A stretch of DNA of 52,393 bases. Origin: Fibrobacter succinogenes (GTDB taxonomy: Bacteria; Fibrobacterota; Fibrobacteria; Fibrobacterales; Fibrobacteraceae). Within the stretch, counting starts at the first letter, position 1. Every line of letters begins with the position of its first letter. The notes beneath the pieces are model-generated. The model made no database searches. It had not been told where the DNA came from and saw only the letters and a list, made by a program, of their open reading frames with translations. The stretch covers positions 1-52,393 of the forward strand of contig NZ_CACZDK010000024.1 in NCBI RefSeq assembly GCF_902779965.1. The letters run 5' to 3'. The position numbers were made by a program, and so were the translations under genes. Shown here piece after piece: positions 1 through 52,393 of the stretch.

Positions 1-2
1 GC

Positions 3-83
3 TTGAACGAAGAGAAAGCCAGCGTCATTAAGGCGCTGGCAGTAACAGCCCCTTCTAGGGGCAAAGCAAGCCACCCCTCTTAG
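3..83 (+). CDS. Possible C-terminal end of an IS200/IS605 TnpB-like protein (partial)
   Basis: An open frame enters from the left edge and stops at TAG 81-83, encoding a tail that ends KASHPS. No domain can be recognised in 26 residues. The TnpB suggestion rests on context: the frame runs through a set of three tight hairpins (18-93), as TnpB genes commonly do at the right end of IS200/IS605-type elements, where the same DNA encodes the guide-RNA scaffold. It could also be a chance frame. Confidence 0.3.
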   Translation: MNEEKASVIKALAVTAPSRGKASHPS

Positions 84-93
84 GGGTGGCTTG
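18..93. mobile_element. Hairpin cluster resembling the right end of an IS200/IS605-family element
   Basis: Three perfect hairpins follow one another. GCCAGCG 18-24 pairs with CGCTGGC 34-40, GCCCC 48-52 with GGGGC 58-62, and CAAGCCACCCCT 67-78 with AGGGGTGGCTTG 82-93. The last one, an 'AAGCC-ACCCCT/AGGGGT-GGCTT' hairpin followed by GTGAC, is similar to the terminal hairpin of many IS605-type right ends. The rest of the element lies outside the window, and the exact boundary with the ORF6N gene (about 93-111) cannot be fixed. These elements do not make target duplications. Confidence 0.5.
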
Positions 94-321
94 TGACTGA
101 TTTCCTCAGTATTTAATTGAAAACAAAACTTTTCGGGAAATCGTTCGGTGTTTCGTTTTACTTGTTCGTTGATACGTTTTGTTTCCACTCCATAAAGCGT
201 TGCCAAATCGTGGTCTAGTAACACCTGTTTTCCGCGAATTACTTGAATCATTTTCTCTACGCCAGTTTCTACAAGCGGATGGATTGGAATGATATCATTA
301 CTTTCGTTTTCTTTTTTTCAT
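94..321 (-). pseudogene. Broken ORF6N-domain (phage-type DNA-binding) gene
   Basis: On the minus strand, codons from 251 downward encode VIRGKQVLLDHDLATLYGVE, followed by NEQVKRNTERFPEKFCFQL. This is a clear ORF6N domain, found in phage anti-repressor-like and mobile-element proteins. The usual second half of the domain (the region leading to the YAFTEQG-type motif) is absent: after 'QLNTEEIS' the frame runs into the hairpin cluster at 18-93. At the 5' end the in-frame ATG at 251 lies inside the conserved region. A better ATG at 321 is followed by seven A residues (T run 312-318); six would put it in frame with the domain. The gene therefore looks doubly broken, by a homopolymer frameshift and by insertion of the element. 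Confidence 0.6.
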
Positions 322-526
322 TTGATAATAGCCTTTTTGAACTGTTGCAAAAATGCATCAGTTTTATTGATGTGAAAAGTCGAATCGGTTTACCGATTCA
401 CCTAGAAATGGATATAGCTAAGGGATAAAAGAAATGATATAGATAACGATATAGCAAAATCAGCACATAGGCTTTAATCACCTTGTGCTATGCGTAATCT
501 ACAAAATAGAAGTCAAGCGACCTGTT

Positions 527-3500
527 TTACACAATTGTGTTGTCTAGGCAGAAGACTTCGGCGAGTTGCTTGTCGTCCATGTCGGCAAGCCATGTTTCGC
601 CAGCATTCACGGTCAAGTTGGCAATGGCTTTTTTGGTTTCGAGGAGTGAATTGATTTTTTCTTCGAAGGTGCCCTTGGTGATAAAGCGGTGGACTTGAAC
701 GTTGCGCTTTTGGCCGATACGGAAGGCGCGGTCGGTGGCTTGTGCTTCGATGGCGGGGTTCCACCACAAATCGTAATGGATGACTTGCGAGGCGGCGACG
801 AGGTTGAGGCCGGTGCCACCAGCCTTGAGTGAGAGAATGAGCACTTTGCAGTCTGGATTTTCTTGGAAATCCTGGATCATTTCGGTGCGCTGCGTTTGTG
901 TGCAACCGCCGTGGTAGAAGTGCGTGCGGAGTCCAAGTTCACTTTCGATGGTGGATTTGAGCAAGTGGCCCATTTCGGCAAATTGCGTAAATATGAGCGT
1001 CTTTTCGCCTTGTTCTTGGATGGAGGTGAGGAGGTCCAGGAGCATCTGCATTTTGCCGGATTCGAGCTTATTAGACTTTTTGGAATTCGCGCTTTCTGCA
1101 GGGACTGCCGCGGCGTCTCTCTCGTCTTTCGTCTTTGGACTTTCGCTTCGCTCAATTCCCAACCATTCGGCTCGGTCATGCCCAACTCCCGTTGGTCGCG
1201 ACTCTCGCCTTAAATGGTTGTCGTCTAGTCCTTTCAGGAATGTGGCGGGGTGGTTGCAGATTTGCTTGAGGGCAAGAATCATCTGCAAGATGATGCCTTT
1301 GCGCTTGAAGAGTGCGTGTGCATCGTTTGCCTTTTCGCTGAGTTGTTGTTCTTCTTCGAGCTGGGCGAGGAAGTGATCGAGGGTGCGCTTGTAAAGGGCT
1401 GCTTGCGAGCGTGTGAGTTCGGCGTATTCGTCCTGGATGATTTTGTCGGGCAAGTCGCTGATGATGCTCTTGTCAGTCTTGAGGCGGCGCAGCATGAACG
1501 GCGCCGTGATTTTGCGGAACGTTTCGGCAACGATTTGATTGCCGTTCTTTTGAATCGGCGTTTCGAACTTTTCTCGGAATTCGCTTGCGCTTGGGAAAAA
1601 TCCGTGGTTCGCAAAATCCATGATGGTCCAGAATTCCATGAGGCGGTTTTCGACTGGGGTTCCGCTCATTGCAATTTTCATCGGGGCGCGCATGCGGCGG
1701 AGCAATTTACTCTGTTCGCTATCGGCGTTCTTGATGTTTTGAGCTTCGTCGATGATGATGGTCTGCCATTCGATTTTGTCGAGTTCCTTAAAGTCCTTGC
1801 GGAATGTAGCGTAAGTCGTGAGCAATACATCGGCGTTGAACTTTTCCAAGTTGCGGCGACCGCCATGGTAAGCGAAGAACGTGAGTTCCGGCGCAAACTT
1901 CTTGATTTCGACTTGCCAGTTGCAAAGGAGGCCTGCAGGCATCACGACGATTGCTTTTTTCGTCTCGAATTTGCCTTCCTGCTTCATCTTGAGGAGGAAC
2001 GTGATGACTTGAAGCGTTTTGCCAAGGCCCATGTCGTCGGCGAGGATGCAACCGAATCCGATTTCCAGATTCTTGTACATCCAGGAATAGCCGCGCATTT
2101 GGTAGGGGCGGAGTGTCGCGTTCAAATTTTCGGGTAATGGAATTTCCGTTTCGGAACGCCAGGCATCAAACTGTTGCTTGAAATCGCTTGCCATTTCGAC
2201 CGGGATGTTGTCGCATTCGCCGGTGAAGCAAGCTTGTACGAGCTTGGCCTGCGTGATTTCTGGAACGGAATCTTCTTCGAGGATTTCGTCTTCGTTTTCG
2301 CCATTTTTCGCGGCGTTACCAGTTGCCCCCTCGGCAGCAGTTTCAGAAGACGTTCCCGCATCATCTCCACCAGTTTTTTTGCCTTTGCCGTTTTTCGCAG
2401 ACTCGCCAGACTTGCCTTCTATTTTATCGCGGATGGATTGCAAATCCTGTTCGGTAATTTGCACGTAACTGGACTTGTATTTTAAAAGTCCGTCTGCTTG
2501 TTCAGCGAGTTCCAAGAATTCCTTTGCCGAAATGTTTTCGTCACCGATGGCGATTTCCCAGTCAAAGTCGAGCAGGTCGCCGGCAGTAAATGCTCCAAAG
2601 CTCATGCTGCCTTGCAAGCGCATCTTGGGTTTCGGTTTTCCGATGTTCAAAAGGTTTTTTGGAATTTCTGTTTGGATGCCGAACAGTTGGAGCTTTTTGA
2701 GGCAATCCTGTAAAAAGTCGAGGAGTTCTGCGCCTCGCATTAAAATCGGTTCGCTCGCACGGCGTACCAAATAGGCGTCAAGTGGTTTGAATCCATCGGC
2801 AATGCCGTTCAGAACGCTCATAATCGAGAGCAAACGTGAATCGTTGTTTTCAAATAATTCCGAAAGCGGCGTGCGTCTCGCGATATTTAGCAGTCCCGCT
2901 GCATTCCCGGCATTCCCGCTTGCACTTGTTGCGTCATTCCCGGCGGCATTTTTAGCCGCGTTCTCGCTTACACTCGTGGCATTCGCTGCAGTTCCGTCTT
3001 CGTCAAGTACAAAAACATCCAGCGCTACATCTTTGTCCATTTCACTACAGACAAAGAGAATCTGCGTACGGCAACCGAGGCAAGAATACACCGAAAGCCA
3101 TTGCTGGATTTTCCCTGGAATGGCGTGTGCGTTGTTCGCAAGCTTTCCCGAAACGCTATCGAAAAAGAACGAGAGCAAATTGCCGTGATTCGTCTTGAGC
3201 GGAGTCTTGTACGTGCGCGCAAACTTTAACAACTGCGAAATGAACAGCGAAAGAATGTGTTCTGCCGGTTCAGCAATTTCAAAAAATGATTCGTCCTTGC
3301 ATGTCCACGCAAGTTCACGCGGGGCCGTCACTTCGAGGTCAGCGACAATGTAGAGTATCTCGGGGAGCATCTCGGCTGGGAGCCATCGCATCTGCGCCAC
3401 GTCTTTCCCGATCCAAAAAACTTGCGGGTAAATGGCTCCGGTGCGCACGAGGTAAAATGCCACTTGCAACATCAAGTGCAAATAGCGCACGGAATAGTGG

Positions 3501-4633
3501 TGCCACGAAAAATTGCCAGCGCTAAGGCAGCAAAGCGCTCCCATCACGTTTTTGACGGTGAGATTGCTGTCGATAACTTTATTGGCAAGCGATTGCTCAA
3601 AATTCCAGTGCCAACCGGGCCTATGGAACAAACGCAATTGCTCGTTTTCCATCAGGAATGTCTTCGCGTTGTTCACGCGGAACTGTTCCGAGAATGCATC
3701 GAAATTTTCAAAGTCAGTAAAGAATTTGTGGCACGATTCTAGTTCATCCGTAAAACTCTTGCGGAAATTCCCGGCGGGGCAGAACTTCGGAAAATTTTGC
3801 AACATCGCGGGCAGAATGTGCGAGTAGTCTTTCCAACTCTTGAAATCGAATGTCGGCAGTTGCTTGGGCGGAATACTGTTTTGCGATTCGCGGCCCGAGC
3901 CTTTATACCCACCAAATAAACTAGCGCTCGCGTCTTCTGCGTTTGAAAGCTCCGCGGCGTTTTGGACCTCGCGTTCGGCGGTAGTCCCGTTAGCGGATGC
4001 ATTTCCGGCGGCATTTTCCGAAGCACCAGCAGCATCCGAGCTTGCTGCATTCCCAACGAGTCTTGTCGCTTTGCTGAACGACCTCACGAGATTTGCTTCG
4101 GGCGGTGCCTCCATTTCCATCGCGTCCGGCTTGTAGTCCTTGATAAATTCCAGGTCGAGCCCGTGAATCTTGAAAAGAACATTCGGTTCCTTGTCTGCCT
4201 GTTCTGCGATTTTCAAAAATGTGGCAACGAGGTACTTGCAAGGGCGTTCGTCGCGGCAATCGCAGCCCATGTTGACTTTGGCCGGATCGTCAAAAAGTTG
4301 GAGCCCGCTTTTGCTCATCAAAAGTTCAAGCGACGGGCTTAACGCCTTGTTGTTGAACGCTAAAAGTTCCGCAGGCTGTTGCTTTAAAAAGCTCACGAAG
4401 ATTTCGGAAGATTCTTTGGAAAATTTCGGGAAGACGATGTAGTTGTTGTGGAGCCCGCCATTCGGACCTTTCACCACGGAAATTACGCGGTTATCGATAA
4501 TGTCGATATTTGTGACTTGTCCACGAGTGGCAAACTTGAGCCCCTGCAAAATAGCCTGCTCGCTTGCGGTTGCAAGAATCGAACTCAACCACTTGTTTGC
4601 CCACCAAGTCTTTCCATAACTTCCAAAATCCAT
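527..4633 (-). CDS. SNF2-family DEAD/DEAH-box helicase with N-terminal SWIM-type zinc finger
   Basis: This 1368-residue protein is predicted to be an ATP-driven DNA translocase of the bacterial SNF2/Rad54-like group. Near residues 124-134 a SWIM motif reads C-x-C-x5-C-K-Y, with Tyr where the family has His. The helicase core contains motif I DDMGLGKT (about 864), motif II DEAQ (about 959), motif III SGTPVEN (about 990), motif V GGTGLNLV (about 1274) and motif VI QATDRAFRIGQ (about 1300). Three low-complexity Ala/Asn/Gly/Ser linkers lie near 190-235, 548-584 and 735-780. A charged segment of about 45 residues (near 1139-1183) sits between NHP and SGK, where relatives have only a short link. 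The promoter at 4641-4669 predicts a leaderless mRNA. It is transcribed alone, and its cellular role is not known. Confidence 0.93.
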   Translation of the reverse strand: MDFGSYGKTWWANKWLSSILATASEQAILQGLKFATRGQVTNIDIIDNRVISVVKGPNGGLHNNYIVFPKFSKESSEIFVSFLKQQPAELLAFNNKALSPSLELLMSKSGLQLFDDPAKVNMGCDCRDERPCKYLVATFLKIAEQADKEPNVLFKIHGLDLEFIKDYKPDAMEMEAPPEANLVRSFSKATRLVGNAASSDAAGASENAAGNASANGTTAEREVQNAAELSNAEDASASLFGGYKGSGRESQNSIPPKQLPTFDFKSWKDYSHILPAMLQNFPKFCPAGNFRKSFTDELESCHKFFTDFENFDAFSEQFRVNNAKTFLMENEQLRLFHRPGWHWNFEQSLANKVIDSNLTVKNVMGALCCLSAGNFSWHHYSVRYLHLMLQVAFYLVRTGAIYPQVFWIGKDVAQMRWLPAEMLPEILYIVADLEVTAPRELAWTCKDESFFEIAEPAEHILSLFISQLLKFARTYKTPLKTNHGNLLSFFFDSVSGKLANNAHAIPGKIQQWLSVYSCLGCRTQILFVCSEMDKDVALDVFVLDEDGTAANATSVSENAAKNAAGNDATSASGNAGNAAGLLNIARRTPLSELFENNDSRLLSIMSVLNGIADGFKPLDAYLVRRASEPILMRGAELLDFLQDCLKKLQLFGIQTEIPKNLLNIGKPKPKMRLQGSMSFGAFTAGDLLDFDWEIAIGDENISAKEFLELAEQADGLLKYKSSYVQITEQDLQSIRDKIEGKSGESAKNGKGKKTGGDDAGTSSETAAEGATGNAAKNGENEDEILEEDSVPEITQAKLVQACFTGECDNIPVEMASDFKQQFDAWRSETEIPLPENLNATLRPYQMRGYSWMYKNLEIGFGCILADDMGLGKTLQVITFLLKMKQEGKFETKKAIVVMPAGLLCNWQVEIKKFAPELTFFAYHGGRRNLEKFNADVLLTTYATFRKDFKELDKIEWQTIIIDEAQNIKNADSEQSKLLRRMRAPMKIAMSGTPVENRLMEFWTIMDFANHGFFPSASEFREKFETPIQKNGNQIVAETFRKITAPFMLRRLKTDKSIISDLPDKIIQDEYAELTRSQAALYKRTLDHFLAQLEEEQQLSEKANDAHALFKRKGIILQMILALKQICNHPATFLKGLDDNHLRRESRPTGVGHDRAEWLGIERSESPKTKDERDAAAVPAESANSKKSNKLESGKMQMLLDLLTSIQEQGEKTLIFTQFAEMGHLLKSTIESELGLRTHFYHGGCTQTQRTEMIQDFQENPDCKVLILSLKAGGTGLNLVAASQVIHYDLWWNPAIEAQATDRAFRIGQKRNVQVHRFITKGTFEEKINSLLETKKAIANLTVNAGETWLADMDDKQLAEVFCLDNTIV

Positions 4634-4640
4634 GCGCCCA

Positions 4641-4669
4641 AATATAGTAAAAACTGCTCAAATGAACAA
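4641..4669 (-). promoter_or_regulatory. Sigma-70-type promoter of the SNF2 gene, leaderless
   Basis: Read on the minus strand, TTGTTC (4669-4664) is followed by a 17-nt spacer and TATATT (4646-4641). The expected start site, about 7 nt further on, coincides with the ATG at 4633, and there is no Shine-Dalgarno sequence. Confidence 0.6.
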
Positions 4670-4790
4670 ATGAACGACGTGCTAAGTCGTGAGGATAAAT
4701 AGAACATTAATCACGATTTGTTTTTATATTTGAAGTAAGAAAAAAGAAGGCTTTGAAACGTGCTCTTCCCATCCCAAAAGGAATAGAAAT

Positions 4791-6068
4791 ATGAAAACGA
4801 ATAGAATCGTACTGGCCCTAGTGGCATGGATGCTTGTTGCTGAACCGGCTTGTGCAAAGTCTTCGTTGAAAGGCCTTCTAAAATCTTTAGGCAAGGGAAA
4901 ACAAAAGCAAACTGAAAAAGAAGTCCCAGCCGCAGAAAACCCAAAGCCGGAAACCGCAGAATCTCGAACAGCGGCTAATTCTCAAGCAAAGCCTACCGCC
5001 CAAGCTAAGAACACGTTTGTAGATTCCAGAGATGGCGCTACATATAAATTTGTGAAAATTGGTGATTTGGTTTGGATGGCGCAGAACTTGAATTATGGCG
5101 ATACTGTCACGGCTCCTGGATTAATTGGAAACTCCTGGTGCTATGACAATGATAAACGTAATTGCGCTCAGTATGGGCGTCTGTACTCATGGTCAGCCGC
5201 AATGGATAGTGCCGGAAATATTTCGAATAACGCAAAAGGCTGTGGCAAAGGAAAAAAATGTACTCCGACTTACCCCGTTCGTGGCGTTTGCCCGGAAGGT
5301 TGGCATTTCCCTGAATTGGCCGAGTGGCAGAACTTGGCAGATGCTGTAGATAGAAAAAAAGAAGCCTTGCTTGCAAATATCTATTATGGTGCTAAAGATG
5401 AATACGGCTTTGCGGGGCTTGCTGCGGGTAGCCATAGATTTGATGGTACTGATACCGTATTTTGGGGGCTTACTCACAACGGCGATTTTTGGACTTCCTC
5501 GGAATACGATGAAAAAGAAGCTTTTGAATGGGGGCTAGCGTCTAATAAGTGGTCGTATGGGGAACCTGGGTATGGAAAGACTGCTGGGTATTCTGTCCGT
5601 TGTGTAAAGGATGATAGTCTTGCGGCTGCAAATGTAGTGTTCCATGACCCTCGCGATGCGAAGTCGTATAAGGTTGCAAATATTGGTGGCGTTGTGTGGT
5701 TTGCCCATAATTTGGATTTCAAGACAAAAGAAAGTTGGTGCTTCAATGACGGCTGGGCCAATTGTGAAAGATATGGCCGTCTTTATACTTGGAAGGCCGC
5801 TCAAAACGCTTGCCCCAATGGATGGCGCCTCCCTACAGATAGTGAATTGCCTGCTATAGTTGATAACGTTGAACGACTTCAAATCGAAGCTTTTGGTAAT
5901 CGCGATGTTAAAGGCAAATATGGATGGCCCCCTCGAGCTGAATTTTGGACGAGTGGCGCTACAGGTAGTAAGGGTAAGTTCTATTACTATGACCTAAACA
6001 CTAAAACGGGCAACTTTGAAACGCTCAATAAAAAAGCCGCCAAATCCGTCCGCTGCGTCAAGAAATAA
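4791..6068 (+). CDS. Secreted protein with two FISUMP domains
   Basis: The 425-residue product starts with a signal peptide (cleavage near residue 22, after ACA). A charged Lys/Glu/Ala-rich linker follows, then two copies of the Fibrobacter succinogenes major paralogous domain at about 75-275 and 277-425. Each copy shows the family landmarks: a V-W-(M/F)-A-(Q/H)-N-L stretch, a GRLY(S/T)W motif, a CP-(E/N)-GW-(H/R)-(F/L)-P motif, an FWTS motif, and a closing SVRCVK. The family is expanded in Fibrobacter and its function is unknown; export to the envelope or outside is inferred. The start is supported by AAAGGAAT about 8 nt upstream. The gene stands alone between the divergent helicase gene and queF. 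Confidence 0.88.
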   Translation: MKTNRIVLALVAWMLVAEPACAKSSLKGLLKSLGKGKQKQTEKEVPAAENPKPETAESRTAANSQAKPTAQAKNTFVDSRDGATYKFVKIGDLVWMAQNLNYGDTVTAPGLIGNSWCYDNDKRNCAQYGRLYSWSAAMDSAGNISNNAKGCGKGKKCTPTYPVRGVCPEGWHFPELAEWQNLADAVDRKKEALLANIYYGAKDEYGFAGLAAGSHRFDGTDTVFWGLTHNGDFWTSSEYDEKEAFEWGLASNKWSYGEPGYGKTAGYSVRCVKDDSLAAANVVFHDPRDAKSYKVANIGGVVWFAHNLDFKTKESWCFNDGWANCERYGRLYTWKAAQNACPNGWRLPTDSELPAIVDNVERLQIEAFGNRDVKGKYGWPPRAEFWTSGATGSKGKFYYYDLNTKTGNFETLNKKAAKSVRCVKK

Positions 6069-6095
6069 AAGCCTAGGAAAATTTAGGGATTTTTC

Positions 6096-6199
6096 TATCT
6101 TTGTCTCCGAAAAATCGGTCAGTTCGAAACCATCCTGACCTTAGACCGCAGAAATCTCAAAAAATTCTGTGAGTCTATAAACCAAAACTAGGAGACAAT
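6096..6199 (+). promoter_or_regulatory. Structured leader of queF, candidate preQ1-type translational switch
   Basis: A TATCTT -10-like box (6096-6101) precedes a leader with hairpins CCGA/TCGG, GGTCAG/CTGACC and a longer AGAC-CGCAGAA/TTCTGTG-A-GTCT stem. An A-rich segment ending in CTA follows, then the Shine-Dalgarno GGAGA. A TCTC in the loop of the long stem can pair with GAGA of the Shine-Dalgarno, which would form an H-type pseudoknot over an A-rich loop as in preQ1-I riboswitches. The spacing does not match the compact preQ1-I consensus, so this is a suggestion only. Confidence 0.35.
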
Positions 6200-6676
6200 A
6201 TGCGTTCAGAAGCTGAACTCGAAGGCGTAACGCTCTTGGGCAACAACAAGACCCAGTACAAGACGACCTACAGCCCCGAAGTGCTCGAAAAGTTCCCGAA
6301 CAAGCATCCGGGTAACGACTACATGGTCACTTTCAATTGCCCGGAATTCACGAGCCTCTGCCCGAAAACGGGCCAGCCGGACTTTGCCGAAATCAAGATC
6401 AATTACATTCCTGACCAGTATTTGGTGGAATCCAAGTCGCTCAAGCTTTACTTGTTCTCTTTCCGCAACCATGGCGATTTCCATGAAGACTGCGTGAACA
6501 TCATCATGAAGGACTTGGTGAAGCTTTTGGATCCGAAGTACATCGAAGTCGAAGGCATCTTTATGCCGCGCGGTGGCATTTCGCTTTACCCGTTCGCTAA
6601 CTACGGCAAGCCGGGCACGGAATTCGAAGCCATCGCCAAGAATCGTCTGTTTTCTGCGATAGATCGTAGAAGATAG
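6200..6676 (+). CDS. queF: NADPH-dependent 7-cyano-7-deazaguanine reductase
   Basis: QueF reduces preQ0 to preQ1 with NADPH in queuosine biosynthesis and acts in the cytoplasm. The 158-residue length fits the short, single-domain (unimodular) QueF type. The catalytic Cys54 lies in [13 protein letters not shown] with its partner Asp61. The family motif ESKSLK is at 77-82 and the substrate-binding HGDFHE segment at 91-96. Shine-Dalgarno AGGAGA is 6 nt before the ATG. The gene lies just upstream of a YhhQ-type precursor transporter, so salvage and synthesis of queuosine precursors are adjacent here. The structured leader may regulate it. Confidence 0.95.
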
Positions 6677-6691
6677 CAATTCATAACGTCA

Positions 6692-6728
6692 TTCTGAGCA
6701 AGTGAAACGCAGCGAAGACTACTCAGAA
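6692..6728. repeat. Dispersed palindrome (GTCATTCTGAG type)
   Basis: TTCTGAG 6692-6698 pairs with CTCAGAA 6722-6728, preceded by CGTCA. It is one member of the intergenic palindrome family seen throughout the window. Confidence 0.55.
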
Positions 6729-6813
6729 GGCGAGTGTTGCAAAAATGGGTGAACTCATTTTTATAACCGAGCCAAGGAGTAGAAACTTGATTAAATCCAG
6801 TTAAATGTGACTG

Positions 6814-6863
6814 GATCCTTCATCCCAAAAGGGATTCAGGATGACCCCGGAACAAGTCCGGGG
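6814..6863. repeat. Two adjacent dispersed palindromes downstream of queF
   Basis: ATCCTTCATCCC, loop AAAA, GGGATTCAGGAT forms the first hairpin. CCCCGG 6845-6850 with CCGGGG 6858-6863 forms the second. The second resembles the palindrome at 22456-22503 (GACCCCGGAAC...GTCCGGGG). Confidence 0.55.
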
Positions 6864-6875
6864 CAGGCTCAGTGA

Positions 6876-6930
6876 ACTACCTACTGCCTACTAACCACTT
6901 CCTACTTCCTACATCTAACTTCCTACTACT
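6876..6930 (+). repeat. Heptad-period intergenic tract ending at the yhhQ start codon
   Basis: Consecutive 7-mers ACTACCT, ACTGCCT, ACTAACC, ACTTCCT, ACTTCCT, ACATCTA and ACTTCCT run without a break in phase and end directly at the ATG at 6931. No Shine-Dalgarno is visible in it. Confidence 0.75.
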
Positions 6931-7641
6931 ATGCAAAACGAAATTATCCTAATCGCCTCTATCTTCGTGTTCTTTGGCGGTCTCGTTGCATTCTTCCGCT
7001 TCTTCGGCAAGCAGGGCATTTTCGCCTGGACCGTCATTTGCACGATTGCCGCCAACATCGAAGTGCTCATTCTCGTGCATGCCTTCGGGCTCGATACTAC
7101 GCTCGGTAATGTCATCTTCGCTTCTTCTTTCTTGGCGACCGACATCATGAGCGAAATTTTCGGCAAAAAAGAAGCAAGCCGTTGCGTTAAAATTGGCATT
7201 CTTGCAAATGTCACGTTCATTCTCATTTCGCAAAGCTGGTTCTTGTACATCCCGGCCGAAGGCGATACAATGGCAGAACCCATCCGCACGGTGTTCTCGA
7301 ATACGCCACGTGTGATGCTTGCTAGTTTGTTTGCATACGCCGTCTGCGAAATGTACGATGTGTGGGCATACCACGCCGTCTGGAAATGGACCGAAAAAAA
7401 GTTTGGCAGCAAGAAGCGTTATTTGTGGCTGCGCAACAACGGTTCCACGCTGGTGAGCCAGTTGATTAACGTGGTCGTGTTTAACCTGCTTGCGTTTGCT
7501 GGCGTTTTTCCGTGGAATACGATTGGTGAAATTTTAATCTTCGGCTACGGCATCTTCATCGTGACATCGCTCATGGACACTCCGTTTGTGTACCTTGCAC
7601 GCCGCATCGCCGAAAAACACCCGGAACTGCTGAACGAGTAA
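6931..7641 (+). CDS. yhhQ: Queuosine precursor transporter, YhhQ/VUT family
   Basis: The 236-residue integral membrane protein has about six hydrophobic segments and matches the YhhQ family (formerly DUF165) in length and pattern. Family-typical segments include FASSFLATDIMSEIFGKKEA and a C-terminal WLRNNGSTLVSQLINVVVFN. These proteins import preQ0/preQ1-type precursors across the inner membrane. Position directly downstream of queF supports the call. The start codon directly abuts a 7-bp-period tract and no Shine-Dalgarno is seen, so separate or leaderless initiation is possible. Confidence 0.9.
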   Translation: MQNEIILIASIFVFFGGLVAFFRFFGKQGIFAWTVICTIAANIEVLILVHAFGLDTTLGNVIFASSFLATDIMSEIFGKKEASRCVKIGILANVTFILISQSWFLYIPAEGDTMAEPIRTVFSNTPRVMLASLFAYAVCEMYDVWAYHAVWKWTEKKFGSKKRYLWLRNNGSTLVSQLINVVVFNLLAFAGVFPWNTIGEILIFGYGIFIVTSLMDTPFVYLARRIAEKHPELLNE

Positions 7642-7697
7642 AGAACGTTTTTTGTATATTAAGAGTCGTTCAACTATAAAATGGAGAAGTTATTTTT

Positions 7698-8126
7698 ATG
7701 AAGTTTTCCCACGTTTTGATTTTGGCTAGCTCCCTTGCTTTCTTTGCTTGCGGTGATGATGATGATTCCCCGACGAGCGCAAAGAGCGGATACGATTGCA
7801 CCGTGTCCGATGGCGTCAAGGTTGTTTATCCGACCGTTAGCGAACAGTTTAAAGTCGGTGACGAAATTACGGTTGTTTTTGGTACAACCATTGATGATGG
7901 TTATCGCATCATGTTCAAGAAAAATGCTGGCGATCGCGGTAGTGATTTGTTCAACGGATCCTATGATTTGACGGCTCCGGCTGACGGCAAGACTTGCCAT
8001 ACGGTGAAGGTCAAGCTTGATGCCGAAAAGGGTGTTGAAGAAACATTGACTGGTAGTATCCGTGTCGAGCCTTACAACAAGTCGAGTTTGGGTAACAACT
8101 CCGCCCTCTTCGTTGTCAAGAAATAA
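7698..8126 (+). CDS. Small lipoprotein of unknown function
   Basis: The 142-residue product has an N-terminal signal and lipobox LAFFAC (Cys17-18 region) followed by Gly-Asp-Asp-Asp-Asp, which is common in Fibrobacter lipoproteins. The mature part looks like a beta-rich domain (VKVVYP, VGDEITVVFG and a closing SALFVVKK) but I do not recognise a family. Shine-Dalgarno GGAGAAG precedes the ATG. The stop TAA overlaps the next start (TAATG at 8124-8128), so it is probably translationally coupled to the epimerase gene, although a functional link is not evident. Confidence 0.85.
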   Translation: MKFSHVLILASSLAFFACGDDDDSPTSAKSGYDCTVSDGVKVVYPTVSEQFKVGDEITVVFGTTIDDGYRIMFKKNAGDRGSDLFNGSYDLTAPADGKTCHTVKVKLDAEKGVEETLTGSIRVEPYNKSSLGNNSALFVVKK

Positions 8127-9196
8127 TGAACCTCCAGTTCAACGATTCTAGTATCACCGTAGCCATTGTTGGCTGCGGTGGTTTTATTGGGTGCCACCTT
8201 CTCGATGCTATTTTGTCGCGCACGCAGTGGCGCGTTTTTGGCGTTGATTTGAATTTTTACAGGATCCAGCACAGGCTCAGCAACGAGCGTTGCGAGTTCA
8301 TGGTGGCTGACCTCGCCGATAAGAGTGTCGTTGAACGAATTGCAAAATATCCAGTTGTAATGAACTTGGCTGCGATTTGCACGCCGAGCCGATACATGGC
8401 GGAAGCTCCCGAAGTTATCCGCAGTAATTACGACCATCCGGCAGCGTTGGCCGATGCTTGCGCCAAGTCGGGTTCATGGTTGATTCATTTTTCGACGTCC
8501 GAGATTTACGGTCGCACGTCTGCAGATTCTGGCTTGCTTGTCGAAGATGAGTCGGAACTCACGTTTGGTCCGGTAACTGCAAGCCGTTGGAGTTATGCCA
8601 CTGCGAAGCTCCTCACGGAACGCTATATTGCGGGCCTCAAGAATTTAAAGTGGACCGTGGTGCGGCCGTTTAACTTTGTTGGGCCGTACATGGACTTTAT
8701 GCCTGGGGTCGATGGCTCGGGTATTCCGCGTGTGCTTGCGAACTTTTCGTCGGCGCTTGTGCGCGGCGAACCGCTCAAGCTCGTGAATGGCGGAATTGCC
8801 AAGCGTAGCTTTACAAGTGTCTTTGATGCGGTCGATTTTATGTTCGCTTTGTTTGAATCGGACAAAACGCCGTTCTCGCAAGCGTTCAATATCGGGAATC
8901 CGGACAACGAAATTACGATTGCCGAGTTGGCGTGGAAAATGCGCAAGATTTATGCAGAAATTAAAGGTATGAGCCTTGAGTCTGTTCCTGAACCGGAAGA
9001 GGTTTCGGGGGTGGAATATTACGGCGAAGGTTACGAAGATTCCATGCGCCGTTTGCCGTCAGTCGAAAAGGCGGAGCGCTTGCTTGGCTTCAAGGCAAAA
9101 ACTCCGATTGATGTGGTGCTACGCGAATCGTTAGAGTGGTTTGTCGGACATTACAGCAATACAAGTCATTCTGATACTGATTCTGCGTCATCCTGA
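8126..9196 (+). CDS. NAD-dependent epimerase/decarboxylase, ArnA C-terminal-like extended SDR
   Basis: The 356-residue cytoplasmic enzyme has the extended short-chain dehydrogenase fold: a nucleotide-binding G-C-G-G-F-I-G at 16-22, STSEIYG with the catalytic Ser/Thr, and Y-A-T-A-K (Tyr near 157). PFNFVGP and a GGIAKRSFTSVFDAVDFMF segment resemble the UDP-glucuronate decarboxylase domain of ArnA. The likely substrate is a nucleotide sugar, but which one cannot be read from the sequence. It is followed 20 nt later by a GT2 glycosyltransferase, suggesting a small sugar-modification unit. The last codons (…DSASS) and the stop lie in or next to a dispersed palindrome. Confidence 0.88.
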   Translation: MNLQFNDSSITVAIVGCGGFIGCHLLDAILSRTQWRVFGVDLNFYRIQHRLSNERCEFMVADLADKSVVERIAKYPVVMNLAAICTPSRYMAEAPEVIRSNYDHPAALADACAKSGSWLIHFSTSEIYGRTSADSGLLVEDESELTFGPVTASRWSYATAKLLTERYIAGLKNLKWTVVRPFNFVGPYMDFMPGVDGSGIPRVLANFSSALVRGEPLKLVNGGIAKRSFTSVFDAVDFMFALFESDKTPFSQAFNIGNPDNEITIAELAWKMRKIYAEIKGMSLESVPEPEEVSGVEYYGEGYEDSMRRLPSVEKAERLLGFKAKTPIDVVLRESLEWFVGHYSNTSHSDTDSASS

Positions 9197-9212
9197 GCTG
9201 CGCGAAGGATCC
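9185..9212. repeat. Dispersed palindrome overlapping a gene end
   Basis: GCGTCATCCTGAG is followed by CGCGAAGGATCC; ATCCT 9190-9194 pairs with AGGAT 9206-9210. The stop codon of the epimerase gene lies inside this repeat. Confidence 0.6.
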
Positions 9213-9216
9213 AATT

Positions 9217-9978
9217 ATGTCTTGCTCTGCGATAGATTACTTCATCTTTGTTCCTGCGTACAACGTAGAAAATACGCTAGTCGAAGTCCTTTCAAAAATT
9301 GATGAATCTATTTTGTCGCGCGCTCGTGTGCTTGTCATTGATGATGGCTCTCGCGATGGTACTGCCCAAGCTTACTTGAATTTTTTGGATTCCGATTGCT
9401 GGAAAATTTCTGAGACCGCACGCAATCTCTCATCTCATTTTGGATATTTAAAATTTGAACAAAATAGCGGTTACGGTGCCGTGGTCAAAAAAGGCATTGC
9501 CGAAGGCTTGGCTTCGGGTGCTGCGTTTATTGCTTGCTTGCATGGCGATGGACAATACCCTGCTGAAAAGTTAGGCGAGTTCTTTGCTGAGATGGAAAAT
9601 AACAATCTCGATTTGCTGCAAGGTTCACGACATGCGATTGCGGGCGAAGCAAAACGCGGCGGCATGCCGCTACACAAACGCATTGGCGGTGCTTTCTTGA
9701 CCGCATTAGAAAATATTGCTTTTCGCGTAAAACTCACGGACCGTCATAGCGGCTTTATCGTTTATTCCTCGCGATTCCTGAAAACTGTAGATTTGAATCG
9801 CCTGAGCCCCTCGTTTGATATTGACTTGGAACTGATTTCCATTGCGGATGCTCGCCATTTTGCGATTGCAGAACTCCCGATTCCTACGCGCTATGCCGGC
9901 GAAAAATCGAACCTGAATGTTGTCACTTACGGACTCCGCGTGCTGAGGCAAATTTGGCGCCGTTTAATGATACACTAA
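9217..9978 (+). CDS. GT2-family glycosyltransferase (polyprenyl-phosphate sugar transferase type)
   Basis: The 253-residue protein has the GT-A fold signature of family 2: FVPAYNVENTL at the N-terminus, the nucleotide-binding DDGSRDGT, the metal-binding HGDGQYP, and QGSRHAIAGEAKRGGMP, followed by a DRHSGFIVYSSRF acceptor segment. The pattern is closest to dolichyl/undecaprenyl-phosphate glycosyltransferases of the DPG synthase type. No C-terminal membrane helices are present. It is probably cotranscribed with the ArnA-like epimerase at 8126-9196 and may use the sugar nucleotide made there. The acceptor and sugar are unknown. Confidence 0.88.
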   Translation: MSCSAIDYFIFVPAYNVENTLVEVLSKIDESILSRARVLVIDDGSRDGTAQAYLNFLDSDCWKISETARNLSSHFGYLKFEQNSGYGAVVKKGIAEGLASGAAFIACLHGDGQYPAEKLGEFFAEMENNNLDLLQGSRHAIAGEAKRGGMPLHKRIGGAFLTALENIAFRVKLTDRHSGFIVYSSRFLKTVDLNRLSPSFDIDLELISIADARHFAIAELPIPTRYAGEKSNLNVVTYGLRVLRQIWRRLMIH

Positions 9979-10002
9979 AATTGTAGTCTTTTATAAAAAA
10001 CT

Positions 10003-10031
10003 TTGACATTTATATGTGCTTTTTCTTACAT
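10003..10031 (+). promoter_or_regulatory. Consensus promoter for the 10058 gene
   Basis: TTGACA 10003-10008, a 17-nt spacer and TTACAT 10026-10031 predict a start site near 10038. That rules out an upstream ATG at 10016 and supports initiation at 10058 after AAAAAGGAGAA. Confidence 0.65.
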
Positions 10032-10057
10032 TTGTTAGGAATGAAAAAGGAGAATGC

Positions 10058-11245
10058 ATGAAACAACCCCTTATTGCCTCTGCTATAGTTGCTGTATTAG
10101 CACTCCTCTCTGGATGTGCCAAGACCATGCAACTCGATGATCCGCAACTTTACGACCAATATCTCACTAGGAGTTACAACCAGCGTGTTGACGTGTGCTA
10201 CAATGCTGTGTTGACCACTTTCAAGGAACGAGGCGTTGATCTCACTAAGGCCGATCCCATTGCTGGCCGAATCGTAACGGAAAAACATGTTGCTGCAATA
10301 TATGCAGGTTATGGTGTTGTCGGCACAATTTCGCACCGCTATTACATCGACGTGAAAGGCGATACAGAAAATTGTACCATCAAGATAACTAAGTATAAGG
10401 CTTGGAAGGGTGACAATGAAGTTCCCTATGTCAAAGTCGATGACGTCTACGCTTATTACTGGGCACCCTTGTTTGGTGGTTTCGAAAGCAACTTCGATGA
10501 AGATAAAGACGATGCAATCCGTACTCGTGAGGAGATGGATGCGGTCATGAGCCAACACCGTCCGGAACTCGATGAAATCTACAATCAGTATTTAAAGAAA
10601 ACGAAAAAGAAATTTGAGGGTTATGTTGCTCTGAAGTTCACAATTGCTCCCAAAGGAAATATCATTGATATTTCTATTGAAGCGACGACTACGGGCGAAC
10701 TTGATTTTGACCAACTCATTAAAGCGGCTGTCAGCACTTGGAATTTTGGCGAGGTGTCTGGCGCAAATATGACCAGAATCGTTACGTTCTCTTTCTCGGC
10801 TAAAAAGCTTGAAGACTCTGGCAAGAATGGTGGACGTCGTGCTCATGGTGATGGCGGCGATAAACTCGATAGCTTGTTGAAAACGAGTGGCGACAATGGT
10901 AGCGGAGGCATTGGCGGTTCCGTAGGTACGGCTACAGATGACGATGTCAATGTCAATGGAAAACGCAAGGCATCGGATATAATGAAGGTTGTTGAACAAC
11001 GCAAGCCTGCTCTTAGGAATATTTACAACAAATATCGGAAGAAAAATCCTGAATTCGAGGGCAGAATTGTCGTGAAGTTCACGATTGACGCAAATGGTGA
11101 TGTCGTTAAATTTTCAATTCTTTCGTCTACGACGAACAATGCAAAGTTCGATGGCGAAATCAAGAAGGTTATCAGTGGTTGGAAATTCGGTAAGGTTGAA
11201 GTTGGCAACACAACGGCTACAATCCCATTCACTTTCGCAGAATAA
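10058..11245 (+). CDS. Lipoprotein with two TonB-C/AgmX-like C-terminal domains
   Basis: The 395-residue product starts at 10058, set by the promoter and a strong Shine-Dalgarno. A signal with lipobox ALLSGC leads the mature chain. Two repeats of about 95 residues follow an N-terminal region. The first (near 160-260) runs from MDAVMSQHRPELDEIYNQYL to VTFSFSAKK; the second (near 310-395) runs from VVEQRKPALRNIYNKYRKK to IPFTFAE. Both show the V-x-(L/V)-K-F-T-I-x3-G and W-x-F-G motifs of the AgmX/PglI and TonB C-terminal families, which are associated with envelope or gliding-type machines. A Gly/Ser-rich linker separates them. It is followed 6 nt later by the next gene, so the two probably work together in the envelope. 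Confidence 0.82.
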   Translation: MKQPLIASAIVAVLALLSGCAKTMQLDDPQLYDQYLTRSYNQRVDVCYNAVLTTFKERGVDLTKADPIAGRIVTEKHVAAIYAGYGVVGTISHRYYIDVKGDTENCTIKITKYKAWKGDNEVPYVKVDDVYAYYWAPLFGGFESNFDEDKDDAIRTREEMDAVMSQHRPELDEIYNQYLKKTKKKFEGYVALKFTIAPKGNIIDISIEATTTGELDFDQLIKAAVSTWNFGEVSGANMTRIVTFSFSAKKLEDSGKNGGRRAHGDGGDKLDSLLKTSGDNGSGGIGGSVGTATDDDVNVNGKRKASDIMKVVEQRKPALRNIYNKYRKKNPEFEGRIVVKFTIDANGDVVKFSILSSTTNNAKFDGEIKKVISGWKFGKVEVGNTTATIPFTFAE

Positions 11246-11251
11246 ATTCCT

Positions 11252-12112
11252 ATGAGGCATGTTCAGCACATCCTGTTCTTTCTGTTGCTTTGCGTTTCGA
11301 GTGCTATAGCGACGCATGTAGCAGTGCTTGAAACTGTTGCAGACCCTAGCGTTAAAAAGAAAGTGTCTTTTCCGGATCGTCAATACCTTACGAATGTACT
11401 TCGTGAAGAGGCGGTGAAGGAACTCCCCGCTTCGCAAAACTACACTATCATGACTCGCGAGAACATCCGTGAAATGTTGCCGCCGGGTAAAGCCATCGAG
11501 GATTGCGAAGGCCGTTGCCTTGTGGAAACGGGGCGGAATATTGCTGCCGATTACGTGTGCCAAGCGCGTGTGAGTAGCTTCGGCTCGAAACTTGCAATTT
11601 CTGCGGAAATCTACGAGACCTCGGGGAACAAGCTTGTGGCGAGTTTCAATGGTCATGGCGCTAATGTGGAAGAGCTTCTGAAGGTGGTAAAGAATAGTGC
11701 TGCGGAATTCTTTGGCAAGGTCAAGGGGAAACAGCAAACTCCTAATTCCATGGAACGCCGTGCTGGTGCGGGCGGCATCGGCGATGCTCAAAGCTTAGAT
11801 AACACTTCTGCGGAATATGATGACGAGAATTCTCGCTTTAGAAATGTGGATTTAAAGAATCTGCAAGTTGAAAAAAATACAGAAGAAGTTAAACGGTCCA
11901 ATAAGCCTATTGGCGAAGTTCCTGCTGTGAAAAATACCCGGGCTTTGGCTTGGCTACACTTTGGCTTTCTTGGCGTTGGAGGAGTGTTGCTATCGGTGGG
12001 GACTGTGCTTGCTGCTGATGTAGCAGGGGATGGAGGAAGTGCGAAGCGTGGTGTCGGTATAGCGTTGGCAATTATCGGTGCTGTTGGTATGGGTGTAAGT
12101 TTTGCTTTTTAG
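11252..12112 (+). CDS. Envelope protein with signal peptide and C-terminal membrane segments
   Basis: The 286-residue product begins with a signal peptide (LFFLLLCVSSAIA) and an N-terminal domain of about 130 residues. The pattern VLRxE, YTIMTRENIREMLPPGK, VETGRNIAADYVCQARVSS, AISAEIYETSGNKLVASF resembles periplasmic CsgG/LpoB-like or TolB-N-like domains that bind outer-membrane partners; this is a fold-level guess. A polar linker and two hydrophobic segments (about 233-253 and 266-286) end the protein. The gene starts 6 nt after the AgmX-like gene, indicating an operon. No enzymatic motif was found. Confidence 0.78.
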   Translation: MRHVQHILFFLLLCVSSAIATHVAVLETVADPSVKKKVSFPDRQYLTNVLREEAVKELPASQNYTIMTRENIREMLPPGKAIEDCEGRCLVETGRNIAADYVCQARVSSFGSKLAISAEIYETSGNKLVASFNGHGANVEELLKVVKNSAAEFFGKVKGKQQTPNSMERRAGAGGIGDAQSLDNTSAEYDDENSRFRNVDLKNLQVEKNTEEVKRSNKPIGEVPAVKNTRALAWLHFGFLGVGGVLLSVGTVLAADVAGDGGSAKRGVGIALAIIGAVGMGVSFAF

Positions 12113-12196
12113 GTTCCAACGACCTATATTTAACTATCTATCAATCATAGTTTACTAACTGCTAACGATTGACTTTTAACTATATATATTTACTGT
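12113..12196 (+). repeat. Degenerate heptad-period spacer upstream of moxR
   Basis: The 84-nt spacer equals 12 x 7 and contains CTAACTG, CTAACGA, TTGACTT and TTAACTA in one phase. A TATATT box at 12185-12190 lies 6 nt before the ATG, which suggests a leaderless start. The periodicity is weaker than in other tracts. Confidence 0.45.
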
Positions 12197-13108
12197 ATGG
12201 TTAAAAATCTTATACAGTCTTTAAATGGGGTGCTGCTCGGAAAATCCGAGGCGGTTGAACTTTTGGTTATGGCTCTCCTCGCCGATGGTCATGTGCTCAT
12301 CGAGGATGTGCCGGGAACGGGCAAGACGACGATTGCGAAGGCGCTGGCGACGGCGGTTGGAGCCGATTTTGCGCGCATCCAGTTTACGCCGGACTTATTG
12401 CCTGCCGATGTGACGGGCGGTGCGGTATTCAAGGCAAATACGGGCGAGTTCGAAATTCGCAAGGGGCCTGTGTTTACGCAGGTGCTGTTGGCGGACGAAA
12501 TCAACCGCGCGTCCCCGCGAACGCAGAGTGCACTCCTAGAAGCGATGGAAGAACGCCAGGTATCGCTCGAAGGTGAACGCCATGCGCTCCCGAAACTGTT
12601 CATGGTGCTTGCGACGGAAAACCCCGTGGAATTCCATGGTGTGTTTCCGCTCCCTGAGGCGCAGATGGACCGATTCTTGGTGCGCCTTTCGCTTGGGTAT
12701 CCGACGGCGGAAACGGAACTTGGCATTTTGCGCGCACATCGCGATGGGCGACCGCTCGATACGCTTACAGCGGTGACAACTCCGGATGAAGTTATTGCAA
12801 TGCGTAACGATGTTCGCAAAATTCACATTGATGAGTCTCTTGAAATGTATGTGGTTTCGCTGGTGCAGGCAACGCGTACAAATCCGGCGGTGCGCTTGGC
12901 CGCAAGCCCTCGTGCGGGAATCAACCTCATCAAGATGGCACAATCGAGTGCGTACGTTGCTGGGCGAGGCTTTGTGAATCCCGATGATATCCAGCACGTG
13001 TTCTTTCCGGTGATGGAACATCGCGTGTTTGCAAAAGATTCGAATACGCCCGGCGCTTCCAGACAAATTCTCGAAGGCGTCTTGAAACAGGTGAAAGTGC
13101 CGAAGTAA
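12197..13108 (+). CDS. MoxR-family AAA+ ATPase
   Basis: The 303-residue cytoplasmic ATPase has Walker A GTGKTTIAKA (about 39-48), Walker B LLADEINRA followed by SPRTQSALLEAMEERQVS, and sensor-1 ATENP, all diagnostic of MoxR proteins. These are chaperone-like ATPases that act with von Willebrand-type partners in assembly or activation of complexes. The next two genes encode a DUF58 protein and a membrane transglutaminase, a conserved trio found in many bacteria. No Shine-Dalgarno is present at the ATG. Length is typical (about 300-330). Confidence 0.95.
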   Translation: MVKNLIQSLNGVLLGKSEAVELLVMALLADGHVLIEDVPGTGKTTIAKALATAVGADFARIQFTPDLLPADVTGGAVFKANTGEFEIRKGPVFTQVLLADEINRASPRTQSALLEAMEERQVSLEGERHALPKLFMVLATENPVEFHGVFPLPEAQMDRFLVRLSLGYPTAETELGILRAHRDGRPLDTLTAVTTPDEVIAMRNDVRKIHIDESLEMYVVSLVQATRTNPAVRLAASPRAGINLIKMAQSSAYVAGRGFVNPDDIQHVFFPVMEHRVFAKDSNTPGASRQILEGVLKQVKVPK

Positions 13109-13159
13109 ACGTGATTGGATCCTATCGAACTTCGCGCTCCGAGATGATTGTTTTGCATA

Positions 13160-13232
13160 CGTCATCCTGAGGGCTGAAAGCCCGAAGGATCCAGTAAAAA
13201 TCACTGGATTCTTCGCTACGCTCAGAATGACG
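13160..13232. repeat. Long composite dispersed palindrome
   Basis: CGTCATCCTGAG 13160-13171 is complementary to CTCAGAATGACG 13221-13232 apart from one position, and the inner arms CCAGT/ACTGG also pair. It is the most complete copy of the GTCATNC-type intergenic palindrome in the window. Confidence 0.7.
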
Positions 13233-13269
13233 TGCAAGGCGAGACAGCATGAACGCTTGCGTTGACGAA

Positions 13270-13340
13270 ACCTTAAAATCAAACCCCTAAAACCTAAACT
13301 TTAAAGCGGCACTGCCGCGACCTCATACCTCACAACCTCT
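13270..13340 (+). repeat. Heptad-period tract upstream of the DUF58 gene
   Basis: CCCTAAA, ACCTAAA, CTTTAAA and then ACCTCAT, ACCTCAC, AACCTCT recur at 7-bp spacing, with a short GC-rich interruption. The tract has the CTAA/CTCA-type sense orientation seen upstream of starts. Confidence 0.55.
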
Positions 13341-13403
13341 ATGTCCTCTCTCCATTTCTTTATAAATGCAATTCCTAGAAGTCCCAAGCGCAAGGGGCTC
13401 TTG

Positions 13404-14627
13404 ATGCATTTGTATTACATTTGGCAAGAAGGTTTTACGCCGGTGGGGCATGCGGCGGCTGCGCTCATGATGTTCTCGATGTTTGCGGGGGCGGTGCCCG
13501 GTTTTTGGGCGGCGTGGGTGTTTTGCGGTTTGGACTTCATGTATCTTTTGGCGCTTGTGCCAAGCCTTTTCATGACTGCGCGAAAGAGCCTGTTCAAGGC
13601 GGGTGACATCACGGTGCGCAATGTTTACGAAGGTGAAGTTTCGACGGTTCGCTTGCAAGTTTATGCTGTGGACAAGCTAAATGCTGTGTCGCTGGGTTGC
13701 TTCCGCATGGATTCTTCGCTTAAATGTGTCGAATCGGAACTTGTGCAAATTGTGGCTCACGGATCTGCGGAATTGACTTGCAAAATACAGACGAAAAAGC
13801 GCGGTGCTTTTGAAATCCCGAAGGTGGCACTTATCTTGCCTGAAATCAACGGGGCACTTCGTTATGCGGCGAATACAGGGAAAGCCGAACTTCTCGTAAT
13901 CCCGCGCCCGCTGCGCGTGAGCGCTTTCCCGTTTTTGATCTCGGGGGCAAGTGGTGCTGTTTTTGCTCCACTTTTAATGCCGAGCCTCACTCGTGGAATG
14001 AATTTTGTGGGCGTGCGCGAATACCGCGAAGGCGATGCGTTGCGCGATTTGCACCACAAAGCTTTTGCTCGTTACGGGAAACCGTTTACGAAGGAGTTCG
14101 AAACGGAACGTGGCGCGGGAGCAATCCTTGTGCTTGACGTGACTGCCCGAAATTTGCGCGAGAAATCCTCGGTTGAGATGTTAATCCGCTTGGCCGCTGG
14201 CATTGGCTTATGGCTCTTGGAACGGAATGCGCTCGGGCGTTTTTTCATTGGCGATGATGAAATTTCTTTGGTACAGGCGGATGGCGGCGAAAGCTTTTTA
14301 GAAGCGCTGGCGCGAATACCTGCATCTTCTTTGCTTGAATCGCGCTTTTCGAAAGGGGCTCGCGCATCTCGTGCCGCGACAAATTCTCGAAATGCGACAC
14401 GTACGCCAAAACTTTGGTCGCCTGCGGCGCGCCCGCTTGGCCCTGTACTTCGCGTGGGGCTTTTTGCCACTGATGATCCGCTAGTGCACAAGCAAGTTGT
14501 TTTAGAATCGCACTCCTTGGCGGCTGGTGCATTGAAAGCTACGGTTTCGGACGATGTTTTGGCTGTTAATGCAAAACTTCTCGAACGCTCATTTGAAAAA
14601 TCGCACGAAACGGAGGTGGGTCTATGA
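13404..14627 (+). CDS. DUF58-domain protein, MoxR partner
   Basis: DUF58 proteins have a degenerate von Willebrand A domain and are encoded next to moxR. Two starts are possible. ATG 13404 follows AAGGGG at good spacing and is preferred (407 residues). ATG 13341 lies directly after a 7-bp repeat tract without a Shine-Dalgarno and would add 21 residues. Hydrophobic segments near the N-terminus (ALMMFSMFAGAVPGFWAAWV) anchor it in the membrane. The DUF58 core reads GVREYREGDALRDLHHKAFA, then LVLDVTAR. The protein ends with an overlap (ATGA) into the transglutaminase gene, so the two are translationally coupled. Confidence 0.9.
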   Translation: MHLYYIWQEGFTPVGHAAAALMMFSMFAGAVPGFWAAWVFCGLDFMYLLALVPSLFMTARKSLFKAGDITVRNVYEGEVSTVRLQVYAVDKLNAVSLGCFRMDSSLKCVESELVQIVAHGSAELTCKIQTKKRGAFEIPKVALILPEINGALRYAANTGKAELLVIPRPLRVSAFPFLISGASGAVFAPLLMPSLTRGMNFVGVREYREGDALRDLHHKAFARYGKPFTKEFETERGAGAILVLDVTARNLREKSSVEMLIRLAAGIGLWLLERNALGRFFIGDDEISLVQADGGESFLEALARIPASSLLESRFSKGARASRAATNSRNATRTPKLWSPAARPLGPVLRVGLFATDDPLVHKQVVLESHSLAAGALKATVSDDVLAVNAKLLERSFEKSHETEVGL

Positions 14628-16666
14628 TGAACTTCCGTGAAATTTGCAAGACGATTTTCTTTTGCATAGTCTCGGTGAATTTGGGCATTTCGAGTGGCCT
14701 AGAAATTCTCGGTATTATTTTTGCAATCTTGTTTATTGCTATACACGTGAAGCAATATATGCTTTCGAAGTCGGCGGCGATTCAAAGAAAAATTCCTCGC
14801 TATAGAAAACTGTATGCGTATGGTGCGATTGTCCCGAGCGCTTTGTGGTGGGTGTTGACCCCAAGTGTCGAAAATGGTGTGTCGCCGTATTTGGTTTTTA
14901 TTCCGGCGTGGTATTTACTTTATTTGGCTTGGCTGCAAAAACGAAGCCTTGGCAATGGCGGTTACGAAGTCTTTGTTGTGTTCAATGGAATCGCGGCACT
15001 CTTTATGGGGCTCTTTCAAGCGCCCCGTGGTGTTGTGGTGAGTGCTGCTGTTGCTTTGATCCTTGCTGTGTATGCGTTCGGACGTCCTCGCGTTGCGTTT
15101 TATAAAAGGCTTCTCTTTGTCTTGATGTATGCAAGTTTGTGCGGCTCTTCATATCTTGGATTTAAATATTGGAAAAGCAATCACTATTACAGTGGCCGCT
15201 GGGCCGAAGATTACTATGTGAGAAATCGCGTCATGGGTTTTGATCCCGTGGCTGCATTGGGCTCATTTTCGAGCAATTACAATTCAAAATACAATAACGA
15301 AATTATTCTAAGAATTTGGGATACGCTTGCTCCGCCATATTTTCGCGCTGCTGCTTATGAAAAATATGTGGCAGGCATTTGGAAACTCCCGCCTACAGCA
15401 GAAAAGAAACTTTATCCCGCCCGTTATCGCGTGGATTATGCCGTCTTTGAAACGGAAGATTCTATAACATTGGCGCCAAACGTGAAGTCTGTTTGGGTGC
15501 AGGCGACTTTAGACAATTTTGGCTTTATGTTTGCCGCTCCGAATGCCGTGGGCGTTGCGAGTAAAAATGCGGACTCGCTCAACTATTATTCGACAAATGT
15601 TTTTGCCGGTGCAAATGGAACGCGAAGCGATTGGTATTACTATGTGAGTGATTCTGCGGAAAAGCTTGCTATAACTTCGGCGGTGTCGGACGAGGTTGAT
15701 TCTGCGTTCCTGCAAATTCCAGAAAAAGATTTGAACTTGCTTGATTCTGTAGCGGCTGCGATGGCGCTTCCTACTCGCGATTCTGCGGCATTCTCGGAAC
15801 AGCAATCAGAACAGCAATTTGCCGTTCGGAATTTAACGGCTATTGAAAGTTATTTTATTAAAAATTTCAAATATTCGTATGTAGTGTCGTGGCGCAGAGG
15901 TTTTGCTGGAACTTCGATGAACTCAGGTGTCTCGAATATGAAAGACCTGCTTACGCTCTTCTGGAAAAATAAGGAGGGCTATTGTGAATACTATGCAACG
16001 CTTGCAACGCTTCTCTTGCGCCATCAGGGAATCCCTGCGCGTTATGTGACGGGCTTTGCGCATCCGGAACATGTCGAAGGTCGCCCTTACGTGACATTCC
16101 GTCGTCGCCATAGCCATGCCTGGGTTGAAGTTTTTATAGACCGCAAGTGGTATATTTTTGACCCGACTCCGCCTGTTCTTGTGAACTCCTTTGCGGAATC
16201 GTCTTGGTTCTCGAAAAAAGTGGAAGGGCTTAAAGGCCGTGTTTCGTATGTGCTTCATTTGCTTAAGGATGGCGAATGGCGCCGTGTTGTTGATAGCTGG
16301 CAGACCGCTTCGGAGCGCTTTGTTTCTGGCCCTGTGCCTTATGTGATTTTATTTGTATTGCTTGCCGTCTTTGCAGGAATAAGGTTCCGCAAATATCGCC
16401 GCAATAAAGTTTCAACTATGGTCTCGAAAGATGCGGTGCGATGGATTTCGTTGCTCGAATCTACTGAAAAGCGTTTGGCTCGAATGGGCTTTGTGCGCAT
16501 TCCTGGCGAAACGGTTTCGGCGTTTATGGTTCGCATAAAGCAAACCATGATGGCGCAGGCTCGGCCGGCAATAAAAAAGGCGAGTCCCAAGGACTCGCGC
16601 ATTGAAAAAGAATGTAACCTTTTGCTGAAACAGCTCGAAGAATACGAAAGCAATCGTTGGCGTTAA
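14624..16666 (+). CDS. Membrane-bound transglutaminase-like protein (TgpA type)
   Basis: The 680-residue protein has a multi-helix N-terminal membrane region (about residues 5-195), a large extracytoplasmic part and one C-terminal transmembrane helix (about 573-592). The transglutaminase core carries a Cys-His-Asp triad: Cys in EGYCEYYATLA (near 453), His in HSHAWVEV (near 498) and Asp in FDPTPP (near 512). The family includes cysteine peptidases and transamidases of the cell envelope. It is the third gene of the moxR-DUF58 operon and overlaps DUF58 by 4 nt. The substrate is unknown. Confidence 0.92.
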   Translation: MMNFREICKTIFFCIVSVNLGISSGLEILGIIFAILFIAIHVKQYMLSKSAAIQRKIPRYRKLYAYGAIVPSALWWVLTPSVENGVSPYLVFIPAWYLLYLAWLQKRSLGNGGYEVFVVFNGIAALFMGLFQAPRGVVVSAAVALILAVYAFGRPRVAFYKRLLFVLMYASLCGSSYLGFKYWKSNHYYSGRWAEDYYVRNRVMGFDPVAALGSFSSNYNSKYNNEIILRIWDTLAPPYFRAAAYEKYVAGIWKLPPTAEKKLYPARYRVDYAVFETEDSITLAPNVKSVWVQATLDNFGFMFAAPNAVGVASKNADSLNYYSTNVFAGANGTRSDWYYYVSDSAEKLAITSAVSDEVDSAFLQIPEKDLNLLDSVAAAMALPTRDSAAFSEQQSEQQFAVRNLTAIESYFIKNFKYSYVVSWRRGFAGTSMNSGVSNMKDLLTLFWKNKEGYCEYYATLATLLLRHQGIPARYVTGFAHPEHVEGRPYVTFRRRHSHAWVEVFIDRKWYIFDPTPPVLVNSFAESSWFSKKVEGLKGRVSYVLHLLKDGEWRRVVDSWQTASERFVSGPVPYVILFVLLAVFAGIRFRKYRRNKVSTMVSKDAVRWISLLESTEKRLARMGFVRIPGETVSAFMVRIKQTMMAQARPAIKKASPKDSRIEKECNLLLKQLEEYESNRWR

Positions 16667-16678
16667 TCCACTAGAATT

Positions 16679-17236
16679 TTAATTCGCCGTCACGAAGGTG
16701 TAAACTTCAGTAGCCGTTTTCTTTTCTACGGCATCGGATTGCTTCATTTCCGGTTCCATGAAGAATATCTGCTTGAGTGTTATCGTGACGTTACCGCCAA
16801 CTGTAGAAATCTCAACCGGAATGGTCTCTTCGCTTGCGGCCATGCAATCGTTACCGGTTTTTGCCCAAAGGTGAAGCGAAGTCCCAACAATGTCCCAGGT
16901 TCCGTAGATCTTTATGGGCTTGCATTCTTCTGCTTTGCTATTTTCCGAGTTGTTAAATTCAAATTTATTTGCTTTTTGCTTTTCGTCAACGTAGAATCGG
17001 AGTGTTGCCGGTTTTTCACCGAAATCATGGCTCGGATCGATAATCGTAACGGCGTCAGTTCCGTTGGTTCTCTGTATGGTAGGACCTTGAAGGCTCCAAG
17101 TGCCTAAAACGCAATCTGCGGAAAGTCCTGCAGCGCATTGTTCAGCTTTGGAGGGTGGGGGTGTTGTTGCGTTATCGCCGCAGGCGGTGAACAGGGTTGT
17201 CGCCAAAGCGAGAGATGCCAAAATTTTGATTGTCAT
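16679..17236 (-). CDS. Lipocalin-like lipoprotein of unknown function
   Basis: The 185-residue product has a signal peptide and lipobox LFTAC followed by Gly-Asp-Asn. It then shows CVLGTWSLQGP, IYGTWDIVGTSLHLW and VEISTVGGNVTITL: repeated G-T-W strands as in lipocalin-like or META-type small beta-barrels. Shine-Dalgarno AGAGGA precedes the start. It converges with the transglutaminase gene, 12 nt apart. No ligand can be inferred. Confidence 0.82.
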   Translation of the reverse strand: MTIKILASLALATTLFTACGDNATTPPPSKAEQCAAGLSADCVLGTWSLQGPTIQRTNGTDAVTIIDPSHDFGEKPATLRFYVDEKQKANKFEFNNSENSKAEECKPIKIYGTWDIVGTSLHLWAKTGNDCMAASEETIPVEISTVGGNVTITLKQIFFMEPEMKQSDAVEKKTATEVYTFVTAN

Positions 17237-17388
17237 AAAATCCTCTTTTTAATGGGAATATATATAAATAATTCAATGTTGCAGAACACTACAACGCGAT
17301 TTTCCAAAGATTTAACAATTGGTTGGGATATGGAAATATATTAGAGAATGTTGTTGGGGGGCATTTTCAGTGCCCCAAGGAGTGTTAG

Positions 17389-18666
17389 ATGAAAGTCTCG
17401 CGTTTCGTGGGCTTGTTTTTCGGTTTGGGGCTTGCCGTGTCGGCTCATGCTGCTCCAGATCCAAATTTCCACATTTATCTCGCTTTTGGCCAATCCAATA
17501 TGGAAGGCCAGGGGGACGTCGGTAGTCAGGATAAGACCGTTGACGAACGTTTCCAGGTGCTCTGGGCGGCAAATAATGGTTCTTGTTCAGGGAAAACCAA
17601 GGGAAAATGGGCTACGGCAGTGCCTCCGTTGGCGCATTGTCAGGGCGCAAAACTTGGACCTACGGACTATTTTGGCCGCACGATGGTCGAAAAGACGGAT
17701 TCTAAAATTAAGGTGGGCGTTATCGTCGTGGCTGTTGCCGGGTGCAGCATCCAGCTGTTCGACAAGGATGGCTATGCCAATTATGCTAGGTCCCAGCAGA
17801 GCTGGATGACGCAGCGCATTAATGAATATGGTGGAAATCCTTACGGTCGCTTGATTGAAATGGCTAAGAAGGCTCAAGAAGATGGTGTCATCAAGGGGAT
17901 CATCTTCCACCAGGGTGAAACGGATGCTGGTGACGGTCAATGGCCCTCCAAGGTCAAAAAGGTTTACGATAATATTATTAAGGATTTGGGTCTTGGCAAT
18001 GATGTGCCGTTTCTTGCGGGCGAAGTGTTGCGCAGCGGCTCTAGCAAGGGCGCGAACAACAATATCGCTAAACTCCCGCAACAGTCAAAAAACTTTTATG
18101 TAGTTTCATCCGAAGGATTTAATCAGGCTCTTGGCGATGGACAGAATGTCCACTTTACCTCGCAGGAATACCGCGATTTTGGCAAGCGCTATGCCGAAAA
18201 GATGATTGAAGTGCTTGGCGACAAGGTTAAACCGGTGTCTGCGGAATCTAGCAGTAGCAAGGGCTCCGTTGCCGAAGAATCGAGCTCGTCTGTAGCGCGC
18301 TCCAGCTCATCTAATGTTCGGTCTAGTTCTTCGAGAACGCATCGTAGTAGCGACAGCCATAATTCCAGCAGTTCTACGGCTGGCGCGGTCGTTATTGGAA
18401 ATGCCGCACCGTCATTGAGCGTTGGCGAGGTTTCGTTTAATCACGGTTACCTTAATGTGCCGGTGACGCTTGCTCGCAATGGAGATGTTAAAGTTCGGCT
18501 TTATTCCGTGCTTGGAAACGAGGTGGCGAGCGCTAGCGAATTGATGACTTCCGGCACGAACAACGTTCTTTTCGCAAGAGAGAAAATTTCGTCGGGCGTT
18601 TATTTGTTGAGCGTCCAATCGGCATCTTCTCGCGTCATAAAACGAATAGAGCTAGGGAACCTCTAA
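17389..18666 (+). CDS. Secreted carbohydrate acetyl esterase, CE6/SASA type
   Basis: The 425-residue protein removes acetyl groups from plant polysaccharide side chains, by family inference. After a signal peptide (cleavage near 21, SAHA) comes the block I motif GQSNMEG with the nucleophile Ser36. Block II HQGETD is near 173, and the His of VHF is near 253, as in SGNH-fold CE6 acetyl xylan esterases known from Fibrobacter. A Ser-rich linker (about 284-325) leads to an 80-residue C-terminal beta domain (VKVRLYSVLGNEV, then GVYLLSVQSASSRVIKRIEL) that resembles secretion/sorting tails. Shine-Dalgarno AAGGAG is well placed. The GH74 xyloglucanase lies nearby on the other strand. Confidence 0.9.
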   Translation: MKVSRFVGLFFGLGLAVSAHAAPDPNFHIYLAFGQSNMEGQGDVGSQDKTVDERFQVLWAANNGSCSGKTKGKWATAVPPLAHCQGAKLGPTDYFGRTMVEKTDSKIKVGVIVVAVAGCSIQLFDKDGYANYARSQQSWMTQRINEYGGNPYGRLIEMAKKAQEDGVIKGIIFHQGETDAGDGQWPSKVKKVYDNIIKDLGLGNDVPFLAGEVLRSGSSKGANNNIAKLPQQSKNFYVVSSEGFNQALGDGQNVHFTSQEYRDFGKRYAEKMIEVLGDKVKPVSAESSSSKGSVAEESSSSVARSSSSNVRSSSSRTHRSSDSHNSSSSTAGAVVIGNAAPSLSVGEVSFNHGYLNVPVTLARNGDVKVRLYSVLGNEVASASELMTSGTNNVLFAREKISSGVYLLSVQSASSRVIKRIELGNL

Positions 18667-18677
18667 AAATTGCTTTG

Positions 18678-18815
18678 ATAAAAAAAATTTGAGCGAGACC
18701 GAGTGCAGGCAGGAATGAGAAGTGGCGAATACTGGAGGTCTTTGCCACTTTGAATGACGAACCTGCACGATGTGTCGCAGCCAAATTTTTGAGAATGAAT
18801 TTTTAGAGGTGACCG
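18678..18815 (+). ncRNA. Candidate structured RNA element downstream of the CE6-like gene
   Basis: The region can fold as a nested rod. AAATTTG pairs with CAAATTT, GCGAGAC with GTGTCGC (one mismatch), GCAGG with CCTGC, and AAGTGGC with GCCACTT around a loop containing ACTGGAGG. It is followed by a terminator at 18850-18876. It may be a 3'UTR structure or an independent small RNA. It does not match tmRNA, SRP RNA or RNase P landmarks that I can see. Confidence 0.4.
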
Positions 18816-18849
18816 CTATCCAAAATAAAAGTTCTCCTCACTGCTAAGG

Positions 18850-18876
18850 GCTCCGTGATTTTCACGGGGCTCTTTT
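18850..18876 (+). terminator. Intrinsic terminator
   Basis: GCTCCGTGA and TCACGGGGC form a 9-bp stem with a TTT loop, followed by TCTTTT. It ends transcription from the CE6-like gene or the preceding RNA element. Confidence 0.7.
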
Positions 18877-18894
18877 CACTTTTGGGGTGAAAAC

Positions 18895-19572
18895 TTATTC
18901 AATGCTCACGATTTCAAGTTCTTCGCCTGCGACTTTAAATTTGACTTCGAATTCGGCAAAGTTGAATCCGTAAACGCGTTCGGGGTCGTTCTGGTATGCT
19001 GGGCGAGGGTCTTGCTCTAGGACTTCAATGAGGGCGCTGCGCTTTTCCGTGGGCAATTTGTTCAGTTGCTCGGAGGGCTTTACATGCACTTTGATTTGGC
19101 GGACTGCCTCGGCGAAGCCACCTGTGGCTTCGGGGTGGGCGTCCGTGTAAGGCAGGTACGGCTTGATATCGACGATGGGCGTTCCGTCCATCAAATCGGC
19201 GCCGGAGACGACGATTTCGGGCCCTTCCGGCCCGTCGATATCAATGCGCTCGATTTTTACGCAAGAAAGCGCGACCGGGTTCGGGCGGAAGCTCGATCGG
19301 GTCGCGAAAACGCCGAGGCGCTTGTTCCCGCCGAGTCTCGGCGGGCGCACGGTCGGGCTCCAAGTGCTGCGGATGTTCTCCGAAAAAATCCACATGATCC
19401 ACAAGTGGCTAAAGCCTTCGAGACCGCGGAGCGCATCGGCATTGCGGAACTCCGGCTCGAAACGGATTGTAGAACGCAAGTTCTGCACCAGCCCGCTTTG
19501 ACGCGGAATGCCAAACTTTTCGTGAAAGTCGCTCTTGATACGTGCGATGATTTTAAAAGTGATATCTTGCAT
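18895..19572 (-). CDS. trmO: tRNA (t6A37) N6-methyltransferase TrmO/TsaA family
   Basis: The family transfers methyl from S-adenosylmethionine to N6 of t6A at position 37 of tRNA-Thr. The sequence shows FGIPRQSGL, SSFRPNPVALS, DGTPIVDIKPYLPYTDAHPE and the C-terminal QDPRPAYQ, all diagnostic. I take ATG 19572 (MQDITFKI) as start, giving 225 residues, close to the family size. The frame stays open up to ATG 19707, but the extra residues do not look like the family. The gene stands alone between two secreted polysaccharide enzymes. Confidence 0.92.
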   Translation of the reverse strand: MQDITFKIIARIKSDFHEKFGIPRQSGLVQNLRSTIRFEPEFRNADALRGLEGFSHLWIMWIFSENIRSTWSPTVRPPRLGGNKRLGVFATRSSFRPNPVALSCVKIERIDIDGPEGPEIVVSGADLMDGTPIVDIKPYLPYTDAHPEATGGFAEAVRQIKVHVKPSEQLNKLPTEKRSALIEVLEQDPRPAYQNDPERVYGFNFAEFEVKFKVAGEELEIVSIE

Positions 19573-19705
19573 CGGAAATTGCCATGCCTTAAATTCTTTG
19601 TATAACATAGCAAAATGAAAGGCTAGAGCTTTAAAGCATTCGCTTATGGCTCTAGCCTTTTTAAGTGTGGGGATTGATGATTTATTGAAGCTTGTTTTTG
19701 TTGTC

Positions 19706-19726
19706 ATGCCTGACTTAATCAGGCAT
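19706..19726. repeat. Dispersed palindrome
   Basis: ATGCCTGA 19706-19713 and TCAGGCAT 19719-19726 form a tight hairpin preceded by GTC, followed by CTCC. It may also serve as a weak terminator of the GH74 gene. Confidence 0.6.
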
Positions 19727-19741
19727 CTCCTTTAATGCGTT

Positions 19742-22303
19742 TTATTTAAGCGCAATCGCTTTTTTCAAAAGCAACTTGCCGTTTGCGTCAACGACCTTCG
19801 CGATGTAATGGCCTACGGGGAGTTTTTTGAGGCTTACGCTTCTGTTGCCATTGACATTCGTGCTGAGGAGTGTCTTGCCGTTTACGGTTATAATTTCGAG
19901 TTTGCTTTCGCTTGTGACGCTGATTTGCAAGTTCCTGTTCTGCAATGCAAGCGTAGCTTTGCCCGGCTTGATTGTAATCGGGTTCATTCCGGTTGGTGTC
20001 ACGTCGATGAATTCTGTTCCTTCTGGAGCGCCCACGACAAGGCCGCGACCAACCGTACTCATGTAGACAACGCCGAAGTTGTTCATGTCGCCCTGCACGA
20101 AGTTGCCGTTGCCCGGTCCACCGTACTGGTGGGCGTCATCGTTCACGCGTTCAAACGTTTTGCACTTGTCTGTACTGCGGTAGATGCCAATCGGGTCGCC
20201 CGACTTTGCTGCACCCCATATAAAAATCGTTTCGTAGTCTGCGCCTTCCTTAGCCTTGCCGATGCCGACGGAAATTGCAGTGCTTGCGCCTTCGCAACGG
20301 TTCCAAGATTTACCACCGTCTTCCGTGTAGGCGAGGCCGTATTCGGTAAATCCCTTCGGCTGCCAGACTTGAGCTTGGTCCATCGGAACCCACAAGTGAC
20401 CTTCCTTCTTCGGGACGGTGCGGATGAGACCTGCGCCGTTGTAGTATTCGCCAGCGCCTTCATTCTGCAAACGGGCATCCTGTGCGGTAAAGTTCTTGGC
20501 ACCGTCAGTGGACTTGTAGAGTGTGCCCATGGCGCCCATCACGTAGAATGTTTTCGGGTCAACGGGGTCTGCAACGATGCGTGCGTACTGCGTCTGCGTG
20601 CCGGTTTCGACGGCTGTCCAGGTGGCGCCATTGTCATCGGAACGATAAACGGTTGCGCTCTGGTCAGGGCGATGGAGCATCACTTTGCCGTCTGCGGAGA
20701 GAACCACGAGACCTTTGCCGCCCTTGAGTTCCGTCTTGACGCTGTCCCAGGTAACGCCCAAATCGTCAGAGCGGTACATGACATTAAAGTTCTTGGATTC
20801 GTAAGTGTAGTACTTGGTGATAACGCCAGTGCGCAGGAGCGTGCCGGAAAGCGGAGCATATGCCATGCTTTCGGTCGTTCCGATAATCGGCGTGTGGCGT
20901 GGATAGCTCTTCTTGATGTCGGTGTAGATGGCGCCATCGTAGTCGCCGATCGCGGTAACGAGTGGTCCACCCGGAATGCTCACGATGTCAAGCGGGACCG
21001 TTTCTTCGATGCCCACGGACTGGAACTTCCAAACGGGAACTTTAGCGGTGATGTCGTCGGTCTGGAAGATGCCGTTGCCACTTGTTACCCAAACTTTCTT
21101 GCTATTGAACGGGTCGAATTCGATGGAGCCTGCCCAGTGAATTGCGTTGCCGTGAATCCACTTGTTGCCGTTTTCGTCCATGTTCACGCCGTCACCGTAG
21201 TGCTGGCCGAACGTCCAGTTTTCACCACCGTCGGTCGTCACGTAAATGCGGTCACCGTAGTTTTCGGTGCCGTCCTTGAACAGGTGACGACCAGTGTACT
21301 GTCCAAGTGTAGAAACGACGATGTGTTTTGGGTCTTTCGGGTCAATCGCGATGCCGCCGTAAGAACATTCGTTCTTTTCGTGAGCGATAGTACCATCTTC
21401 TTTTTCGTTGTCGTCAAACGGGGTGATGTCCGTCCAAGTGCCTGCGGCGATGTTGTACTTGAAAACGCCACCGCGAGAAATGTTGTACGGGCCCGGACCA
21501 TCAGCGAATGTCACGTACATGTTGCCATCGACAATCTTGGCGCGGTGCGGCATAAGTCCGGAAGGTACGCCTGCGATAACTTCCCAAGTGGCGCCGCCGT
21601 CATGGCTGACTTGCAAATTGTCCTTGGTTTCGGAAGTGCCGATATAAATCGTGGCGGTGCTACCGTCGGCGAGTTTTCCCTGAGCCGGGTCGAACATCAC
21701 GAAGCTGACGCCGTTCACGCCGTTAAGGCTGCTTTCGGTTGCTGTAGAAAGGGCGACTTTGTAGAGGCTTGTCCAGGTCTTGCCGGAATCCGTGCTCTTG
21801 TAAACTCCCTTCGTACGGCTACCGCAGAGGACTATGTTAGACTTGTTTGGGTCTACGGCGAGTTTTTCGCCAGTTTGGCGGCCCATGCCGTTACCGTGGG
21901 CGAGCATTTCCACGTAGCTCGTGTCCCAAGTGGCGCCCATGTCAGAGGAGCGCAAAACAGCGGTGCGGCCCTTGCTGAAATAGCCTGTTCCACCGAGCAC
22001 GTAAATCTTTTTCGGGTCTTGCGGGTCAAGTGCAAAAGCTTCGGTGCCGTAAAGGCCCACATCGTTTTGGTTGATCCAGTCCATCAACGGAATCCAACGG
22101 CTGCTTGTGGCATCCCAGCGGTAAATGCCGCCAACATCGGTACGCGCGTAAATGAGCCCTTCGACTGTCGGGCTCGGCATAATGGCGCTCACGAATCCGC
22201 CACCATCAAAGCGGACGTTGCCCCATTCGTACTTTTCTGCGCTTGCATTCGTAGCAAGTGCGGTCATGGCGGCGATGCCGATAGCTGAAATTTTACCAAA
22301 CAT
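19742..22303 (-). CDS. Secreted GH74 xyloglucanase
   Basis: The 853-residue enzyme is predicted to cleave the beta-1,4-glucan backbone of xyloglucan outside the cell. A signal peptide (cleavage near 22, ASA) precedes the GH74 start GGGFVSAIMPS, then YARTDVGGIYRWD with the first catalytic Asp (55). Many BNR-type repeats (SSDMGATWD, STDSGKTWTSLY, SHDGGATWEV, SDDLGVTWD, SDDNGATWTAV) build the two beta-propellers, and the second catalytic Asp lies in AIGDYDGAIYTD (near 455). A C-terminal tail of about 70 residues (LEIITVNGKTLLS to LLLKKAIALK) resembles a sorting domain. GGAG precedes the ATG, and a palindrome sits upstream at 22345-22361. Confidence 0.93.
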   Translation of the reverse strand: MFGKISAIGIAAMTALATNASAEKYEWGNVRFDGGGFVSAIMPSPTVEGLIYARTDVGGIYRWDATSSRWIPLMDWINQNDVGLYGTEAFALDPQDPKKIYVLGGTGYFSKGRTAVLRSSDMGATWDTSYVEMLAHGNGMGRQTGEKLAVDPNKSNIVLCGSRTKGVYKSTDSGKTWTSLYKVALSTATESSLNGVNGVSFVMFDPAQGKLADGSTATIYIGTSETKDNLQVSHDGGATWEVIAGVPSGLMPHRAKIVDGNMYVTFADGPGPYNISRGGVFKYNIAAGTWTDITPFDDNEKEDGTIAHEKNECSYGGIAIDPKDPKHIVVSTLGQYTGRHLFKDGTENYGDRIYVTTDGGENWTFGQHYGDGVNMDENGNKWIHGNAIHWAGSIEFDPFNSKKVWVTSGNGIFQTDDITAKVPVWKFQSVGIEETVPLDIVSIPGGPLVTAIGDYDGAIYTDIKKSYPRHTPIIGTTESMAYAPLSGTLLRTGVITKYYTYESKNFNVMYRSDDLGVTWDSVKTELKGGKGLVVLSADGKVMLHRPDQSATVYRSDDNGATWTAVETGTQTQYARIVADPVDPKTFYVMGAMGTLYKSTDGAKNFTAQDARLQNEGAGEYYNGAGLIRTVPKKEGHLWVPMDQAQVWQPKGFTEYGLAYTEDGGKSWNRCEGASTAISVGIGKAKEGADYETIFIWGAAKSGDPIGIYRSTDKCKTFERVNDDAHQYGGPGNGNFVQGDMNNFGVVYMSTVGRGLVVGAPEGTEFIDVTPTGMNPITIKPGKATLALQNRNLQISVTSESKLEIITVNGKTLLSTNVNGNRSVSLKKLPVGHYIAKVVDANGKLLLKKAIALK

Positions 22304-22344
22304 ATCGTCTCCGTTTAAAATTTGAGAACAATTAAACCCTTATA

Positions 22345-22361
22345 TTAGCTAATATAGCTAA
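22345..22361. promoter_or_regulatory. Operator-like palindrome upstream of the GH74 gene
   Basis: TTAGCTA, spacer ATA, TAGCTAA is a perfect 7-bp inverted repeat in the AT-rich leader about 42-58 nt before the xyloglucanase start. It overlaps a TATATT-like promoter region and could bind a regulator. No regulator gene is adjacent. Confidence 0.4.
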
Positions 22362-22455
22362 ATTTTTAGAAAAGTGAATATTATATAAATGTTAAAATGA
22401 GAAGTTTTTTGAGAACATCTTGGTGCGAAACCCGAAAATTTCGCTAAATACAAAA

Positions 22456-22503
22456 AGACCCCGGAACTCTTTGGCGAGGCTCTGCGCTTCGCAAGTCCGG
22501 GGC
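22456..22503. repeat. Dispersed palindrome (GACCCCGGAACTC type)
   Basis: GACCCCGGAACTC and GTCCGGGG flank an inner GCGAGGCTCTGCGCTTCGC. The same outer arms recur at 6845-6863. Confidence 0.55.
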
Positions 22504-22521
22504 GATATCTAAAGTATGTAA

Positions 22522-22553
22522 ACTAAGTTCTAAGCTCTAAGTTCTGCCTGCTA
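22522..22553 (+). repeat. Heptad-period tract at the 3' end of the histidine-phosphatase gene
   Basis: ACTAAGT, TCTAAGC, TCTAAGT, TCTGCCT and GCTATTC follow at 7-bp spacing. The stop codon of the minus-strand gene (CTA 22551-22553 on the plus strand) is inside the last unit. Confidence 0.65.
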
Positions 22554-23579
22554 TTCAGCGCCGATGCCGAGTCCTTTAAACGATACGTACCTAATTTGGT
22601 TCTTGTCGTCGATGATGACGGCAACACCCGTGAGGAAGTACGGCCAATGTCTCGAAGCCGGATCGTGGAATCTGTAATTGACTGTGCCGTTCGAGGCGAA
22701 AACGGAGAGCGGCAAAATGAAGTCATCGTGGGAGCAAATCACGCGGAACTTATTCATGGAAGCGTAGTCCGGTGCGATATGCGTCTTGATGATTTCTTCT
22801 GATTTTTCCTTGAGGTCGTAGAATGCATCGGCATAAAGGTTGTCGTAGGCCCAACCGGAAATGACGAGACGGACGTTTGTGGTGGAGTCTTTATAGAAAT
22901 CGTAACGTTCGCTGTCTTTCTTGAACCAACTGATGGAGTAAATTTCTGTGGAATCGTGCGGGAATGTTGCCTGTCCGCGACCTTGGTTGATATAGAAGCA
23001 TGTTTGCTCTGTGCGAAGGTACTTGGTATGCGTGTATGTAAATTCGTCTGCGCTAATGAGCTTTTTGCCGACGGCAATGGCTTGGCGAACGCCATCAGTT
23101 GGCTGCCCTGCGACGGAATCGGCCGTTTCATTTTCCCAATAGGTGAGTGGCGAATACTTTGTATGGTCTCCGTCGCTACGTTCGCCATGGCGGATCACGA
23201 AAACTGCTTTTTCGTTGCAACGTACGCTCTTGAACACGTCGGCGAGGTCTGCAAGGCCGAGAGAATCGACGGCGATTGTTGCGACTGGTGTTTCAACGCA
23301 AGTCGGTTCTGTCGATGTAGCCGAAGAGCTGGACAATGGTGGTGGCAATAAGGTCTCAGAAGAGCTGGAGCTTTGCTGCTGCAGTTGCGAATCGGACGAA
23401 GTCGTTGTCGCTTCGGAACTTGAAGATTGATCGGGGGCGATGACCTGTATGCTAGATGAGCTCGTTGCCGCCGTATTGACGAATGGGGTTGTCGCGTTGT
23501 CGTCACTGCAGGCGCCCAAAAGGGCTGCTGACAGGAGCGCACCGCTAAAAGCTAAAGAAATACGTGAAATTTTATGCAT
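22551..23579 (-). CDS. Lipoprotein with histidine-phosphatase domain
   Basis: The 342-residue protein has a signal with lipobox LLGAC, then Ser-Asp-Asp and a Ser/Thr-rich linker (about 25-105). The histidine phosphatase (phosphoglycerate-mutase-like) domain follows. VIRHGERSDG carries the catalytic His near 133, RTEQT follows, and the second active-site His is in CSHDDF. FHDPASRHWP and TGVAVIIDD close the domain. It is expected to hydrolyse phosphate esters at the cell surface or in the periplasm; the substrate is unknown. The stop codon lies within a heptad tract. Confidence 0.87.
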   Translation of the reverse strand: MHKISRISLAFSGALLSAALLGACSDDNATTPFVNTAATSSSSIQVIAPDQSSSSEATTTSSDSQLQQQSSSSSETLLPPPLSSSSATSTEPTCVETPVATIAVDSLGLADLADVFKSVRCNEKAVFVIRHGERSDGDHTKYSPLTYWENETADSVAGQPTDGVRQAIAVGKKLISADEFTYTHTKYLRTEQTCFYINQGRGQATFPHDSTEIYSISWFKKDSERYDFYKDSTTNVRLVISGWAYDNLYADAFYDLKEKSEEIIKTHIAPDYASMNKFRVICSHDDFILPLSVFASNGTVNYRFHDPASRHWPYFLTGVAVIIDDKNQIRYVSFKGLGIGAE

Positions 23580-23671
23580 TTCGAAAAAATCCTTGTTTTA
23601 TCTCTTTAAATTTATTTTCGCAGACCCATTTCTTCAAGTAAATTTTTTCAAAAACGCTCTAAAATTACTCA

Positions 23672-23797
23672 CCAACCCCTTAACCACTAACCACCAACCA
23701 CTAACCACTGCCTACGAACCACCAACCACTAACCACTTCCTACTTCCTACTGTCTACTTCCTACTTCTAACTTCCTACTTCCTACCGTCTACTGAAT
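23672..23797 (+). repeat. Longest heptad-period tract, 18 units
   Basis: From 23672 to 23797 the sequence can be read as 18 uninterrupted 7-mers, mostly ACTAACC, ACCAACC, ACTTCCT, ACTGTCT and ACCGTCT. It fills most of the spacer between two minus-strand genes and contains the stop codon of the downstream-lying membrane protein gene (plus-strand CTA 23775-23777). Confidence 0.85.
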
Positions 23798-24599
23798 TAT
23801 AGTTAATCTCATTTCTACGCTTTAATTCTTTGTTCAGTGGCCAATAAATGAGTGCAAAGACGATATAGCCGATGAGCAGCACAAGCCAGTGGTTGAGTCC
23901 AAAGCCTATTTCCACATAGCGCATTGTCACGAACATAAATGGTCCCGCGATCAAAAATAGCGGAAGCTGCCTGCATTGGTCCCCGAGCGAAAAACGGCTC
24001 TCGTAGCTCACGATAGAGTTCATCATCGGGAAACTGGTGCAAAAACCGCCCATCAGACGCTTGATAAGCATAAGGCTCGAAACAACGCCTGCAATAGCGG
24101 GTGCCTTGATGTAAATCGGGAGCGGGGTCTTATAGCGCACGCCGGACTTGTATTTTTGCTTTTGGAAGAAAATCACGCCGATAATAAAGTCAAAAACGCA
24201 GGCCCCGATAAAGTAAGCTTCGCCTTGGGGAATGCGTGAGTGCAAAAATGTTCCGAGTGCCACAAAAAAGGCAAGCCCGGCAATAATAGAAGGGACGATG
24301 GGAACCTTGACTTTGTAGTGTAAAATACGTACAATATGTACATATAACATGCACATAAATCCAGAAACCGCGTTTTCTGTACCCATCGGGAGGCCTACTG
24401 CAATGTAGGCGAAACCGCAAGGGATGGGGATGGTGGCGGTAACGGCCTTGAGCTGCGGGTCCTTTAGGTAGGCGCTAAGAGTCCCGAGGGCGGTGACCAT
24501 GAAAATTAGCAGCCAATCGTAGAGCGAAAAATGAAAATTTAACGATTCTAACATCGAACGTAAAAAATAGAAAAGTAAGCGCCTTTTCAACTTTTCCAT
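23775..24599 (-). CDS. Polytopic membrane protein of unknown function
   Basis: The product has about eight or nine hydrophobic segments, for example LLIFMVTALGTLSAYL, VPSIIAGLAFFVALGTFL, YFIGACVFDFIIGVIFF and LLIGYIVFALIYWPL. I do not recognise a family. The start is uncertain: ATG 24599 (MEKLKRR, 274 residues) is a compromise, with ATG 24554 and 24626 also possible. None has a clear Shine-Dalgarno, and longer versions would run into the divergent pyrophosphatase gene. The C-terminal residues SVDGRK and the stop are encoded inside the heptad tract, so the gene end has been remodelled by the repeat or vice versa. Confidence 0.7.
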   Translation of the reverse strand: MEKLKRRLLFYFLRSMLESLNFHFSLYDWLLIFMVTALGTLSAYLKDPQLKAVTATIPIPCGFAYIAVGLPMGTENAVSGFMCMLYVHIVRILHYKVKVPIVPSIIAGLAFFVALGTFLHSRIPQGEAYFIGACVFDFIIGVIFFQKQKYKSGVRYKTPLPIYIKAPAIAGVVSSLMLIKRLMGGFCTSFPMMNSIVSYESRFSLGDQCRQLPLFLIAGPFMFVTMRYVEIGFGLNHWLVLLIGYIVFALIYWPLNKELKRRNEINYNSVDGRK

Positions 24600-24656
24600 T
24601 ATAGATTTATTTTTGATACTACCCATGCCGATAGATATCTGAAAAGCGAGGTTTTT

Positions 24657-27026
24657 ATGCTTTCGATTCCGTCTTATTGGTATTTTGTCCCAGTGGCGGC
24701 GTTTATTGCTCTGGGAATGGCTCTCTTCTTTTATCGTTTTATGAAACGCGCCCCCGAGGGCAACGCGAAAATGAAGGAAATCGCCCATTATGTGCGTGTG
24801 GGAGCCTACGCTTACCTCAAAAAGCAATACCGGACGATATCGGTGGTCTTTGTAGTGCTGTTCGTTGTTTTTGTTGTTTTGGCGGCGCTAGGAATCCAAA
24901 ATCCGTTTGTGCCGATTGCGTTTTTGACCGGAGGCTTTTTCAGTGGCCTTTGCGGATTTTTGGGGATGAAGACTGCAACGTATGCGAGTTCCCGAACCGC
25001 GAATGGAGCCATGTCGAGCTTGAACCGCGGGCTTGTCATTGCTTTTAGAAGCGGCGCCGTGATGGGGCTTATCGTTGTGGGGTTTGGGCTTTTAGATATT
25101 TCGGCCTGGTTCTTTTTGCTCAATTACATTTACGACAACAATGTTTGGGGCTTTGGTGCCGACATTGCGTCTAAACTTTCGCTTGGCGCTTGGAATGCGG
25201 ACTTGGTTGCTAACGCCGAATGGGCCCATGCAAAAATGGTAGAAATTACGACGACCATGCTTACGTTTGGCATGGGCGCTTCGCTGCAGGCTTTGTTTGC
25301 TCGCGTGGGTGGCGGTATCTATACAAAGGCGGCGGATGTCGGTGCTGACCTCGTGGGTAAAGTCGAGGCGGGTATCCCGGAAGATGATCCGCGTAATCCG
25401 GCGACCATTGCAGATAACGTGGGCGACAATGTGGGCGATGTGGCTGGCATGGGCGCTGACCTTTATGAATCCTATTGCGGTTCCATTCTTTCGACCGCGG
25501 CGCTCGGGGCAGCACTCCCGATGGGCGGCTTGAAACTTGTGATTGCGCCGATGCTGGTGGCTGCAATCGGGATTGTCCTTTCTATCGTGGGAATCTTTGC
25601 TGTGCGTACGCGTGAAGACGCTACGACCAAGTCGTTGTTGCGCTCTCTTTTGACGGGAACGTTAGGCTCGTCGGTTCTTATTCTTTTGGCGCTTTTGGTG
25701 CTTGTCAAAATGGATTTTATTTCGATGGGCATATTTGGTTCCGTGCTCTCGGGTCTTGCGGCGGGGATTCTCATTGGGCAGTTTACGGAATATTTTACTT
25801 CGGACGCTTATGCGCCTACGCGCGGGATTGCAAATCAGGCGAGGCTTGGTGCTGCAACGACGATTATTGATGGAATTTCGGTAGGCATGTTTTCGACAGG
25901 GCTTCCGGTGGTGACCATCGTGGTGGGTATTGTCTGCGCGTTTGGCTGTGCTGGCGGTTTCAGCGATATGGCAATGGGACTTTACGGTGTCGGCTTTGCT
26001 GCGGTGGGCATGCTGAGTACGCTTGGCATAACGCTTGCAACAGATGCGTTCGGACCGATTGCCGATAATGCGGGTGGAAATGCCGAGATGGCGGGGCTTG
26101 CTCCCGAGGTGCGTGAACGTACCGATGAACTGGATATGCTCGGGAATACGACTGCTGCAACGGGCAAGGGTTTTGCCATTGGTTCTGCGGCTCTGACGGC
26201 TATGGCGCTTTTGGCATCGTATGTTGAAGAAGTGAAATTCTGGCTTGGGCATTTGGCGTCATCTGCAGAAGGTGTTTGGAAGGTCGGGTCCGTTGTTTTT
26301 GCGAACAGCGTAAACGATTTGGCGAATGCGCTTTCTGGTGTTGTGGGTGTGAAGTTCCTCGATGGTGGAACGCGTGCGATTGCTGAAAACGGCGATTTAG
26401 TTGGCATGGTTGCAAGTAAAGTAAGCTATGCGGACTTTATGCAAATTTATAATCTCAATTTGATGAACCCAATGCTATTGGGCGGGCTGTTTATTGGTGC
26501 GATGATGACATTTGTATTCTGCGCTTTGACCATCAAGGCAGTGGGGCGTGCTGCAAGTGCGATGGTCGAAGAAGTGCGTCGCCAGTTCCGCGAAATTCCG
26601 GGAATCATGTTTGGAACCGGGAAGCCTGATTACGCTCGTTGCGTTGAAATCTCGACGATGGGGGCGCAACATGAAATGGTGCTTCCTTCGATTTTAGCGG
26701 TGGTCGTGCCTGTGCTTGTTGGGCTTACGATGGGCGTTGCGGGCGTGTTTGGACTTTTGGCTGGAGGCCTTGCTTGTGGTTTTGCGCTCGCGACGATGCT
26801 CAACAATGCCGGTGGCGCCTGGGATAACGCAAAGAAGTTTGTCGAAAAAGGCAATTACGGTGGTAAGGGGTCTGATACGCACAAGTCTGCCGTTGTTGGC
26901 GATACTGTTGGCGATCCGTTCAAGGATACAGCTGGCCCTTCTCTCAACATCCTTATCAAACTCATGACCATGGTGAGTGTCGTGTTTGCTGGCGTTATCG
27001 TTGGCTTTGGGAACATGTTCTTTTAG
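24657..27026 (+). CDS. hppA: Membrane-bound ion-translocating pyrophosphatase, K+-dependent type
   Basis: The 789-residue protein hydrolyses pyrophosphate and pumps H+ or Na+ across the inner membrane. About 16 membrane segments are visible. The substrate site contains DVGADLVGKVEAGIPEDDPR and NPATIADNVGDNVGDVAGMG (about 235-270). The GNTTAATGKG motif near 496 has Ala where K+-independent enzymes have Lys, so a K+-dependent enzyme is expected. The C-terminal part has GGAWDNAKKFVE and HKSAVVGDTVGDPFKDTAGP. GAGG precedes the start. H+ versus Na+ specificity cannot be settled here. The stop codon TAG is part of the first heptad of the following tract. Confidence 0.96.
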   Translation: MLSIPSYWYFVPVAAFIALGMALFFYRFMKRAPEGNAKMKEIAHYVRVGAYAYLKKQYRTISVVFVVLFVVFVVLAALGIQNPFVPIAFLTGGFFSGLCGFLGMKTATYASSRTANGAMSSLNRGLVIAFRSGAVMGLIVVGFGLLDISAWFFLLNYIYDNNVWGFGADIASKLSLGAWNADLVANAEWAHAKMVEITTTMLTFGMGASLQALFARVGGGIYTKAADVGADLVGKVEAGIPEDDPRNPATIADNVGDNVGDVAGMGADLYESYCGSILSTAALGAALPMGGLKLVIAPMLVAAIGIVLSIVGIFAVRTREDATTKSLLRSLLTGTLGSSVLILLALLVLVKMDFISMGIFGSVLSGLAAGILIGQFTEYFTSDAYAPTRGIANQARLGAATTIIDGISVGMFSTGLPVVTIVVGIVCAFGCAGGFSDMAMGLYGVGFAAVGMLSTLGITLATDAFGPIADNAGGNAEMAGLAPEVRERTDELDMLGNTTAATGKGFAIGSAALTAMALLASYVEEVKFWLGHLASSAEGVWKVGSVVFANSVNDLANALSGVVGVKFLDGGTRAIAENGDLVGMVASKVSYADFMQIYNLNLMNPMLLGGLFIGAMMTFVFCALTIKAVGRAASAMVEEVRRQFREIPGIMFGTGKPDYARCVEISTMGAQHEMVLPSILAVVVPVLVGLTMGVAGVFGLLAGGLACGFALATMLNNAGGAWDNAKKFVEKGNYGGKGSDTHKSAVVGDTVGDPFKDTAGPSLNILIKLMTMVSVVFAGVIVGFGNMFF

Positions 27027-27057
27027 TCATTAGTTGTTAGTCATTGGTCGTTATGGC
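27023..27057 (+). repeat. Heptad-period tract starting inside the hppA stop codon
   Basis: TTAGTCA, TTAGTTG, TTAGTCA, TTGGTCG and TTATGGC follow one another. The TAG in the first unit is the hppA stop. The orientation is TTAG type, as expected after a gene end. Confidence 0.7.
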
Positions 27058-27110
27058 TTCGTTCATTAAATGATTACAGAACAACATCATGACGGGCTGA
27101 TGGTGATGTC

Positions 27111-27132
27111 ATGGCGGACTCGGATCCGCCAT
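27111..27132. repeat. Dispersed palindrome
   Basis: ATGGCGGA 27111-27118 pairs with TCCGCCAT 27125-27132, preceded by GTC and followed by CTTTT. It lies between the two heptad tracts of the hppA-rfbD spacer. Confidence 0.6.
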
Positions 27133-27166
27133 CTTTTGTGAACAAGCCAAGTCGCGAAGCGTCCTC

Positions 27167-27250
27167 AGTAACTAGTAACTTCTAACTTTTAAATTCTAAA
27201 CTCTAAGATCTAAGATCTAAGTTCTAAACTCTGCCATCTATTTACTATCT
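27167..27250 (+). repeat. Heptad-period tract upstream of the rfbD-like gene, 12 units
   Basis: AGTAACT twice, then TCTAACT, TTTAAAT, TCTAAAC, TCTAAGA twice, TCTAAGT, TCTAAAC, TCTGCCA, TCTATTT and ACTATCT. It ends 20 nt before the ATG, leaving room for the GAGG Shine-Dalgarno. Confidence 0.8.
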
Positions 27251-27270
27251 TTCCCGTTAGAGGTTTTTCT

Positions 27271-28191
27271 ATGAAAGTTTTAGTGACGGGTGTCGGTGGC
27301 CAGCTGGGTCACGATGTGATGAATGAACTTGCAAAGCGCGGATACGAAGGGGTCGGTAGCGATATTGCTCCAGCGTATTCTGGAGTTGCCGATGGAAGCG
27401 CTGTTACGACTATGCCGTATGTGCCCATGGATATTACGAATGCCGCTGCCGTTGCTGAAACAATCAAGAACGTTAAGCCGGATGTGATTGTGCATTGCGC
27501 TGCTTGGACTGCCGTGGACCTTGCCGAAGACGAAGACAAAAAAGCGAAGGTCTTTGCAATCAACGCCGAAGGAACCGAAAACATCGCTCGCGTTGCAAAA
27601 GAAATCGAAGCGAAGATGGTTTACATCAGTACAGACTACGTGTTTAATGGTCGTGGCACAGCGCCGTGGAAACCGGATTGCAAAGATTACGAGCCGCTCA
27701 ACGTTTATGGCGAATCCAAGCTCAAGGGCGAACTCGCTGTTAGTGGAACTCTCGAAAAGTATTTCATTGTGCGCATTGCTTGGGTGTTCGGCCTCAACGG
27801 CAAGAACTTCATCAAGACGATGCTTAAGGTGGGTGAGTCTCACGATACCGTTCGCGTTGTGTACGATCAAATTGGAACGCCGACTTACACGCTCGACTTG
27901 AGCCGTCTCCTCGTGGATATGATTGAAACGGACAAGTACGGCTATTATCACGCTACGAATGAAGGTGGATTTATCAGCTGGTACGAATTCACCAAGGAAA
28001 TCTACAAGCAGGCTGGCCTCCCGACGAAGGTGTTGCCGGTGACGACGGCGGAATACGGGCTTTCTAAAGCCGCACGTCCGTTCAATAGCCGTTTGGACAA
28101 GAGCAAGCTTGTGGAAGCAGGCTTTAAGCCGCTCCCGACATGGCAAGATGCCCTTGGCCGTTACCTCAAGGAAATTGGGGTTATTGCTTAA
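27271..28191 (+). CDS. rfbD: dTDP-4-dehydrorhamnose reductase
   Basis: The 306-residue short-chain reductase catalyses the last step of dTDP-L-rhamnose synthesis. VTGVGGQLGHDVMNEL is the nucleotide-binding loop, HCAAWTAVDLAEDE and INAEGTENIARVAKE follow, YISTDYVFNG gives the catalytic Thr, and YGESKLKGE gives the Tyr and Lys. RIAWVFG and the C-terminal RPFNSRLDKSKL with WQDALGRYL are also typical. GAGG precedes the ATG. No rfbABC genes are near, so the assignment rests on sequence alone. Confidence 0.92.
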   Translation: MKVLVTGVGGQLGHDVMNELAKRGYEGVGSDIAPAYSGVADGSAVTTMPYVPMDITNAAAVAETIKNVKPDVIVHCAAWTAVDLAEDEDKKAKVFAINAEGTENIARVAKEIEAKMVYISTDYVFNGRGTAPWKPDCKDYEPLNVYGESKLKGELAVSGTLEKYFIVRIAWVFGLNGKNFIKTMLKVGESHDTVRVVYDQIGTPTYTLDLSRLLVDMIETDKYGYYHATNEGGFISWYEFTKEIYKQAGLPTKVLPVTTAEYGLSKAARPFNSRLDKSKLVEAGFKPLPTWQDALGRYLKEIGVIA

Positions 28192-28271
28192 CGCTTTGGT
28201 TTTAGTGCCGGAGGTGGCGGCTATAACACAAGATGCCATGACGGTGCGTGTATGGCATGCTACGATTTGTC

Positions 28272-28291
28272 ATCCTCGCGATGGCGAGGAT
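28272..28291. repeat. Dispersed palindrome between converging genes
   Basis: ATCCTCGC 28272-28279, loop GATG, GCGAGGAT 28284-28291, preceded by GTC and followed by CC. It lies just before the mqnE stop and may act as a shared terminator-like hairpin. Confidence 0.6.
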
Positions 28292-28301
28292 CCATTAAGT
28301 T

Positions 28302-29342
28302 CTACGAGAATTTTTCGTACAAGGCGTCTCGTTCCACAGGAACGAGGCCTTCTTTTGTTATAAGGCTCTTCATGCGTTCTGGGCTCATGCCCACGGGAAC
28401 CGTGGCGCCTGCGGCATGCGTAATCTTTTCTTCGATAATCGTACCGTCCAAATCCGATGCACCGGCGTGGAGAGCCTTCATGGCAGTTTCGATGCCCATT
28501 TGAATCCAGTATGCCTTGATGTGTGGGAAGTTGTCTAAGAACAAACGAGAAACGGCGACCGTGCGCAATATGTCTTCTTCACTTGTGATGTTCGGAACAA
28601 TTTGATGGAGCGCGTTGTGTTCCGGGTGGTATACGAGCGGAATGAACGCAAAAAATCCCGGAGCTTCGTCTTGCAAGTCGCGGAGCATCTTCATGTGCGC
28701 AATGCGGTCTTCGATCTTTTCGATATGCCCGAACAGCATTGTTGCATTTGTTGGAATTCCGAGCTTGTGTGCTGCACGATGAACGTCAAGCCATTCTTCG
28801 CCGGTTTCCTTGCCCGGACAAATCTTGTCGCGTACACTTTGTACTAAAATTTCGGCACCGCCACCGGGGAGCGCGTCAAGCCCTGCGTCCTTGAGCGTTG
28901 CCATAATCTGTTCGGGCGTTTGCTTGGAAATTTTGGCGAAGTGGCAAATTTCAACGGCCGTAAAAGCTTTCAAATTTGCAGACGGAAATTCCTTGCGGAG
29001 CTTGCGCAACATTTCGATGTAGTAATCGAATGGATGATCCGGGTGCAGGCCTCCAACGATATGCAACTCGCGGGCGCCTTTGCTAATCGCTTCGGCGGCC
29101 TTGTCGCGGATGGTTTCGTAATTCCAGTCGTAAGCGGTCGGGCTATCTTTTTTAATGCGGCTGAAGGCACAGAATTTGCAGTGCAGAACGCACACGTTTG
29201 TGTAGTTGATTTGGCGATTGTTCACCCAATAAACGGACTTGCCGTGGCGTGCTTCTTTTTCGGCATTCGCGCGTGCGCAAAGTTCATCGAGCGGTGCGTT
29301 CAAAAATAAATCGAGAGCTTCTTGTTCTGTAAGGCGAGACAT
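28302..29342 (-). CDS. mqnE: Aminodeoxyfutalosine synthase, radical SAM
   Basis: MqnE joins enolpyruvyl-benzoate and S-adenosylmethionine in the futalosine pathway to menaquinone. The [4Fe-4S] cluster cysteines are C51, C55 and C58 in CVLHCKFCAF. ELHIVGGLHPD, FTAVEICHFAK, GLDALPGGGAEIL and TNATMLFGHIE are conserved in the MqnE/CofH group, and the 346-residue length fits MqnE. The gene stands alone, with no other mqn genes visible. A TATATT box (29354-29349) lies 6 nt before the ATG, so the mRNA may be leaderless. Confidence 0.93.
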   Translation of the reverse strand: MSRLTEQEALDLFLNAPLDELCARANAEKEARHGKSVYWVNNRQINYTNVCVLHCKFCAFSRIKKDSPTAYDWNYETIRDKAAEAISKGARELHIVGGLHPDHPFDYYIEMLRKLRKEFPSANLKAFTAVEICHFAKISKQTPEQIMATLKDAGLDALPGGGAEILVQSVRDKICPGKETGEEWLDVHRAAHKLGIPTNATMLFGHIEKIEDRIAHMKMLRDLQDEAPGFFAFIPLVYHPEHNALHQIVPNITSEEDILRTVAVSRLFLDNFPHIKAYWIQMGIETAMKALHAGASDLDGTIIEEKITHAAGATVPVGMSPERMKSLITKEGLVPVERDALYEKFS

Positions 29343-29350
29343 GCGATAAA

Positions 29351-29406
29351 TATAGTTATTAGTGGCTAGTGATTAGTAGGAAGTAGGCAGTAGGAAGTAG
29401 GAAGGA
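29351..29406 (-). repeat. Heptad-period tract upstream of mqnE
   Basis: On the plus strand TATAGTT, ATTAGTG, GCTAGTG, ATTAGTA, GGAAGTA, GGCAGTA, GGAAGTA and GGAAGGA follow in phase. In the sense of mqnE this is the CTAA/CTAC orientation that precedes gene starts. Its first unit contains the mqnE -10 box. Confidence 0.75.
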
Positions 29407-29440
29407 GACGGTGGGCGGAATAATATCATTGCGCAAGCGT

Positions 29441-29630
29441 GTTCCTGCATCTCTCGGCTCTGATGTCGTTTCTCTTCGAGGCTTGACCTGTTCGCCTCGG
29501 ATATAGGAACATGTAAATATGTTCCTGCATCTCTCGGCTCTGATGTCGTTTCTCTTCGAGGCTTGACCTGTTCGCCTCGGATATAGGAACATATAAATAT
29601 GTTCCTGCATCTCTCGGCTCTGATGTCATT
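29441..29630. repeat. 80-bp tandem repeat, 2.4 copies
   Basis: Units 29441-29520 and 29521-29600 differ at one position (ATGTAAATAT versus ATATAAATAT), and a third partial unit runs 29601-29630. Each unit contains CGAGGC...GCCTCG and begins with GTTCC and ends near GGAACAT, so adjacent units create AGGAACAT-N6-ATGTTCCT palindromes. Since 80 is not a multiple of 3, the open frames across it are artefacts. The rest of the 29343-29799 spacer holds the heptad tract and a decayed GTCATTCTCGAC-type palindrome; no gene is visible. Confidence 0.85.
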
Positions 29631-29770
29631 CTTGACTTTGTCATTCTCGACCGAAGGGAGGGAATTCATACAATTTATTTAAAGCAACAATCCAAGCTGA
29701 AGGATCTAGAGCAATATTCTAGTAGCTATAAACTAGCCCGAAGGGCCAAGTAATATGCATAAAACAAAAA

Positions 29771-29797
29771 AAACGCAGATTAAAATCTGCGTTTTTT
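29771..29797 (-). terminator. Terminator of the initiator tRNA gene
   Basis: AACGCAGAT and ATCTGCGTT form a 9-bp stem with loop TAAA. On the minus strand it is followed by a T-rich run (plus-strand A tract 29761-29770). Confidence 0.75.
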
Positions 29798-29799
29798 AG

Positions 29800-29873
<74 letters not shown>

Positions 29874-29887
29874 TCGAGGTTGTCCCA

Positions 29888-29916
29888 TATATAGAAAATA
29901 ATAATAGATTTGGCAA
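29888..29916 (-). promoter_or_regulatory. Promoter of the initiator tRNA gene
   Basis: On the minus strand TTGCCA (29916-29911), a 17-nt spacer and TATATA (29893-29888) place the start about 8 nt before the mature tRNA end. Confidence 0.6.
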
Positions 29917-29999
29917 GAGTCAATAGCCGATTAAACGTTGGAGTAAGTTTTTTTTATGCTTTTTTCGCTTGATTTCGGCAAAATAGCAATCCAATTCTA

Positions 30000-31160
30000 T
30001 TACACGAACTTTTTCAAAATGTGTTTGCTGGCGTAGAAATAATCAATTCCGCTGATGAGTGTAATGGCTGTTATGATGCCCATCACAACGACAGGAAATT
30101 TCGGCCAAATATTTTCGAAACCTGGAATCAATGCACGCACCGGATCGATGGCTCCAAGGAGAATGGCGACAATGCCAATGCCTTGCAATGCCGTTTTCCA
30201 TTTGCCACTGCGGCGTGCAGGCATAATCAGCCCTTCGCTTGCAGCAAGCGTGCGGAGCGTTTCCACGCTAGATTCACGGAAGTAAATCAAGGCGACCATC
30301 CACACCGAAGCGTAACCTGTTGCAATAAAGCACATGAAAATTGTCATGTTCGAAATCTTGTCGCTGAACGGATCGAGGTATTTGCCGAGCGTGCTCACTT
30401 CGCCCATGGATCGTGCGAGCTTGCCGTCTAGGTAATCGGTAAGCATAAATCCAAGCACCATCACGAGCGCGAGTACTTTAAAGACAATACTGTTGTTGCT
30501 GTAATCCAAATCGTTGTCGTAGAAGAACACCCAAAGGAAAAACGGAGTGAGCACAATGCGGCTCATGGTGAGTTGGCTTGCAATCGAAAGCGGTTTGCGG
30601 TGTGCGGGGTCGCGGTAATACCAGTATGCGTATGCAGCGGTAGAGGCGGCGATGAGCAAAATGGAAACGACCATCATAATTTGTTGTAGATTTTCGATGT
30701 TCAACAAATAGACGCCCATCGTGATTGTTACGGAGAGATTCGCGAGTTTACTCCAGCGGCGTTTGCGGGGGAGTTGTTTCCCTTCGCGTAGCACTCCAAG
30801 CGAAAATAACGTGTGCGCGATAAGTCGCCCGAGCAAAACGGCGCAACCGACACCCAAAATTTTTTCAACACTTTCGTTTTGGAGAAGGTCGCGGGCAAAA
30901 ATGCTAGCCATCACGATAAACTGTAAAAATCCGTCAATCGCGTTGAGCCAAAGTCTGTAGTAGGGCTTTTCGATTTCCTGGCTTTTCAACTGGAATAGGT
31001 TGACCCATCCCATGATAAGTGCTATACCCACGAAAGAGCAGGCCATCGTTGTCCATCCTTCCCAGATGAATACGATGACGCAGATAAAGACGAGTGCACG
31101 CAAGATACTCCAAATGCGTGAACGCAAACGAACATCAGATGCATTTTCTGGTTCTGTCAT
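30000..31160 (-). CDS. CDP-alcohol phosphatidyltransferase (PgsA-like) with N-terminal extension
   Basis: The 386-residue inner-membrane enzyme carries the CDP-alcohol transferase motif D-G-x2-A-R-x8-G-x3-D-x3-D (DGKLAR to DPFSD, near 246-267). The likely product is phosphatidylglycerophosphate or a related phospholipid. Typical PgsA proteins have about 180-200 residues and correspond to the C-terminal half here. The N-terminal 190 residues add about five or six hydrophobic segments of unknown role. The ATG overlaps the recN stop by 4 nt (31157-31160), so translation is coupled to recN. Plain pgsA is not certain because the head-group substrate cannot be read. Confidence 0.85.
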   Translation of the reverse strand: MTEPENASDVRLRSRIWSILRALVFICVIVFIWEGWTTMACSFVGIALIMGWVNLFQLKSQEIEKPYYRLWLNAIDGFLQFIVMASIFARDLLQNESVEKILGVGCAVLLGRLIAHTLFSLGVLREGKQLPRKRRWSKLANLSVTITMGVYLLNIENLQQIMMVVSILLIAASTAAYAYWYYRDPAHRKPLSIASQLTMSRIVLTPFFLWVFFYDNDLDYSNNSIVFKVLALVMVLGFMLTDYLDGKLARSMGEVSTLGKYLDPFSDKISNMTIFMCFIATGYASVWMVALIYFRESSVETLRTLAASEGLIMPARRSGKWKTALQGIGIVAILLGAIDPVRALIPGFENIWPKFPVVVMGIITAITLISGIDYFYASKHILKKFV

Positions 31161-32806
31161 AAATTATTCTCCAACAACTGCTTTGCATGAGTGCGGACTG
31201 TTTCTGAAGATCCACCTAACATTCTAGCAATTTCTTCGATACGCCCGTTCTTGTCGAGATCAATAATGGACGTAAAAGTCCTTCCATCGACTTCTTTCTT
31301 GCTCACTGCGAGTTGATTTTCGGCGCGACTGGCCACTTGATGCAAGTGGGTGATGGTGAGCACTTGGTGATGCTTGCCCAATTTCCGCAAGGCTTCGCCA
31401 ATGCTGTTGCCTGTTTCGCCCGAAATTCCAGAATCGACTTCGTCGAAAATGAGCAGCGGAACTTTGTCGAGTTCGGCCATGACGCTCTTGATGGCGAGCA
31501 GCACACGGCTGAGTTCGCCGCCGGACACGGCCTTTTGCAAAGACTTTTCGCCTTCGCCCGGGTTTGGTGCAAGCAAAAATTCAATGCGGTCGAAACCGTT
31601 GGACGCGGGCGCCTGTTCAGTGATGCTGGTAGAGAATTTTGCTTTTGGCATGCCAAGGCTATGCAAAATTTCTTGCACGGCGGAGTCGAACCGAAGTGCG
31701 GCTTCACGGCGCTTTTCGGTGAGGCTCGCGGCGAGACGAACTGTTTCAGCCTTGTGCGCATCGGCTTTACGCTTGAGTTCTTCGATGTCTGCATCGAGAT
31801 TTTCGAGGCTGTCGAGTTCCTGCTTACGTTGTTCGGTAAGCGCGATAAGCCCTGCGACATCGGTGCGGTACTTGCGCTTGAGCTTTTGAATGAGCGCGAT
31901 TCGGGAATTGGCCCGGTCGATTTCGACGGGGCTCATGGACTTTGCCGGGCGGAGCCTTTGCAAATCCTTGCAGATTCCCTCGAACGGGTCCGCCACTTCG
32001 AGGAGGGCGTTCAAGTCTTCTTCGTAATGTGGAATCTTTTGGGCGAGGGAACGCAATTTGTACTGAAGGTTCTGGACCTGTTCGAGAATGCCGTTATCGT
32101 AACCGATGAGCGCTTGAATTTCGTTCAGCAGATTATGTTCAGCTTCGCTCTTGCTTGCAATGTTGACTTTTTCTTCAAGCTCTTCTTCTTCGCCATCGCG
32201 GAGCGCAGCCTTTGAAAGTTCTTCGTACTGGAACTTCAAAAAATCTTTTTGTTGAGCAAGGTCTTTGGCGTGAGCTTCTGTTTGCTGGATTTTTGCAAGA
32301 ACATCATTCCAAACGTTATAGCTCTTTGTATAGTTTGTAAGCAACTCGCCGTTGCCCGCATATTCGTCGAGCATTTTAGCATGTGTGCGGATGTCGCGTA
32401 ACAAAAGCTGTTCGCTCTGGCCATGCATCTGGATGAGCGATTCGCCAAGTTCTTGCAAGTCCGAGAGACTTACCACAGAACCGTTTACGCGGGCGCGCCC
32501 TTTTCCGTTTTCTAAAATCTCGCGGCGAATAATGAGCTCGTCGTCATCATCGAGTTCAAGTCTTGCGAGTATCTGCTTGACTTCGGGATCGTTACTGATA
32601 TCGAACGTTCCTTCGACGACTGCTTTTTCTTCGCCCGTGCGGACCATGGACGCTTGCGATTTGTCTCCGCAAACCATGCGGAGCGCTTTCATAAGAACGG
32701 ATTTGCCTGCGCCAGTTTCACCAGTAATAGCAGTAAAGCCCCCGTGGAAGGGAACCGTTGCCTCCGCTATCAATGTGAATCCGTTAATTGTAAGTTGCTT
32801 TAACAT
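31157..32806 (-). CDS. recN: DNA repair protein RecN
   Basis: RecN is an SMC-like ATPase that acts early in double-strand break repair. The 549 residues match the family. Walker A TGETGAGKS is at 28-36, a long coiled-coil centre runs from about 150 to 370, and the C-terminal lobe carries the signature SGGELSRVLLAIKS, Walker B LLIFDEVDSGISG and ITHLHQVAS. It is the first gene of a recN-pgsA-like pair. Upstream lies a heptad tract (32834-32868) rather than a recognisable LexA-type box. Confidence 0.96.
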   Translation of the reverse strand: MLKQLTINGFTLIAEATVPFHGGFTAITGETGAGKSVLMKALRMVCGDKSQASMVRTGEEKAVVEGTFDISNDPEVKQILARLELDDDDELIIRREILENGKGRARVNGSVVSLSDLQELGESLIQMHGQSEQLLLRDIRTHAKMLDEYAGNGELLTNYTKSYNVWNDVLAKIQQTEAHAKDLAQQKDFLKFQYEELSKAALRDGEEEELEEKVNIASKSEAEHNLLNEIQALIGYDNGILEQVQNLQYKLRSLAQKIPHYEEDLNALLEVADPFEGICKDLQRLRPAKSMSPVEIDRANSRIALIQKLKRKYRTDVAGLIALTEQRKQELDSLENLDADIEELKRKADAHKAETVRLAASLTEKRREAALRFDSAVQEILHSLGMPKAKFSTSITEQAPASNGFDRIEFLLAPNPGEGEKSLQKAVSGGELSRVLLAIKSVMAELDKVPLLIFDEVDSGISGETGNSIGEALRKLGKHHQVLTITHLHQVASRAENQLAVSKKEVDGRTFTSIIDLDKNGRIEEIARMLGGSSETVRTHAKQLLENNL

Positions 32807-32833
32807 ACTAGATAAATTAGCAAAAGAATGTGC

Positions 32834-32868
32834 TTGGTTTTAGGTTATAGGTTGTAGGTTTTAGGAAA
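32834..32868 (-). repeat. Heptad-period tract upstream of recN
   Basis: The plus strand reads TTGGTTT, TAGGTTA, TAGGTTG, TAGGTTT, TAGGAAA. In the sense of recN this is the CCTAAAA/CCTACAA type expected before a start. Confidence 0.75.
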
Positions 32869-32924
32869 AGAATCACGTGCTTTGCACGTCTTAAAAAGGT
32901 GGCTACGCCACGATTTTTTTCTAC

Positions 32925-32969
32925 CTATCACCTAATCCCTATCACCTAATCCCTATCACCTAATCCCTA
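32925..32969 (+). repeat. 14-bp tandem repeat (two heptads) abutting the trmB stop codon
   Basis: Three perfect copies of CTATCACCTAATCC (32925-32966) end with CTA 32967-32969, which is the complement of the trmB stop codon TAG. Confidence 0.85.
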
Positions 32970-33722
32970 TTTTTCAAATTCAATAATACTTCTATAAATC
33001 GGACGGCCTTCTTTCTTGTACTTGCGTTCGAATCCGGTCAAGATCCCTTCGGTCGGTTCTGCCGTATTGCGGACGATAACTTTGCAAGTCGGGTAGGCAT
33101 CGAACGTTTCAAGTGCAATTTCGTTGTATTCCTTGTGGTCGGTGCCCCAATAGAAAATGCGTTTGCCCGGTTTAAAACAGCGAGCGACTTCGTCGAGAAA
33201 ATCAGGACGGAGCAAACGATTCTTGTGGTGGCGTTCCTTTGGCCACGGGTCCGGGAAATACATGTGGAATGTATCCACGGTGTTGGACTTCACGGCATCG
33301 CGCAAGAAGTAGAAAACATCACCGCGCAACATGGCGGCATTGCCCTGAGCTACGATTCCGCGTTTTTCCATGCGTTCGTGAGCAAATGCGGCCCACGTGA
33401 AGTCCCATTCGCTACCCATGATAAAACGGTCCGGATGCTTTTCGGCGTAGTCCGTCATGAAGTTGCCTTTGCCACTTCCGATTTCTACTTCGATATGACC
33501 GTTCTCGTTCGGGAACATGTCTTTCCAGTCGAAGTCGAGCTTGTGTGGCAATCCGTCCGGCGTCTTGATGGGCTTGCGGTCGCCATTCGTGCGGAATATG
33601 TAATGCCACAGCGCCTTCATTTGCGGATCTTGGTTCAAGTCTCGATAAAACTCCGGAATCACGACTTCCTTCGGAGCCTTCTCTTCTTCGTTCAATACTT
33701 CGTTGTTGTTTTCGTCTGCCAT
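32967..33722 (-). CDS. trmB: tRNA (guanine-N7-)-methyltransferase
   Basis: TrmB methylates G46 of tRNA with S-adenosylmethionine. The 251-residue sequence shows VEIGSGKGNFMTDYAEK (SAM site), GSEWDF and FPDPWPKERHHKNRL, plus a C-terminal NTAEPTEGILTGFERKYKKEG that carries the family's catalytic-site T-x-F-E-x-(K/R). About 40 acidic N-terminal residues extend beyond most homologues. The stop codon is the first unit of the 14-bp repeat. It is probably a single-gene unit. Confidence 0.94.
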   Translation of the reverse strand: MADENNNEVLNEEEKAPKEVVIPEFYRDLNQDPQMKALWHYIFRTNGDRKPIKTPDGLPHKLDFDWKDMFPNENGHIEVEIGSGKGNFMTDYAEKHPDRFIMGSEWDFTWAAFAHERMEKRGIVAQGNAAMLRGDVFYFLRDAVKSNTVDTFHMYFPDPWPKERHHKNRLLRPDFLDEVARCFKPGKRIFYWGTDHKEYNEIALETFDAYPTCKVIVRNTAEPTEGILTGFERKYKKEGRPIYRSIIEFEK

Positions 33723-33766
33723 AATGTTTTTTTCTTAAAATAAAAATTTAGTTCCGAGTTCTGCTC

Positions 33767-33850
33767 GTCATCCTCCGCTAGGAGGATTCATACAGTTCCA
33801 AATTAGCAAAGTATGGATTCCCTCCTTCGCTACGCTCAGTCGAGAATGAC
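33767..33850. repeat. Composite dispersed palindrome upstream of trmB
   Basis: CGTCATCCTCC 33766-33776 with GGAGGAT 33781-33787 forms the left hairpin. GGATTCCCTCC...GTCGAGAATGAC is the right half, and its outer arms oppose the left half. The right half is also found in reverse at 29639-29665. Confidence 0.6.
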
Positions 33851-33869
33851 CCTCATTTCTAGAATCACT

Positions 33870-33999
33870 AGTAACTCTTAACTATTAACTAGTAACTAAG
33901 TTCTAAGTTCCGAGTTACTAGAAATGTTTATATTGCTATCTCTAGTAACTAAGTTCTAAGTTCTGCCAACTTCCTACTTCCTACCGTCTACTTCCTACT
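33870..33999 (+). repeat. Two heptad-period tracts downstream of the RNase Z-like gene
   Basis: Units 33870-33918 are AGTAACT, CTTAACT, ATTAACT, AGTAACT, AAGTTCT, AAGTTCC and GAGTTAC. Units 33944-33999 are AGTAACT, AAGTTCT twice, GCCAACT, TCCTACT, TCCTACC, GTCTACT and TCCTACT. The stop codon of the minus-strand gene (CTA 33998-34000) overlaps the last unit. Confidence 0.75.
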
Positions 34000-34885
34000 A
34001 AATAAACGCTACAATCTTCTCCTTGAATTTTTCTGGAATTTCCTTATCGAGCATCTCGCGGATGTGCCTCTCGGAATACTTCATCGAGAAATGACTCAAG
34101 ATGATTTTTTCGCACTTGATTTCATCATCGAGCTCGTTGAGCGCATGCACTATATCTTTCAAGTGGCTGTGCCCTTTCTTTTTGCTCATCGCTTCCTCGC
34201 CATCGTCGAGGAACGTGCATTCCGTAATCAGCACTTTCGACTGGAAAACGCGGCTGTTGTCGAGCAAGCTTTCGCCAAGGCAATCGCCCATGAAGCTTAC
34301 GAGTGGTTCATAAACTTCGCGCGTGATTTCGACACCTTGCTTGCGCAGTTCGATAATTTCGGTGGCCGATTTCCCGAGGAATTCATCCTTGAGCTTTTTC
34401 TTGTAAAAATAAAGCGTTCCGCCCATTGTCGGGATTGAGTGCTTGACTTCGAAAGCTTCAATCGCAAGGTCTTTGCGGTAGCGCAAAAATTGCAATTCGC
34501 CAGCGGTTACCGGTTCAATTTCCGGGTAGCGGAATTTTGTTTCGCCAACACCTTCGAACATCGCTTCGGCTTTAATCCAGGCCTTTGCGTTTTCGCTGAT
34601 GAAATCCGGCATGTAATAGACGCTGTCGCGTTCGACACCCATCATCTTGCGCAGGCTGTGGTGACGCATCAGGCAGCGGGCGTGGTCGCCGTGGGCGTGC
34701 GTCAAGAACACATGGTCTAGTGGAATAGCCGAAAGCGGGCATTCGCCCATGTCAATGCAAAAATCAAGTTCGGGAATTTGAATATACGTTGCTAGTCCGG
34801 AAATCGAAAATCCGGAAATTGGAGAACACGGCGTATCGACGTGTATCTGCCGTAGAGCGTTATGTATGTACTTATTTTCGTTCAC
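33998..34885 (-). CDS. Metallo-beta-lactamase-fold hydrolase, RNase Z-like
   Basis: The 295-residue protein has the zinc-binding HAHGDHARC motif after FLTHA and an upstream DMGE segment. LITECTFLDDGEEA with KGHSHLKD and HFSMKYSERHI supply further conserved Asp/His positions as in tRNase Z (ELAC) relatives. tRNA 3'-end processing is therefore plausible, but the sequence lacks the exact RNase Z layout I would need for a firm rnz call. It is transcribed away from the lipoprotein gene at 35017, with a terminator between them at 34975-34995. Confidence 0.83.
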   Translation of the reverse strand: MNENKYIHNALRQIHVDTPCSPISGFSISGLATYIQIPELDFCIDMGECPLSAIPLDHVFLTHAHGDHARCLMRHHSLRKMMGVERDSVYYMPDFISENAKAWIKAEAMFEGVGETKFRYPEIEPVTAGELQFLRYRKDLAIEAFEVKHSIPTMGGTLYFYKKKLKDEFLGKSATEIIELRKQGVEITREVYEPLVSFMGDCLGESLLDNSRVFQSKVLITECTFLDDGEEAMSKKKGHSHLKDIVHALNELDDEIKCEKIILSHFSMKYSERHIREMLDKEIPEKFKEKIVAFI

Positions 34886-34967
34886 TTTTTTACCGCCCGA
34901 TAATTTAGCAAATTACGTTGGGTAAAAAATGACACTTGATGTCACCCTGTACTCGTTACGGGGATAG

Positions 34968-34995
34968 AATAAAAAGCAGCTCGGCGAGAGCTGCT
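34968..34995 (-). terminator. Intrinsic terminator of the 35017-35601 gene
   Basis: AGCAGCTC and GAGCTGCT form a stem with a 5-nt loop. On the minus strand it is followed by TTTTTATT. Confidence 0.75.
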
Positions 34996-35016
34996 CTTTG
35001 TATTATAGAAATGTTC

Positions 35017-35601
35017 TTATTTGTCTGCTATGATTTTGTCGAATTCGGTGCAAGACATCATTTCGATGTTCACACCCATAGCCTTACTGCGGGTCCTGTC
35101 GTTACCCTTTCTTCCGGGAATACGGAAACAGAAATCGTACTTGTTTCCCTTGTCGGTCGGGATTCCCATCTTGAAAATGCGAAAACGTTCCATACCCGGT
35201 TTTGTAATTTCGTGGTAATCGTAAGAGTTCTTGATGCGTTCGAGGCGCTTTTCCTGAGAGAATTCGAGTTCGTTTGTAATTGGACCTTCCAGATTGAGCG
35301 GCAAGGAATTCTGGAAACGGAGTTCGAGCTTTCCGTTTGTCTTCACGATCGAGGTCTCGGAAGGCTTGATCAGGTAGCGCTGTTGGGGAATGTTCTTATA
35401 GGCGATGTTGTGGCTGCTAGCTTTGCGGACTCCGCAAACTTCACGCATGTCAGGGTTCGCGACAAAGTCGATATCACGGCAAATCGGCGGAAGGTCGGTC
35501 GGGATTTCGAGTTCTTCGGCTTTCTGTGAGGATGAACCGGCACAACCGGCCAAGAACGAAACAGCAATAAGGCTGGATGACAACAAGATTTTATTCTTCA
35601 T
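35017..35601 (-). CDS. Lipoprotein of unknown function
   Basis: The 194-residue product has a signal and lipobox FLAGC followed by Ala-Gly-Ser-Ser-Ser. The mature part contains four further Cys (CRDIDF, REVCGVRK, YDFCFRIPGRKG, MSCTEFD) and no family that I recognise. An AT-rich region with TATATTTG-like boxes lies upstream, and a clear terminator follows, so it is a single-gene unit. Its role is unknown. Confidence 0.85.
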   Translation of the reverse strand: MKNKILLSSSLIAVSFLAGCAGSSSQKAEELEIPTDLPPICRDIDFVANPDMREVCGVRKASSHNIAYKNIPQQRYLIKPSETSIVKTNGKLELRFQNSLPLNLEGPITNELEFSQEKRLERIKNSYDYHEITKPGMERFRIFKMGIPTDKGNKYDFCFRIPGRKGNDRTRSKAMGVNIEMMSCTEFDKIIADK

Positions 35602-35795
35602 ACCATCAAATATAAGATTATTATATAAAATTGCGAATTTTTTTTTGAAAATGGTTTAAAATGCTGTAATAAATGCCACTTTTTTACATATTTGTAAAGT
35701 TTTTGTAAACGAAACTTGTTGTAACCGCCTTCGTGCCCTTTGGAGTTTAAAAAAATATTCTATCTTTGGCGTGGAAAAAATGGGATTGATGTAAA

Positions 35796-36602
35796 ATGAA
35801 AATCTACAGCTGGAATGTCAACGGTATTCGCTCCGTCCTGAAAAAAGGGTTTGAGGATTGGTTCTCAGCGACCGATCCCGATGTGCTTTGCCTTCAGGAA
35901 GTCCGGGCCGAAAAGAGCCAGGTCTCCGCAATCGCAAGCCGCGAAGGCTACTACACTTATTGGAACGCTTGCAAGCGCAAGAAGGGTTACAGCGGTGTAG
36001 CGGTCTATTCCAAAATTGAACCCGATGCGGTCAATTACGGTTTTGACATCGAGGAATTTGATGTTGAAGGGCGTGTGCTCCAACTGGTGTTCCCGGATTG
36101 GGTGCTCAATTGCATCTATTTCCCGAATGGTGGGCAGGGTGACGACCGCTTGGATTACAAACTCCGCTTCTACGATGCGTTCCTGGAAAATAGCAAGCAG
36201 TGGCTGCGCGATGGCAAGCATGTGGTAACCGTAGGTGACTATAATACATGCCATAAGGAAATCGATATTGCGCGCCCGAAAGAAAACGAGAACGTGAGCG
36301 GATTCTTGCCGATTGAACGGGCCTGGATGGACAAGTATGTCGAAAATGGCTTTGTCGATACATTCCGCACGCTGCACCCTGATACCCGCGATGCTTATTC
36401 GTGGTGGTCAAACCGCTTTGGTGCGCGCGAAAGGAATGTGGGCTGGCGTTTGGATTATGGATTTGTGGATGCAGCGCTTATGCCGAATGTGGTGAGCTCC
36501 GAAATTTTGAGCAGTGTAACAGGATCTGACCATTGCCCGATTTGCTTGGATCTTGAACCGCCGTTTGCTCCGCTCCCAATCAAAAAGTCCGAAGAAATCT
36601 AA
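35796..36602 (+). CDS. xth: Exodeoxyribonuclease III
   Basis: ExoIII/AP endonuclease processes abasic sites and 3' ends in base-excision repair. The 268-residue protein shows all motifs: WNVNGIRSVL, LQEVRAEK with the metal-binding Glu, YSGVAVYSK, GDYNTCHKEIDIARPKEN with the catalytic Asp/Asn, WWSNRFGARERNVGWRLDY and the terminal SDHCPI. A TATCTT -10 box at 35761-35766 precedes it, and a terminator follows at 36640-36665, so it is monocistronic. Confidence 0.96.
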   Translation: MKIYSWNVNGIRSVLKKGFEDWFSATDPDVLCLQEVRAEKSQVSAIASREGYYTYWNACKRKKGYSGVAVYSKIEPDAVNYGFDIEEFDVEGRVLQLVFPDWVLNCIYFPNGGQGDDRLDYKLRFYDAFLENSKQWLRDGKHVVTVGDYNTCHKEIDIARPKENENVSGFLPIERAWMDKYVENGFVDTFRTLHPDTRDAYSWWSNRFGARERNVGWRLDYGFVDAALMPNVVSSEILSSVTGSDHCPICLDLEPPFAPLPIKKSEEI

Positions 36603-36639
36603 AATTAAAATATTATTTTCTGTTGTTTTTTTGTAACGT

Positions 36640-36665
36640 AGTCCCGCATGTCGGGACTTTTTTTG
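36640..36665 (+). terminator. Intrinsic terminator of xth
   Basis: AGTCCCG and CGGGACT form a 7-bp stem with loop CATGT, followed by seven T. Confidence 0.85.
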
Positions 36666-36724
36666 TTTGTGAAAAATTAAAGCACTTTAAGCTGTTAAAG
36701 AAATGAAAAATATATGAAAAAAAC

Positions 36725-36753
36725 TTGTTTTTAAAATTCAATTATGTTATATT
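36725..36753 (+). promoter_or_regulatory. Promoter of the outer-membrane protein gene
   Basis: TTGTTT 36725-36730, a 17-nt spacer and TATATT 36748-36753. A strong Shine-Dalgarno AAAAGGAGA follows at 36767-36775. Confidence 0.65.
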
Positions 36754-36780
36754 GGCATTAAATCTAAAAAGGAGATAAAT

Positions 36781-37551
36781 ATGTTCAAAAAAATTATTCT
36801 TGCAGCAGTTGTTGTGGCAAGTGCTGTATTTGCTCAAAACGTAAAAATTGGTGCTCACGCAGCAGGTAGTTTTGGTACTGCTTGGGGTGATAATGTTGAT
36901 ATGCTTGAAATTGGCTGGGGTCCGGGTTTCAATGTTGGTGCTGACGCCAAGCTTGTCATTAATCCGCAGTTCTCTTTAGTTGGTGGAATTGGTGTTGATT
37001 ATCGTCGTATTTTCTGGGATGTCGGTGGAATGATGAAAAACCAGATGACGAAGATGATGAGTATGGCGGGTATAGATTTTGATACTTACTATAGTTCTTT
37101 GCCTGCAAAACAAAAAATGATGGCGGACGTTGTGTTTGAATCGGAAATGACGTTCTCGTTACTTTATGTTGACATCCCAGTTGTAGCTCGTATTAACCCG
37201 GTTCCGAATTTCTTTATTGATGCTGGTATTGATTTGGGCATTAACGTGAGCGCTTCTGTCACTAGCAAAACGATTGGTGTAGAAAAGACGGAAGATGTCG
37301 ATAGTGATATGAAGAGTACTATTGATTTCGGTTTCGTTGTTGGTCTTGGCTATTCTGTTACGGATAAGATTGATATCAATTTCCGTACTGCAATTGGCCT
37401 AACAGACATGATTGACATGCAGAAGGCTTTTAACAGAGTAAGTCCTGATGATGATGATAGCTCTTATGATGAAGACGATGACGATGATACTCCTACATTC
37501 GGCTTCAAGAATTTGCGCTTTCAGCTTGGCGTGACCTTCTGGTTCATGTAA
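36781..37551 (+). CDS. Outer-membrane beta-barrel protein
   Basis: The 256-residue protein has a signal peptide (VVVASAVFAQ, cleavage near 18) and alternating beta strands with Gly and aromatic residues: GVDYRRIFWDVGG, LLYVDIPVVARINPVPNFF, DFGFVVGLGYSV. It ends in FKNLRFQLGVTFWFM, as outer-membrane barrels do. This is the PorT/OmpW-like small-barrel pattern. An acidic run (DDDDSS then DEDDDDD) near the C-terminus may form an extracellular loop. It is monocistronic with its own strong promoter and terminator, and is probably well expressed. Confidence 0.88.
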   Translation: MFKKIILAAVVVASAVFAQNVKIGAHAAGSFGTAWGDNVDMLEIGWGPGFNVGADAKLVINPQFSLVGGIGVDYRRIFWDVGGMMKNQMTKMMSMAGIDFDTYYSSLPAKQKMMADVVFESEMTFSLLYVDIPVVARINPVPNFFIDAGIDLGINVSASVTSKTIGVEKTEDVDSDMKSTIDFGFVVGLGYSVTDKIDINFRTAIGLTDMIDMQKAFNRVSPDDDDSSYDEDDDDDTPTFGFKNLRFQLGVTFWFM

Positions 37552-37567
37552 TCGTTTAGATATTAGA

Positions 37568-37605
37568 AAAAGCCCCACACTTAATTAGAAGTGTGGGCTT
37601 TTTTG
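37568..37605. terminator. Bidirectional terminator between converging genes
   Basis: CCCACACTT and AAGTGTGGG pair around AATTAG, with T runs on both sides (GGGCTTTTTT on plus; the A-rich flank gives T on minus). It serves the barrel gene and the PotD-like gene. Confidence 0.85.
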
Positions 37606-37624
37606 TACGTAAAAATTTTTGCGG

Positions 37625-38689
37625 TTATCGCGTCTTGATAATCATCCAGGCTTCGTCGTATAGCCTTTCGATGTCGCCTAGATCAGTGAGGAATACCATG
37701 CGGTTGATTTCTTGCTTGTTGGGGTTGATCACGCGATTGTTCTTGAAACTGTCATCGATAACTTCGAGGCTTGCCTTGTTTGGTGTTGCAAAGTTGAGCG
37801 ATTTTGCAAGATTTGCGCCGACTTTAGCATCCAAGATGTAGTTCATGAAGGCGTATGCACCTGCAATGTTTGAAGCCTTGGAACTTAAAAGCATGGCGTC
37901 AACCCACATAAACGACCCTTCCTTCGGAATCACGAACTGGAGTGTGGAATCTTCGTTGATGGCTGCTTGCGCTTCGCCATTGAAAACGATTGCAGCGCTA
38001 TTCATACGTGAAAGCACTTTTGCTTTTCCTTCGACTGAATTTTCGAATCCGGCAAAGTGGAGGTCTTGTTTTATCTGTAATATGTATTCCACGGCCTTGT
38101 TTATTTCGGATTGCTTTGTGCTATTGGCGCTATTGCCCGTGGCTTGGAGCGCCATGCTGAGCATGGAGCGGCTTTCGCTGAGCAAACTAAAACTACCCTT
38201 GGTGATTTTTTCGTCGTAGAGCATGGAATAGCTTACGCTATCCGGGTGGATTTTTTCGCCACGGAAGAGGATTCCTGTGGTGCCCCAAAGGTAGGGGAGG
38301 CTGTAGGTGTTTGTAGGGTCGTATTTTTGATTTCGAAACTGCGGCGCGACATTTATGCGGTTGGGAATCAAACTCATGTTGAGTGGCGCGATGAGGCGAA
38401 GCTGAATCATTTGCTGAATGACCACGTCAGAAGCGATGATGACATCGTATTTGCCTGTTTTGGCGGTCATGAGTTTCGCAAGCATTTCTTCTTGGGCTTC
38501 GTAGATTTCCAATTTGATCTTGTAGCCGGTCTTTTTCTGAAAATCTTTTAGCAATTCTGGAGTGATATATTCGCTATAAAGCATCACCGTAACAGTCTTG
38601 GATAAATCTGCAATTTCCCCCTGCTTTTGTATGCAGGCGGTTATTGCCAAGGCTGCGAGAAGTGCAAAAATTAGAATAATCGATTTCAA
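37625..38689 (-). CDS. Spermidine/putrescine-binding lipoprotein, PotD/PotF type
   Basis: The 354-residue periplasmic solute-binding protein has a signal with lipobox AITAC. The body shows VTVMLYSEYITPELLKDFQKKTGYK, KYDVIIASDVVIQQM, YSLPYLWGTTGILFR and INEDSTLQFVIPKEGS with WVDAMLLSSKASN, the pattern of polyamine ABC transporter binding subunits. No potABC genes are adjacent, so it is an orphan binding protein here. Ligand specificity is inferred from the family only. Confidence 0.88.
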   Translation of the reverse strand: MKSIILIFALLAALAITACIQKQGEIADLSKTVTVMLYSEYITPELLKDFQKKTGYKIKLEIYEAQEEMLAKLMTAKTGKYDVIIASDVVIQQMIQLRLIAPLNMSLIPNRINVAPQFRNQKYDPTNTYSLPYLWGTTGILFRGEKIHPDSVSYSMLYDEKITKGSFSLLSESRSMLSMALQATGNSANSTKQSEINKAVEYILQIKQDLHFAGFENSVEGKAKVLSRMNSAAIVFNGEAQAAINEDSTLQFVIPKEGSFMWVDAMLLSSKASNIAGAYAFMNYILDAKVGANLAKSLNFATPNKASLEVIDDSFKNNRVINPNKQEINRMVFLTDLGDIERLYDEAWMIIKTR

Positions 38690-38772
38690 ATCAGCATCCC
38701 GTTATAGAATGTTGTAACATACAAAACATAAAAAAATATTCTTCGAAATGCTCGAAAAATTTTCGTTTAGTA

Positions 38773-38804
38773 CAAAAAAAGAACCCGACTCAATGGTCGG
38801 GCTC
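38773..38804 (-). terminator. Second of two tandem terminators after the aminotransferase gene
   Basis: GAACCCGAC and GTCGGGCTC pair around TCAATG. Minus-strand T run from the A tract at 38773-38780. Confidence 0.75.
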
Positions 38805-38841
38805 TAGACTGATTCGTAATAAAAAAATTAAGATAAAAGAA

Positions 38842-38860
38842 AACCTCGCAGTGCGAGGTT
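38842..38860 (-). terminator. First terminator after the aminotransferase gene
   Basis: AACCTCGCA and TGCGAGGTT form a tight hairpin. On the minus strand it is followed by TTCTTTTA. Confidence 0.65.
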
Positions 38861-38888
38861 CCGTTAACTAATCATCAATAATTAATGA

Positions 38889-40190
38889 CTAGCTATGCAA
38901 GTACTCGATAATCGCGTCGTGGATGGTGGTGAACACGCTGCGCAGTTCGTCTTCGTCTTCTTCCAAGAGTGTCACGCGGAAGCCCTTGAGGTCTGTGCAG
39001 AAACTCGTGCTCGGCACAACGCAGATGCCCTTTGCGCCCAAGAGGTAATACACAAAGCGGTAGTCGAGGTTTGTGGTCTTGCTGCACCATTCTTCGACTT
39101 TCTTCTTGATAATCGGATTGTCGATTTTCAAGGTCTGGTGGCTGTTGAGCACGCCTTCGCGGAAGATGATGGTGTTGTAGAATGCACCGTAAGTCGGGTT
39201 GAAATACAGCTCCGGAATGTCGGAGAGAATTTCGTTGATGATGGCGCTGCGGCGTCCGATCTTTTCGTTGAGTGCGTCGCGGTGTTCCTTGAAACGGGCA
39301 TCGCCAAGCACTCGCGGAATCGTCATCTGCGGGAGCGTGGTTGAGCAGACTTCCACCATCTTGGCATTGTCGAGTGCACGGCAGAAAGCATCGAACTGCT
39401 CGTCCTTGTCGCGGTTGTAGTATTCGGCCCAGCCGCAACGTGCGCCCGGCCACGGGTATTCTTTAGAAATGCCCTTGAGTGCGATACCCGGAACATCGCC
39501 GATGTATTCGGCGAGCGCGTAAGCGTGAGCGCCATTGTACACAATCTTGTTGTAAATTTCGTCGCAGATAATGAACAGGTTATAGCGCTTAGCGATATCG
39601 ACCATCTTCTGGAGAATTTCGAGCGGGTAGACCATGCCGGTCGGGTTGTCCGGGTTCAGAATCAAGATACCAGCAATGCTCGGGTTGTACTTCACCTTGT
39701 TTTCGAGTTCTTCCAAGTCCGGGTACCAGTGGTTTTCGGGCTGGAGGCGGTAAGTAATCGGCGAAGTGTGTGCGTGAGCGGCTTCGGCAGAGCTGTGCGT
39801 CGAGTAAGCCGGTGCCGGTCCGATAATGCGGGTGGTCATCGACAAAAGGCCGTAAATTGTGGCGATTGCGTCGCCGAGGCCGTTGAAAAACAGGATGTCG
39901 TCGACGTTAATCTGAGCGCCGCCGAGTTTGTTGTTTTCTTTCACCAAGAATTCGCGCGTTTCGAGCATGCCCTTGGAGGGGCAGTAGCCGTAGCTTCTGT
40001 TCGTCTTGACCAAATCAACGACTATGTCCTTAATCCATTCGGGAAGCTGGCATTTCTTTTCAATTGGGTCACCGATGTTTTCCCAGTGGATGGGGAGGCC
40101 AAGCGCCTTGAGCTGGTTTGCCTTCTTCACGATTTCTCGGATTTCGTATGAAAGTTCCTTGGCACCTTCGCTCAACAATCTTCTACGCAT
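38889..40190 (-). CDS. PLP-dependent aminotransferase, class I/II
   Basis: The 433-residue cytosolic enzyme belongs to fold type I. ENIGDPI opens the core, GYCPSKGMLETREFL follows, ILNPDNPTGMVYP contains the Asn-Pro-x-Asn-Pro-Thr-Gly cofactor region, IICDEIYNKIVY has the pyridine-nitrogen Asp, and GISKEYPWPGARCGW carries the Schiff-base Lys (near 245). The sequence fits the large alanine/aromatic-type aminotransferases found in Bacteroidota-like genomes. The amino donor is not determined. AGGAG precedes the start. Two tandem terminators follow. Confidence 0.9.
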   Translation of the reverse strand: MRRRLLSEGAKELSYEIREIVKKANQLKALGLPIHWENIGDPIEKKCQLPEWIKDIVVDLVKTNRSYGYCPSKGMLETREFLVKENNKLGGAQINVDDILFFNGLGDAIATIYGLLSMTTRIIGPAPAYSTHSSAEAAHAHTSPITYRLQPENHWYPDLEELENKVKYNPSIAGILILNPDNPTGMVYPLEILQKMVDIAKRYNLFIICDEIYNKIVYNGAHAYALAEYIGDVPGIALKGISKEYPWPGARCGWAEYYNRDKDEQFDAFCRALDNAKMVEVCSTTLPQMTIPRVLGDARFKEHRDALNEKIGRRSAIINEILSDIPELYFNPTYGAFYNTIIFREGVLNSHQTLKIDNPIIKKKVEEWCSKTTNLDYRFVYYLLGAKGICVVPSTSFCTDLKGFRVTLLEEDEDELRSVFTTIHDAIIEYLHS

Positions 40191-40287
40191 TTTAGACTCC
40201 TATGGAGGTTTCAAAAATTCTCAAAATTTACTGCATAATTATAGAATAATATTTATCTATGTTGTTTTTGCAATGCAGATTCTGCGC

Positions 40288-40312
40288 CATCCTGAGGTAA
40301 AGCCGAAGGATC
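40288..40312. repeat. Dispersed palindrome
   Basis: GCCATCCTGAG and GAAGGATCCGG flank a short loop containing GTAAAGCC. It is a GTCATCCTGAG-type copy with one change. The rest of the 40191-40438 spacer holds a terminator (40378-40410) and no gene. Confidence 0.5.
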
Positions 40313-40377
40313 CGGTGCTTTTAGAATTTTCGATTTCCTTTTGTTTATGGTTAAAGTTTTGGGTAAAAATTTAGGGT

Positions 40378-40410
40378 AAAAAAATAAGGCAGCCTTTTAC
40401 GGGGCTGCCC
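40378..40410 (-). terminator. Terminator downstream of the small 40439 gene
   Basis: GGCAGCC 40388-40394 pairs with GGCTGCC 40403-40409. On the minus strand TTATTTTTT follows. Confidence 0.7.
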
Positions 40411-40438
40411 TTGAAACTTTTAATCTGAGTTTTTCGCG

Positions 40439-40579
40439 TTATGCTTTACAGATTTTTGTTTCTTTGGACAGCCCCATAATAGCTCGGGCTGCTGCCGGGC
40501 TTGCCGCCTTTGCTGCGTTAGCTGCAAATCTTGCATCTACTGCTGCTGCGATGATGTTCTGTCCAAAAATTTTATTCAT
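40439..40579 (-). CDS. Leaderless small Ala-rich protein or structured small RNA
   Basis: A 46-codon frame starts at ATG 40579 (MNKIFGQNIIAAAVDARFAA) and is rich in Ala, like an amphipathic helix. A consensus promoter (TTGACA, 17 nt, TATATT; 40615-40587) places the start site at about 40580, so any mRNA is leaderless. A terminator follows about 30 nt after the stop, giving a transcript of about 200 nt. TTTGGACAG near the start and CTGTCCAAA near the end of the frame are perfect complements and could close a long hairpin, so a noncoding RNA is a real alternative. No family is recognised. Confidence 0.5.
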   Translation of the reverse strand: MNKIFGQNIIAAAVDARFAANAAKAASPAAARAIMGLSKETKICKA

Positions 40580-40586
40580 GTACCGA

Positions 40587-40615
40587 AATATAGCACCACA
40601 AAAGAAATGTGTCAA
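40587..40615 (-). promoter_or_regulatory. Consensus sigma-70 promoter of the small 40439 gene
   Basis: TTGACA 40615-40610, a 17-nt spacer and TATATT 40592-40587 on the minus strand. This is the best -35/-10 pair found in the window. Confidence 0.75.
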
Positions 40616-40673
40616 GGTGACAGGGACTCTCGCCTTGCGGGAGTGTCTCCTGAACACCAAACATTAACCCATA

Positions 40674-42092
40674 CTAGCTTATTCTTCTTCTTCTATTTGC
40701 CGGGAACCGGTCATAGAATCGTTTCTTGTCTTCGTACATGTTGTTGTCTGCTTCGTGCAAGGCTCTGCGAATCTTGCCTCCGTGTTCGTCGTAATAGAAG
40801 CCGATTGCAAAACTGACTTTGCCCGGAATCATTGAGTCCTGACGGAGCTTTTCGACTTTAGCTTCAAGATCCTCTTTAGGCTGGTTGGTGGCAATAACGA
40901 GAAACTCGTCGCCGCCGGCACGGTAACAATCGCAACCGATGAATGTATCTCTCAAAAGATGAGCTGCGCTTTTCAATAATTCGTCGCCTGCATCATGCCC
41001 TTGGCTGTCGTTTATCGGTTTGAGGCCGTTCAAGTCCGCAAAGATTACCGCCAGGGAATCGTATGAAACTTCGCCCTTTATGAACTTCGAAATTTTGTTG
41101 TTCATGGAGTTGCGGTTCAATAGTCCTGTCAGAAGATCCTGGTTGCTGAGAACTTCAAGTTGGTTCAAAAGCCGATAGTTAGCAATTTCAGAGGCGATGA
41201 AAAATGACGAAAGCTCAAGCGTTTCCTTGATGTTCACCGTATTCGATGTGTCGAAGTTAGTGACCAAGATAAAGCCTAAGAGTGTCCCTGTATATTGGAG
41301 CGGTAGAAGCGCCACGGTTTCGATTTTTTCTTTGACGAGCAAATCGTACCACTTTGGGTTGGTTTCGCGGATAAGCTCAAGGTCTCTGCTGTTTGCTATC
41401 ATCAAACAGTACCTTCCGCGGAGTTGTTTAATCCAAGACCTAGCGTATTCTGTAAAGTCTACGTGTTTTAAATCTCGGATAGAATGTTGGTTTAATCCTG
41501 GTTTCAAGGAATCGCTAAATACGGACCAGGTGTTTTCGTTGAAATCCGTTAGCAGAACGCAGCAATAGCTGGCACCACAAATATTGCGGATGTCCTCGAT
41601 AACTTCGTCCATAGTTTTGTGCAAATCTTTAGTACCACGGAGTTTTATGCAGGTTTGCAAAACGCTAGAAGAAGTCTTTGACGATATGTTCGACATTTCG
41701 TCAAGATTTTCTTCGAACGATAGTTCCTGCGAAAAAGTACAGTATGCCTTTTCGGGATCCTCGATATTGAGAGGCATCATGTTCATGTTGATGCTGAAAT
41801 CATAATATTCGGGGCGGATATAGGCATGAATGGGCTTTTTCTTGATTGCGCATTCGTAGCAGAAGTTCTCGAAATTGAGTTCCTTCTTCATGTAATGTTC
41901 ATAGCGTCGACCGGGGACGAATTTTTCCTTGAATATTACATTACCATTGTCATCGACTTTTTCCATTGAACGAACATAATCTTCGTTGCCTGCTTCGATT
42001 CGTACCGTCCTGGCCTTGCCATCATTGCGTTTTTCGATCGATACGATACATGTCATCGTGTGGAATTTGTCAACAAGTTCTTGTAGATCCAT
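40674..42092 (-). CDS. Diguanylate cyclase-like protein, subtype A (copy A1)
   Basis: The 472-residue cytoplasmic protein has three parts: a PAS-like N-terminal domain (1-140, with a FCYECA pair of Cys), a GAF-like domain (about 150-305) and a GGDEF domain (about 315-472). The active site reads RAGGDEFLVIA, with FADLNGLKPIND and GHDAGDELL upstream, so cyclic-di-GMP synthesis is likely. The residues where the inhibitory RxxD would be (FIGC) do not match, so product inhibition through that site is not expected. The closing HEADNNMYEDKKRFY is conserved in all five copies. It is the last gene of the A2-A1 stretch, 16 nt after A2. Confidence 0.93.
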   Translation of the reverse strand: MDLQELVDKFHTMTCIVSIEKRNDGKARTVRIEAGNEDYVRSMEKVDDNGNVIFKEKFVPGRRYEHYMKKELNFENFCYECAIKKKPIHAYIRPEYYDFSINMNMMPLNIEDPEKAYCTFSQELSFEENLDEMSNISSKTSSSVLQTCIKLRGTKDLHKTMDEVIEDIRNICGASYCCVLLTDFNENTWSVFSDSLKPGLNQHSIRDLKHVDFTEYARSWIKQLRGRYCLMIANSRDLELIRETNPKWYDLLVKEKIETVALLPLQYTGTLLGFILVTNFDTSNTVNIKETLELSSFFIASEIANYRLLNQLEVLSNQDLLTGLLNRNSMNNKISKFIKGEVSYDSLAVIFADLNGLKPINDSQGHDAGDELLKSAAHLLRDTFIGCDCYRAGGDEFLVIATNQPKEDLEAKVEKLRQDSMIPGKVSFAIGFYYDEHGGKIRRALHEADNNMYEDKKRFYDRFPANRRRRIS

Positions 42093-42108
42093 AAATTTAG
42101 AGGGTTTA

Positions 42109-43518
42109 TTAGCGTTTTTTCAGTTCTGGATGTTTTGCATAGAACTGTTTTTTATCTTCGTACATTCGAACGTCGGCTTCGTGCATTGCAGTGCGAATAT
42201 CGCCGCCGTTTCCGTTATAGTAAAAACCTAATGAGAAACTTACATTGTTAATATCCTGGGATTTATCGTGAATTTTTTTGACTTTTGCTTCAATCCCCTC
42301 TTTCGGCGTGTCGGTGATGATAATCAAGAATTCGTCACCACCGGCTCGATAGACCTCTCCTTCTGTAAAGGTATCCTTCAAAATGTCAGCGGCGCTTTTT
42401 AGTAAATCATCGCCGGCATCGTGGCCCTTAATGTCGTTGACTGGCTTGAGACCGTTCAGGTCGGCAAAGACAACGGCTAATGACTTGTATGAAACATCAC
42501 CCTTCAAGAACTGTGAAACTCTGTTGTTCATGGAATTACGATTCTTGGCGCCTGTCAGAAGGTCCAAGTTGCTAAGCTTTTCGAGCTTGTTCAAAAGCAA
42601 GTAATTCGAAACTTCAGAGGCTATAAAGAATGACGAAATTTCAAGCGTTTCTTTTATCTGTAATAATTTAGATGTATCGAAATTTGTAACCCAAATAAAG
42701 CCAGCAATTCTGTTGTTGAATTCGAGTGGCAACAAAACAAGGCTGTCAATGTTGTTTTGCATTAAGGATGCATGCCAATTAGGATCCAACTTTTTGATGG
42801 TTTCAAAATCGTCTTCGTTTTGAAGCATCAAGCAGTTGCTTCCGGCGAGAATATCGACCCATGTCTTTGCATAGTCGATAAAATCATTGGTTACAATATC
42901 TCGAATGGAATGCTGGTTTGAACCTTCCTTGACGGAATCGCTAAAGACAGAACAGGTGCGTTCGTTAAAGTTGGTGAGCAAAAGGCAACAGTAGTTAGCA
43001 CCGCAAATTTCACGGATGTCATAGAGGACTTCGTCCATGGTTTTTTGCAAGTTTGTGGCACCGCGGAGCTTAATGCAGGTCTTGAGCACTGTCGTTGATG
43101 TTTCGACAGAAAGCTTGGCCATGGCATCGTAGTCCACTTCGGGCGAAATACTTTGCGAGTATGTACAATATGCCTTGTTCGGGTCGTCGATATTCAGGGG
43201 CAGCATAATCAGGTTGATGCAAAAATCAAAGTGCTCCGGACGAATATAGGCGTGAATGGGTTCCTTTTTGACGGCACACTGGTAGCAGAAGTGTTCGAAA
43301 TTCAATTCCTTCTTCATGTACCGTTCATAACTAGTGCCGGGTTTAAAAGGCTCCTTTGTTATAGCGTAACCATCGCGAATGGCTTGTTCCGTTGCTTCAA
43401 TGAATGGCTTATTAGCATATTCGTAAAGAATACGCCCAAGCTTTCCGTCTTTGCGCTTTTCGACGGAAACAATGCATGTCATTGAATAAAATGTATCGAC
43501 GAATTTTTGCAGATCCAT
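42109..43518 (-). CDS. Diguanylate cyclase-like protein, subtype A (copy A2)
   Basis: This 469-residue paralogue has the same PAS-like, GAF-like and GGDEF layout. The N-terminal domain contains FCYQCAVKKEPIHAYI, and the GGDEF site is RAGGDEFLIII with FADLNGLKPVND. No RxxD inhibitory site is present (FTEG instead). LRGATNLQKTMDEV in the linker to the GAF domain is the subtype-A mark (subtype B has LRSTKNF). It begins 2 nt after the stop of copy B3 and is probably translationally coupled. No membrane segment is seen, so the input signal must be cytoplasmic. Confidence 0.93.
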   Translation of the reverse strand: MDLQKFVDTFYSMTCIVSVEKRKDGKLGRILYEYANKPFIEATEQAIRDGYAITKEPFKPGTSYERYMKKELNFEHFCYQCAVKKEPIHAYIRPEHFDFCINLIMLPLNIDDPNKAYCTYSQSISPEVDYDAMAKLSVETSTTVLKTCIKLRGATNLQKTMDEVLYDIREICGANYCCLLLTNFNERTCSVFSDSVKEGSNQHSIRDIVTNDFIDYAKTWVDILAGSNCLMLQNEDDFETIKKLDPNWHASLMQNNIDSLVLLPLEFNNRIAGFIWVTNFDTSKLLQIKETLEISSFFIASEVSNYLLLNKLEKLSNLDLLTGAKNRNSMNNRVSQFLKGDVSYKSLAVVFADLNGLKPVNDIKGHDAGDDLLKSAADILKDTFTEGEVYRAGGDEFLIIITDTPKEGIEAKVKKIHDKSQDINNVSFSLGFYYNGNGGDIRTAMHEADVRMYEDKKQFYAKHPELKKR

Positions 43519-43520
43519 AT

Positions 43521-44939
43521 TTAGCGCTTCCTGTTTTCTGGGAATTTTGCATAAAATTGCTTTTTATCTTCGTACATACGAGTATCCGCTTCTCGCATAG
43601 CTGCACGGATATCGCCATGGTTTTCGTCGTAATAAAAGCCGACTGCAAAACTGACTGGGTGTTCTGGATCGTATGCCCTTTGACGCAATGCTTCGATTTT
43701 TGTCTCGATGTCTTCTTTGGGCTTGTCCATGGCTATAACCACGAATTCGTCGCCACCGGCGCGGTAAATTTCGCAGTCGGTGAATATATCCATCAATGCC
43801 TTTGCAGCGTTCTTAAGGAGCTGGTCGCCCGCATTGTGGCCAGCTCCGTCGTTTACGGTTTTGAGGCCGTTCAAGTCTGCAAAGACTATTCCGTATGCGT
43901 CTGGAACGCGCTCGCGACCACTTACAATCTTGAGGACGCGGTTGTTCATGGCATTGCGGTTCTTGACGCCTGTCAAAAGGTCTGTGGAACTCAACATTTC
44001 CAGTTTTTGTAACAACTGGTAGTTCACAATTTCAGAAGCAATAAAGAACGTCGTCAGTTCAAGGGTTTCCTTGATGTGGTCGGTATCTTTAATGTCGAAA
44101 TTTGTAGACCAGATAAAGCCGATGACTTCGTTGTTGTACTGGAGCGGGAAAAGAACGATGCTATCGATTCCTGCATCTCGCATGGATTTGCACCAGCGAG
44201 GATTGCGTGCTCTGACAGCTTCCATATCGGATTCGTTTTTGATGATAAGGCAGTTGCTACCACCAATTGTATCCATCCAAGTTTTAACAAGGTCTGTAAA
44301 TGCATCATTTAGGTAATCTAAGAGCGTTCGCTTATCCACGTGAGGATCGCAACTTTCGCTTAGCAATGAACATTTGTTTTCCTTAAAGTCCGTCAACATG
44401 ATGCAGCAGAAGTTTGCAGCGCAGATGACACGGATATCGCGGATAACTTCGTCCATGGTCTGGAGGAAGTTCTTGGTGCTGCGAAGCTTGATACAAGTCT
44501 TCAGGACGTCCGAGGTCGTTTTTGCAGAAAGGTTTGCCATCTGCTCTACGCTAGCTTCGGTCGAAACTTCTTGCGTGTAGGTGCAGTAGCACTTGTTCGG
44601 ATCGTTAAATTCGAGAGGTAGGCTAAATATGTTGAACCACACATCGAACCTGTCGGGATGGATATAGGCGTGCATCGGCTTCTTGAGGACCGCGCTGTTG
44701 TAAATGAAATGCTCGAAGTTCAAGTCTTTGGGTATATACTTGGTATATTCTTGGCCGGGCACGAACTTGTTGCCGAAGGGCATATCGATCGGATTTTCGC
44801 TGCTTCTTTCGTAAGACGAAACGTAAGCTTTGTTCCCGACTTCTATGCGCATTGTTCCATAGCTTCCGTCGGGGTTCTTTTCAACAGACATGATACAGGT
44901 CATTGAGTCGAACTGGTTAACGTATTCCTGTAGATCCAT
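43521..44939 (-). CDS. Diguanylate cyclase-like protein, subtype B (copy B3)
   Basis: This 472-residue paralogue has FEHFIYNSAVLKKPMHAYI in place of the two-Cys motif of subtype A, and LRSTKNFLQTMDEVI. Its GGDEF site RAGGDEFVVIA, with GRERVPDAYGIVFADLNGL upstream, carries a short insertion found only in subtype B. It is the first gene of a B3-A2-A1 transcription unit. AAGGAG lies 6-7 nt before the ATG, and the promoter region 44940-45085 is shared with a divergent gene. Confidence 0.93.
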   Translation of the reverse strand: MDLQEYVNQFDSMTCIMSVEKNPDGSYGTMRIEVGNKAYVSSYERSSENPIDMPFGNKFVPGQEYTKYIPKDLNFEHFIYNSAVLKKPMHAYIHPDRFDVWFNIFSLPLEFNDPNKCYCTYTQEVSTEASVEQMANLSAKTTSDVLKTCIKLRSTKNFLQTMDEVIRDIRVICAANFCCIMLTDFKENKCSLLSESCDPHVDKRTLLDYLNDAFTDLVKTWMDTIGGSNCLIIKNESDMEAVRARNPRWCKSMRDAGIDSIVLFPLQYNNEVIGFIWSTNFDIKDTDHIKETLELTTFFIASEIVNYQLLQKLEMLSSTDLLTGVKNRNAMNNRVLKIVSGRERVPDAYGIVFADLNGLKTVNDGAGHNAGDQLLKNAAKALMDIFTDCEIYRAGGDEFVVIAMDKPKEDIETKIEALRQRAYDPEHPVSFAVGFYYDENHGDIRAAMREADTRMYEDKKQFYAKFPENRKR

Positions 44940-45085
44940 AACATCTCCTTCATGGCAAAAAGGACCTTCATAAAAATAATATGAAATGATTGATTTGGGT
45001 GTGTTTTATGTCTCTTTTTTTCATAAATTTGACCCCAAAAGGGTGATATTCCTCACATTTTGTAAGATTTCTGTATTTGTTGCTT

Positions 45086-45502
45086 ATGATTCATGACTCA
45101 ATTTACGATCCGATTCGCAAAAAAGAGGTCCCATTGACCCCCGAGGAACATGTCCGGCAGGCGACCGTGCGTTACTTGCTTGATGTGGTGAAAGTACCCG
45201 AGCATCTGATTGCGGTGGAATTTCCGCTTTCGACGGTTGAAGCGAAAACGGCGGATCGCGTGGATATTCTAGTGCATAATTTCCGCGCGGGTGCGTCTCT
45301 TAACAAGCCATGGCTTTTGGTGGAATGCAAAGCTCCGGGCGAATACACGTGGCCGGTGTTGCAGCAGCAACTGAATAAGTATTTGCAAGTTTTGACGCCG
45401 AGCTACGTGATGCTTGCGCTTGGCGATTGCGTGCGCTTTTTTGCTCTAGATCCAGAGACTCGGCGTTTTATAAAAATTGACAACTTGCCTCTATTCGAAT
45501 AG
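45086..45502 (+). CDS. Stand-alone HsdR_N-type nuclease-domain protein
   Basis: The 138-residue protein matches the N-terminal domain of type I restriction R subunits (HSDR_N_2). EHVRQATVRYLLD opens it, and the PD-(D/E)xK core is RVDILVHNF plus LLVECKAPGEYTWPVLQQQ. Helicase and specificity parts are missing, and no hsdM or hsdS is near, so it cannot be a restriction system by itself. Stand-alone copies are common in Bacteroidota-like genomes and their role is unclear. ATG 45086 is preferred over the upstream TTG codons. It separates two blocks of GGDEF genes and converges with copy A4, 59 nt apart. Confidence 0.85.
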   Translation: MIHDSIYDPIRKKEVPLTPEEHVRQATVRYLLDVVKVPEHLIAVEFPLSTVEAKTADRVDILVHNFRAGASLNKPWLLVECKAPGEYTWPVLQQQLNKYLQVLTPSYVMLALGDCVRFFALDPETRRFIKIDNLPLFE

Positions 45503-45561
45503 CAATATTCGTCCGAAAATATTTGGCGATTTACGAGATTTGTAAAAGAAGAATCTAGAGG

Positions 45562-46977
45562 CTACAGTTTTTTTCTTTTTTCGGGATGTCGTAAGTAGAA
45601 TTGTTTCTTGTCTTCGTACATGCGCACATCGGCTTCATGCATGGCCGTACGGATATTGCCACCGTTTTCGTTGTAATAGAAACCGAGTGAAAAACTTACG
45701 TTGTCTGTATTTTCCGAATTTTCGCGTAGCTTTTGGACTTTTGCTTCGATGTCTTCTTTGGGCTGATCGAGGATGATGACTAGGAATTCGTCGCCGCCGG
45801 CACGGTAGATTTCGCTTTTGCTGAAAGTCAACTTTAGCGCGGATGATGCTTTTTTTAGTAATTCATCGCCCGCATCATGCCCATATTTATCGTTCACGGG
45901 CTTTAGCCCGTTCAGGTCGGCAAATATAACTGCAAGGGATTTGTACTGCACCTTACCGTTCATAAATTGAGAAACTCTATTGTTCATGGAATTGCGGTTT
46001 TGTACGTTTGTCAAAAGGTCCATGTTGCTGAGGTATTCAAGCCTTCCGACAAGCTGGTAGTTTGCAATTTCGGAGGCGACAAAGAATGTAGTGAGTTCGA
46101 GCGTTTCCTTGATGTTTAATGTGTTTGATACATCGAAATTTGAGACCCAAATAAATCCTAAAATGACATTGTTGTACTCTAGGGGCAAAAGCACAAGGCT
46201 TTCGATATTTGCGTTGGTGAGGGATCTATGCCAGTTCGGAAAGTTTTGCTCGATTGTTTCAAGGTCTTCCTTGTTTTTGATGATCAAGCAACTGTTACCG
46301 GCAAGGAGGTGAAGCCATGTCTTTGCGTAGTCCACGAAGTCTTCTGTTATATAGTCACGGACGGAACGATGGTTTGAATTTGCTTTAATGGAGTCGCTAA
46401 ATACGGAATAGGTATGTTCGTTGAAGTTGGTCAGCAGAACACAGCAGTAGTTTGCTCCGCAAATTTTGCGGATGTCTTCGATGACTTCATCCATGGTCTT
46501 TTGCAAGTTCGTGGCACCGCGGAGCTTGACGCATGTCTTCAAGACGTTTTTAGACATTTCTGCTGAAAGCATTGATTCTTCGCTGGACTCACTTTCTTCT
46601 GAAGTTTCCTGCGACAAGGTGCAATACGCCTTGTTTGGATCTTCTATTCCCAGGGGGAGCAATATCATACTTATGTGGATATTGGATTGCTCGGGTTGGA
46701 TAAATGCTTGGACCGGTTTTTGTTCAATGGCGCACTCGTGGCAGCATCGCTCAAAGTCCAAAGCTTTGGGCATGAATCTCTCGTAATTGGAGCCTGGTTC
46801 GAATTTTGTTTCAAAACTTGATTTGCCATTTCCGTTCAGCTTTTCCAAAAATTCGATATATTGCTTGTTGGCTATTTCGATGCAAATATTTCCTGCTTTC
46901 CCGTCATTTCTTTTTTCGACAGAAAGGATGCAGGCCATTGTTTTAAATTGTTCGATAAAATTCTGTAAGTTCTTCAT
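45562..46977 (-). CDS. Diguanylate cyclase-like protein, subtype A (copy A4)
   Basis: This 471-residue paralogue has the subtype-A LRGATNLQKTMDEVI. In the N-terminal domain the Cys pair is FERCCHECAIEQKPVQAFI, and a Ser/Glu-rich run (SEESESSEES) replaces the usual spacer before the GAF domain. The catalytic site RAGGDEFLVII and FADLNGLKPVND are intact, with no RxxD upstream (FSKS). Its ATG directly follows the stop of copy B5 (TAAATG at 46980-46975) with no Shine-Dalgarno, so expression depends on coupling to B5. Confidence 0.93.
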   Translation of the reverse strand: MKNLQNFIEQFKTMACILSVEKRNDGKAGNICIEIANKQYIEFLEKLNGNGKSSFETKFEPGSNYERFMPKALDFERCCHECAIEQKPVQAFIQPEQSNIHISMILLPLGIEDPNKAYCTLSQETSEESESSEESMLSAEMSKNVLKTCVKLRGATNLQKTMDEVIEDIRKICGANYCCVLLTNFNEHTYSVFSDSIKANSNHRSVRDYITEDFVDYAKTWLHLLAGNSCLIIKNKEDLETIEQNFPNWHRSLTNANIESLVLLPLEYNNVILGFIWVSNFDVSNTLNIKETLELTTFFVASEIANYQLVGRLEYLSNMDLLTNVQNRNSMNNRVSQFMNGKVQYKSLAVIFADLNGLKPVNDKYGHDAGDELLKKASSALKLTFSKSEIYRAGGDEFLVIILDQPKEDIEAKVQKLRENSENTDNVSFSLGFYYNENGGNIRTAMHEADVRMYEDKKQFYLRHPEKRKKL

Positions 46978-48390
46978 TTAGCGGGTCCTGCTTTCGGGGT
47001 GTATTTCGTAAAAATGTTTCTTGTCTTTGTACATGCGGGAGTCGGCTTCTCGCATGGCGGCGCGGATATCTCCACAGTTTTCTTCGTAGTGGAAGCCTAG
47101 TGCGAAGCTGACGTTGCTTGGGTCTTCCGCCATTTTATGGAGTTGCTCGATTTTGGATTCGATGACTTCTTTTGGGGTTCCCATGAATATAATTACGAAC
47201 TCGTCGCCGCCGGCACGGTAGATTTCGCTTCCGCTGAAAATTGTTTTTAACGTGTCGGCTGCTTTCTTTAGCAATTTGTCTCCGGCGTTGTGTCCGTTAT
47301 TGTCGTTGACGGTCTTGAGGCCGTTTAAATCGGCAAATATGACGCCATAGGAACTTGGCATGCGTTCGCGTCCGGTCACGATTTTGAAAACGCGATTGTT
47401 CATGGCGTTTCGGTTCTTGACGCCTGTAAGGAGGTCTGTGGAACTCAGCATTTCGAGTTTTTGTAAAAGCTGGTAGTTCGCCACTTCCGAGGCGACAAAG
47501 TATGTGGTGAGTTCGAGCGTTTCCTTGATTCGATCGGTATCTTTTGTGTCAAAATTTGTTGCCCATATAAAGCCGATGTTCTCGTGATTGTACTGTAGTG
47601 GGAATAAAACGAGGCTCTTGATTTTGGCTTCTTGCATGGAAGCGTGCCAACGGGGGTTGCGTGCCTTGAGCTCTTCCATATCTATGTTGTCCTTAATAAT
47701 AAGGCAAGAACTTCCAGCAATGGTCTCGGGCCATGATTTAACGATGTCAATAAAAGAATCGTTCAAGAAATCATTTAGTGAATAATGGCCTAGTTCAGGG
47801 GCGGCGCTTTCGCTTAGCAATGAACAAGAGTTTGTCTTGAAATCGGTGAGCATGATGCAGCAGAAATTTGCACCGCAGATGGTACGGATGTCCGCGATGA
47901 CTTCGTCCATTGTTTTGAGAAAATTCTTGGTGCTGCGGAGTTTGATGCATGTCTTAAGAATGTCCGAAGTTGTCTTTGCGGATAAGTTTGTCATTTGGTC
48001 GATGTTGACCTTGGTGGACATTTCTTGAGTGTAGACGCAGTAGCCTTTGTTTGGTACTCCAAAATCAACCGGAACGCTAAAAAGGTTGAACCACATGTTG
48101 TATCGATCAGGATGGACATAGGCGTGCATGGGCTTGTTGAGAACGGCACAGCTATAGATAAAATGTTCGAAGTTCAAGTCTTTTGGAATATAAGCAGTGT
48201 AATCTAGTCCAGGCTGAAATGTCAGATTAGGTCGTCCGTCGTTGAATTCGTTTTTCTGTTCGAAAGATGAAAGGTAGGCCTTGTTACCGGTTTCGATACA
48301 TATTTTGCCGTAGCTCCCATCGGGTTTCATTTCGATAGATATGATACAAGCCGTAGAACCAAATTCATTTATAAATTCGTCTAAATCCAT
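46978..48390 (-). CDS. Diguanylate cyclase-like protein, subtype B (copy B5)
   Basis: The start is ATG 48390, preceded by AAAGGGAGAA; the frame is open to 48441 but those codons lack a ribosome site. The 470-residue protein is a close paralogue of B3: FEHFIYSCAVLNKPMHAYV, LRSTKNFLKTMDEVI and the subtype-B insertion GRERMPSSYGVIFADLNGL. The GGDEF site RAGGDEFVIIF is intact. It is the first gene of a B5-A4 unit. Upstream (48391-48542) no regulatory motif is evident. Confidence 0.93.
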   Translation of the reverse strand: MDLDEFINEFGSTACIISIEMKPDGSYGKICIETGNKAYLSSFEQKNEFNDGRPNLTFQPGLDYTAYIPKDLNFEHFIYSCAVLNKPMHAYVHPDRYNMWFNLFSVPVDFGVPNKGYCVYTQEMSTKVNIDQMTNLSAKTTSDILKTCIKLRSTKNFLKTMDEVIADIRTICGANFCCIMLTDFKTNSCSLLSESAAPELGHYSLNDFLNDSFIDIVKSWPETIAGSSCLIIKDNIDMEELKARNPRWHASMQEAKIKSLVLFPLQYNHENIGFIWATNFDTKDTDRIKETLELTTYFVASEVANYQLLQKLEMLSSTDLLTGVKNRNAMNNRVFKIVTGRERMPSSYGVIFADLNGLKTVNDNNGHNAGDKLLKKAADTLKTIFSGSEIYRAGGDEFVIIFMGTPKEVIESKIEQLHKMAEDPSNVSFALGFHYEENCGDIRAAMREADSRMYKDKKHFYEIHPESRTR

Positions 48391-48542
48391 AAATTCTCCC
48401 TTTCTGCAAAATTTTCTGATCTGATGTAATAAAAATAACACAAAATGTTATAATGGCGGGGGTTCCTAATTATTTCCCGCTGAGTTTTTGCAAAAAAGAG
48501 GGATTTATCACATTTTTTGAAATGCTTAGGCGCTTTTTTAGA

Positions 48543-49841
48543 CTATTGAACGGTTGAAATGACTTCGCCGTCGGCGAGGCGTGTCTTGATGGTGTCGCCG
48601 CTCTTGAGTTGGCTTGCTTTGCGGATGAACTTCCCGTTTGCGTCTAGCGTGAGCGAGTAGCCCTTGGCGAGAGTCGTCTTGGGGTCTGCGTTTTTGACTT
48701 TTTCGCTGACGAGTTCGAACTCAGATTTTGCGAGGTCGAGGATTTTGCGTGTACCTTGCTTTAAACCTTCGTGGTTGCGGTCGAGACGTTCGTGCTCGGA
48801 CTTTATATAAAATGCAGTGTCCTTCTTGATGGAGGCGGCGATGAGCACGTGCTTCGATTTCTCGTTCTGGATGAGCCCGAAAACTTTTTGCTGGAGCTGG
48901 TTTCCCATCGTGCCGAGTTGCTTGTTGTTCTTGGTCAAGAGGTCGCGGGCGCCATCGGCAATGCTTGCCATCGCGTCTGTCATGCGGTTCCAGCTATCCG
49001 TAACGCGTTCCACGAGACGTTTGGCGCAGTCTGTGGGCGTGATGCACGAGAGGTAGGCGACTTCGTCCAAAAGGCAACGGTCGATTTCGTGACCGATTCC
49101 CGTAAAGACGGGGATGGGGTAGTTTGCGACCGCGCGGCAAAGCGCTTCGCTATCGAAAAAGTTCAAGTCCGTCTTGGCACCGCCGCCGCGCACAATACAG
49201 ACAACATCTAAGTTGGGATCACTTTGGAGTTGCTCCAGTGCGGCGATGATGCTCCCCTCGGTTTCGTTCCCTTGCATTCGAGCATAGACGGTCGTGACTT
49301 TGAATGCAAACGGTGAAGCTTCAAGTCGCGTGGTGAAGTCCTTGTACGCGGCCGTGTTTTCGCCGGTAATAAGCCCCACGCGGAGCGGCACTTCGGCAAG
49401 TTCTAGCTGCTTGTTCTTTTCGAGCAGGCCTTCCATCGCAAGGCGCTTCAAGATGGCGCTCTTCGTCAATGCGAGTTCGCCAATCGTGTAAATTGGGTCG
49501 ATGTCCAAGATTTGCGCTTGCAACTTGCCGTATGGGATGTACAGTTCTGCACGCACGAGAAAGTTGACCTTCAAGTCGTGCTTGAGCGTAAACGGCTGCG
49601 AAAGGTTGGATATCTTTGCAAGAATCGCTTCGTATTTGGTGGTGTAGCAGTAAAGGGCGAGGGTGGCCTTCGGCTTCACGTCGCCATCGGCGAAGTCCGC
49701 AATGCTCAGGTAAACGCCCGATGGCTTTTCCGCAATTTGCGAAATGACCCCGTGCACCCAAACCGCAGGTGTTGATTCTACGGTGTTCTTGAGCGAACGC
49801 ATGTACTGCGTGACCGAAAATGTACGAACTTCTTGATCCAT
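48543..49841 (-). CDS. xseA: Exodeoxyribonuclease VII large subunit
   Basis: XseA, with XseB, degrades single-stranded DNA into oligonucleotides. The 432-residue protein starts with the OB-fold segment VWVHGVISQIAEKPSGVYLS. The catalytic region follows with RVGLITGENTAAYKDF, CIVRGGGAKTDLNFFDSE, FTGIGHEIDRCLLDEVAY and TPTDCAKRLVE. A long coiled-coil part leads to the C-terminal KGYSLTLDANGKFIRKASQLKSG. No xseB is visible nearby. The gene is flanked upstream by two dispersed palindromes. Confidence 0.95.
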   Translation of the reverse strand: MDQEVRTFSVTQYMRSLKNTVESTPAVWVHGVISQIAEKPSGVYLSIADFADGDVKPKATLALYCYTTKYEAILAKISNLSQPFTLKHDLKVNFLVRAELYIPYGKLQAQILDIDPIYTIGELALTKSAILKRLAMEGLLEKNKQLELAEVPLRVGLITGENTAAYKDFTTRLEASPFAFKVTTVYARMQGNETEGSIIAALEQLQSDPNLDVVCIVRGGGAKTDLNFFDSEALCRAVANYPIPVFTGIGHEIDRCLLDEVAYLSCITPTDCAKRLVERVTDSWNRMTDAMASIADGARDLLTKNNKQLGTMGNQLQQKVFGLIQNEKSKHVLIAASIKKDTAFYIKSEHERLDRNHEGLKQGTRKILDLAKSEFELVSEKVKNADPKTTLAKGYSLTLDANGKFIRKASQLKSGDTIKTRLADGEVISTVQ

Positions 49842-49868
49842 TTTTTGAGGCTGCCGCCTTTACCTGTC

Positions 49869-49888
49869 ATGCCCGCGAAGGCGGGCAT
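49869..49888. repeat. Dispersed palindrome
   Basis: ATGCCCGC 49869-49876, loop GAAG, GCGGGCAT 49881-49888, preceded by GTC and followed by CTCC. It is almost identical in arrangement to 19706-19726. Confidence 0.65.
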
Positions 49889-49950
49889 CTCCTTTCAAGC
49901 GTTTTGACGTTAATTATAATAATAATTAAATTCTGTATGAAAAATTATGG

Positions 49951-49968
49951 ATCCTCCTAGCGGAGGAT
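49951..49968. repeat. Dispersed palindrome
   Basis: ATCCTCC 49951-49957, loop TAGC, GGAGGAT 49962-49968, followed by GACG. It is an inverted copy of the hairpin at 33770-33787. Confidence 0.6.
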
Positions 49969-49992
49969 GACGTAGAGGGAAAAGGACTCATT

Positions 49993-50196
49993 GTGTCGAA
50001 AGTTGTTTCTGCAATGGATATGCGTCAGAATTTTGGGACGCTTTTGAACCAGGTTGCCATCAAGGACGAAGAAATCGTCATTGAACGCGCTGGCAAGCCT
50101 TTGGCACGCCTCGTGAGCATGAATTCCGCCACAAGCGGCAAGCTCGACTTCCGCGATATCGGTAAACTCCCGAACGACATCTGGAACGAATTTTAG
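49993..50196 (+). CDS. Phd/YefM-family antitoxin, no toxin partner visible
   Basis: The 67-residue protein starts at GTG 49993 after GAGGGAAAAGGA. It shows VSAMDMRQNFGTLLNQVAIKDEEIVIERAGKPLARLVSM, the compact Phd/YefM DNA-binding fold that represses its own operon and neutralises a toxin. No toxin frame follows: 50197-50278 is empty and the next gene is a lipoprotein. It may be an orphan antitoxin or act on a toxin elsewhere. A short C-terminal tail (FRDIGKLPNDIWNEF) could be the toxin-binding part. Confidence 0.88.
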   Translation: MSKVVSAMDMRQNFGTLLNQVAIKDEEIVIERAGKPLARLVSMNSATSGKLDFRDIGKLPNDIWNEF

Positions 50197-50278
50197 TTCG
50201 CTACCAGTACACTCCTTTTATATAGTTTTCCCGGTCGGTATCTCGCCGGTTCTTCATGCCCATTTGTTGTCAGATTCC

Positions 50279-50307
50279 TTGACTTTTTTTAGGGGAATGC
50301 CTATATT
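50279..50307 (+). promoter_or_regulatory. Promoter of the collagen-like FISUMP gene
   Basis: TTGACT 50279-50284, a 17-nt spacer and TATATT 50302-50307. The start near 50314 leaves a leader of about 150 nt with no obvious hairpin. The remainder of the spacer shows nothing else. Confidence 0.65.
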
Positions 50308-50463
50308 TTGGCCCGTTATGTTTTTATCCTTACAAAACACTTATACTTTTGTACGCTCAGTGCGTTTGAGTTGTATTTGTAAGCCCTTCAAAAAATTTTC
50401 TGCTTTATCACTCCGGCATTGGTGCTTGGGGGAGTATATGCACTTAACCTAAGGAACAATAAC

Positions 50464-52203
50464 ATGAATTTAAGATCCCAAAAGGTGCTTTTTGCGCTTG
50501 CTGGTGTAATTTCTGCATCGGCTTTTTTGACTGCTTGCGGTGACGAAATCACTCAACTTACAAATTCTGACGTAGGCGCAGTTACTTCGTTTAATGATCT
50601 GGGCGATTGCAATTCCCAGAATAAAGGCCGTATAGTTTATGTAGATAGTTCCGATGCTGTTTACCTTTGTGCTGACAGTGTCTGGAAAGAGGTGAATCTT
50701 TCTGAGGTCAAGGGCGCTAACGGCAAGGACGGTGCCAATGGTAAAGACGGCAAAAATGGTACCGATGGAAAGAATGGAGCTGACGGTAAAGATGGCTCTA
50801 ATGGAAAGGATGGTGCCGATGGTAAAGACGGTAAGGATGGGGTCAATGGAACATCCTGTACCGTAGAGGCTCTGAAAGACGGTTCAGGATATGACGTGCT
50901 ATGCGGTGGCAAAAAGGTCGGATCTCTCATGAACGGTAAGGAAGGCGCAAAAGGTGCTGATGGTAAAAATGGTACTAACGGCACGAACGGTGAAAATGGA
51001 ACCTCTTGCGAAGGCAAAGCTAACGAGGATGGTTCGGTCACGATATCTTGTGGCGGCAAGGATGTTGGAACTATCAAGAACGGTGAAAATGGCAAGAACG
51101 GCGAAAACGGAACCTCTTGCGAAGGCAAAGCTAACGAGGATGGTTCGGTCACGATATCTTGTGGCGGTAAGGTTGTCGGAACCATCAAGAACGGTGAAAA
51201 TGGCAAAAATGGCGAAAACGGAACGAATGGCACGAGTTGCAGTATCGTGAGCGACAAGGATGGTGTTGTCACCTTGAAATGCGGTGACGTGGAAACGGAA
51301 CTCTACAAGGCAGTATGCGGTGTTACACCGTATGACCCGGCGAAGAACTTCTGCTTTAATATGGAACTGTATGACTTGTGCGATGGAAGTGCCTATACTC
51401 CGGGCGATGATCTCTGTGAGAGTGGAAAGTTGCAGAAACTCTGCTATTTTAAGGATAAATCTCCAATCCGCTATGACGTACAAACCCAATTCTGTTATGG
51501 CGAAAAAGTATATGAACGTTGTGGCGGCAAGGAATATGATCCTACGAAGTTTGATTGTGTAGGAAATGTGTTGCTGGAAAAAACGACTTGCAAGGGAGTA
51601 GAATACGACCCGGAAAAAGAATTCTGCGCAATGAGGGGGAAGGTCGAAATTGGCGCTTATAAAATGGTAACTATCGGTACTGATGATAAAGCGCAGACTT
51701 GGATGGCGCAAAACTTGGATTACGACGTTGATGGCAGCCAATGCTATGACGGAGATTGCTCCTATGGCCGCTATTACAGCTGGAAGGCTGCTATAGATAA
51801 TAGCACGCCTGATGTTAACGGAAACATTCAGGGAGTTTGCCCCGATGGATGGCACTTGCCTACAAAAGCCGAGTGGGAACAGCTTATTTCGAATGCGCAT
51901 GAAAACGGGAGACTTGAGGCGGGTAAAGTGCTCAAGGATTCAGTTGGTTGGAGAAACTCCGACTTCAAGGGAAACAATGCGAGCGGCTTCACTGCGGTTC
52001 CTGCTGGCTACATGGTGTCTAATGCCGGTCGCAGCTTCTATCGCGAAAACGCTTTCTTCTGGAGTGCTACTGAGTTTGTGGACGAAAAACTCTGTACTAA
52101 TTGTGCGTACTTTATGGTCTTGGCCTACAACAGCGACGGTGCGGCTGTGTCCAATGATTATAGCCAGGTGTATGAAATGTCAATTCGTTGCTTAAAGGAC
52201 TAG
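50464..52203 (+). CDS. Collagen-like lipoprotein with C-terminal FISUMP domain
   Basis: The start is ATG 50464 (579 residues), after AAGGAACAATAAC. An earlier in-frame ATG at 50419 would disrupt the signal. A signal with lipobox FLTAC leads to about 50 residues of a small N-terminal domain. A Gly-x-y collagen-like part follows (GANGKDG, GKNGTDG, GADGKDG and similar; about 80-290), broken by Cys-containing modules such as SCEGKANEDGSVTISCGGK. A Cys-rich stretch (about 280-390) with CGxxYDP motifs leads to one FISUMP domain (about 400-579: WMAQNLDYD, GRYYSWKAA, CPDGWHLPTKAEW, FFWSATEF, SIRCLKD). It is probably a surface-exposed fibrous lipoprotein; its function is unknown. Confidence 0.9.
   Translation: MNLRSQKVLFALAGVISASAFLTACGDEITQLTNSDVGAVTSFNDLGDCNSQNKGRIVYVDSSDAVYLCADSVWKEVNLSEVKGANGKDGANGKDGKNGTDGKNGADGKDGSNGKDGADGKDGKDGVNGTSCTVEALKDGSGYDVLCGGKKVGSLMNGKEGAKGADGKNGTNGTNGENGTSCEGKANEDGSVTISCGGKDVGTIKNGENGKNGENGTSCEGKANEDGSVTISCGGKVVGTIKNGENGKNGENGTNGTSCSIVSDKDGVVTLKCGDVETELYKAVCGVTPYDPAKNFCFNMELYDLCDGSAYTPGDDLCESGKLQKLCYFKDKSPIRYDVQTQFCYGEKVYERCGGKEYDPTKFDCVGNVLLEKTTCKGVEYDPEKEFCAMRGKVEIGAYKMVTIGTDDKAQTWMAQNLDYDVDGSQCYDGDCSYGRYYSWKAAIDNSTPDVNGNIQGVCPDGWHLPTKAEWEQLISNAHENGRLEAGKVLKDSVGWRNSDFKGNNASGFTAVPAGYMVSNAGRSFYRENAFFWSATEFVDEKLCTNCAYFMVLAYNSDGAAVSNDYSQVYEMSIRCLKD
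50989..51212 (+). repeat. 111-bp in-frame duplication inside the collagen-like gene
   Basis: Unit 50989-51100 and unit 51101-51211 are nearly identical, offset by 111 bp (37 codons: GENGTSCEGKANEDG to GTIKNGENGKN). A third, more diverged module follows. Confidence 0.75.
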
Positions 52204-52221
52204 CATTGAGACAAATGCTGC

Positions 52222-52243
52222 GCAGAAATGCTTGCATTTCTGC
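52222..52243 (+). terminator. Hairpin downstream of the FISUMP gene
   Basis: GCAGAAATGC and GCATTTCTGC form a perfect 10-bp stem with a 2-nt TT gap. No T run follows, so termination is possible but not certain. Confidence 0.4.
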
Positions 52244-52300
52244 ATTGCTGAGCTCAGTTAGTGAGCTTGTCGCAATTACATCGTATCCCCGCTTATGAAC

Positions 52301-52393
52301 TGACCCCAAGAAGTTGGACAGTTTAAAGTTAGGATAAAACAGCGTTATGAGTCCGGTATTGTACCGGGCTCATTCCTTTTAGGCGTAATTTTA
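52301..52393. mobile_element. End of an IS3-family (IS150-group-like) element, cut by the window edge
   Basis: TGACCCCAAGAAGTTGGACA at 52301-52320 has the TG...GGACA form of IS150-group terminal repeats. Immediately inside it, the minus strand encodes the C-terminus of an IS3 OrfB-type transposase. The element inserted about 100 bp after the FISUMP gene. Confidence 0.7.
52329..52393 (-). CDS. IS3-family transposase OrfB, C-terminal end (partial)
   Basis: The minus-strand frame enters from the right edge and ends at the TAA complementary to 52329-52331. It encodes LRLKGMSPVQYRTHN and then AVLS. The L-K-G-(M/L)-S-P-V-Q-Y-R motif is the characteristic C-terminus of the integrase-core (rve) transposases of IS3 elements. 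Only about 21 residues are in the window. Confidence 0.8.
   Translation of the reverse strand, partial: KLRLKGMSPVQYRTHNAVLS

What the first reader, a model, noticed from the sequence alone, without database searches (positions are those of the whole stretch)
6876..34000. Family of intergenic tracts with strict 7-bp periodicity
At least eleven spacers contain consecutive degenerate heptads in unbroken phase: 6876-6930, 12113-12196 (weak), 13270-13340, 22522-22553, 23672-23797 (18 units), 27023-27057, 27167-27250, 29351-29406, 32834-32868, 32925-32969 and 33870-33999. The unit changes from tract to tract (ACTTCCT, TCTAAGA, AGTAACT, TAGGTTT, TTAGTCA), but a CTAA/CTAC (or complement TTAG/GTAG) core and the period of 7 persist. 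Heptameric short tandem repeats (STRR) are known from cyanobacterial genomes, but I am not aware of a description of such a family in Fibrobacterota.
Basis: seen in the sequence. Interest (0 to 1): 0.75.

Follow-up and report, generated by a model that had tools for sequence, protein, structure and literature searches.

The report
Seven-base repeat arrays between Fibrobacter genes
The gaps between genes in this Fibrobacter genome hold many tandem arrays built on a seven-base beat that mostly point away from the neighbouring genes, differ between species and come and go between relatives, so they look like a new variant of a known kind of short bacterial repeat that may behave like a spreading element.

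Summary
The 7-bp periodicity is real. Nine of the 11 listed tracts beat shuffles in lag-7 identity (p 0.003 or less); 12113-12196 and 13270-13340 do not. In 452 kb of this genome lag 7 gives 58 segments (0 in three shuffles); lags that are not multiples of 7 give 0-6. A CTA-every-7 pattern occurs 385 times genome-wide against 2 for the reversed control, and at least once in each of the 36 genus relatives searched.

Three features go beyond plain slippage repeats. Arrays are polar: the TAG strand runs away from the nearest gene in 87 of 103 runs (p 5e-13); purine content shows the same in two other species. Each of three species has its own vocabulary, shared by unlinked loci. Arrays are present or absent at orthologous spacers and some start exactly at the stop codon.

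Best reading: arms of dispersed, partly inverted intergenic elements, spread by an unidentified activity, whose arms change by whole heptads. RAYT and IS630-type genes were not found. Against it: arms within a spacer are not specifically matched. Heptameric repeats are known elsewhere: new variant of a known kind.

The parts
6876..6930 (+). family A array (ACTACCT/ACTTCCT units), CTA strand on +, running up to the ATG at 6931
   Evidence: lag-7 identity 0.69, p 0.0005
12113..12196 (.). listed tract, not significant on its own
   Evidence: lag-7 identity 0.39, p 0.095
13270..13340 (.). listed tract, not significant on its own; interrupted by a small GC palindrome
   Evidence: lag-7 identity 0.41, p 0.071; sequence
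22522..22553 (+). family B array (TCTAAGT units) at the 3' end of the minus-strand gene 22551-23579
   Evidence: lag-7 identity 0.68, p 0.0015
23672..23797 (+). longest array: family A, AACC-type units followed by TTCC-type units, reaching the 3' end of the minus-strand gene called at 23775-24500
   Evidence: lag-7 identity 0.72, local score 43
27023..27057 (-). family F array (TTAGTCA units on +), starting at the TAG stop of the H+-pyrophosphatase gene 24657-27026
   Evidence: lag-7 identity 0.61, p 0.003; orthologues
27167..27250 (+). array passing in phase from family C (AGTAACT) to family B (TCTAAGA), before the rmlD-like gene 27271-28191
   Evidence: lag-7 identity 0.73; Pfam RmlD_sub_bind
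29351..29406 (-). family A array (AGTAGGA units on +), upstream of the minus-strand radical-SAM gene 28302-29342; differs by 28 bp between L041 and L043
   Evidence: lag-7 identity 0.71; alignment
32834..32868 (-). family E array (TAGGTTT units on +), first arm of an inverted pair upstream of the recN-like gene 31157-32806
   Evidence: lag-7 identity 0.75; folds with the next part
32925..32969 (+). family E array (CTATCACCTAATCC, 14-bp unit), second arm, ending at the stop of the minus-strand gene 32967-33722; one 14-bp unit fewer in L041 and L043
   Evidence: lag-14 identity 1.00; alignment
33870..33948 (.). family C/B array with the AT-rich centre of the GTTACTAG-N-CTAGTAAC element (centre element 33914-33949)
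   Evidence: local lag-7 score 18; genome pattern
33949..33999 (+). array passing from family B to family A, joined to the TAG stop of the minus-strand gene 33998-34885
   Evidence: local lag-7 score 11.5; orthologues without a family A array mostly end TAA

Best explanation
The tracts are the arms of dispersed miniature intergenic repeat elements of Fibrobacter. A typical arm is a degenerate array of heptads whose purine/TAG-bearing strand runs 5' to 3' into the spacer, away from the adjoining gene; where a spacer has two arms of opposite polarity the purine arm comes first. Family A arms often begin TTTA|GTAG(GAAGTAG)n and the mirror arm often ends (CTACTTC)nCTAC|TA. Copies spread between loci (inferred; by an unidentified mobilising or recombination activity), so that one genome shares one vocabulary of units; arms then change length in whole heptads (shown at two arrays; slippage is the inferred cause, and that 7-nt loops escape mismatch repair is recalled knowledge). 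The gene-edge polarity is partly the geometry of an inverted element and probably partly selection (inferred): outward TAG every 7 bp gives stops in all three frames beyond a gene's end, and the purine strand is kept out of the sense strand upstream of starts. No cellular function is needed by this account.
For: Genome-wide heptads with a dominant period of 7. Polarity 87 of 103, and by purine content within 60 bp of genes 55 of 65, 18 of 22 and 15 of 18 in three species, ties left out. Neighbouring tracts purine-pyrimidine 21, pyrimidine-purine 1. The C-type inverted element at 20 sites in G000, control 0, with similar centres at unrelated sites. Recurrent A-to-B junction TTGG(C/T)AGAACTTAG and recurrent TTAG head (17 of 50 arrays). 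Nearest tract from the same genome in 81% against 32% for shuffled labels. Presence/absence in 11 of 59 orthologous spacers, e.g. 173 against 5 bp. Exact whole-unit differences of 14 and 28 bp. Array start at the stop codon in 11 of 32 cases; TAG stop with, TAA without a family A array at 33998 in most close orthologues.
Against: Arms of one spacer are not better matched to each other than to arms of other spacers (p 0.71; p 0.50, 0.30 and 0.25). Folding of tract spacers is only modestly stronger than of others (median z -1.40 against -0.78, 48 spacers each). Single tracts beyond 60 bp from genes show no polarity (4 of 11 outward). No RAYT or IS630-type gene was found and no target duplication was shown. 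The stop-codon link fails in G016 and G008 and is mixed in ortholog pairs. The TTTA|GTAG and CTAC|TA ends were read where arrays stop matching my own word list, so the contrast with array interiors is biased by construction. A 200-kb sample of G014 had no lag-7 excess (3 segments against 4 at lag 9).
Confidence: 0.55

Rival explanations
1. Ordinary heptameric simple sequence repeats: each array arises and grows in place by replication slippage in 7-nt units, tolerated in spacers because 7 is not a multiple of 3.
For: Dominant period of 7; 91 of 101 tracts outside called genes; whole-unit differences; 7-bp gaps at tracts in 5 of 25 against 2 of 181 elsewhere, though four of the five come from one locus; heptamers reported as the most abundant long repeats in most genomes (Mrazek 2007, as described in PMC4679880, section read).
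Against: Does not predict polarity, the vocabulary shared by unlinked loci, recurring composite junctions or whole inserts.
Confidence: 0.2
2. Cis-acting gene-expression signals kept by selection: pyrimidine heptads as leaders just upstream of starts and TAG heptads as back-up stops or mRNA 3' structures, as proposed for TAACTGA repeats in translation.
For: Within 60 bp 3' ends carry TAG-sense 43 to 3 and 5' ends CTA-sense 28 to 1; polarity of single tracts fades beyond 60 bp; spacers between co-directional genes carry runs in 55 of 258 against 10 of 85 divergent and 8 of 68 convergent.
Against: Arrays are absent from most orthologous spacers of a relative and differ in family at one locus, which is fast turnover for a needed signal; density varies from 1 to 527 matches within one genus.
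Confidence: 0.15
3. GTAG-type repetitive extragenic palindromes spread by RAYT transposases.
For: Family A arms carry GTAG and, in inverted order, CTAC.
Against: No PF01797 match in G000 (assembly 97% complete); GTAG is iterated every 7 bp instead of tagging one end of a short stem-loop; other families lack GTAG.
Confidence: 0.05
4. Binding arrays for a protein that reads a 7-bp period in DNA or RNA.
For: Phase is kept across changes of unit.
Against: Unit sequences differ widely within and between species; no candidate protein was looked for.
Confidence: 0.05

Closest known systems
Heptameric long simple sequence repeats and cyanobacterial STRR (Mrazek 2007 known to me through PMC4679880 and PMC4692102; STRR papers recalled)
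   Same: 7-nt unit, tandem, mostly intergenic, variable unit number
   Different: Several degenerate unit families in one genome joined in phase, polarity relative to genes, inverted order, species-specific vocabulary
TAACTGA repeats of marine Beggiatoaceae (PMC4679880; passages and introduction seen)
   Same: Intergenic heptads, mostly in one orientation before start codons, often ending next to the start; 7-nt indels between relatives reported in Cyanothece; stops in three frames noted by the authors
   Different: One unit there, many units here; arrays also at gene 3' ends in the opposite sense here
GGGAATC repeats of Xanthomonas and GGGGA(C/T)T repeats of Nostoc (PMC4692102; passages seen)
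   Same: Many intergenic degenerate heptads, some inverted pairs
   Different: No G-quadruplex type unit in the window; G000 and G014 share almost no arrays, whereas Xanthomonas repeats lie at conserved places
GTAG-tagged REPs (PMC3733652; passages seen)
   Same: Intergenic, dispersed, palindromic arrangement, GTAG end in family A
   Different: No RAYT in this genome; heptad arrays instead of one short stem-loop
Miniature inverted-repeat elements with TA flanks, such as Correia elements (recalled)
   Same: Short inverted elements; TA next to the ends of family A
   Different: Arms are heptad arrays; no IS630-type DDE_3 gene found; target duplication not shown

Membership tests
Heptameric SSR / STRR | tandem unit of 7 nt far above chance | tested here: met
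   58 lag-7 segments against 0 in three shuffles; other lags that are not multiples of 7 give 0-6
Heptameric SSR / STRR | mostly intergenic | tested here: met
   91 of 101 tracts outside called genes
Heptameric SSR / STRR | unit number varies in steps of 7 | tested here: met
   14- and 28-bp differences in aligned spacers; 7-bp gaps 5 of 25 at tracts, two independent loci only
TAACTGA-type repeats | one unit dominates the genome | tested here: not met
   several unit families in G000; most frequent unit class in 31 of 91 tracts
GTAG REP | GTAG at the end of the palindrome | tested here: inconclusive
   TTAG before the first TAG in 17 of 50 and any NTAG in 25 of 50 family A arrays; ends defined by my word list
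GTAG REP | RAYT (Y1 transposase) in the genome | tested here: not met
   no PF01797 match in G000
MITE with TA duplication (IS630 type) | matched terminal inverted repeats | tested here: inconclusive
   purine-pyrimidine order 21 against 1, but arms of one spacer not specifically matched
MITE with TA duplication (IS630 type) | related transposase in the genome | tested here: not met
   no PF13358 match in G000
MITE with TA duplication (IS630 type) | 2-bp TA target duplication | tested here: inconclusive
   TA after the last CTAC in 23 of 45 family A arrays; no clean empty site with both flanks
Known structured RNA | match to an Rfam family | tested here: not met
   only a tRNA in the window at gathering thresholds

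The most novel reading that the evidence does not exclude
Fibrobacter harbours a so far undescribed class of miniature mobile elements whose ends are built of heptads and which settle at the edges of genes, in some cases at the stop codon so that the element itself supplies the new stop (TTTAA becoming TTTA|GTAG...), spread by an enzyme that is neither RAYT nor IS630. One exploratory candidate is the Rpn-type PD-(D/E)XK family PF12784: 26 matches in G000, some being pieces of one gene, and its count per Mb correlates with heptad density over 37 genus genomes (rho 0.49, p 0.002, not corrected for kinship or completeness); arrays were not consistently next to the five Rpn genes looked at.
Probability: 0.25. 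Interest if true: 0.75.

Novelty: new variant of a known kind. Interest (0 to 1): 0.52.

Why it matters
Why seven is the favoured unit of long bacterial repeats is an open question. Fibrobacter offers a natural experiment: a genus in which some species have hundreds of array matches and others almost none, with species-specific vocabularies and arrays that turn over at orthologous spacers. Polarity relative to genes and joining to the stop codon are testable properties that slippage alone does not predict. The arrays also bear on practice: they sit at gene starts and ends, and their unit numbers could serve as typing markers in an important rumen genus.

Tried and rejected
Chance or composition: rejected by shuffles and other lags. 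RAYT-spread REPs: no PF01797 in G000. IS630-type MITEs: no PF13358. Matched, co-evolving hairpin arms: permuting arms gave no signal, so not claimed. Transcription terminators: convergent spacers are not enriched (8 of 68). Rfam families: none but a tRNA. Rpn nucleases as driver: correlation only; of five Rpn genes looked at, L180 and L181 have no heptads in the DNA held, L182 has a short one, C17 has an array about 1.3 kb away and C3 has none within 1.5 kb. A purely gene-edge explanation was weighed: single tracts beyond 60 bp lack polarity, which favours it, while neighbouring tracts keep the purine-pyrimidine order. A telomere-like addition of units to broken ends would fit the strand polarity but predicts original spacer outside the arms, whereas many arms abut genes; set aside without a separate test. 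The TAA-to-TAG switch is clear at one locus and partial at three others, mixed in ortholog pairs and unsupported in G016 and G008, so it is kept as supporting detail. A motif-based polarity test in G008 was negative (9 of 15) and was replaced by purine content, which was chosen after seeing that its words differ. Genes were called with a simple hexamer script of my own, so start positions are approximate.
Full report
WHAT WAS CHECKED. Nine of the 11 tracts have a lag-7 identity above shuffles (p 0.003 or less); 12113-12196 and 13270-13340 do not (p 0.095 and 0.071); 32925-32969 is a perfect 14-bp repeat made of two heptads. In the window lag 7 gives 9 segments against 0 in 20 shuffles. In 452 kb of the same genome (window plus parts of three contigs) lag 7 gives 58, its multiples 14, 21, 28 and 35 give 45, 22, 14 and 7, and the other lags from 3 to 34 give 0-6; three shuffles give 0 at lag 7 and 0-2 at the other lags. 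In 852 kb, 20.8% of the genome, there are 101 tracts at a slightly lower threshold, 10 of them inside called genes. At a low threshold 84 of 450 spacers of 40-1500 bp hold a tract, with 3-14 segments in ten sets of shuffled spacers and 2-14 segments for lags 5, 6, 8, 9 and 10.

WHERE IT LIVES. The window belongs to Fibrobacter: its RecN-like gene matches named Fibrobacter genomes at up to 98% amino-acid identity. CTAN4CTAN4CTAN4CTA occurs 385 times in G000 against 2 for the reversed control; 48 of the 60 relatives searched have it, among them each of the 36 of the genus, with 1 to 527 matches; in some of these the reversed control (ATC core) is as frequent or more so, e.g. G012 81 against 25, G015 60 against 16, G029 6 against 1 and G009 9 against 3, so a few species are near background or use other heptads. 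The narrower TCTAAG pattern was found in 29 of 60 relatives, among them a class-level relative, G048, with 143 matches, although a 148-kb sample of G048 showed no lag-7 excess (3 segments); nor did 200 kb of G014 (3), 100 kb of G055 (1) or 78 kb of G052 (2), while 100 kb of G057 gave 10, 200 kb of G016 gave 26 and 300 kb of G008 gave 21. Named loci of Chlorobiales and Anaerolineales hold heptad arrays too (L100, L112, L108, L110), so the period is not peculiar to this phylum.

ANATOMY. Units fall into families: A (ACTTCCT, ACTGTCT, ACTGCCT, ACCGTCT, with ACTAACC), B (TCTAAG plus one base), C (CTAGTAA, CTATTAA), D (TCTCTCG), E (CCTAAAA, CCTAATC) and F (TTGACTA, TTGACCA); unlike families can follow each other without loss of phase. 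Family C can flank an AT-rich centre, GTTACTAG-N-CTAGTAAC: 24 matches at 20 sites in G000, 0 for the control, with similar centres at unrelated sites. Family A arrays often start (T)TTA|GTAG: TTAG precedes the first TAG in 17 of 50 and any NTAG in 25 of 50; on the other strand TA follows the last CTAC in 23 of 45. Both ends were read where arrays stop matching a list of unit words of mine, so the absence of TA inside arrays (0 of 116) is largely by construction. An A-to-B junction TTGG(C/T)AGAACTTAG recurs at several loci. In an all-against-all comparison of 476 spacers, dispersed repeats took up 11,669 of 101,880 bp, and the 50 most covered segments listed are largely arrays.

POLARITY. Reading away from the nearest gene one reads TAG, at starts and stops alike: 87 of 103 intergenic runs of three or more (p 5e-13); within 60 bp 43 against 3 at 3' ends and 28 against 1 at 5' ends, beyond 60 bp 16 of 28. 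With purine content as a motif-free measure the outward strand is purine-rich within 60 bp in 55 of 65 tracts of G000, 18 of 22 of G016 and 15 of 18 of G008, ties left out; over all distances 66 of 88, 20 of 26 and 16 of 20 (p 3e-6, 0.009 and 0.012); spacers without tracts average 0.49-0.53. An earlier motif-based test in G008 gave 9 of 15 (p 0.61). Of the neighbouring tract pairs in one spacer 21 are purine-pyrimidine and 1 pyrimidine-purine; 17 more share one polarity and 3 involve a tie. Single tracts are outward in 35 of 44 within 60 bp and 4 of 11 beyond.

TURNOVER. Between G000 and G014 (88-89% nucleotide identity at the piece used to place them) 59 orthologous spacers could be compared: 48 have no tract, 9 only in G000, 2 only in G014, none in both at the threshold, although one (C17_136410) shows heptads in both by eye; sizes such as 173 against 5, 175 against 35 and 122 against 34 bp point to whole inserts. 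Around the window one spacer (32807-32966) holds E, F, C/B or GCCCATA-type arrays, or is only 28-36 bp long, in close relatives. In aligned spacers of the window, L041 and L043 the length changes by exactly 14 bp (32925 array) and 28 bp (29351 array), and at 27167 units are homogenised without a length change. Gaps at tracts are 7 bp in 5 of 25 cases against 2 of 181 elsewhere; four of the five come from one locus seen in several genome pairs.

VOCABULARY. With 20 tracts from each of three species the nearest tract by shared 7-mers (over 2 kb away if on the same contig) is from the same genome in 81% against 32% for shuffled labels. G016 uses TTAGGGG/TTAGGAT, AACTCAT and TTCGGAA; G008 uses GAGCTAT, TCTAGCC and CTCATCG.

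STOP CODONS. In G000 32 of 676 genes have outward TAG heptads after the stop; 25 of the 32 end in TAG against 187 of 644 others, and 11 of the 32 arrays begin directly after the stop as TAG|TAG. A detection based on lag 7 gives 24 of 36 against 188 of 640 (p 9e-6), but 4 of 11 against 58 of 155 in G016 and 4 of 12 against 77 of 215 in G008, no association. For the beta-lactamase-fold gene at 33998 the five orthologues with a family A array (window, L041, L046, L047, L048) end GTTTATTTAG or GTTTGTTTAG; L042 and L045 without an array, and L043 and L050 with arrays of other families, end GTTTATTTAA; L049 without an array ends in TAG. For the methyltransferase-like gene at 32967, eight of nine orthologues with arrays end in TAG (L042 in TAA). 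Only loci up to L064 were printed and arrays there were judged by eye. Among 109 orthologue pairs, 8 have an array on one side only: TAG against TAA in 2, TAG in both in 5, TGA in both in 1.

MECHANISM. Shown: period, location, polarity, vocabulary, turnover, whole-unit changes. Inferred: that arrays spread as parts of elements, that slippage changes their length, and that selection before starts and after stops adds to the polarity. Not shown: any enzyme, target duplication or function. Matching of arms within a spacer failed its test (17 pairs, p 0.71; 21, 10 and 4 pairs, p 0.50, 0.30 and 0.25), and tract spacers fold only modestly better than others. No RAYT or IS630-type gene was found in G000, an assembly of 97% completeness; PF12784 (Rpn-type) has 26 matches, and its density correlates with heptads (rho 0.49, n 37, p 0.002, uncorrected).

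NOVELTY. PMC4679880 (passages and introduction), PMC4692102 (passages) and PMC3733652 (passages) establish heptameric intergenic repeats and GTAG palindromes as known kinds; a search for the word Fibrobacter in the main text of each found none. PMC5442110 on F. succinogenes S85 (passages) mentions no such repeats in the passages shown. Seven literature searches in open-licence PMC (listings only) showed no description in Fibrobacterota; subscription papers were not searched. Mrazek 2007 is known to me only through the papers named; the STRR and tRNA-Leu intron papers, Correia elements, the limits of mismatch repair and the Rpn literature are recalled.

Noticed in passing
window 29440-29627: An 80-bp unit repeated 2.3 times at 99% in the same spacer as the 29351 array and a tRNA-Met gene.
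   Followed up: no
window 40674-48441: Five minus-strand ORFs of 469-487 aa follow one another closely, perhaps paralogues.
   Followed up: no
window 50980-51224: A 111-bp tandem repeat (2.2 copies, 93%) inside the ORF 50419-52203.
   Followed up: no
G000 C8:25643-25938, C1:124068-124242, C1:74176-74325, C3:126574-126718: A second dispersed repeat with a CCCTTCGACAGGCTCAGGG core, in either orientation, lies next to or between heptad arms at several loci.
   Followed up: partly
L183-L192 (G016): G016 arrays read TTAGGGG/TTTAGGG, like plant telomere repeats, with the G-rich strand often running away from genes; resemblance recalled.
   Followed up: no
L100, L112, L108, L110: Chlorobiales and Anaerolineales loci carry heptad arrays with other units, some inverted.
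   Followed up: no
G011, G012, G015, G033: Reversed-control hits (ATC every 7 bp) are frequent, so some Fibrobacter species use heptads without a CTA core.
   Followed up: no
G000: PF12784 (Rpn-type nuclease) has 26 matches in this genome and none in 14 control genomes.
   Followed up: partly
L045, spacer orthologous to window 22304-22550: The spacer is 1274 bp long and holds what I took by eye for an Rpn-type gene; not searched.
   Followed up: no

Follow-up and report, generated by a model that had tools for sequence, protein, structure and literature searches.

The window analysed here is the whole of contig C24 [RefSeq:NZ_CACZDK010000024.1], 52,393 nt of a 4.09-Mb Fibrobacter succinogenes genome whose near relatives are Fibrobacter. 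Five paralogous ORFs sharing one layout occupy positions 40674-48390 of its minus strand, as stated in a preliminary description of this DNA. They are designated B5, A4, B3, A2, and A1 (Table 1) and specify proteins of 469-472 aa, each combining a PAS-fold domain, a probable GAF domain, and a long helix with an intact GGDEF domain. The interval from XseA to the aminotransferase gene contains no regulator or target gene. Signals from promoter and terminator scans of the array were not above shuffled expectation, and an Rfam scan of it gave no convincing RNA element or riboswitch match. An identical B-A / HSDR_N / B-A-A order is found in an independent assembly, G092; the array is therefore not a product of chance or of an assembly error.

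Table 1. Genes of the five-gene array and its boundaries (positions in the window)
Feature	Positions	Strand	Remarks
B5, PAS-like/GAF/GGDEF, 470 aa	46978..48390	-	Leads the upstream cassette; additional copy, PAS fast-evolved
A4 (A' type), PAS-like/GAF/GGDEF, 471 aa	45562..46977	-	Start codon adjoins the B5 stop (0 nt); additional copy, PAS fast-evolved
HSDR_N_2 ORF, 141 aa	45077..45502	+ (opposite to array)	Between A4 and B3; genus-wide backbone, landmark for the cassette sides
B3, PAS-like/GAF/GGDEF, 472 aa	43521..44939	-	Leads the downstream cassette; clusters with gene 1 of the three-gene arrays in G060/G070
A2 (A' type), PAS-like/GAF/GGDEF, 469 aa	42109..43518	-	2 nt after B3; orthologue of gene 2 in the three-gene arrays of G060/G070
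A1, PAS-like/GAF/GGDEF, 472 aa	40674..42092	-	16 nt behind A2; orthologous to the usual A of two-gene genomes
XseA (exodeoxyribonuclease VII large subunit)	48543..49841	-	Locus boundary, upstream
PLP-dependent aminotransferase (PRK06855)	38889..40190	-	Locus boundary, downstream

The five proteins could be aligned end to end with a mean column identity of 70%. Pairwise identities range from 48 to 69%, so that the term near-identical, used in the preliminary description, does not apply. The division into two subtypes, on the other hand, is real: identity is 69% between B3 and B5, 58-63% among the A proteins, and 48-53% between A and B proteins, and the subtypes form two strongly supported clades across 26 Fibrobacter genomes. 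LRGATNL, named earlier as the A signature, is present in A2 and A4, but A1 reads LRGTKDL instead. The B-specific insertion preceding FADLNGL exists, but consists of a single residue in the alignment of the five. Likewise, the spacing of 0-16 nt between neighbours holds within B5-A4 and B3-A2-A1 (0, 2, and 16 nt), but a gap of 622 nt, which holds an opposite-strand ORF, separates A4 from B3. A sixth paralogue, at 43% identity, is located elsewhere in the genome and belongs to a separate group, C.

Pfam recognized the GGDEF domain (PF00990) in all five proteins with 79-92 bits, compared to a cut-off of 23.8 (E-values of 1e-22 to 1e-26). The GAF domain (PF01590) exceeded the gathering score in A1 and A4 only and stayed below it in A2, B3, and B5. 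No PAS match was obtained for the N-terminal domain of any of the five, nor was a PHY domain detected in them. A2 was modelled with AlphaFold using 32 relatives (pLDDT 86). Residues 136-313 of the model, a region with a weak GAF match by sequence in three of the five proteins, resemble the GAF part of a sensor kinase (Z 17.8, rmsd 2.9). When residues 1-140 were folded alone (pLDDT 87), PAS structures headed the list of structural matches (best Z 11.6, rmsd 2.6, 104 residues aligned); in the model, the N-terminal domain has a PAS fold. The GAF-helix-GGDEF part has structural counterparts in solved sensor-linked diguanylate cyclases, and a sequence search with the PAS-GAF part against solved structures gave nothing significant.

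Among the best structural matches are PAS- or GAF-linked cyclases, the phytochrome-linked enzyme of Idiomarina (5llw/6et7), Dcsbis (4zmu), PleD, and WspR, which share with the array proteins soluble sensors, a long helix, and dimerising intact GGDEF domains. The array proteins differ from them in having no PHY or receiver domain, no PAS domain recognized by Pfam, and no I-site, and in being coupled tandem paralogues. The PAS-GAF part resembles that of phytochromes by fold only, with an rmsd of 11-12 over both domains and 6-13% identity. The proteins are of a known kind, and the variant is their organisation: an inherited coupled pair gathering at one locus, with diverging sensors.

The catalytic motifs FADLNGLK, ND, GHxAGD, and YRAGGDEF are intact in the consensus of both subtypes, A and B, based on 60 Fibrobacter sequences. 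Metal and GTP residues (FAD, ND, GHxxGD, GGDEF) are kept in at least 95% of the A and B sequences and in all five window proteins, and the same applies to the guanine-specificity Asp of GHxAGD. The RxxD inhibition site is absent from the segment before GGDEF, FxxCEIYRAGGDEF, with no R at -9 and no D at -6. As the motifs are conserved, the specificity Asp is kept, and RxxD is missing, the likely product of these enzymes is c-di-GMP, made without classical product inhibition. Feedback by the product through an I-site is ruled out by the absence of RxxD. In Hypr GGDEF proteins, which are cGAMP synthases, Ser replaces the guanine-specificity Asp (GacA Ser347/348) (PMC6456294); this reading is ruled out by the Asp retained here.

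The distribution of the family was determined using the PAS-GAF part as query. Members are present in 32 out of 167 Fibrobacterota genomes, representing only two of 40 genera, and the second genus has a single copy per genome. In rumen Clostridia the family is common, a single Ruminococcus genome having as many as 12 matches. Since it is rare in Fibrobacterota and common in rumen Clostridia, the family probably entered Fibrobacter from the latter. Clostridial members (Ruminococcus, Butyrivibrio, Pseudobutyrivibrio, Lachnospiraceae) show the same three domains, 28-42% identity in the sensor part, and often several copies and tandem pairs per genome. They differ from the array in the independent origin of their pairs, in some EAL fusions, and in a few Butyrivibrio copies with SGDEF instead of GGDEF (three in the Butyrivibrio group). 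The tandem pairs of Butyrivibrio (L080, L081, L083) and Ruminococcus (L177, L178) occupy other positions in the tree; pairing therefore arose more than once. The Butyrivibrio pairs (L080:8521-9975, L081:8529-9935, L083:8547-9935) are spaced by 1 nt or -4 nt. In one Ruminococcus member (L182:6920-9190, 756 aa) EAL follows GGDEF, and the sensor module therefore also drives possible phosphodiesterases. The literature searched contained nothing useful on tandem diguanylate cyclase paralogues or on the PAS-GAF-GGDEF family in Ruminococcus.

Within Fibrobacter, arrays were detected in 26 genomes. Twenty-two contain B-A, two B-A-A (G060 and G070), and two, this genome and G092, the five-gene form. 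B precedes A in all 26 with a spacing of -4 to +3 nt, which supports the earlier suggestion that B and A are made together through coupled expression. The pair is an ancestral inherited cassette, probably with translational coupling. The locus had been regarded as an unusual concentration of such genes; the B-A unit as such is not peculiar to it.

XseA, HSDR_N on the opposite strand, and the aminotransferase gene constitute a backbone present throughout the genus, which is empty in many genomes. The cassette lies between HSDR_N and the aminotransferase gene in nine genomes, between XseA and HSDR_N in three, and on both sides of HSDR_N only in this genome and G092. In ten others (L093, L094, L098, L099, L102, L104, L105, L107, L108, L109) the cassette occupies an unrelated locus and immediately follows a GH5-CBM4_9 cellulase gene of the same orientation; eight of the ten have a DUF4423 gene on its other flank. 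These counts cover the array genomes other than G035 and G079. Most array genomes also contain a distant C-group paralogue, and the tree places this group with Ruminococcus sequences. In the present genome (L112:5212-9947, contig C11), the C-group gene is directly downstream of the gene for a single 1047-aa protein in which a GH5 cellulase domain is joined to a cellulose-synthase-like GT2 domain. This GH5-GT2 neighbour is also found in G092, and the dinB gene on the opposite flank is conserved more broadly.

The preliminary description had derived the array from a doubled B-A unit plus an additional A copy. Its pairings were not rejected by AU tests (B3+B5, p 0.18; A2+A4, p 0.24), and further tests of A2+A4, one using GAF+GGDEF and one using only PAS, neither showed nor rejected the clade. 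In contrast, the tests rejected A1 and A2 as sisters (p 1.6e-5) as well as monophyly of the array A genes (p 7e-5). The third A gene is thus no simple extra duplicate, and a recent tandem duplication giving rise to A1 and A2 is ruled out. From these rejections, A1 corresponds by orthology to the usual A gene, and A2 and A4 represent older separate lineages. The extra copies are A2, A4, and B5. Because A2 and B3 group with the G060/G070 copies and A4 and B5 fall outside this grouping, the doubling appears to predate the divergence from these genomes.

For the history of the locus, trees of the flanking genes were used in place of an rpoB species tree; the family search gave rpoB in only 16 of 30 genomes. 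The HSDR_N tree unites the upstream-type genomes G089, G075, and G070, whereas the XseA and aminotransferase trees place G089 with G018/G022. Synonymous divergence from G092 climbs along the array, from 0.36 in B5 and 0.60 in A4 to 0.91 in B3, 1.17 in A2, and 1.02 in A1. This conflict and this gradient indicate that recombination has probably acted at the locus. Two histories fit the two-sided array, a duplication of B-A' across HSDR_N or a crossover within HSDR_N between upstream-type and downstream-type chromosomes. That the crossover, and not duplication in situ, produced the array is a serious possibility, although we do not favour it. The genus includes genomes with the cassette on one side or the other and genomes with the empty site, a single crossover would suffice for the order in the window, and the grouping of the three upstream-type HSDR_N alleles as well as the gradient from B5 to A2 agree with it. 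However, B5 groups weakly with downstream-type genomes, the HSDR_N allele of the window belongs to the downstream-type group, and the sister relationships expected from duplication, B3+B5 and A2+A4, are not rejected.

To locate the divergence among the copies, branch lengths were computed for each domain on a fixed topology. On the stems of the extra copies, change was found mainly in PAS, the PAS/GAF/GGDEF lengths being 0.60/0.19/0.13 for A4, 0.40/0.15/0.08 for A2, and 0.35/0.11/0.18 for B5; the A/B split gave 0.63/0.25/0.24. No concentration in PAS was seen on the B3 stem or on the stem of the four-genome A1 group. Ranked by PAS share among 64 sizeable branches, the A4, A2, B5, and A/B-split branches as a set occupy places 3, 5, 6, and 8. 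Their mean PAS share is 0.75 compared to 0.42 for the median branch (permutation p ~0.001, post hoc, the test having been devised after the stem lengths were seen). Whole-gene dN/dS values relative to G092 are 0.07-0.16 for all five genes, indicating purifying selection. Diverged sensors combined with conserved catalytic ends suggest internal sensors feeding one common signal, and the earlier idea of a sensory array gains support as far as the diversification of sensors is concerned. Faster change in PAS could also reflect relaxed constraint rather than new ligands.

The reading we favour, with some reservation, is that the array specifies jointly produced soluble c-di-GMP synthases with diversified cytoplasmic sensors, derived from an ancestral B-A cassette by doubling and enlargement. 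Each protein would join a PAS-fold sensor and a GAF domain through a long signalling helix to GGDEF, and would form c-di-GMP from GTP as a dimer, without an RxxD inhibition site. B and A, judged by their spacing, would be translated from one message by coupling. The extra copies, B5-A4 and A2, may have been retained as their PAS domains diverged, probably reading different cytoplasmic cues, while GAF and GGDEF would have stayed under constraint. All five would feed one c-di-GMP pool. The likely output is control of the fibre-degrading lifestyle; this is deduced from c-di-GMP levels about 2.5-fold higher on cellulose in a different strain, F. succinogenes S85 (PMC6851124), a measurement in which the array proteins were not involved.

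A related but more demanding proposal holds that B and A are obligate heterodimers, in which each subunit binds one GTP and two PAS/GAF sensors gate one active site; such an enzyme would act as a coincidence detector, and the array would be a set of heterodimers. B-A linkage is unbroken in 26 genomes, at two unrelated loci and with near-zero spacing, and Ruminococcus and Butyrivibrio evolved tandem pairs independently. GGDEF domains are active as dimers, and the E. coli interactome includes specific heteromeric contacts between GGDEF domains of different proteins, although the partners there differ in domain make-up, are in some cases degenerate, and are not described as coupled paralogue pairs (PMC5635695). 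While heterodimerisation of B and A appears plausible, its obligate form is rather unlikely: both proteins possess the complete catalytic motifs and could each be active as a homodimer, the second genus keeps a single copy, and joint transfer of the cassette as a unit would produce the same linkage. It is more doubtful still that a varied set of obligate two-input B/A detectors was assembled from B-A cassettes with diverged PAS domains gathered at one locus, and that Butyrivibrio and Ruminococcus from the same habitat arrived at this solution independently.

Alternatively, the copies could simply increase the total capacity for c-di-GMP synthesis, their differences being drift. In favour of this, the catalytic domains are conserved between the copies, and the genome contains many GGDEF domains (31) but few EAL domains (4, three of them in ORFs also containing GGDEF), with one PilZ match. 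Such a dosage effect is unlikely, since the copies are old and diverged and yet remain under purifying selection, and since the change that accompanied duplication lies mainly in the sensor domain, unlike on the orthologous branches compared. Degenerate or regulatory proteins binding GTP or c-di-GMP without synthesis are very improbable here, common as GGDEF proteins without activity are in general, because catalytic positions are conserved across A and B and all five genes are under purifying selection.

Bacteria often possess dozens of diguanylate cyclases, which raises the question of why so many are kept. The array offers side-by-side paralogues with a largely known order of origin, purifying selection, and sensor-concentrated divergence, in a rumen fibre digester of a genus with higher c-di-GMP on cellulose. 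Five colinear proteins are suited for a direct test of whether cyclase multiplicity corresponds to sensor diversity, and the inherited B-A coupling provides a natural test case for heterodimeric diguanylate cyclases.

A second cyclase cluster is present in the same genome (C13:20416-28314), with three GGDEF ORFs (796, 825, and 570 aa) on one strand within 8 kb. In the window, a secreted-looking protein with long collagen-like GKDG/GENG repeats is encoded beside XseA (50419-52203). Upstream of the aminotransferase gene lies an ORF of 46 codons, 15 of them for alanine (MNKIFGQNIIAAAVDARFAANAAKAASPAAARAIMGLSKETKICKA, 40439-40579, minus strand). It is preceded by a promoter-like site with a good -35/-10 match (40615-40587, minus strand) and followed by a GC-rich hairpin with a T run, a predicted terminator (40386-40411, minus strand). 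The region looks like an alanine-responsive attenuation leader, and a strict pattern search detected similar ORFs in 11 of 51 genomes.
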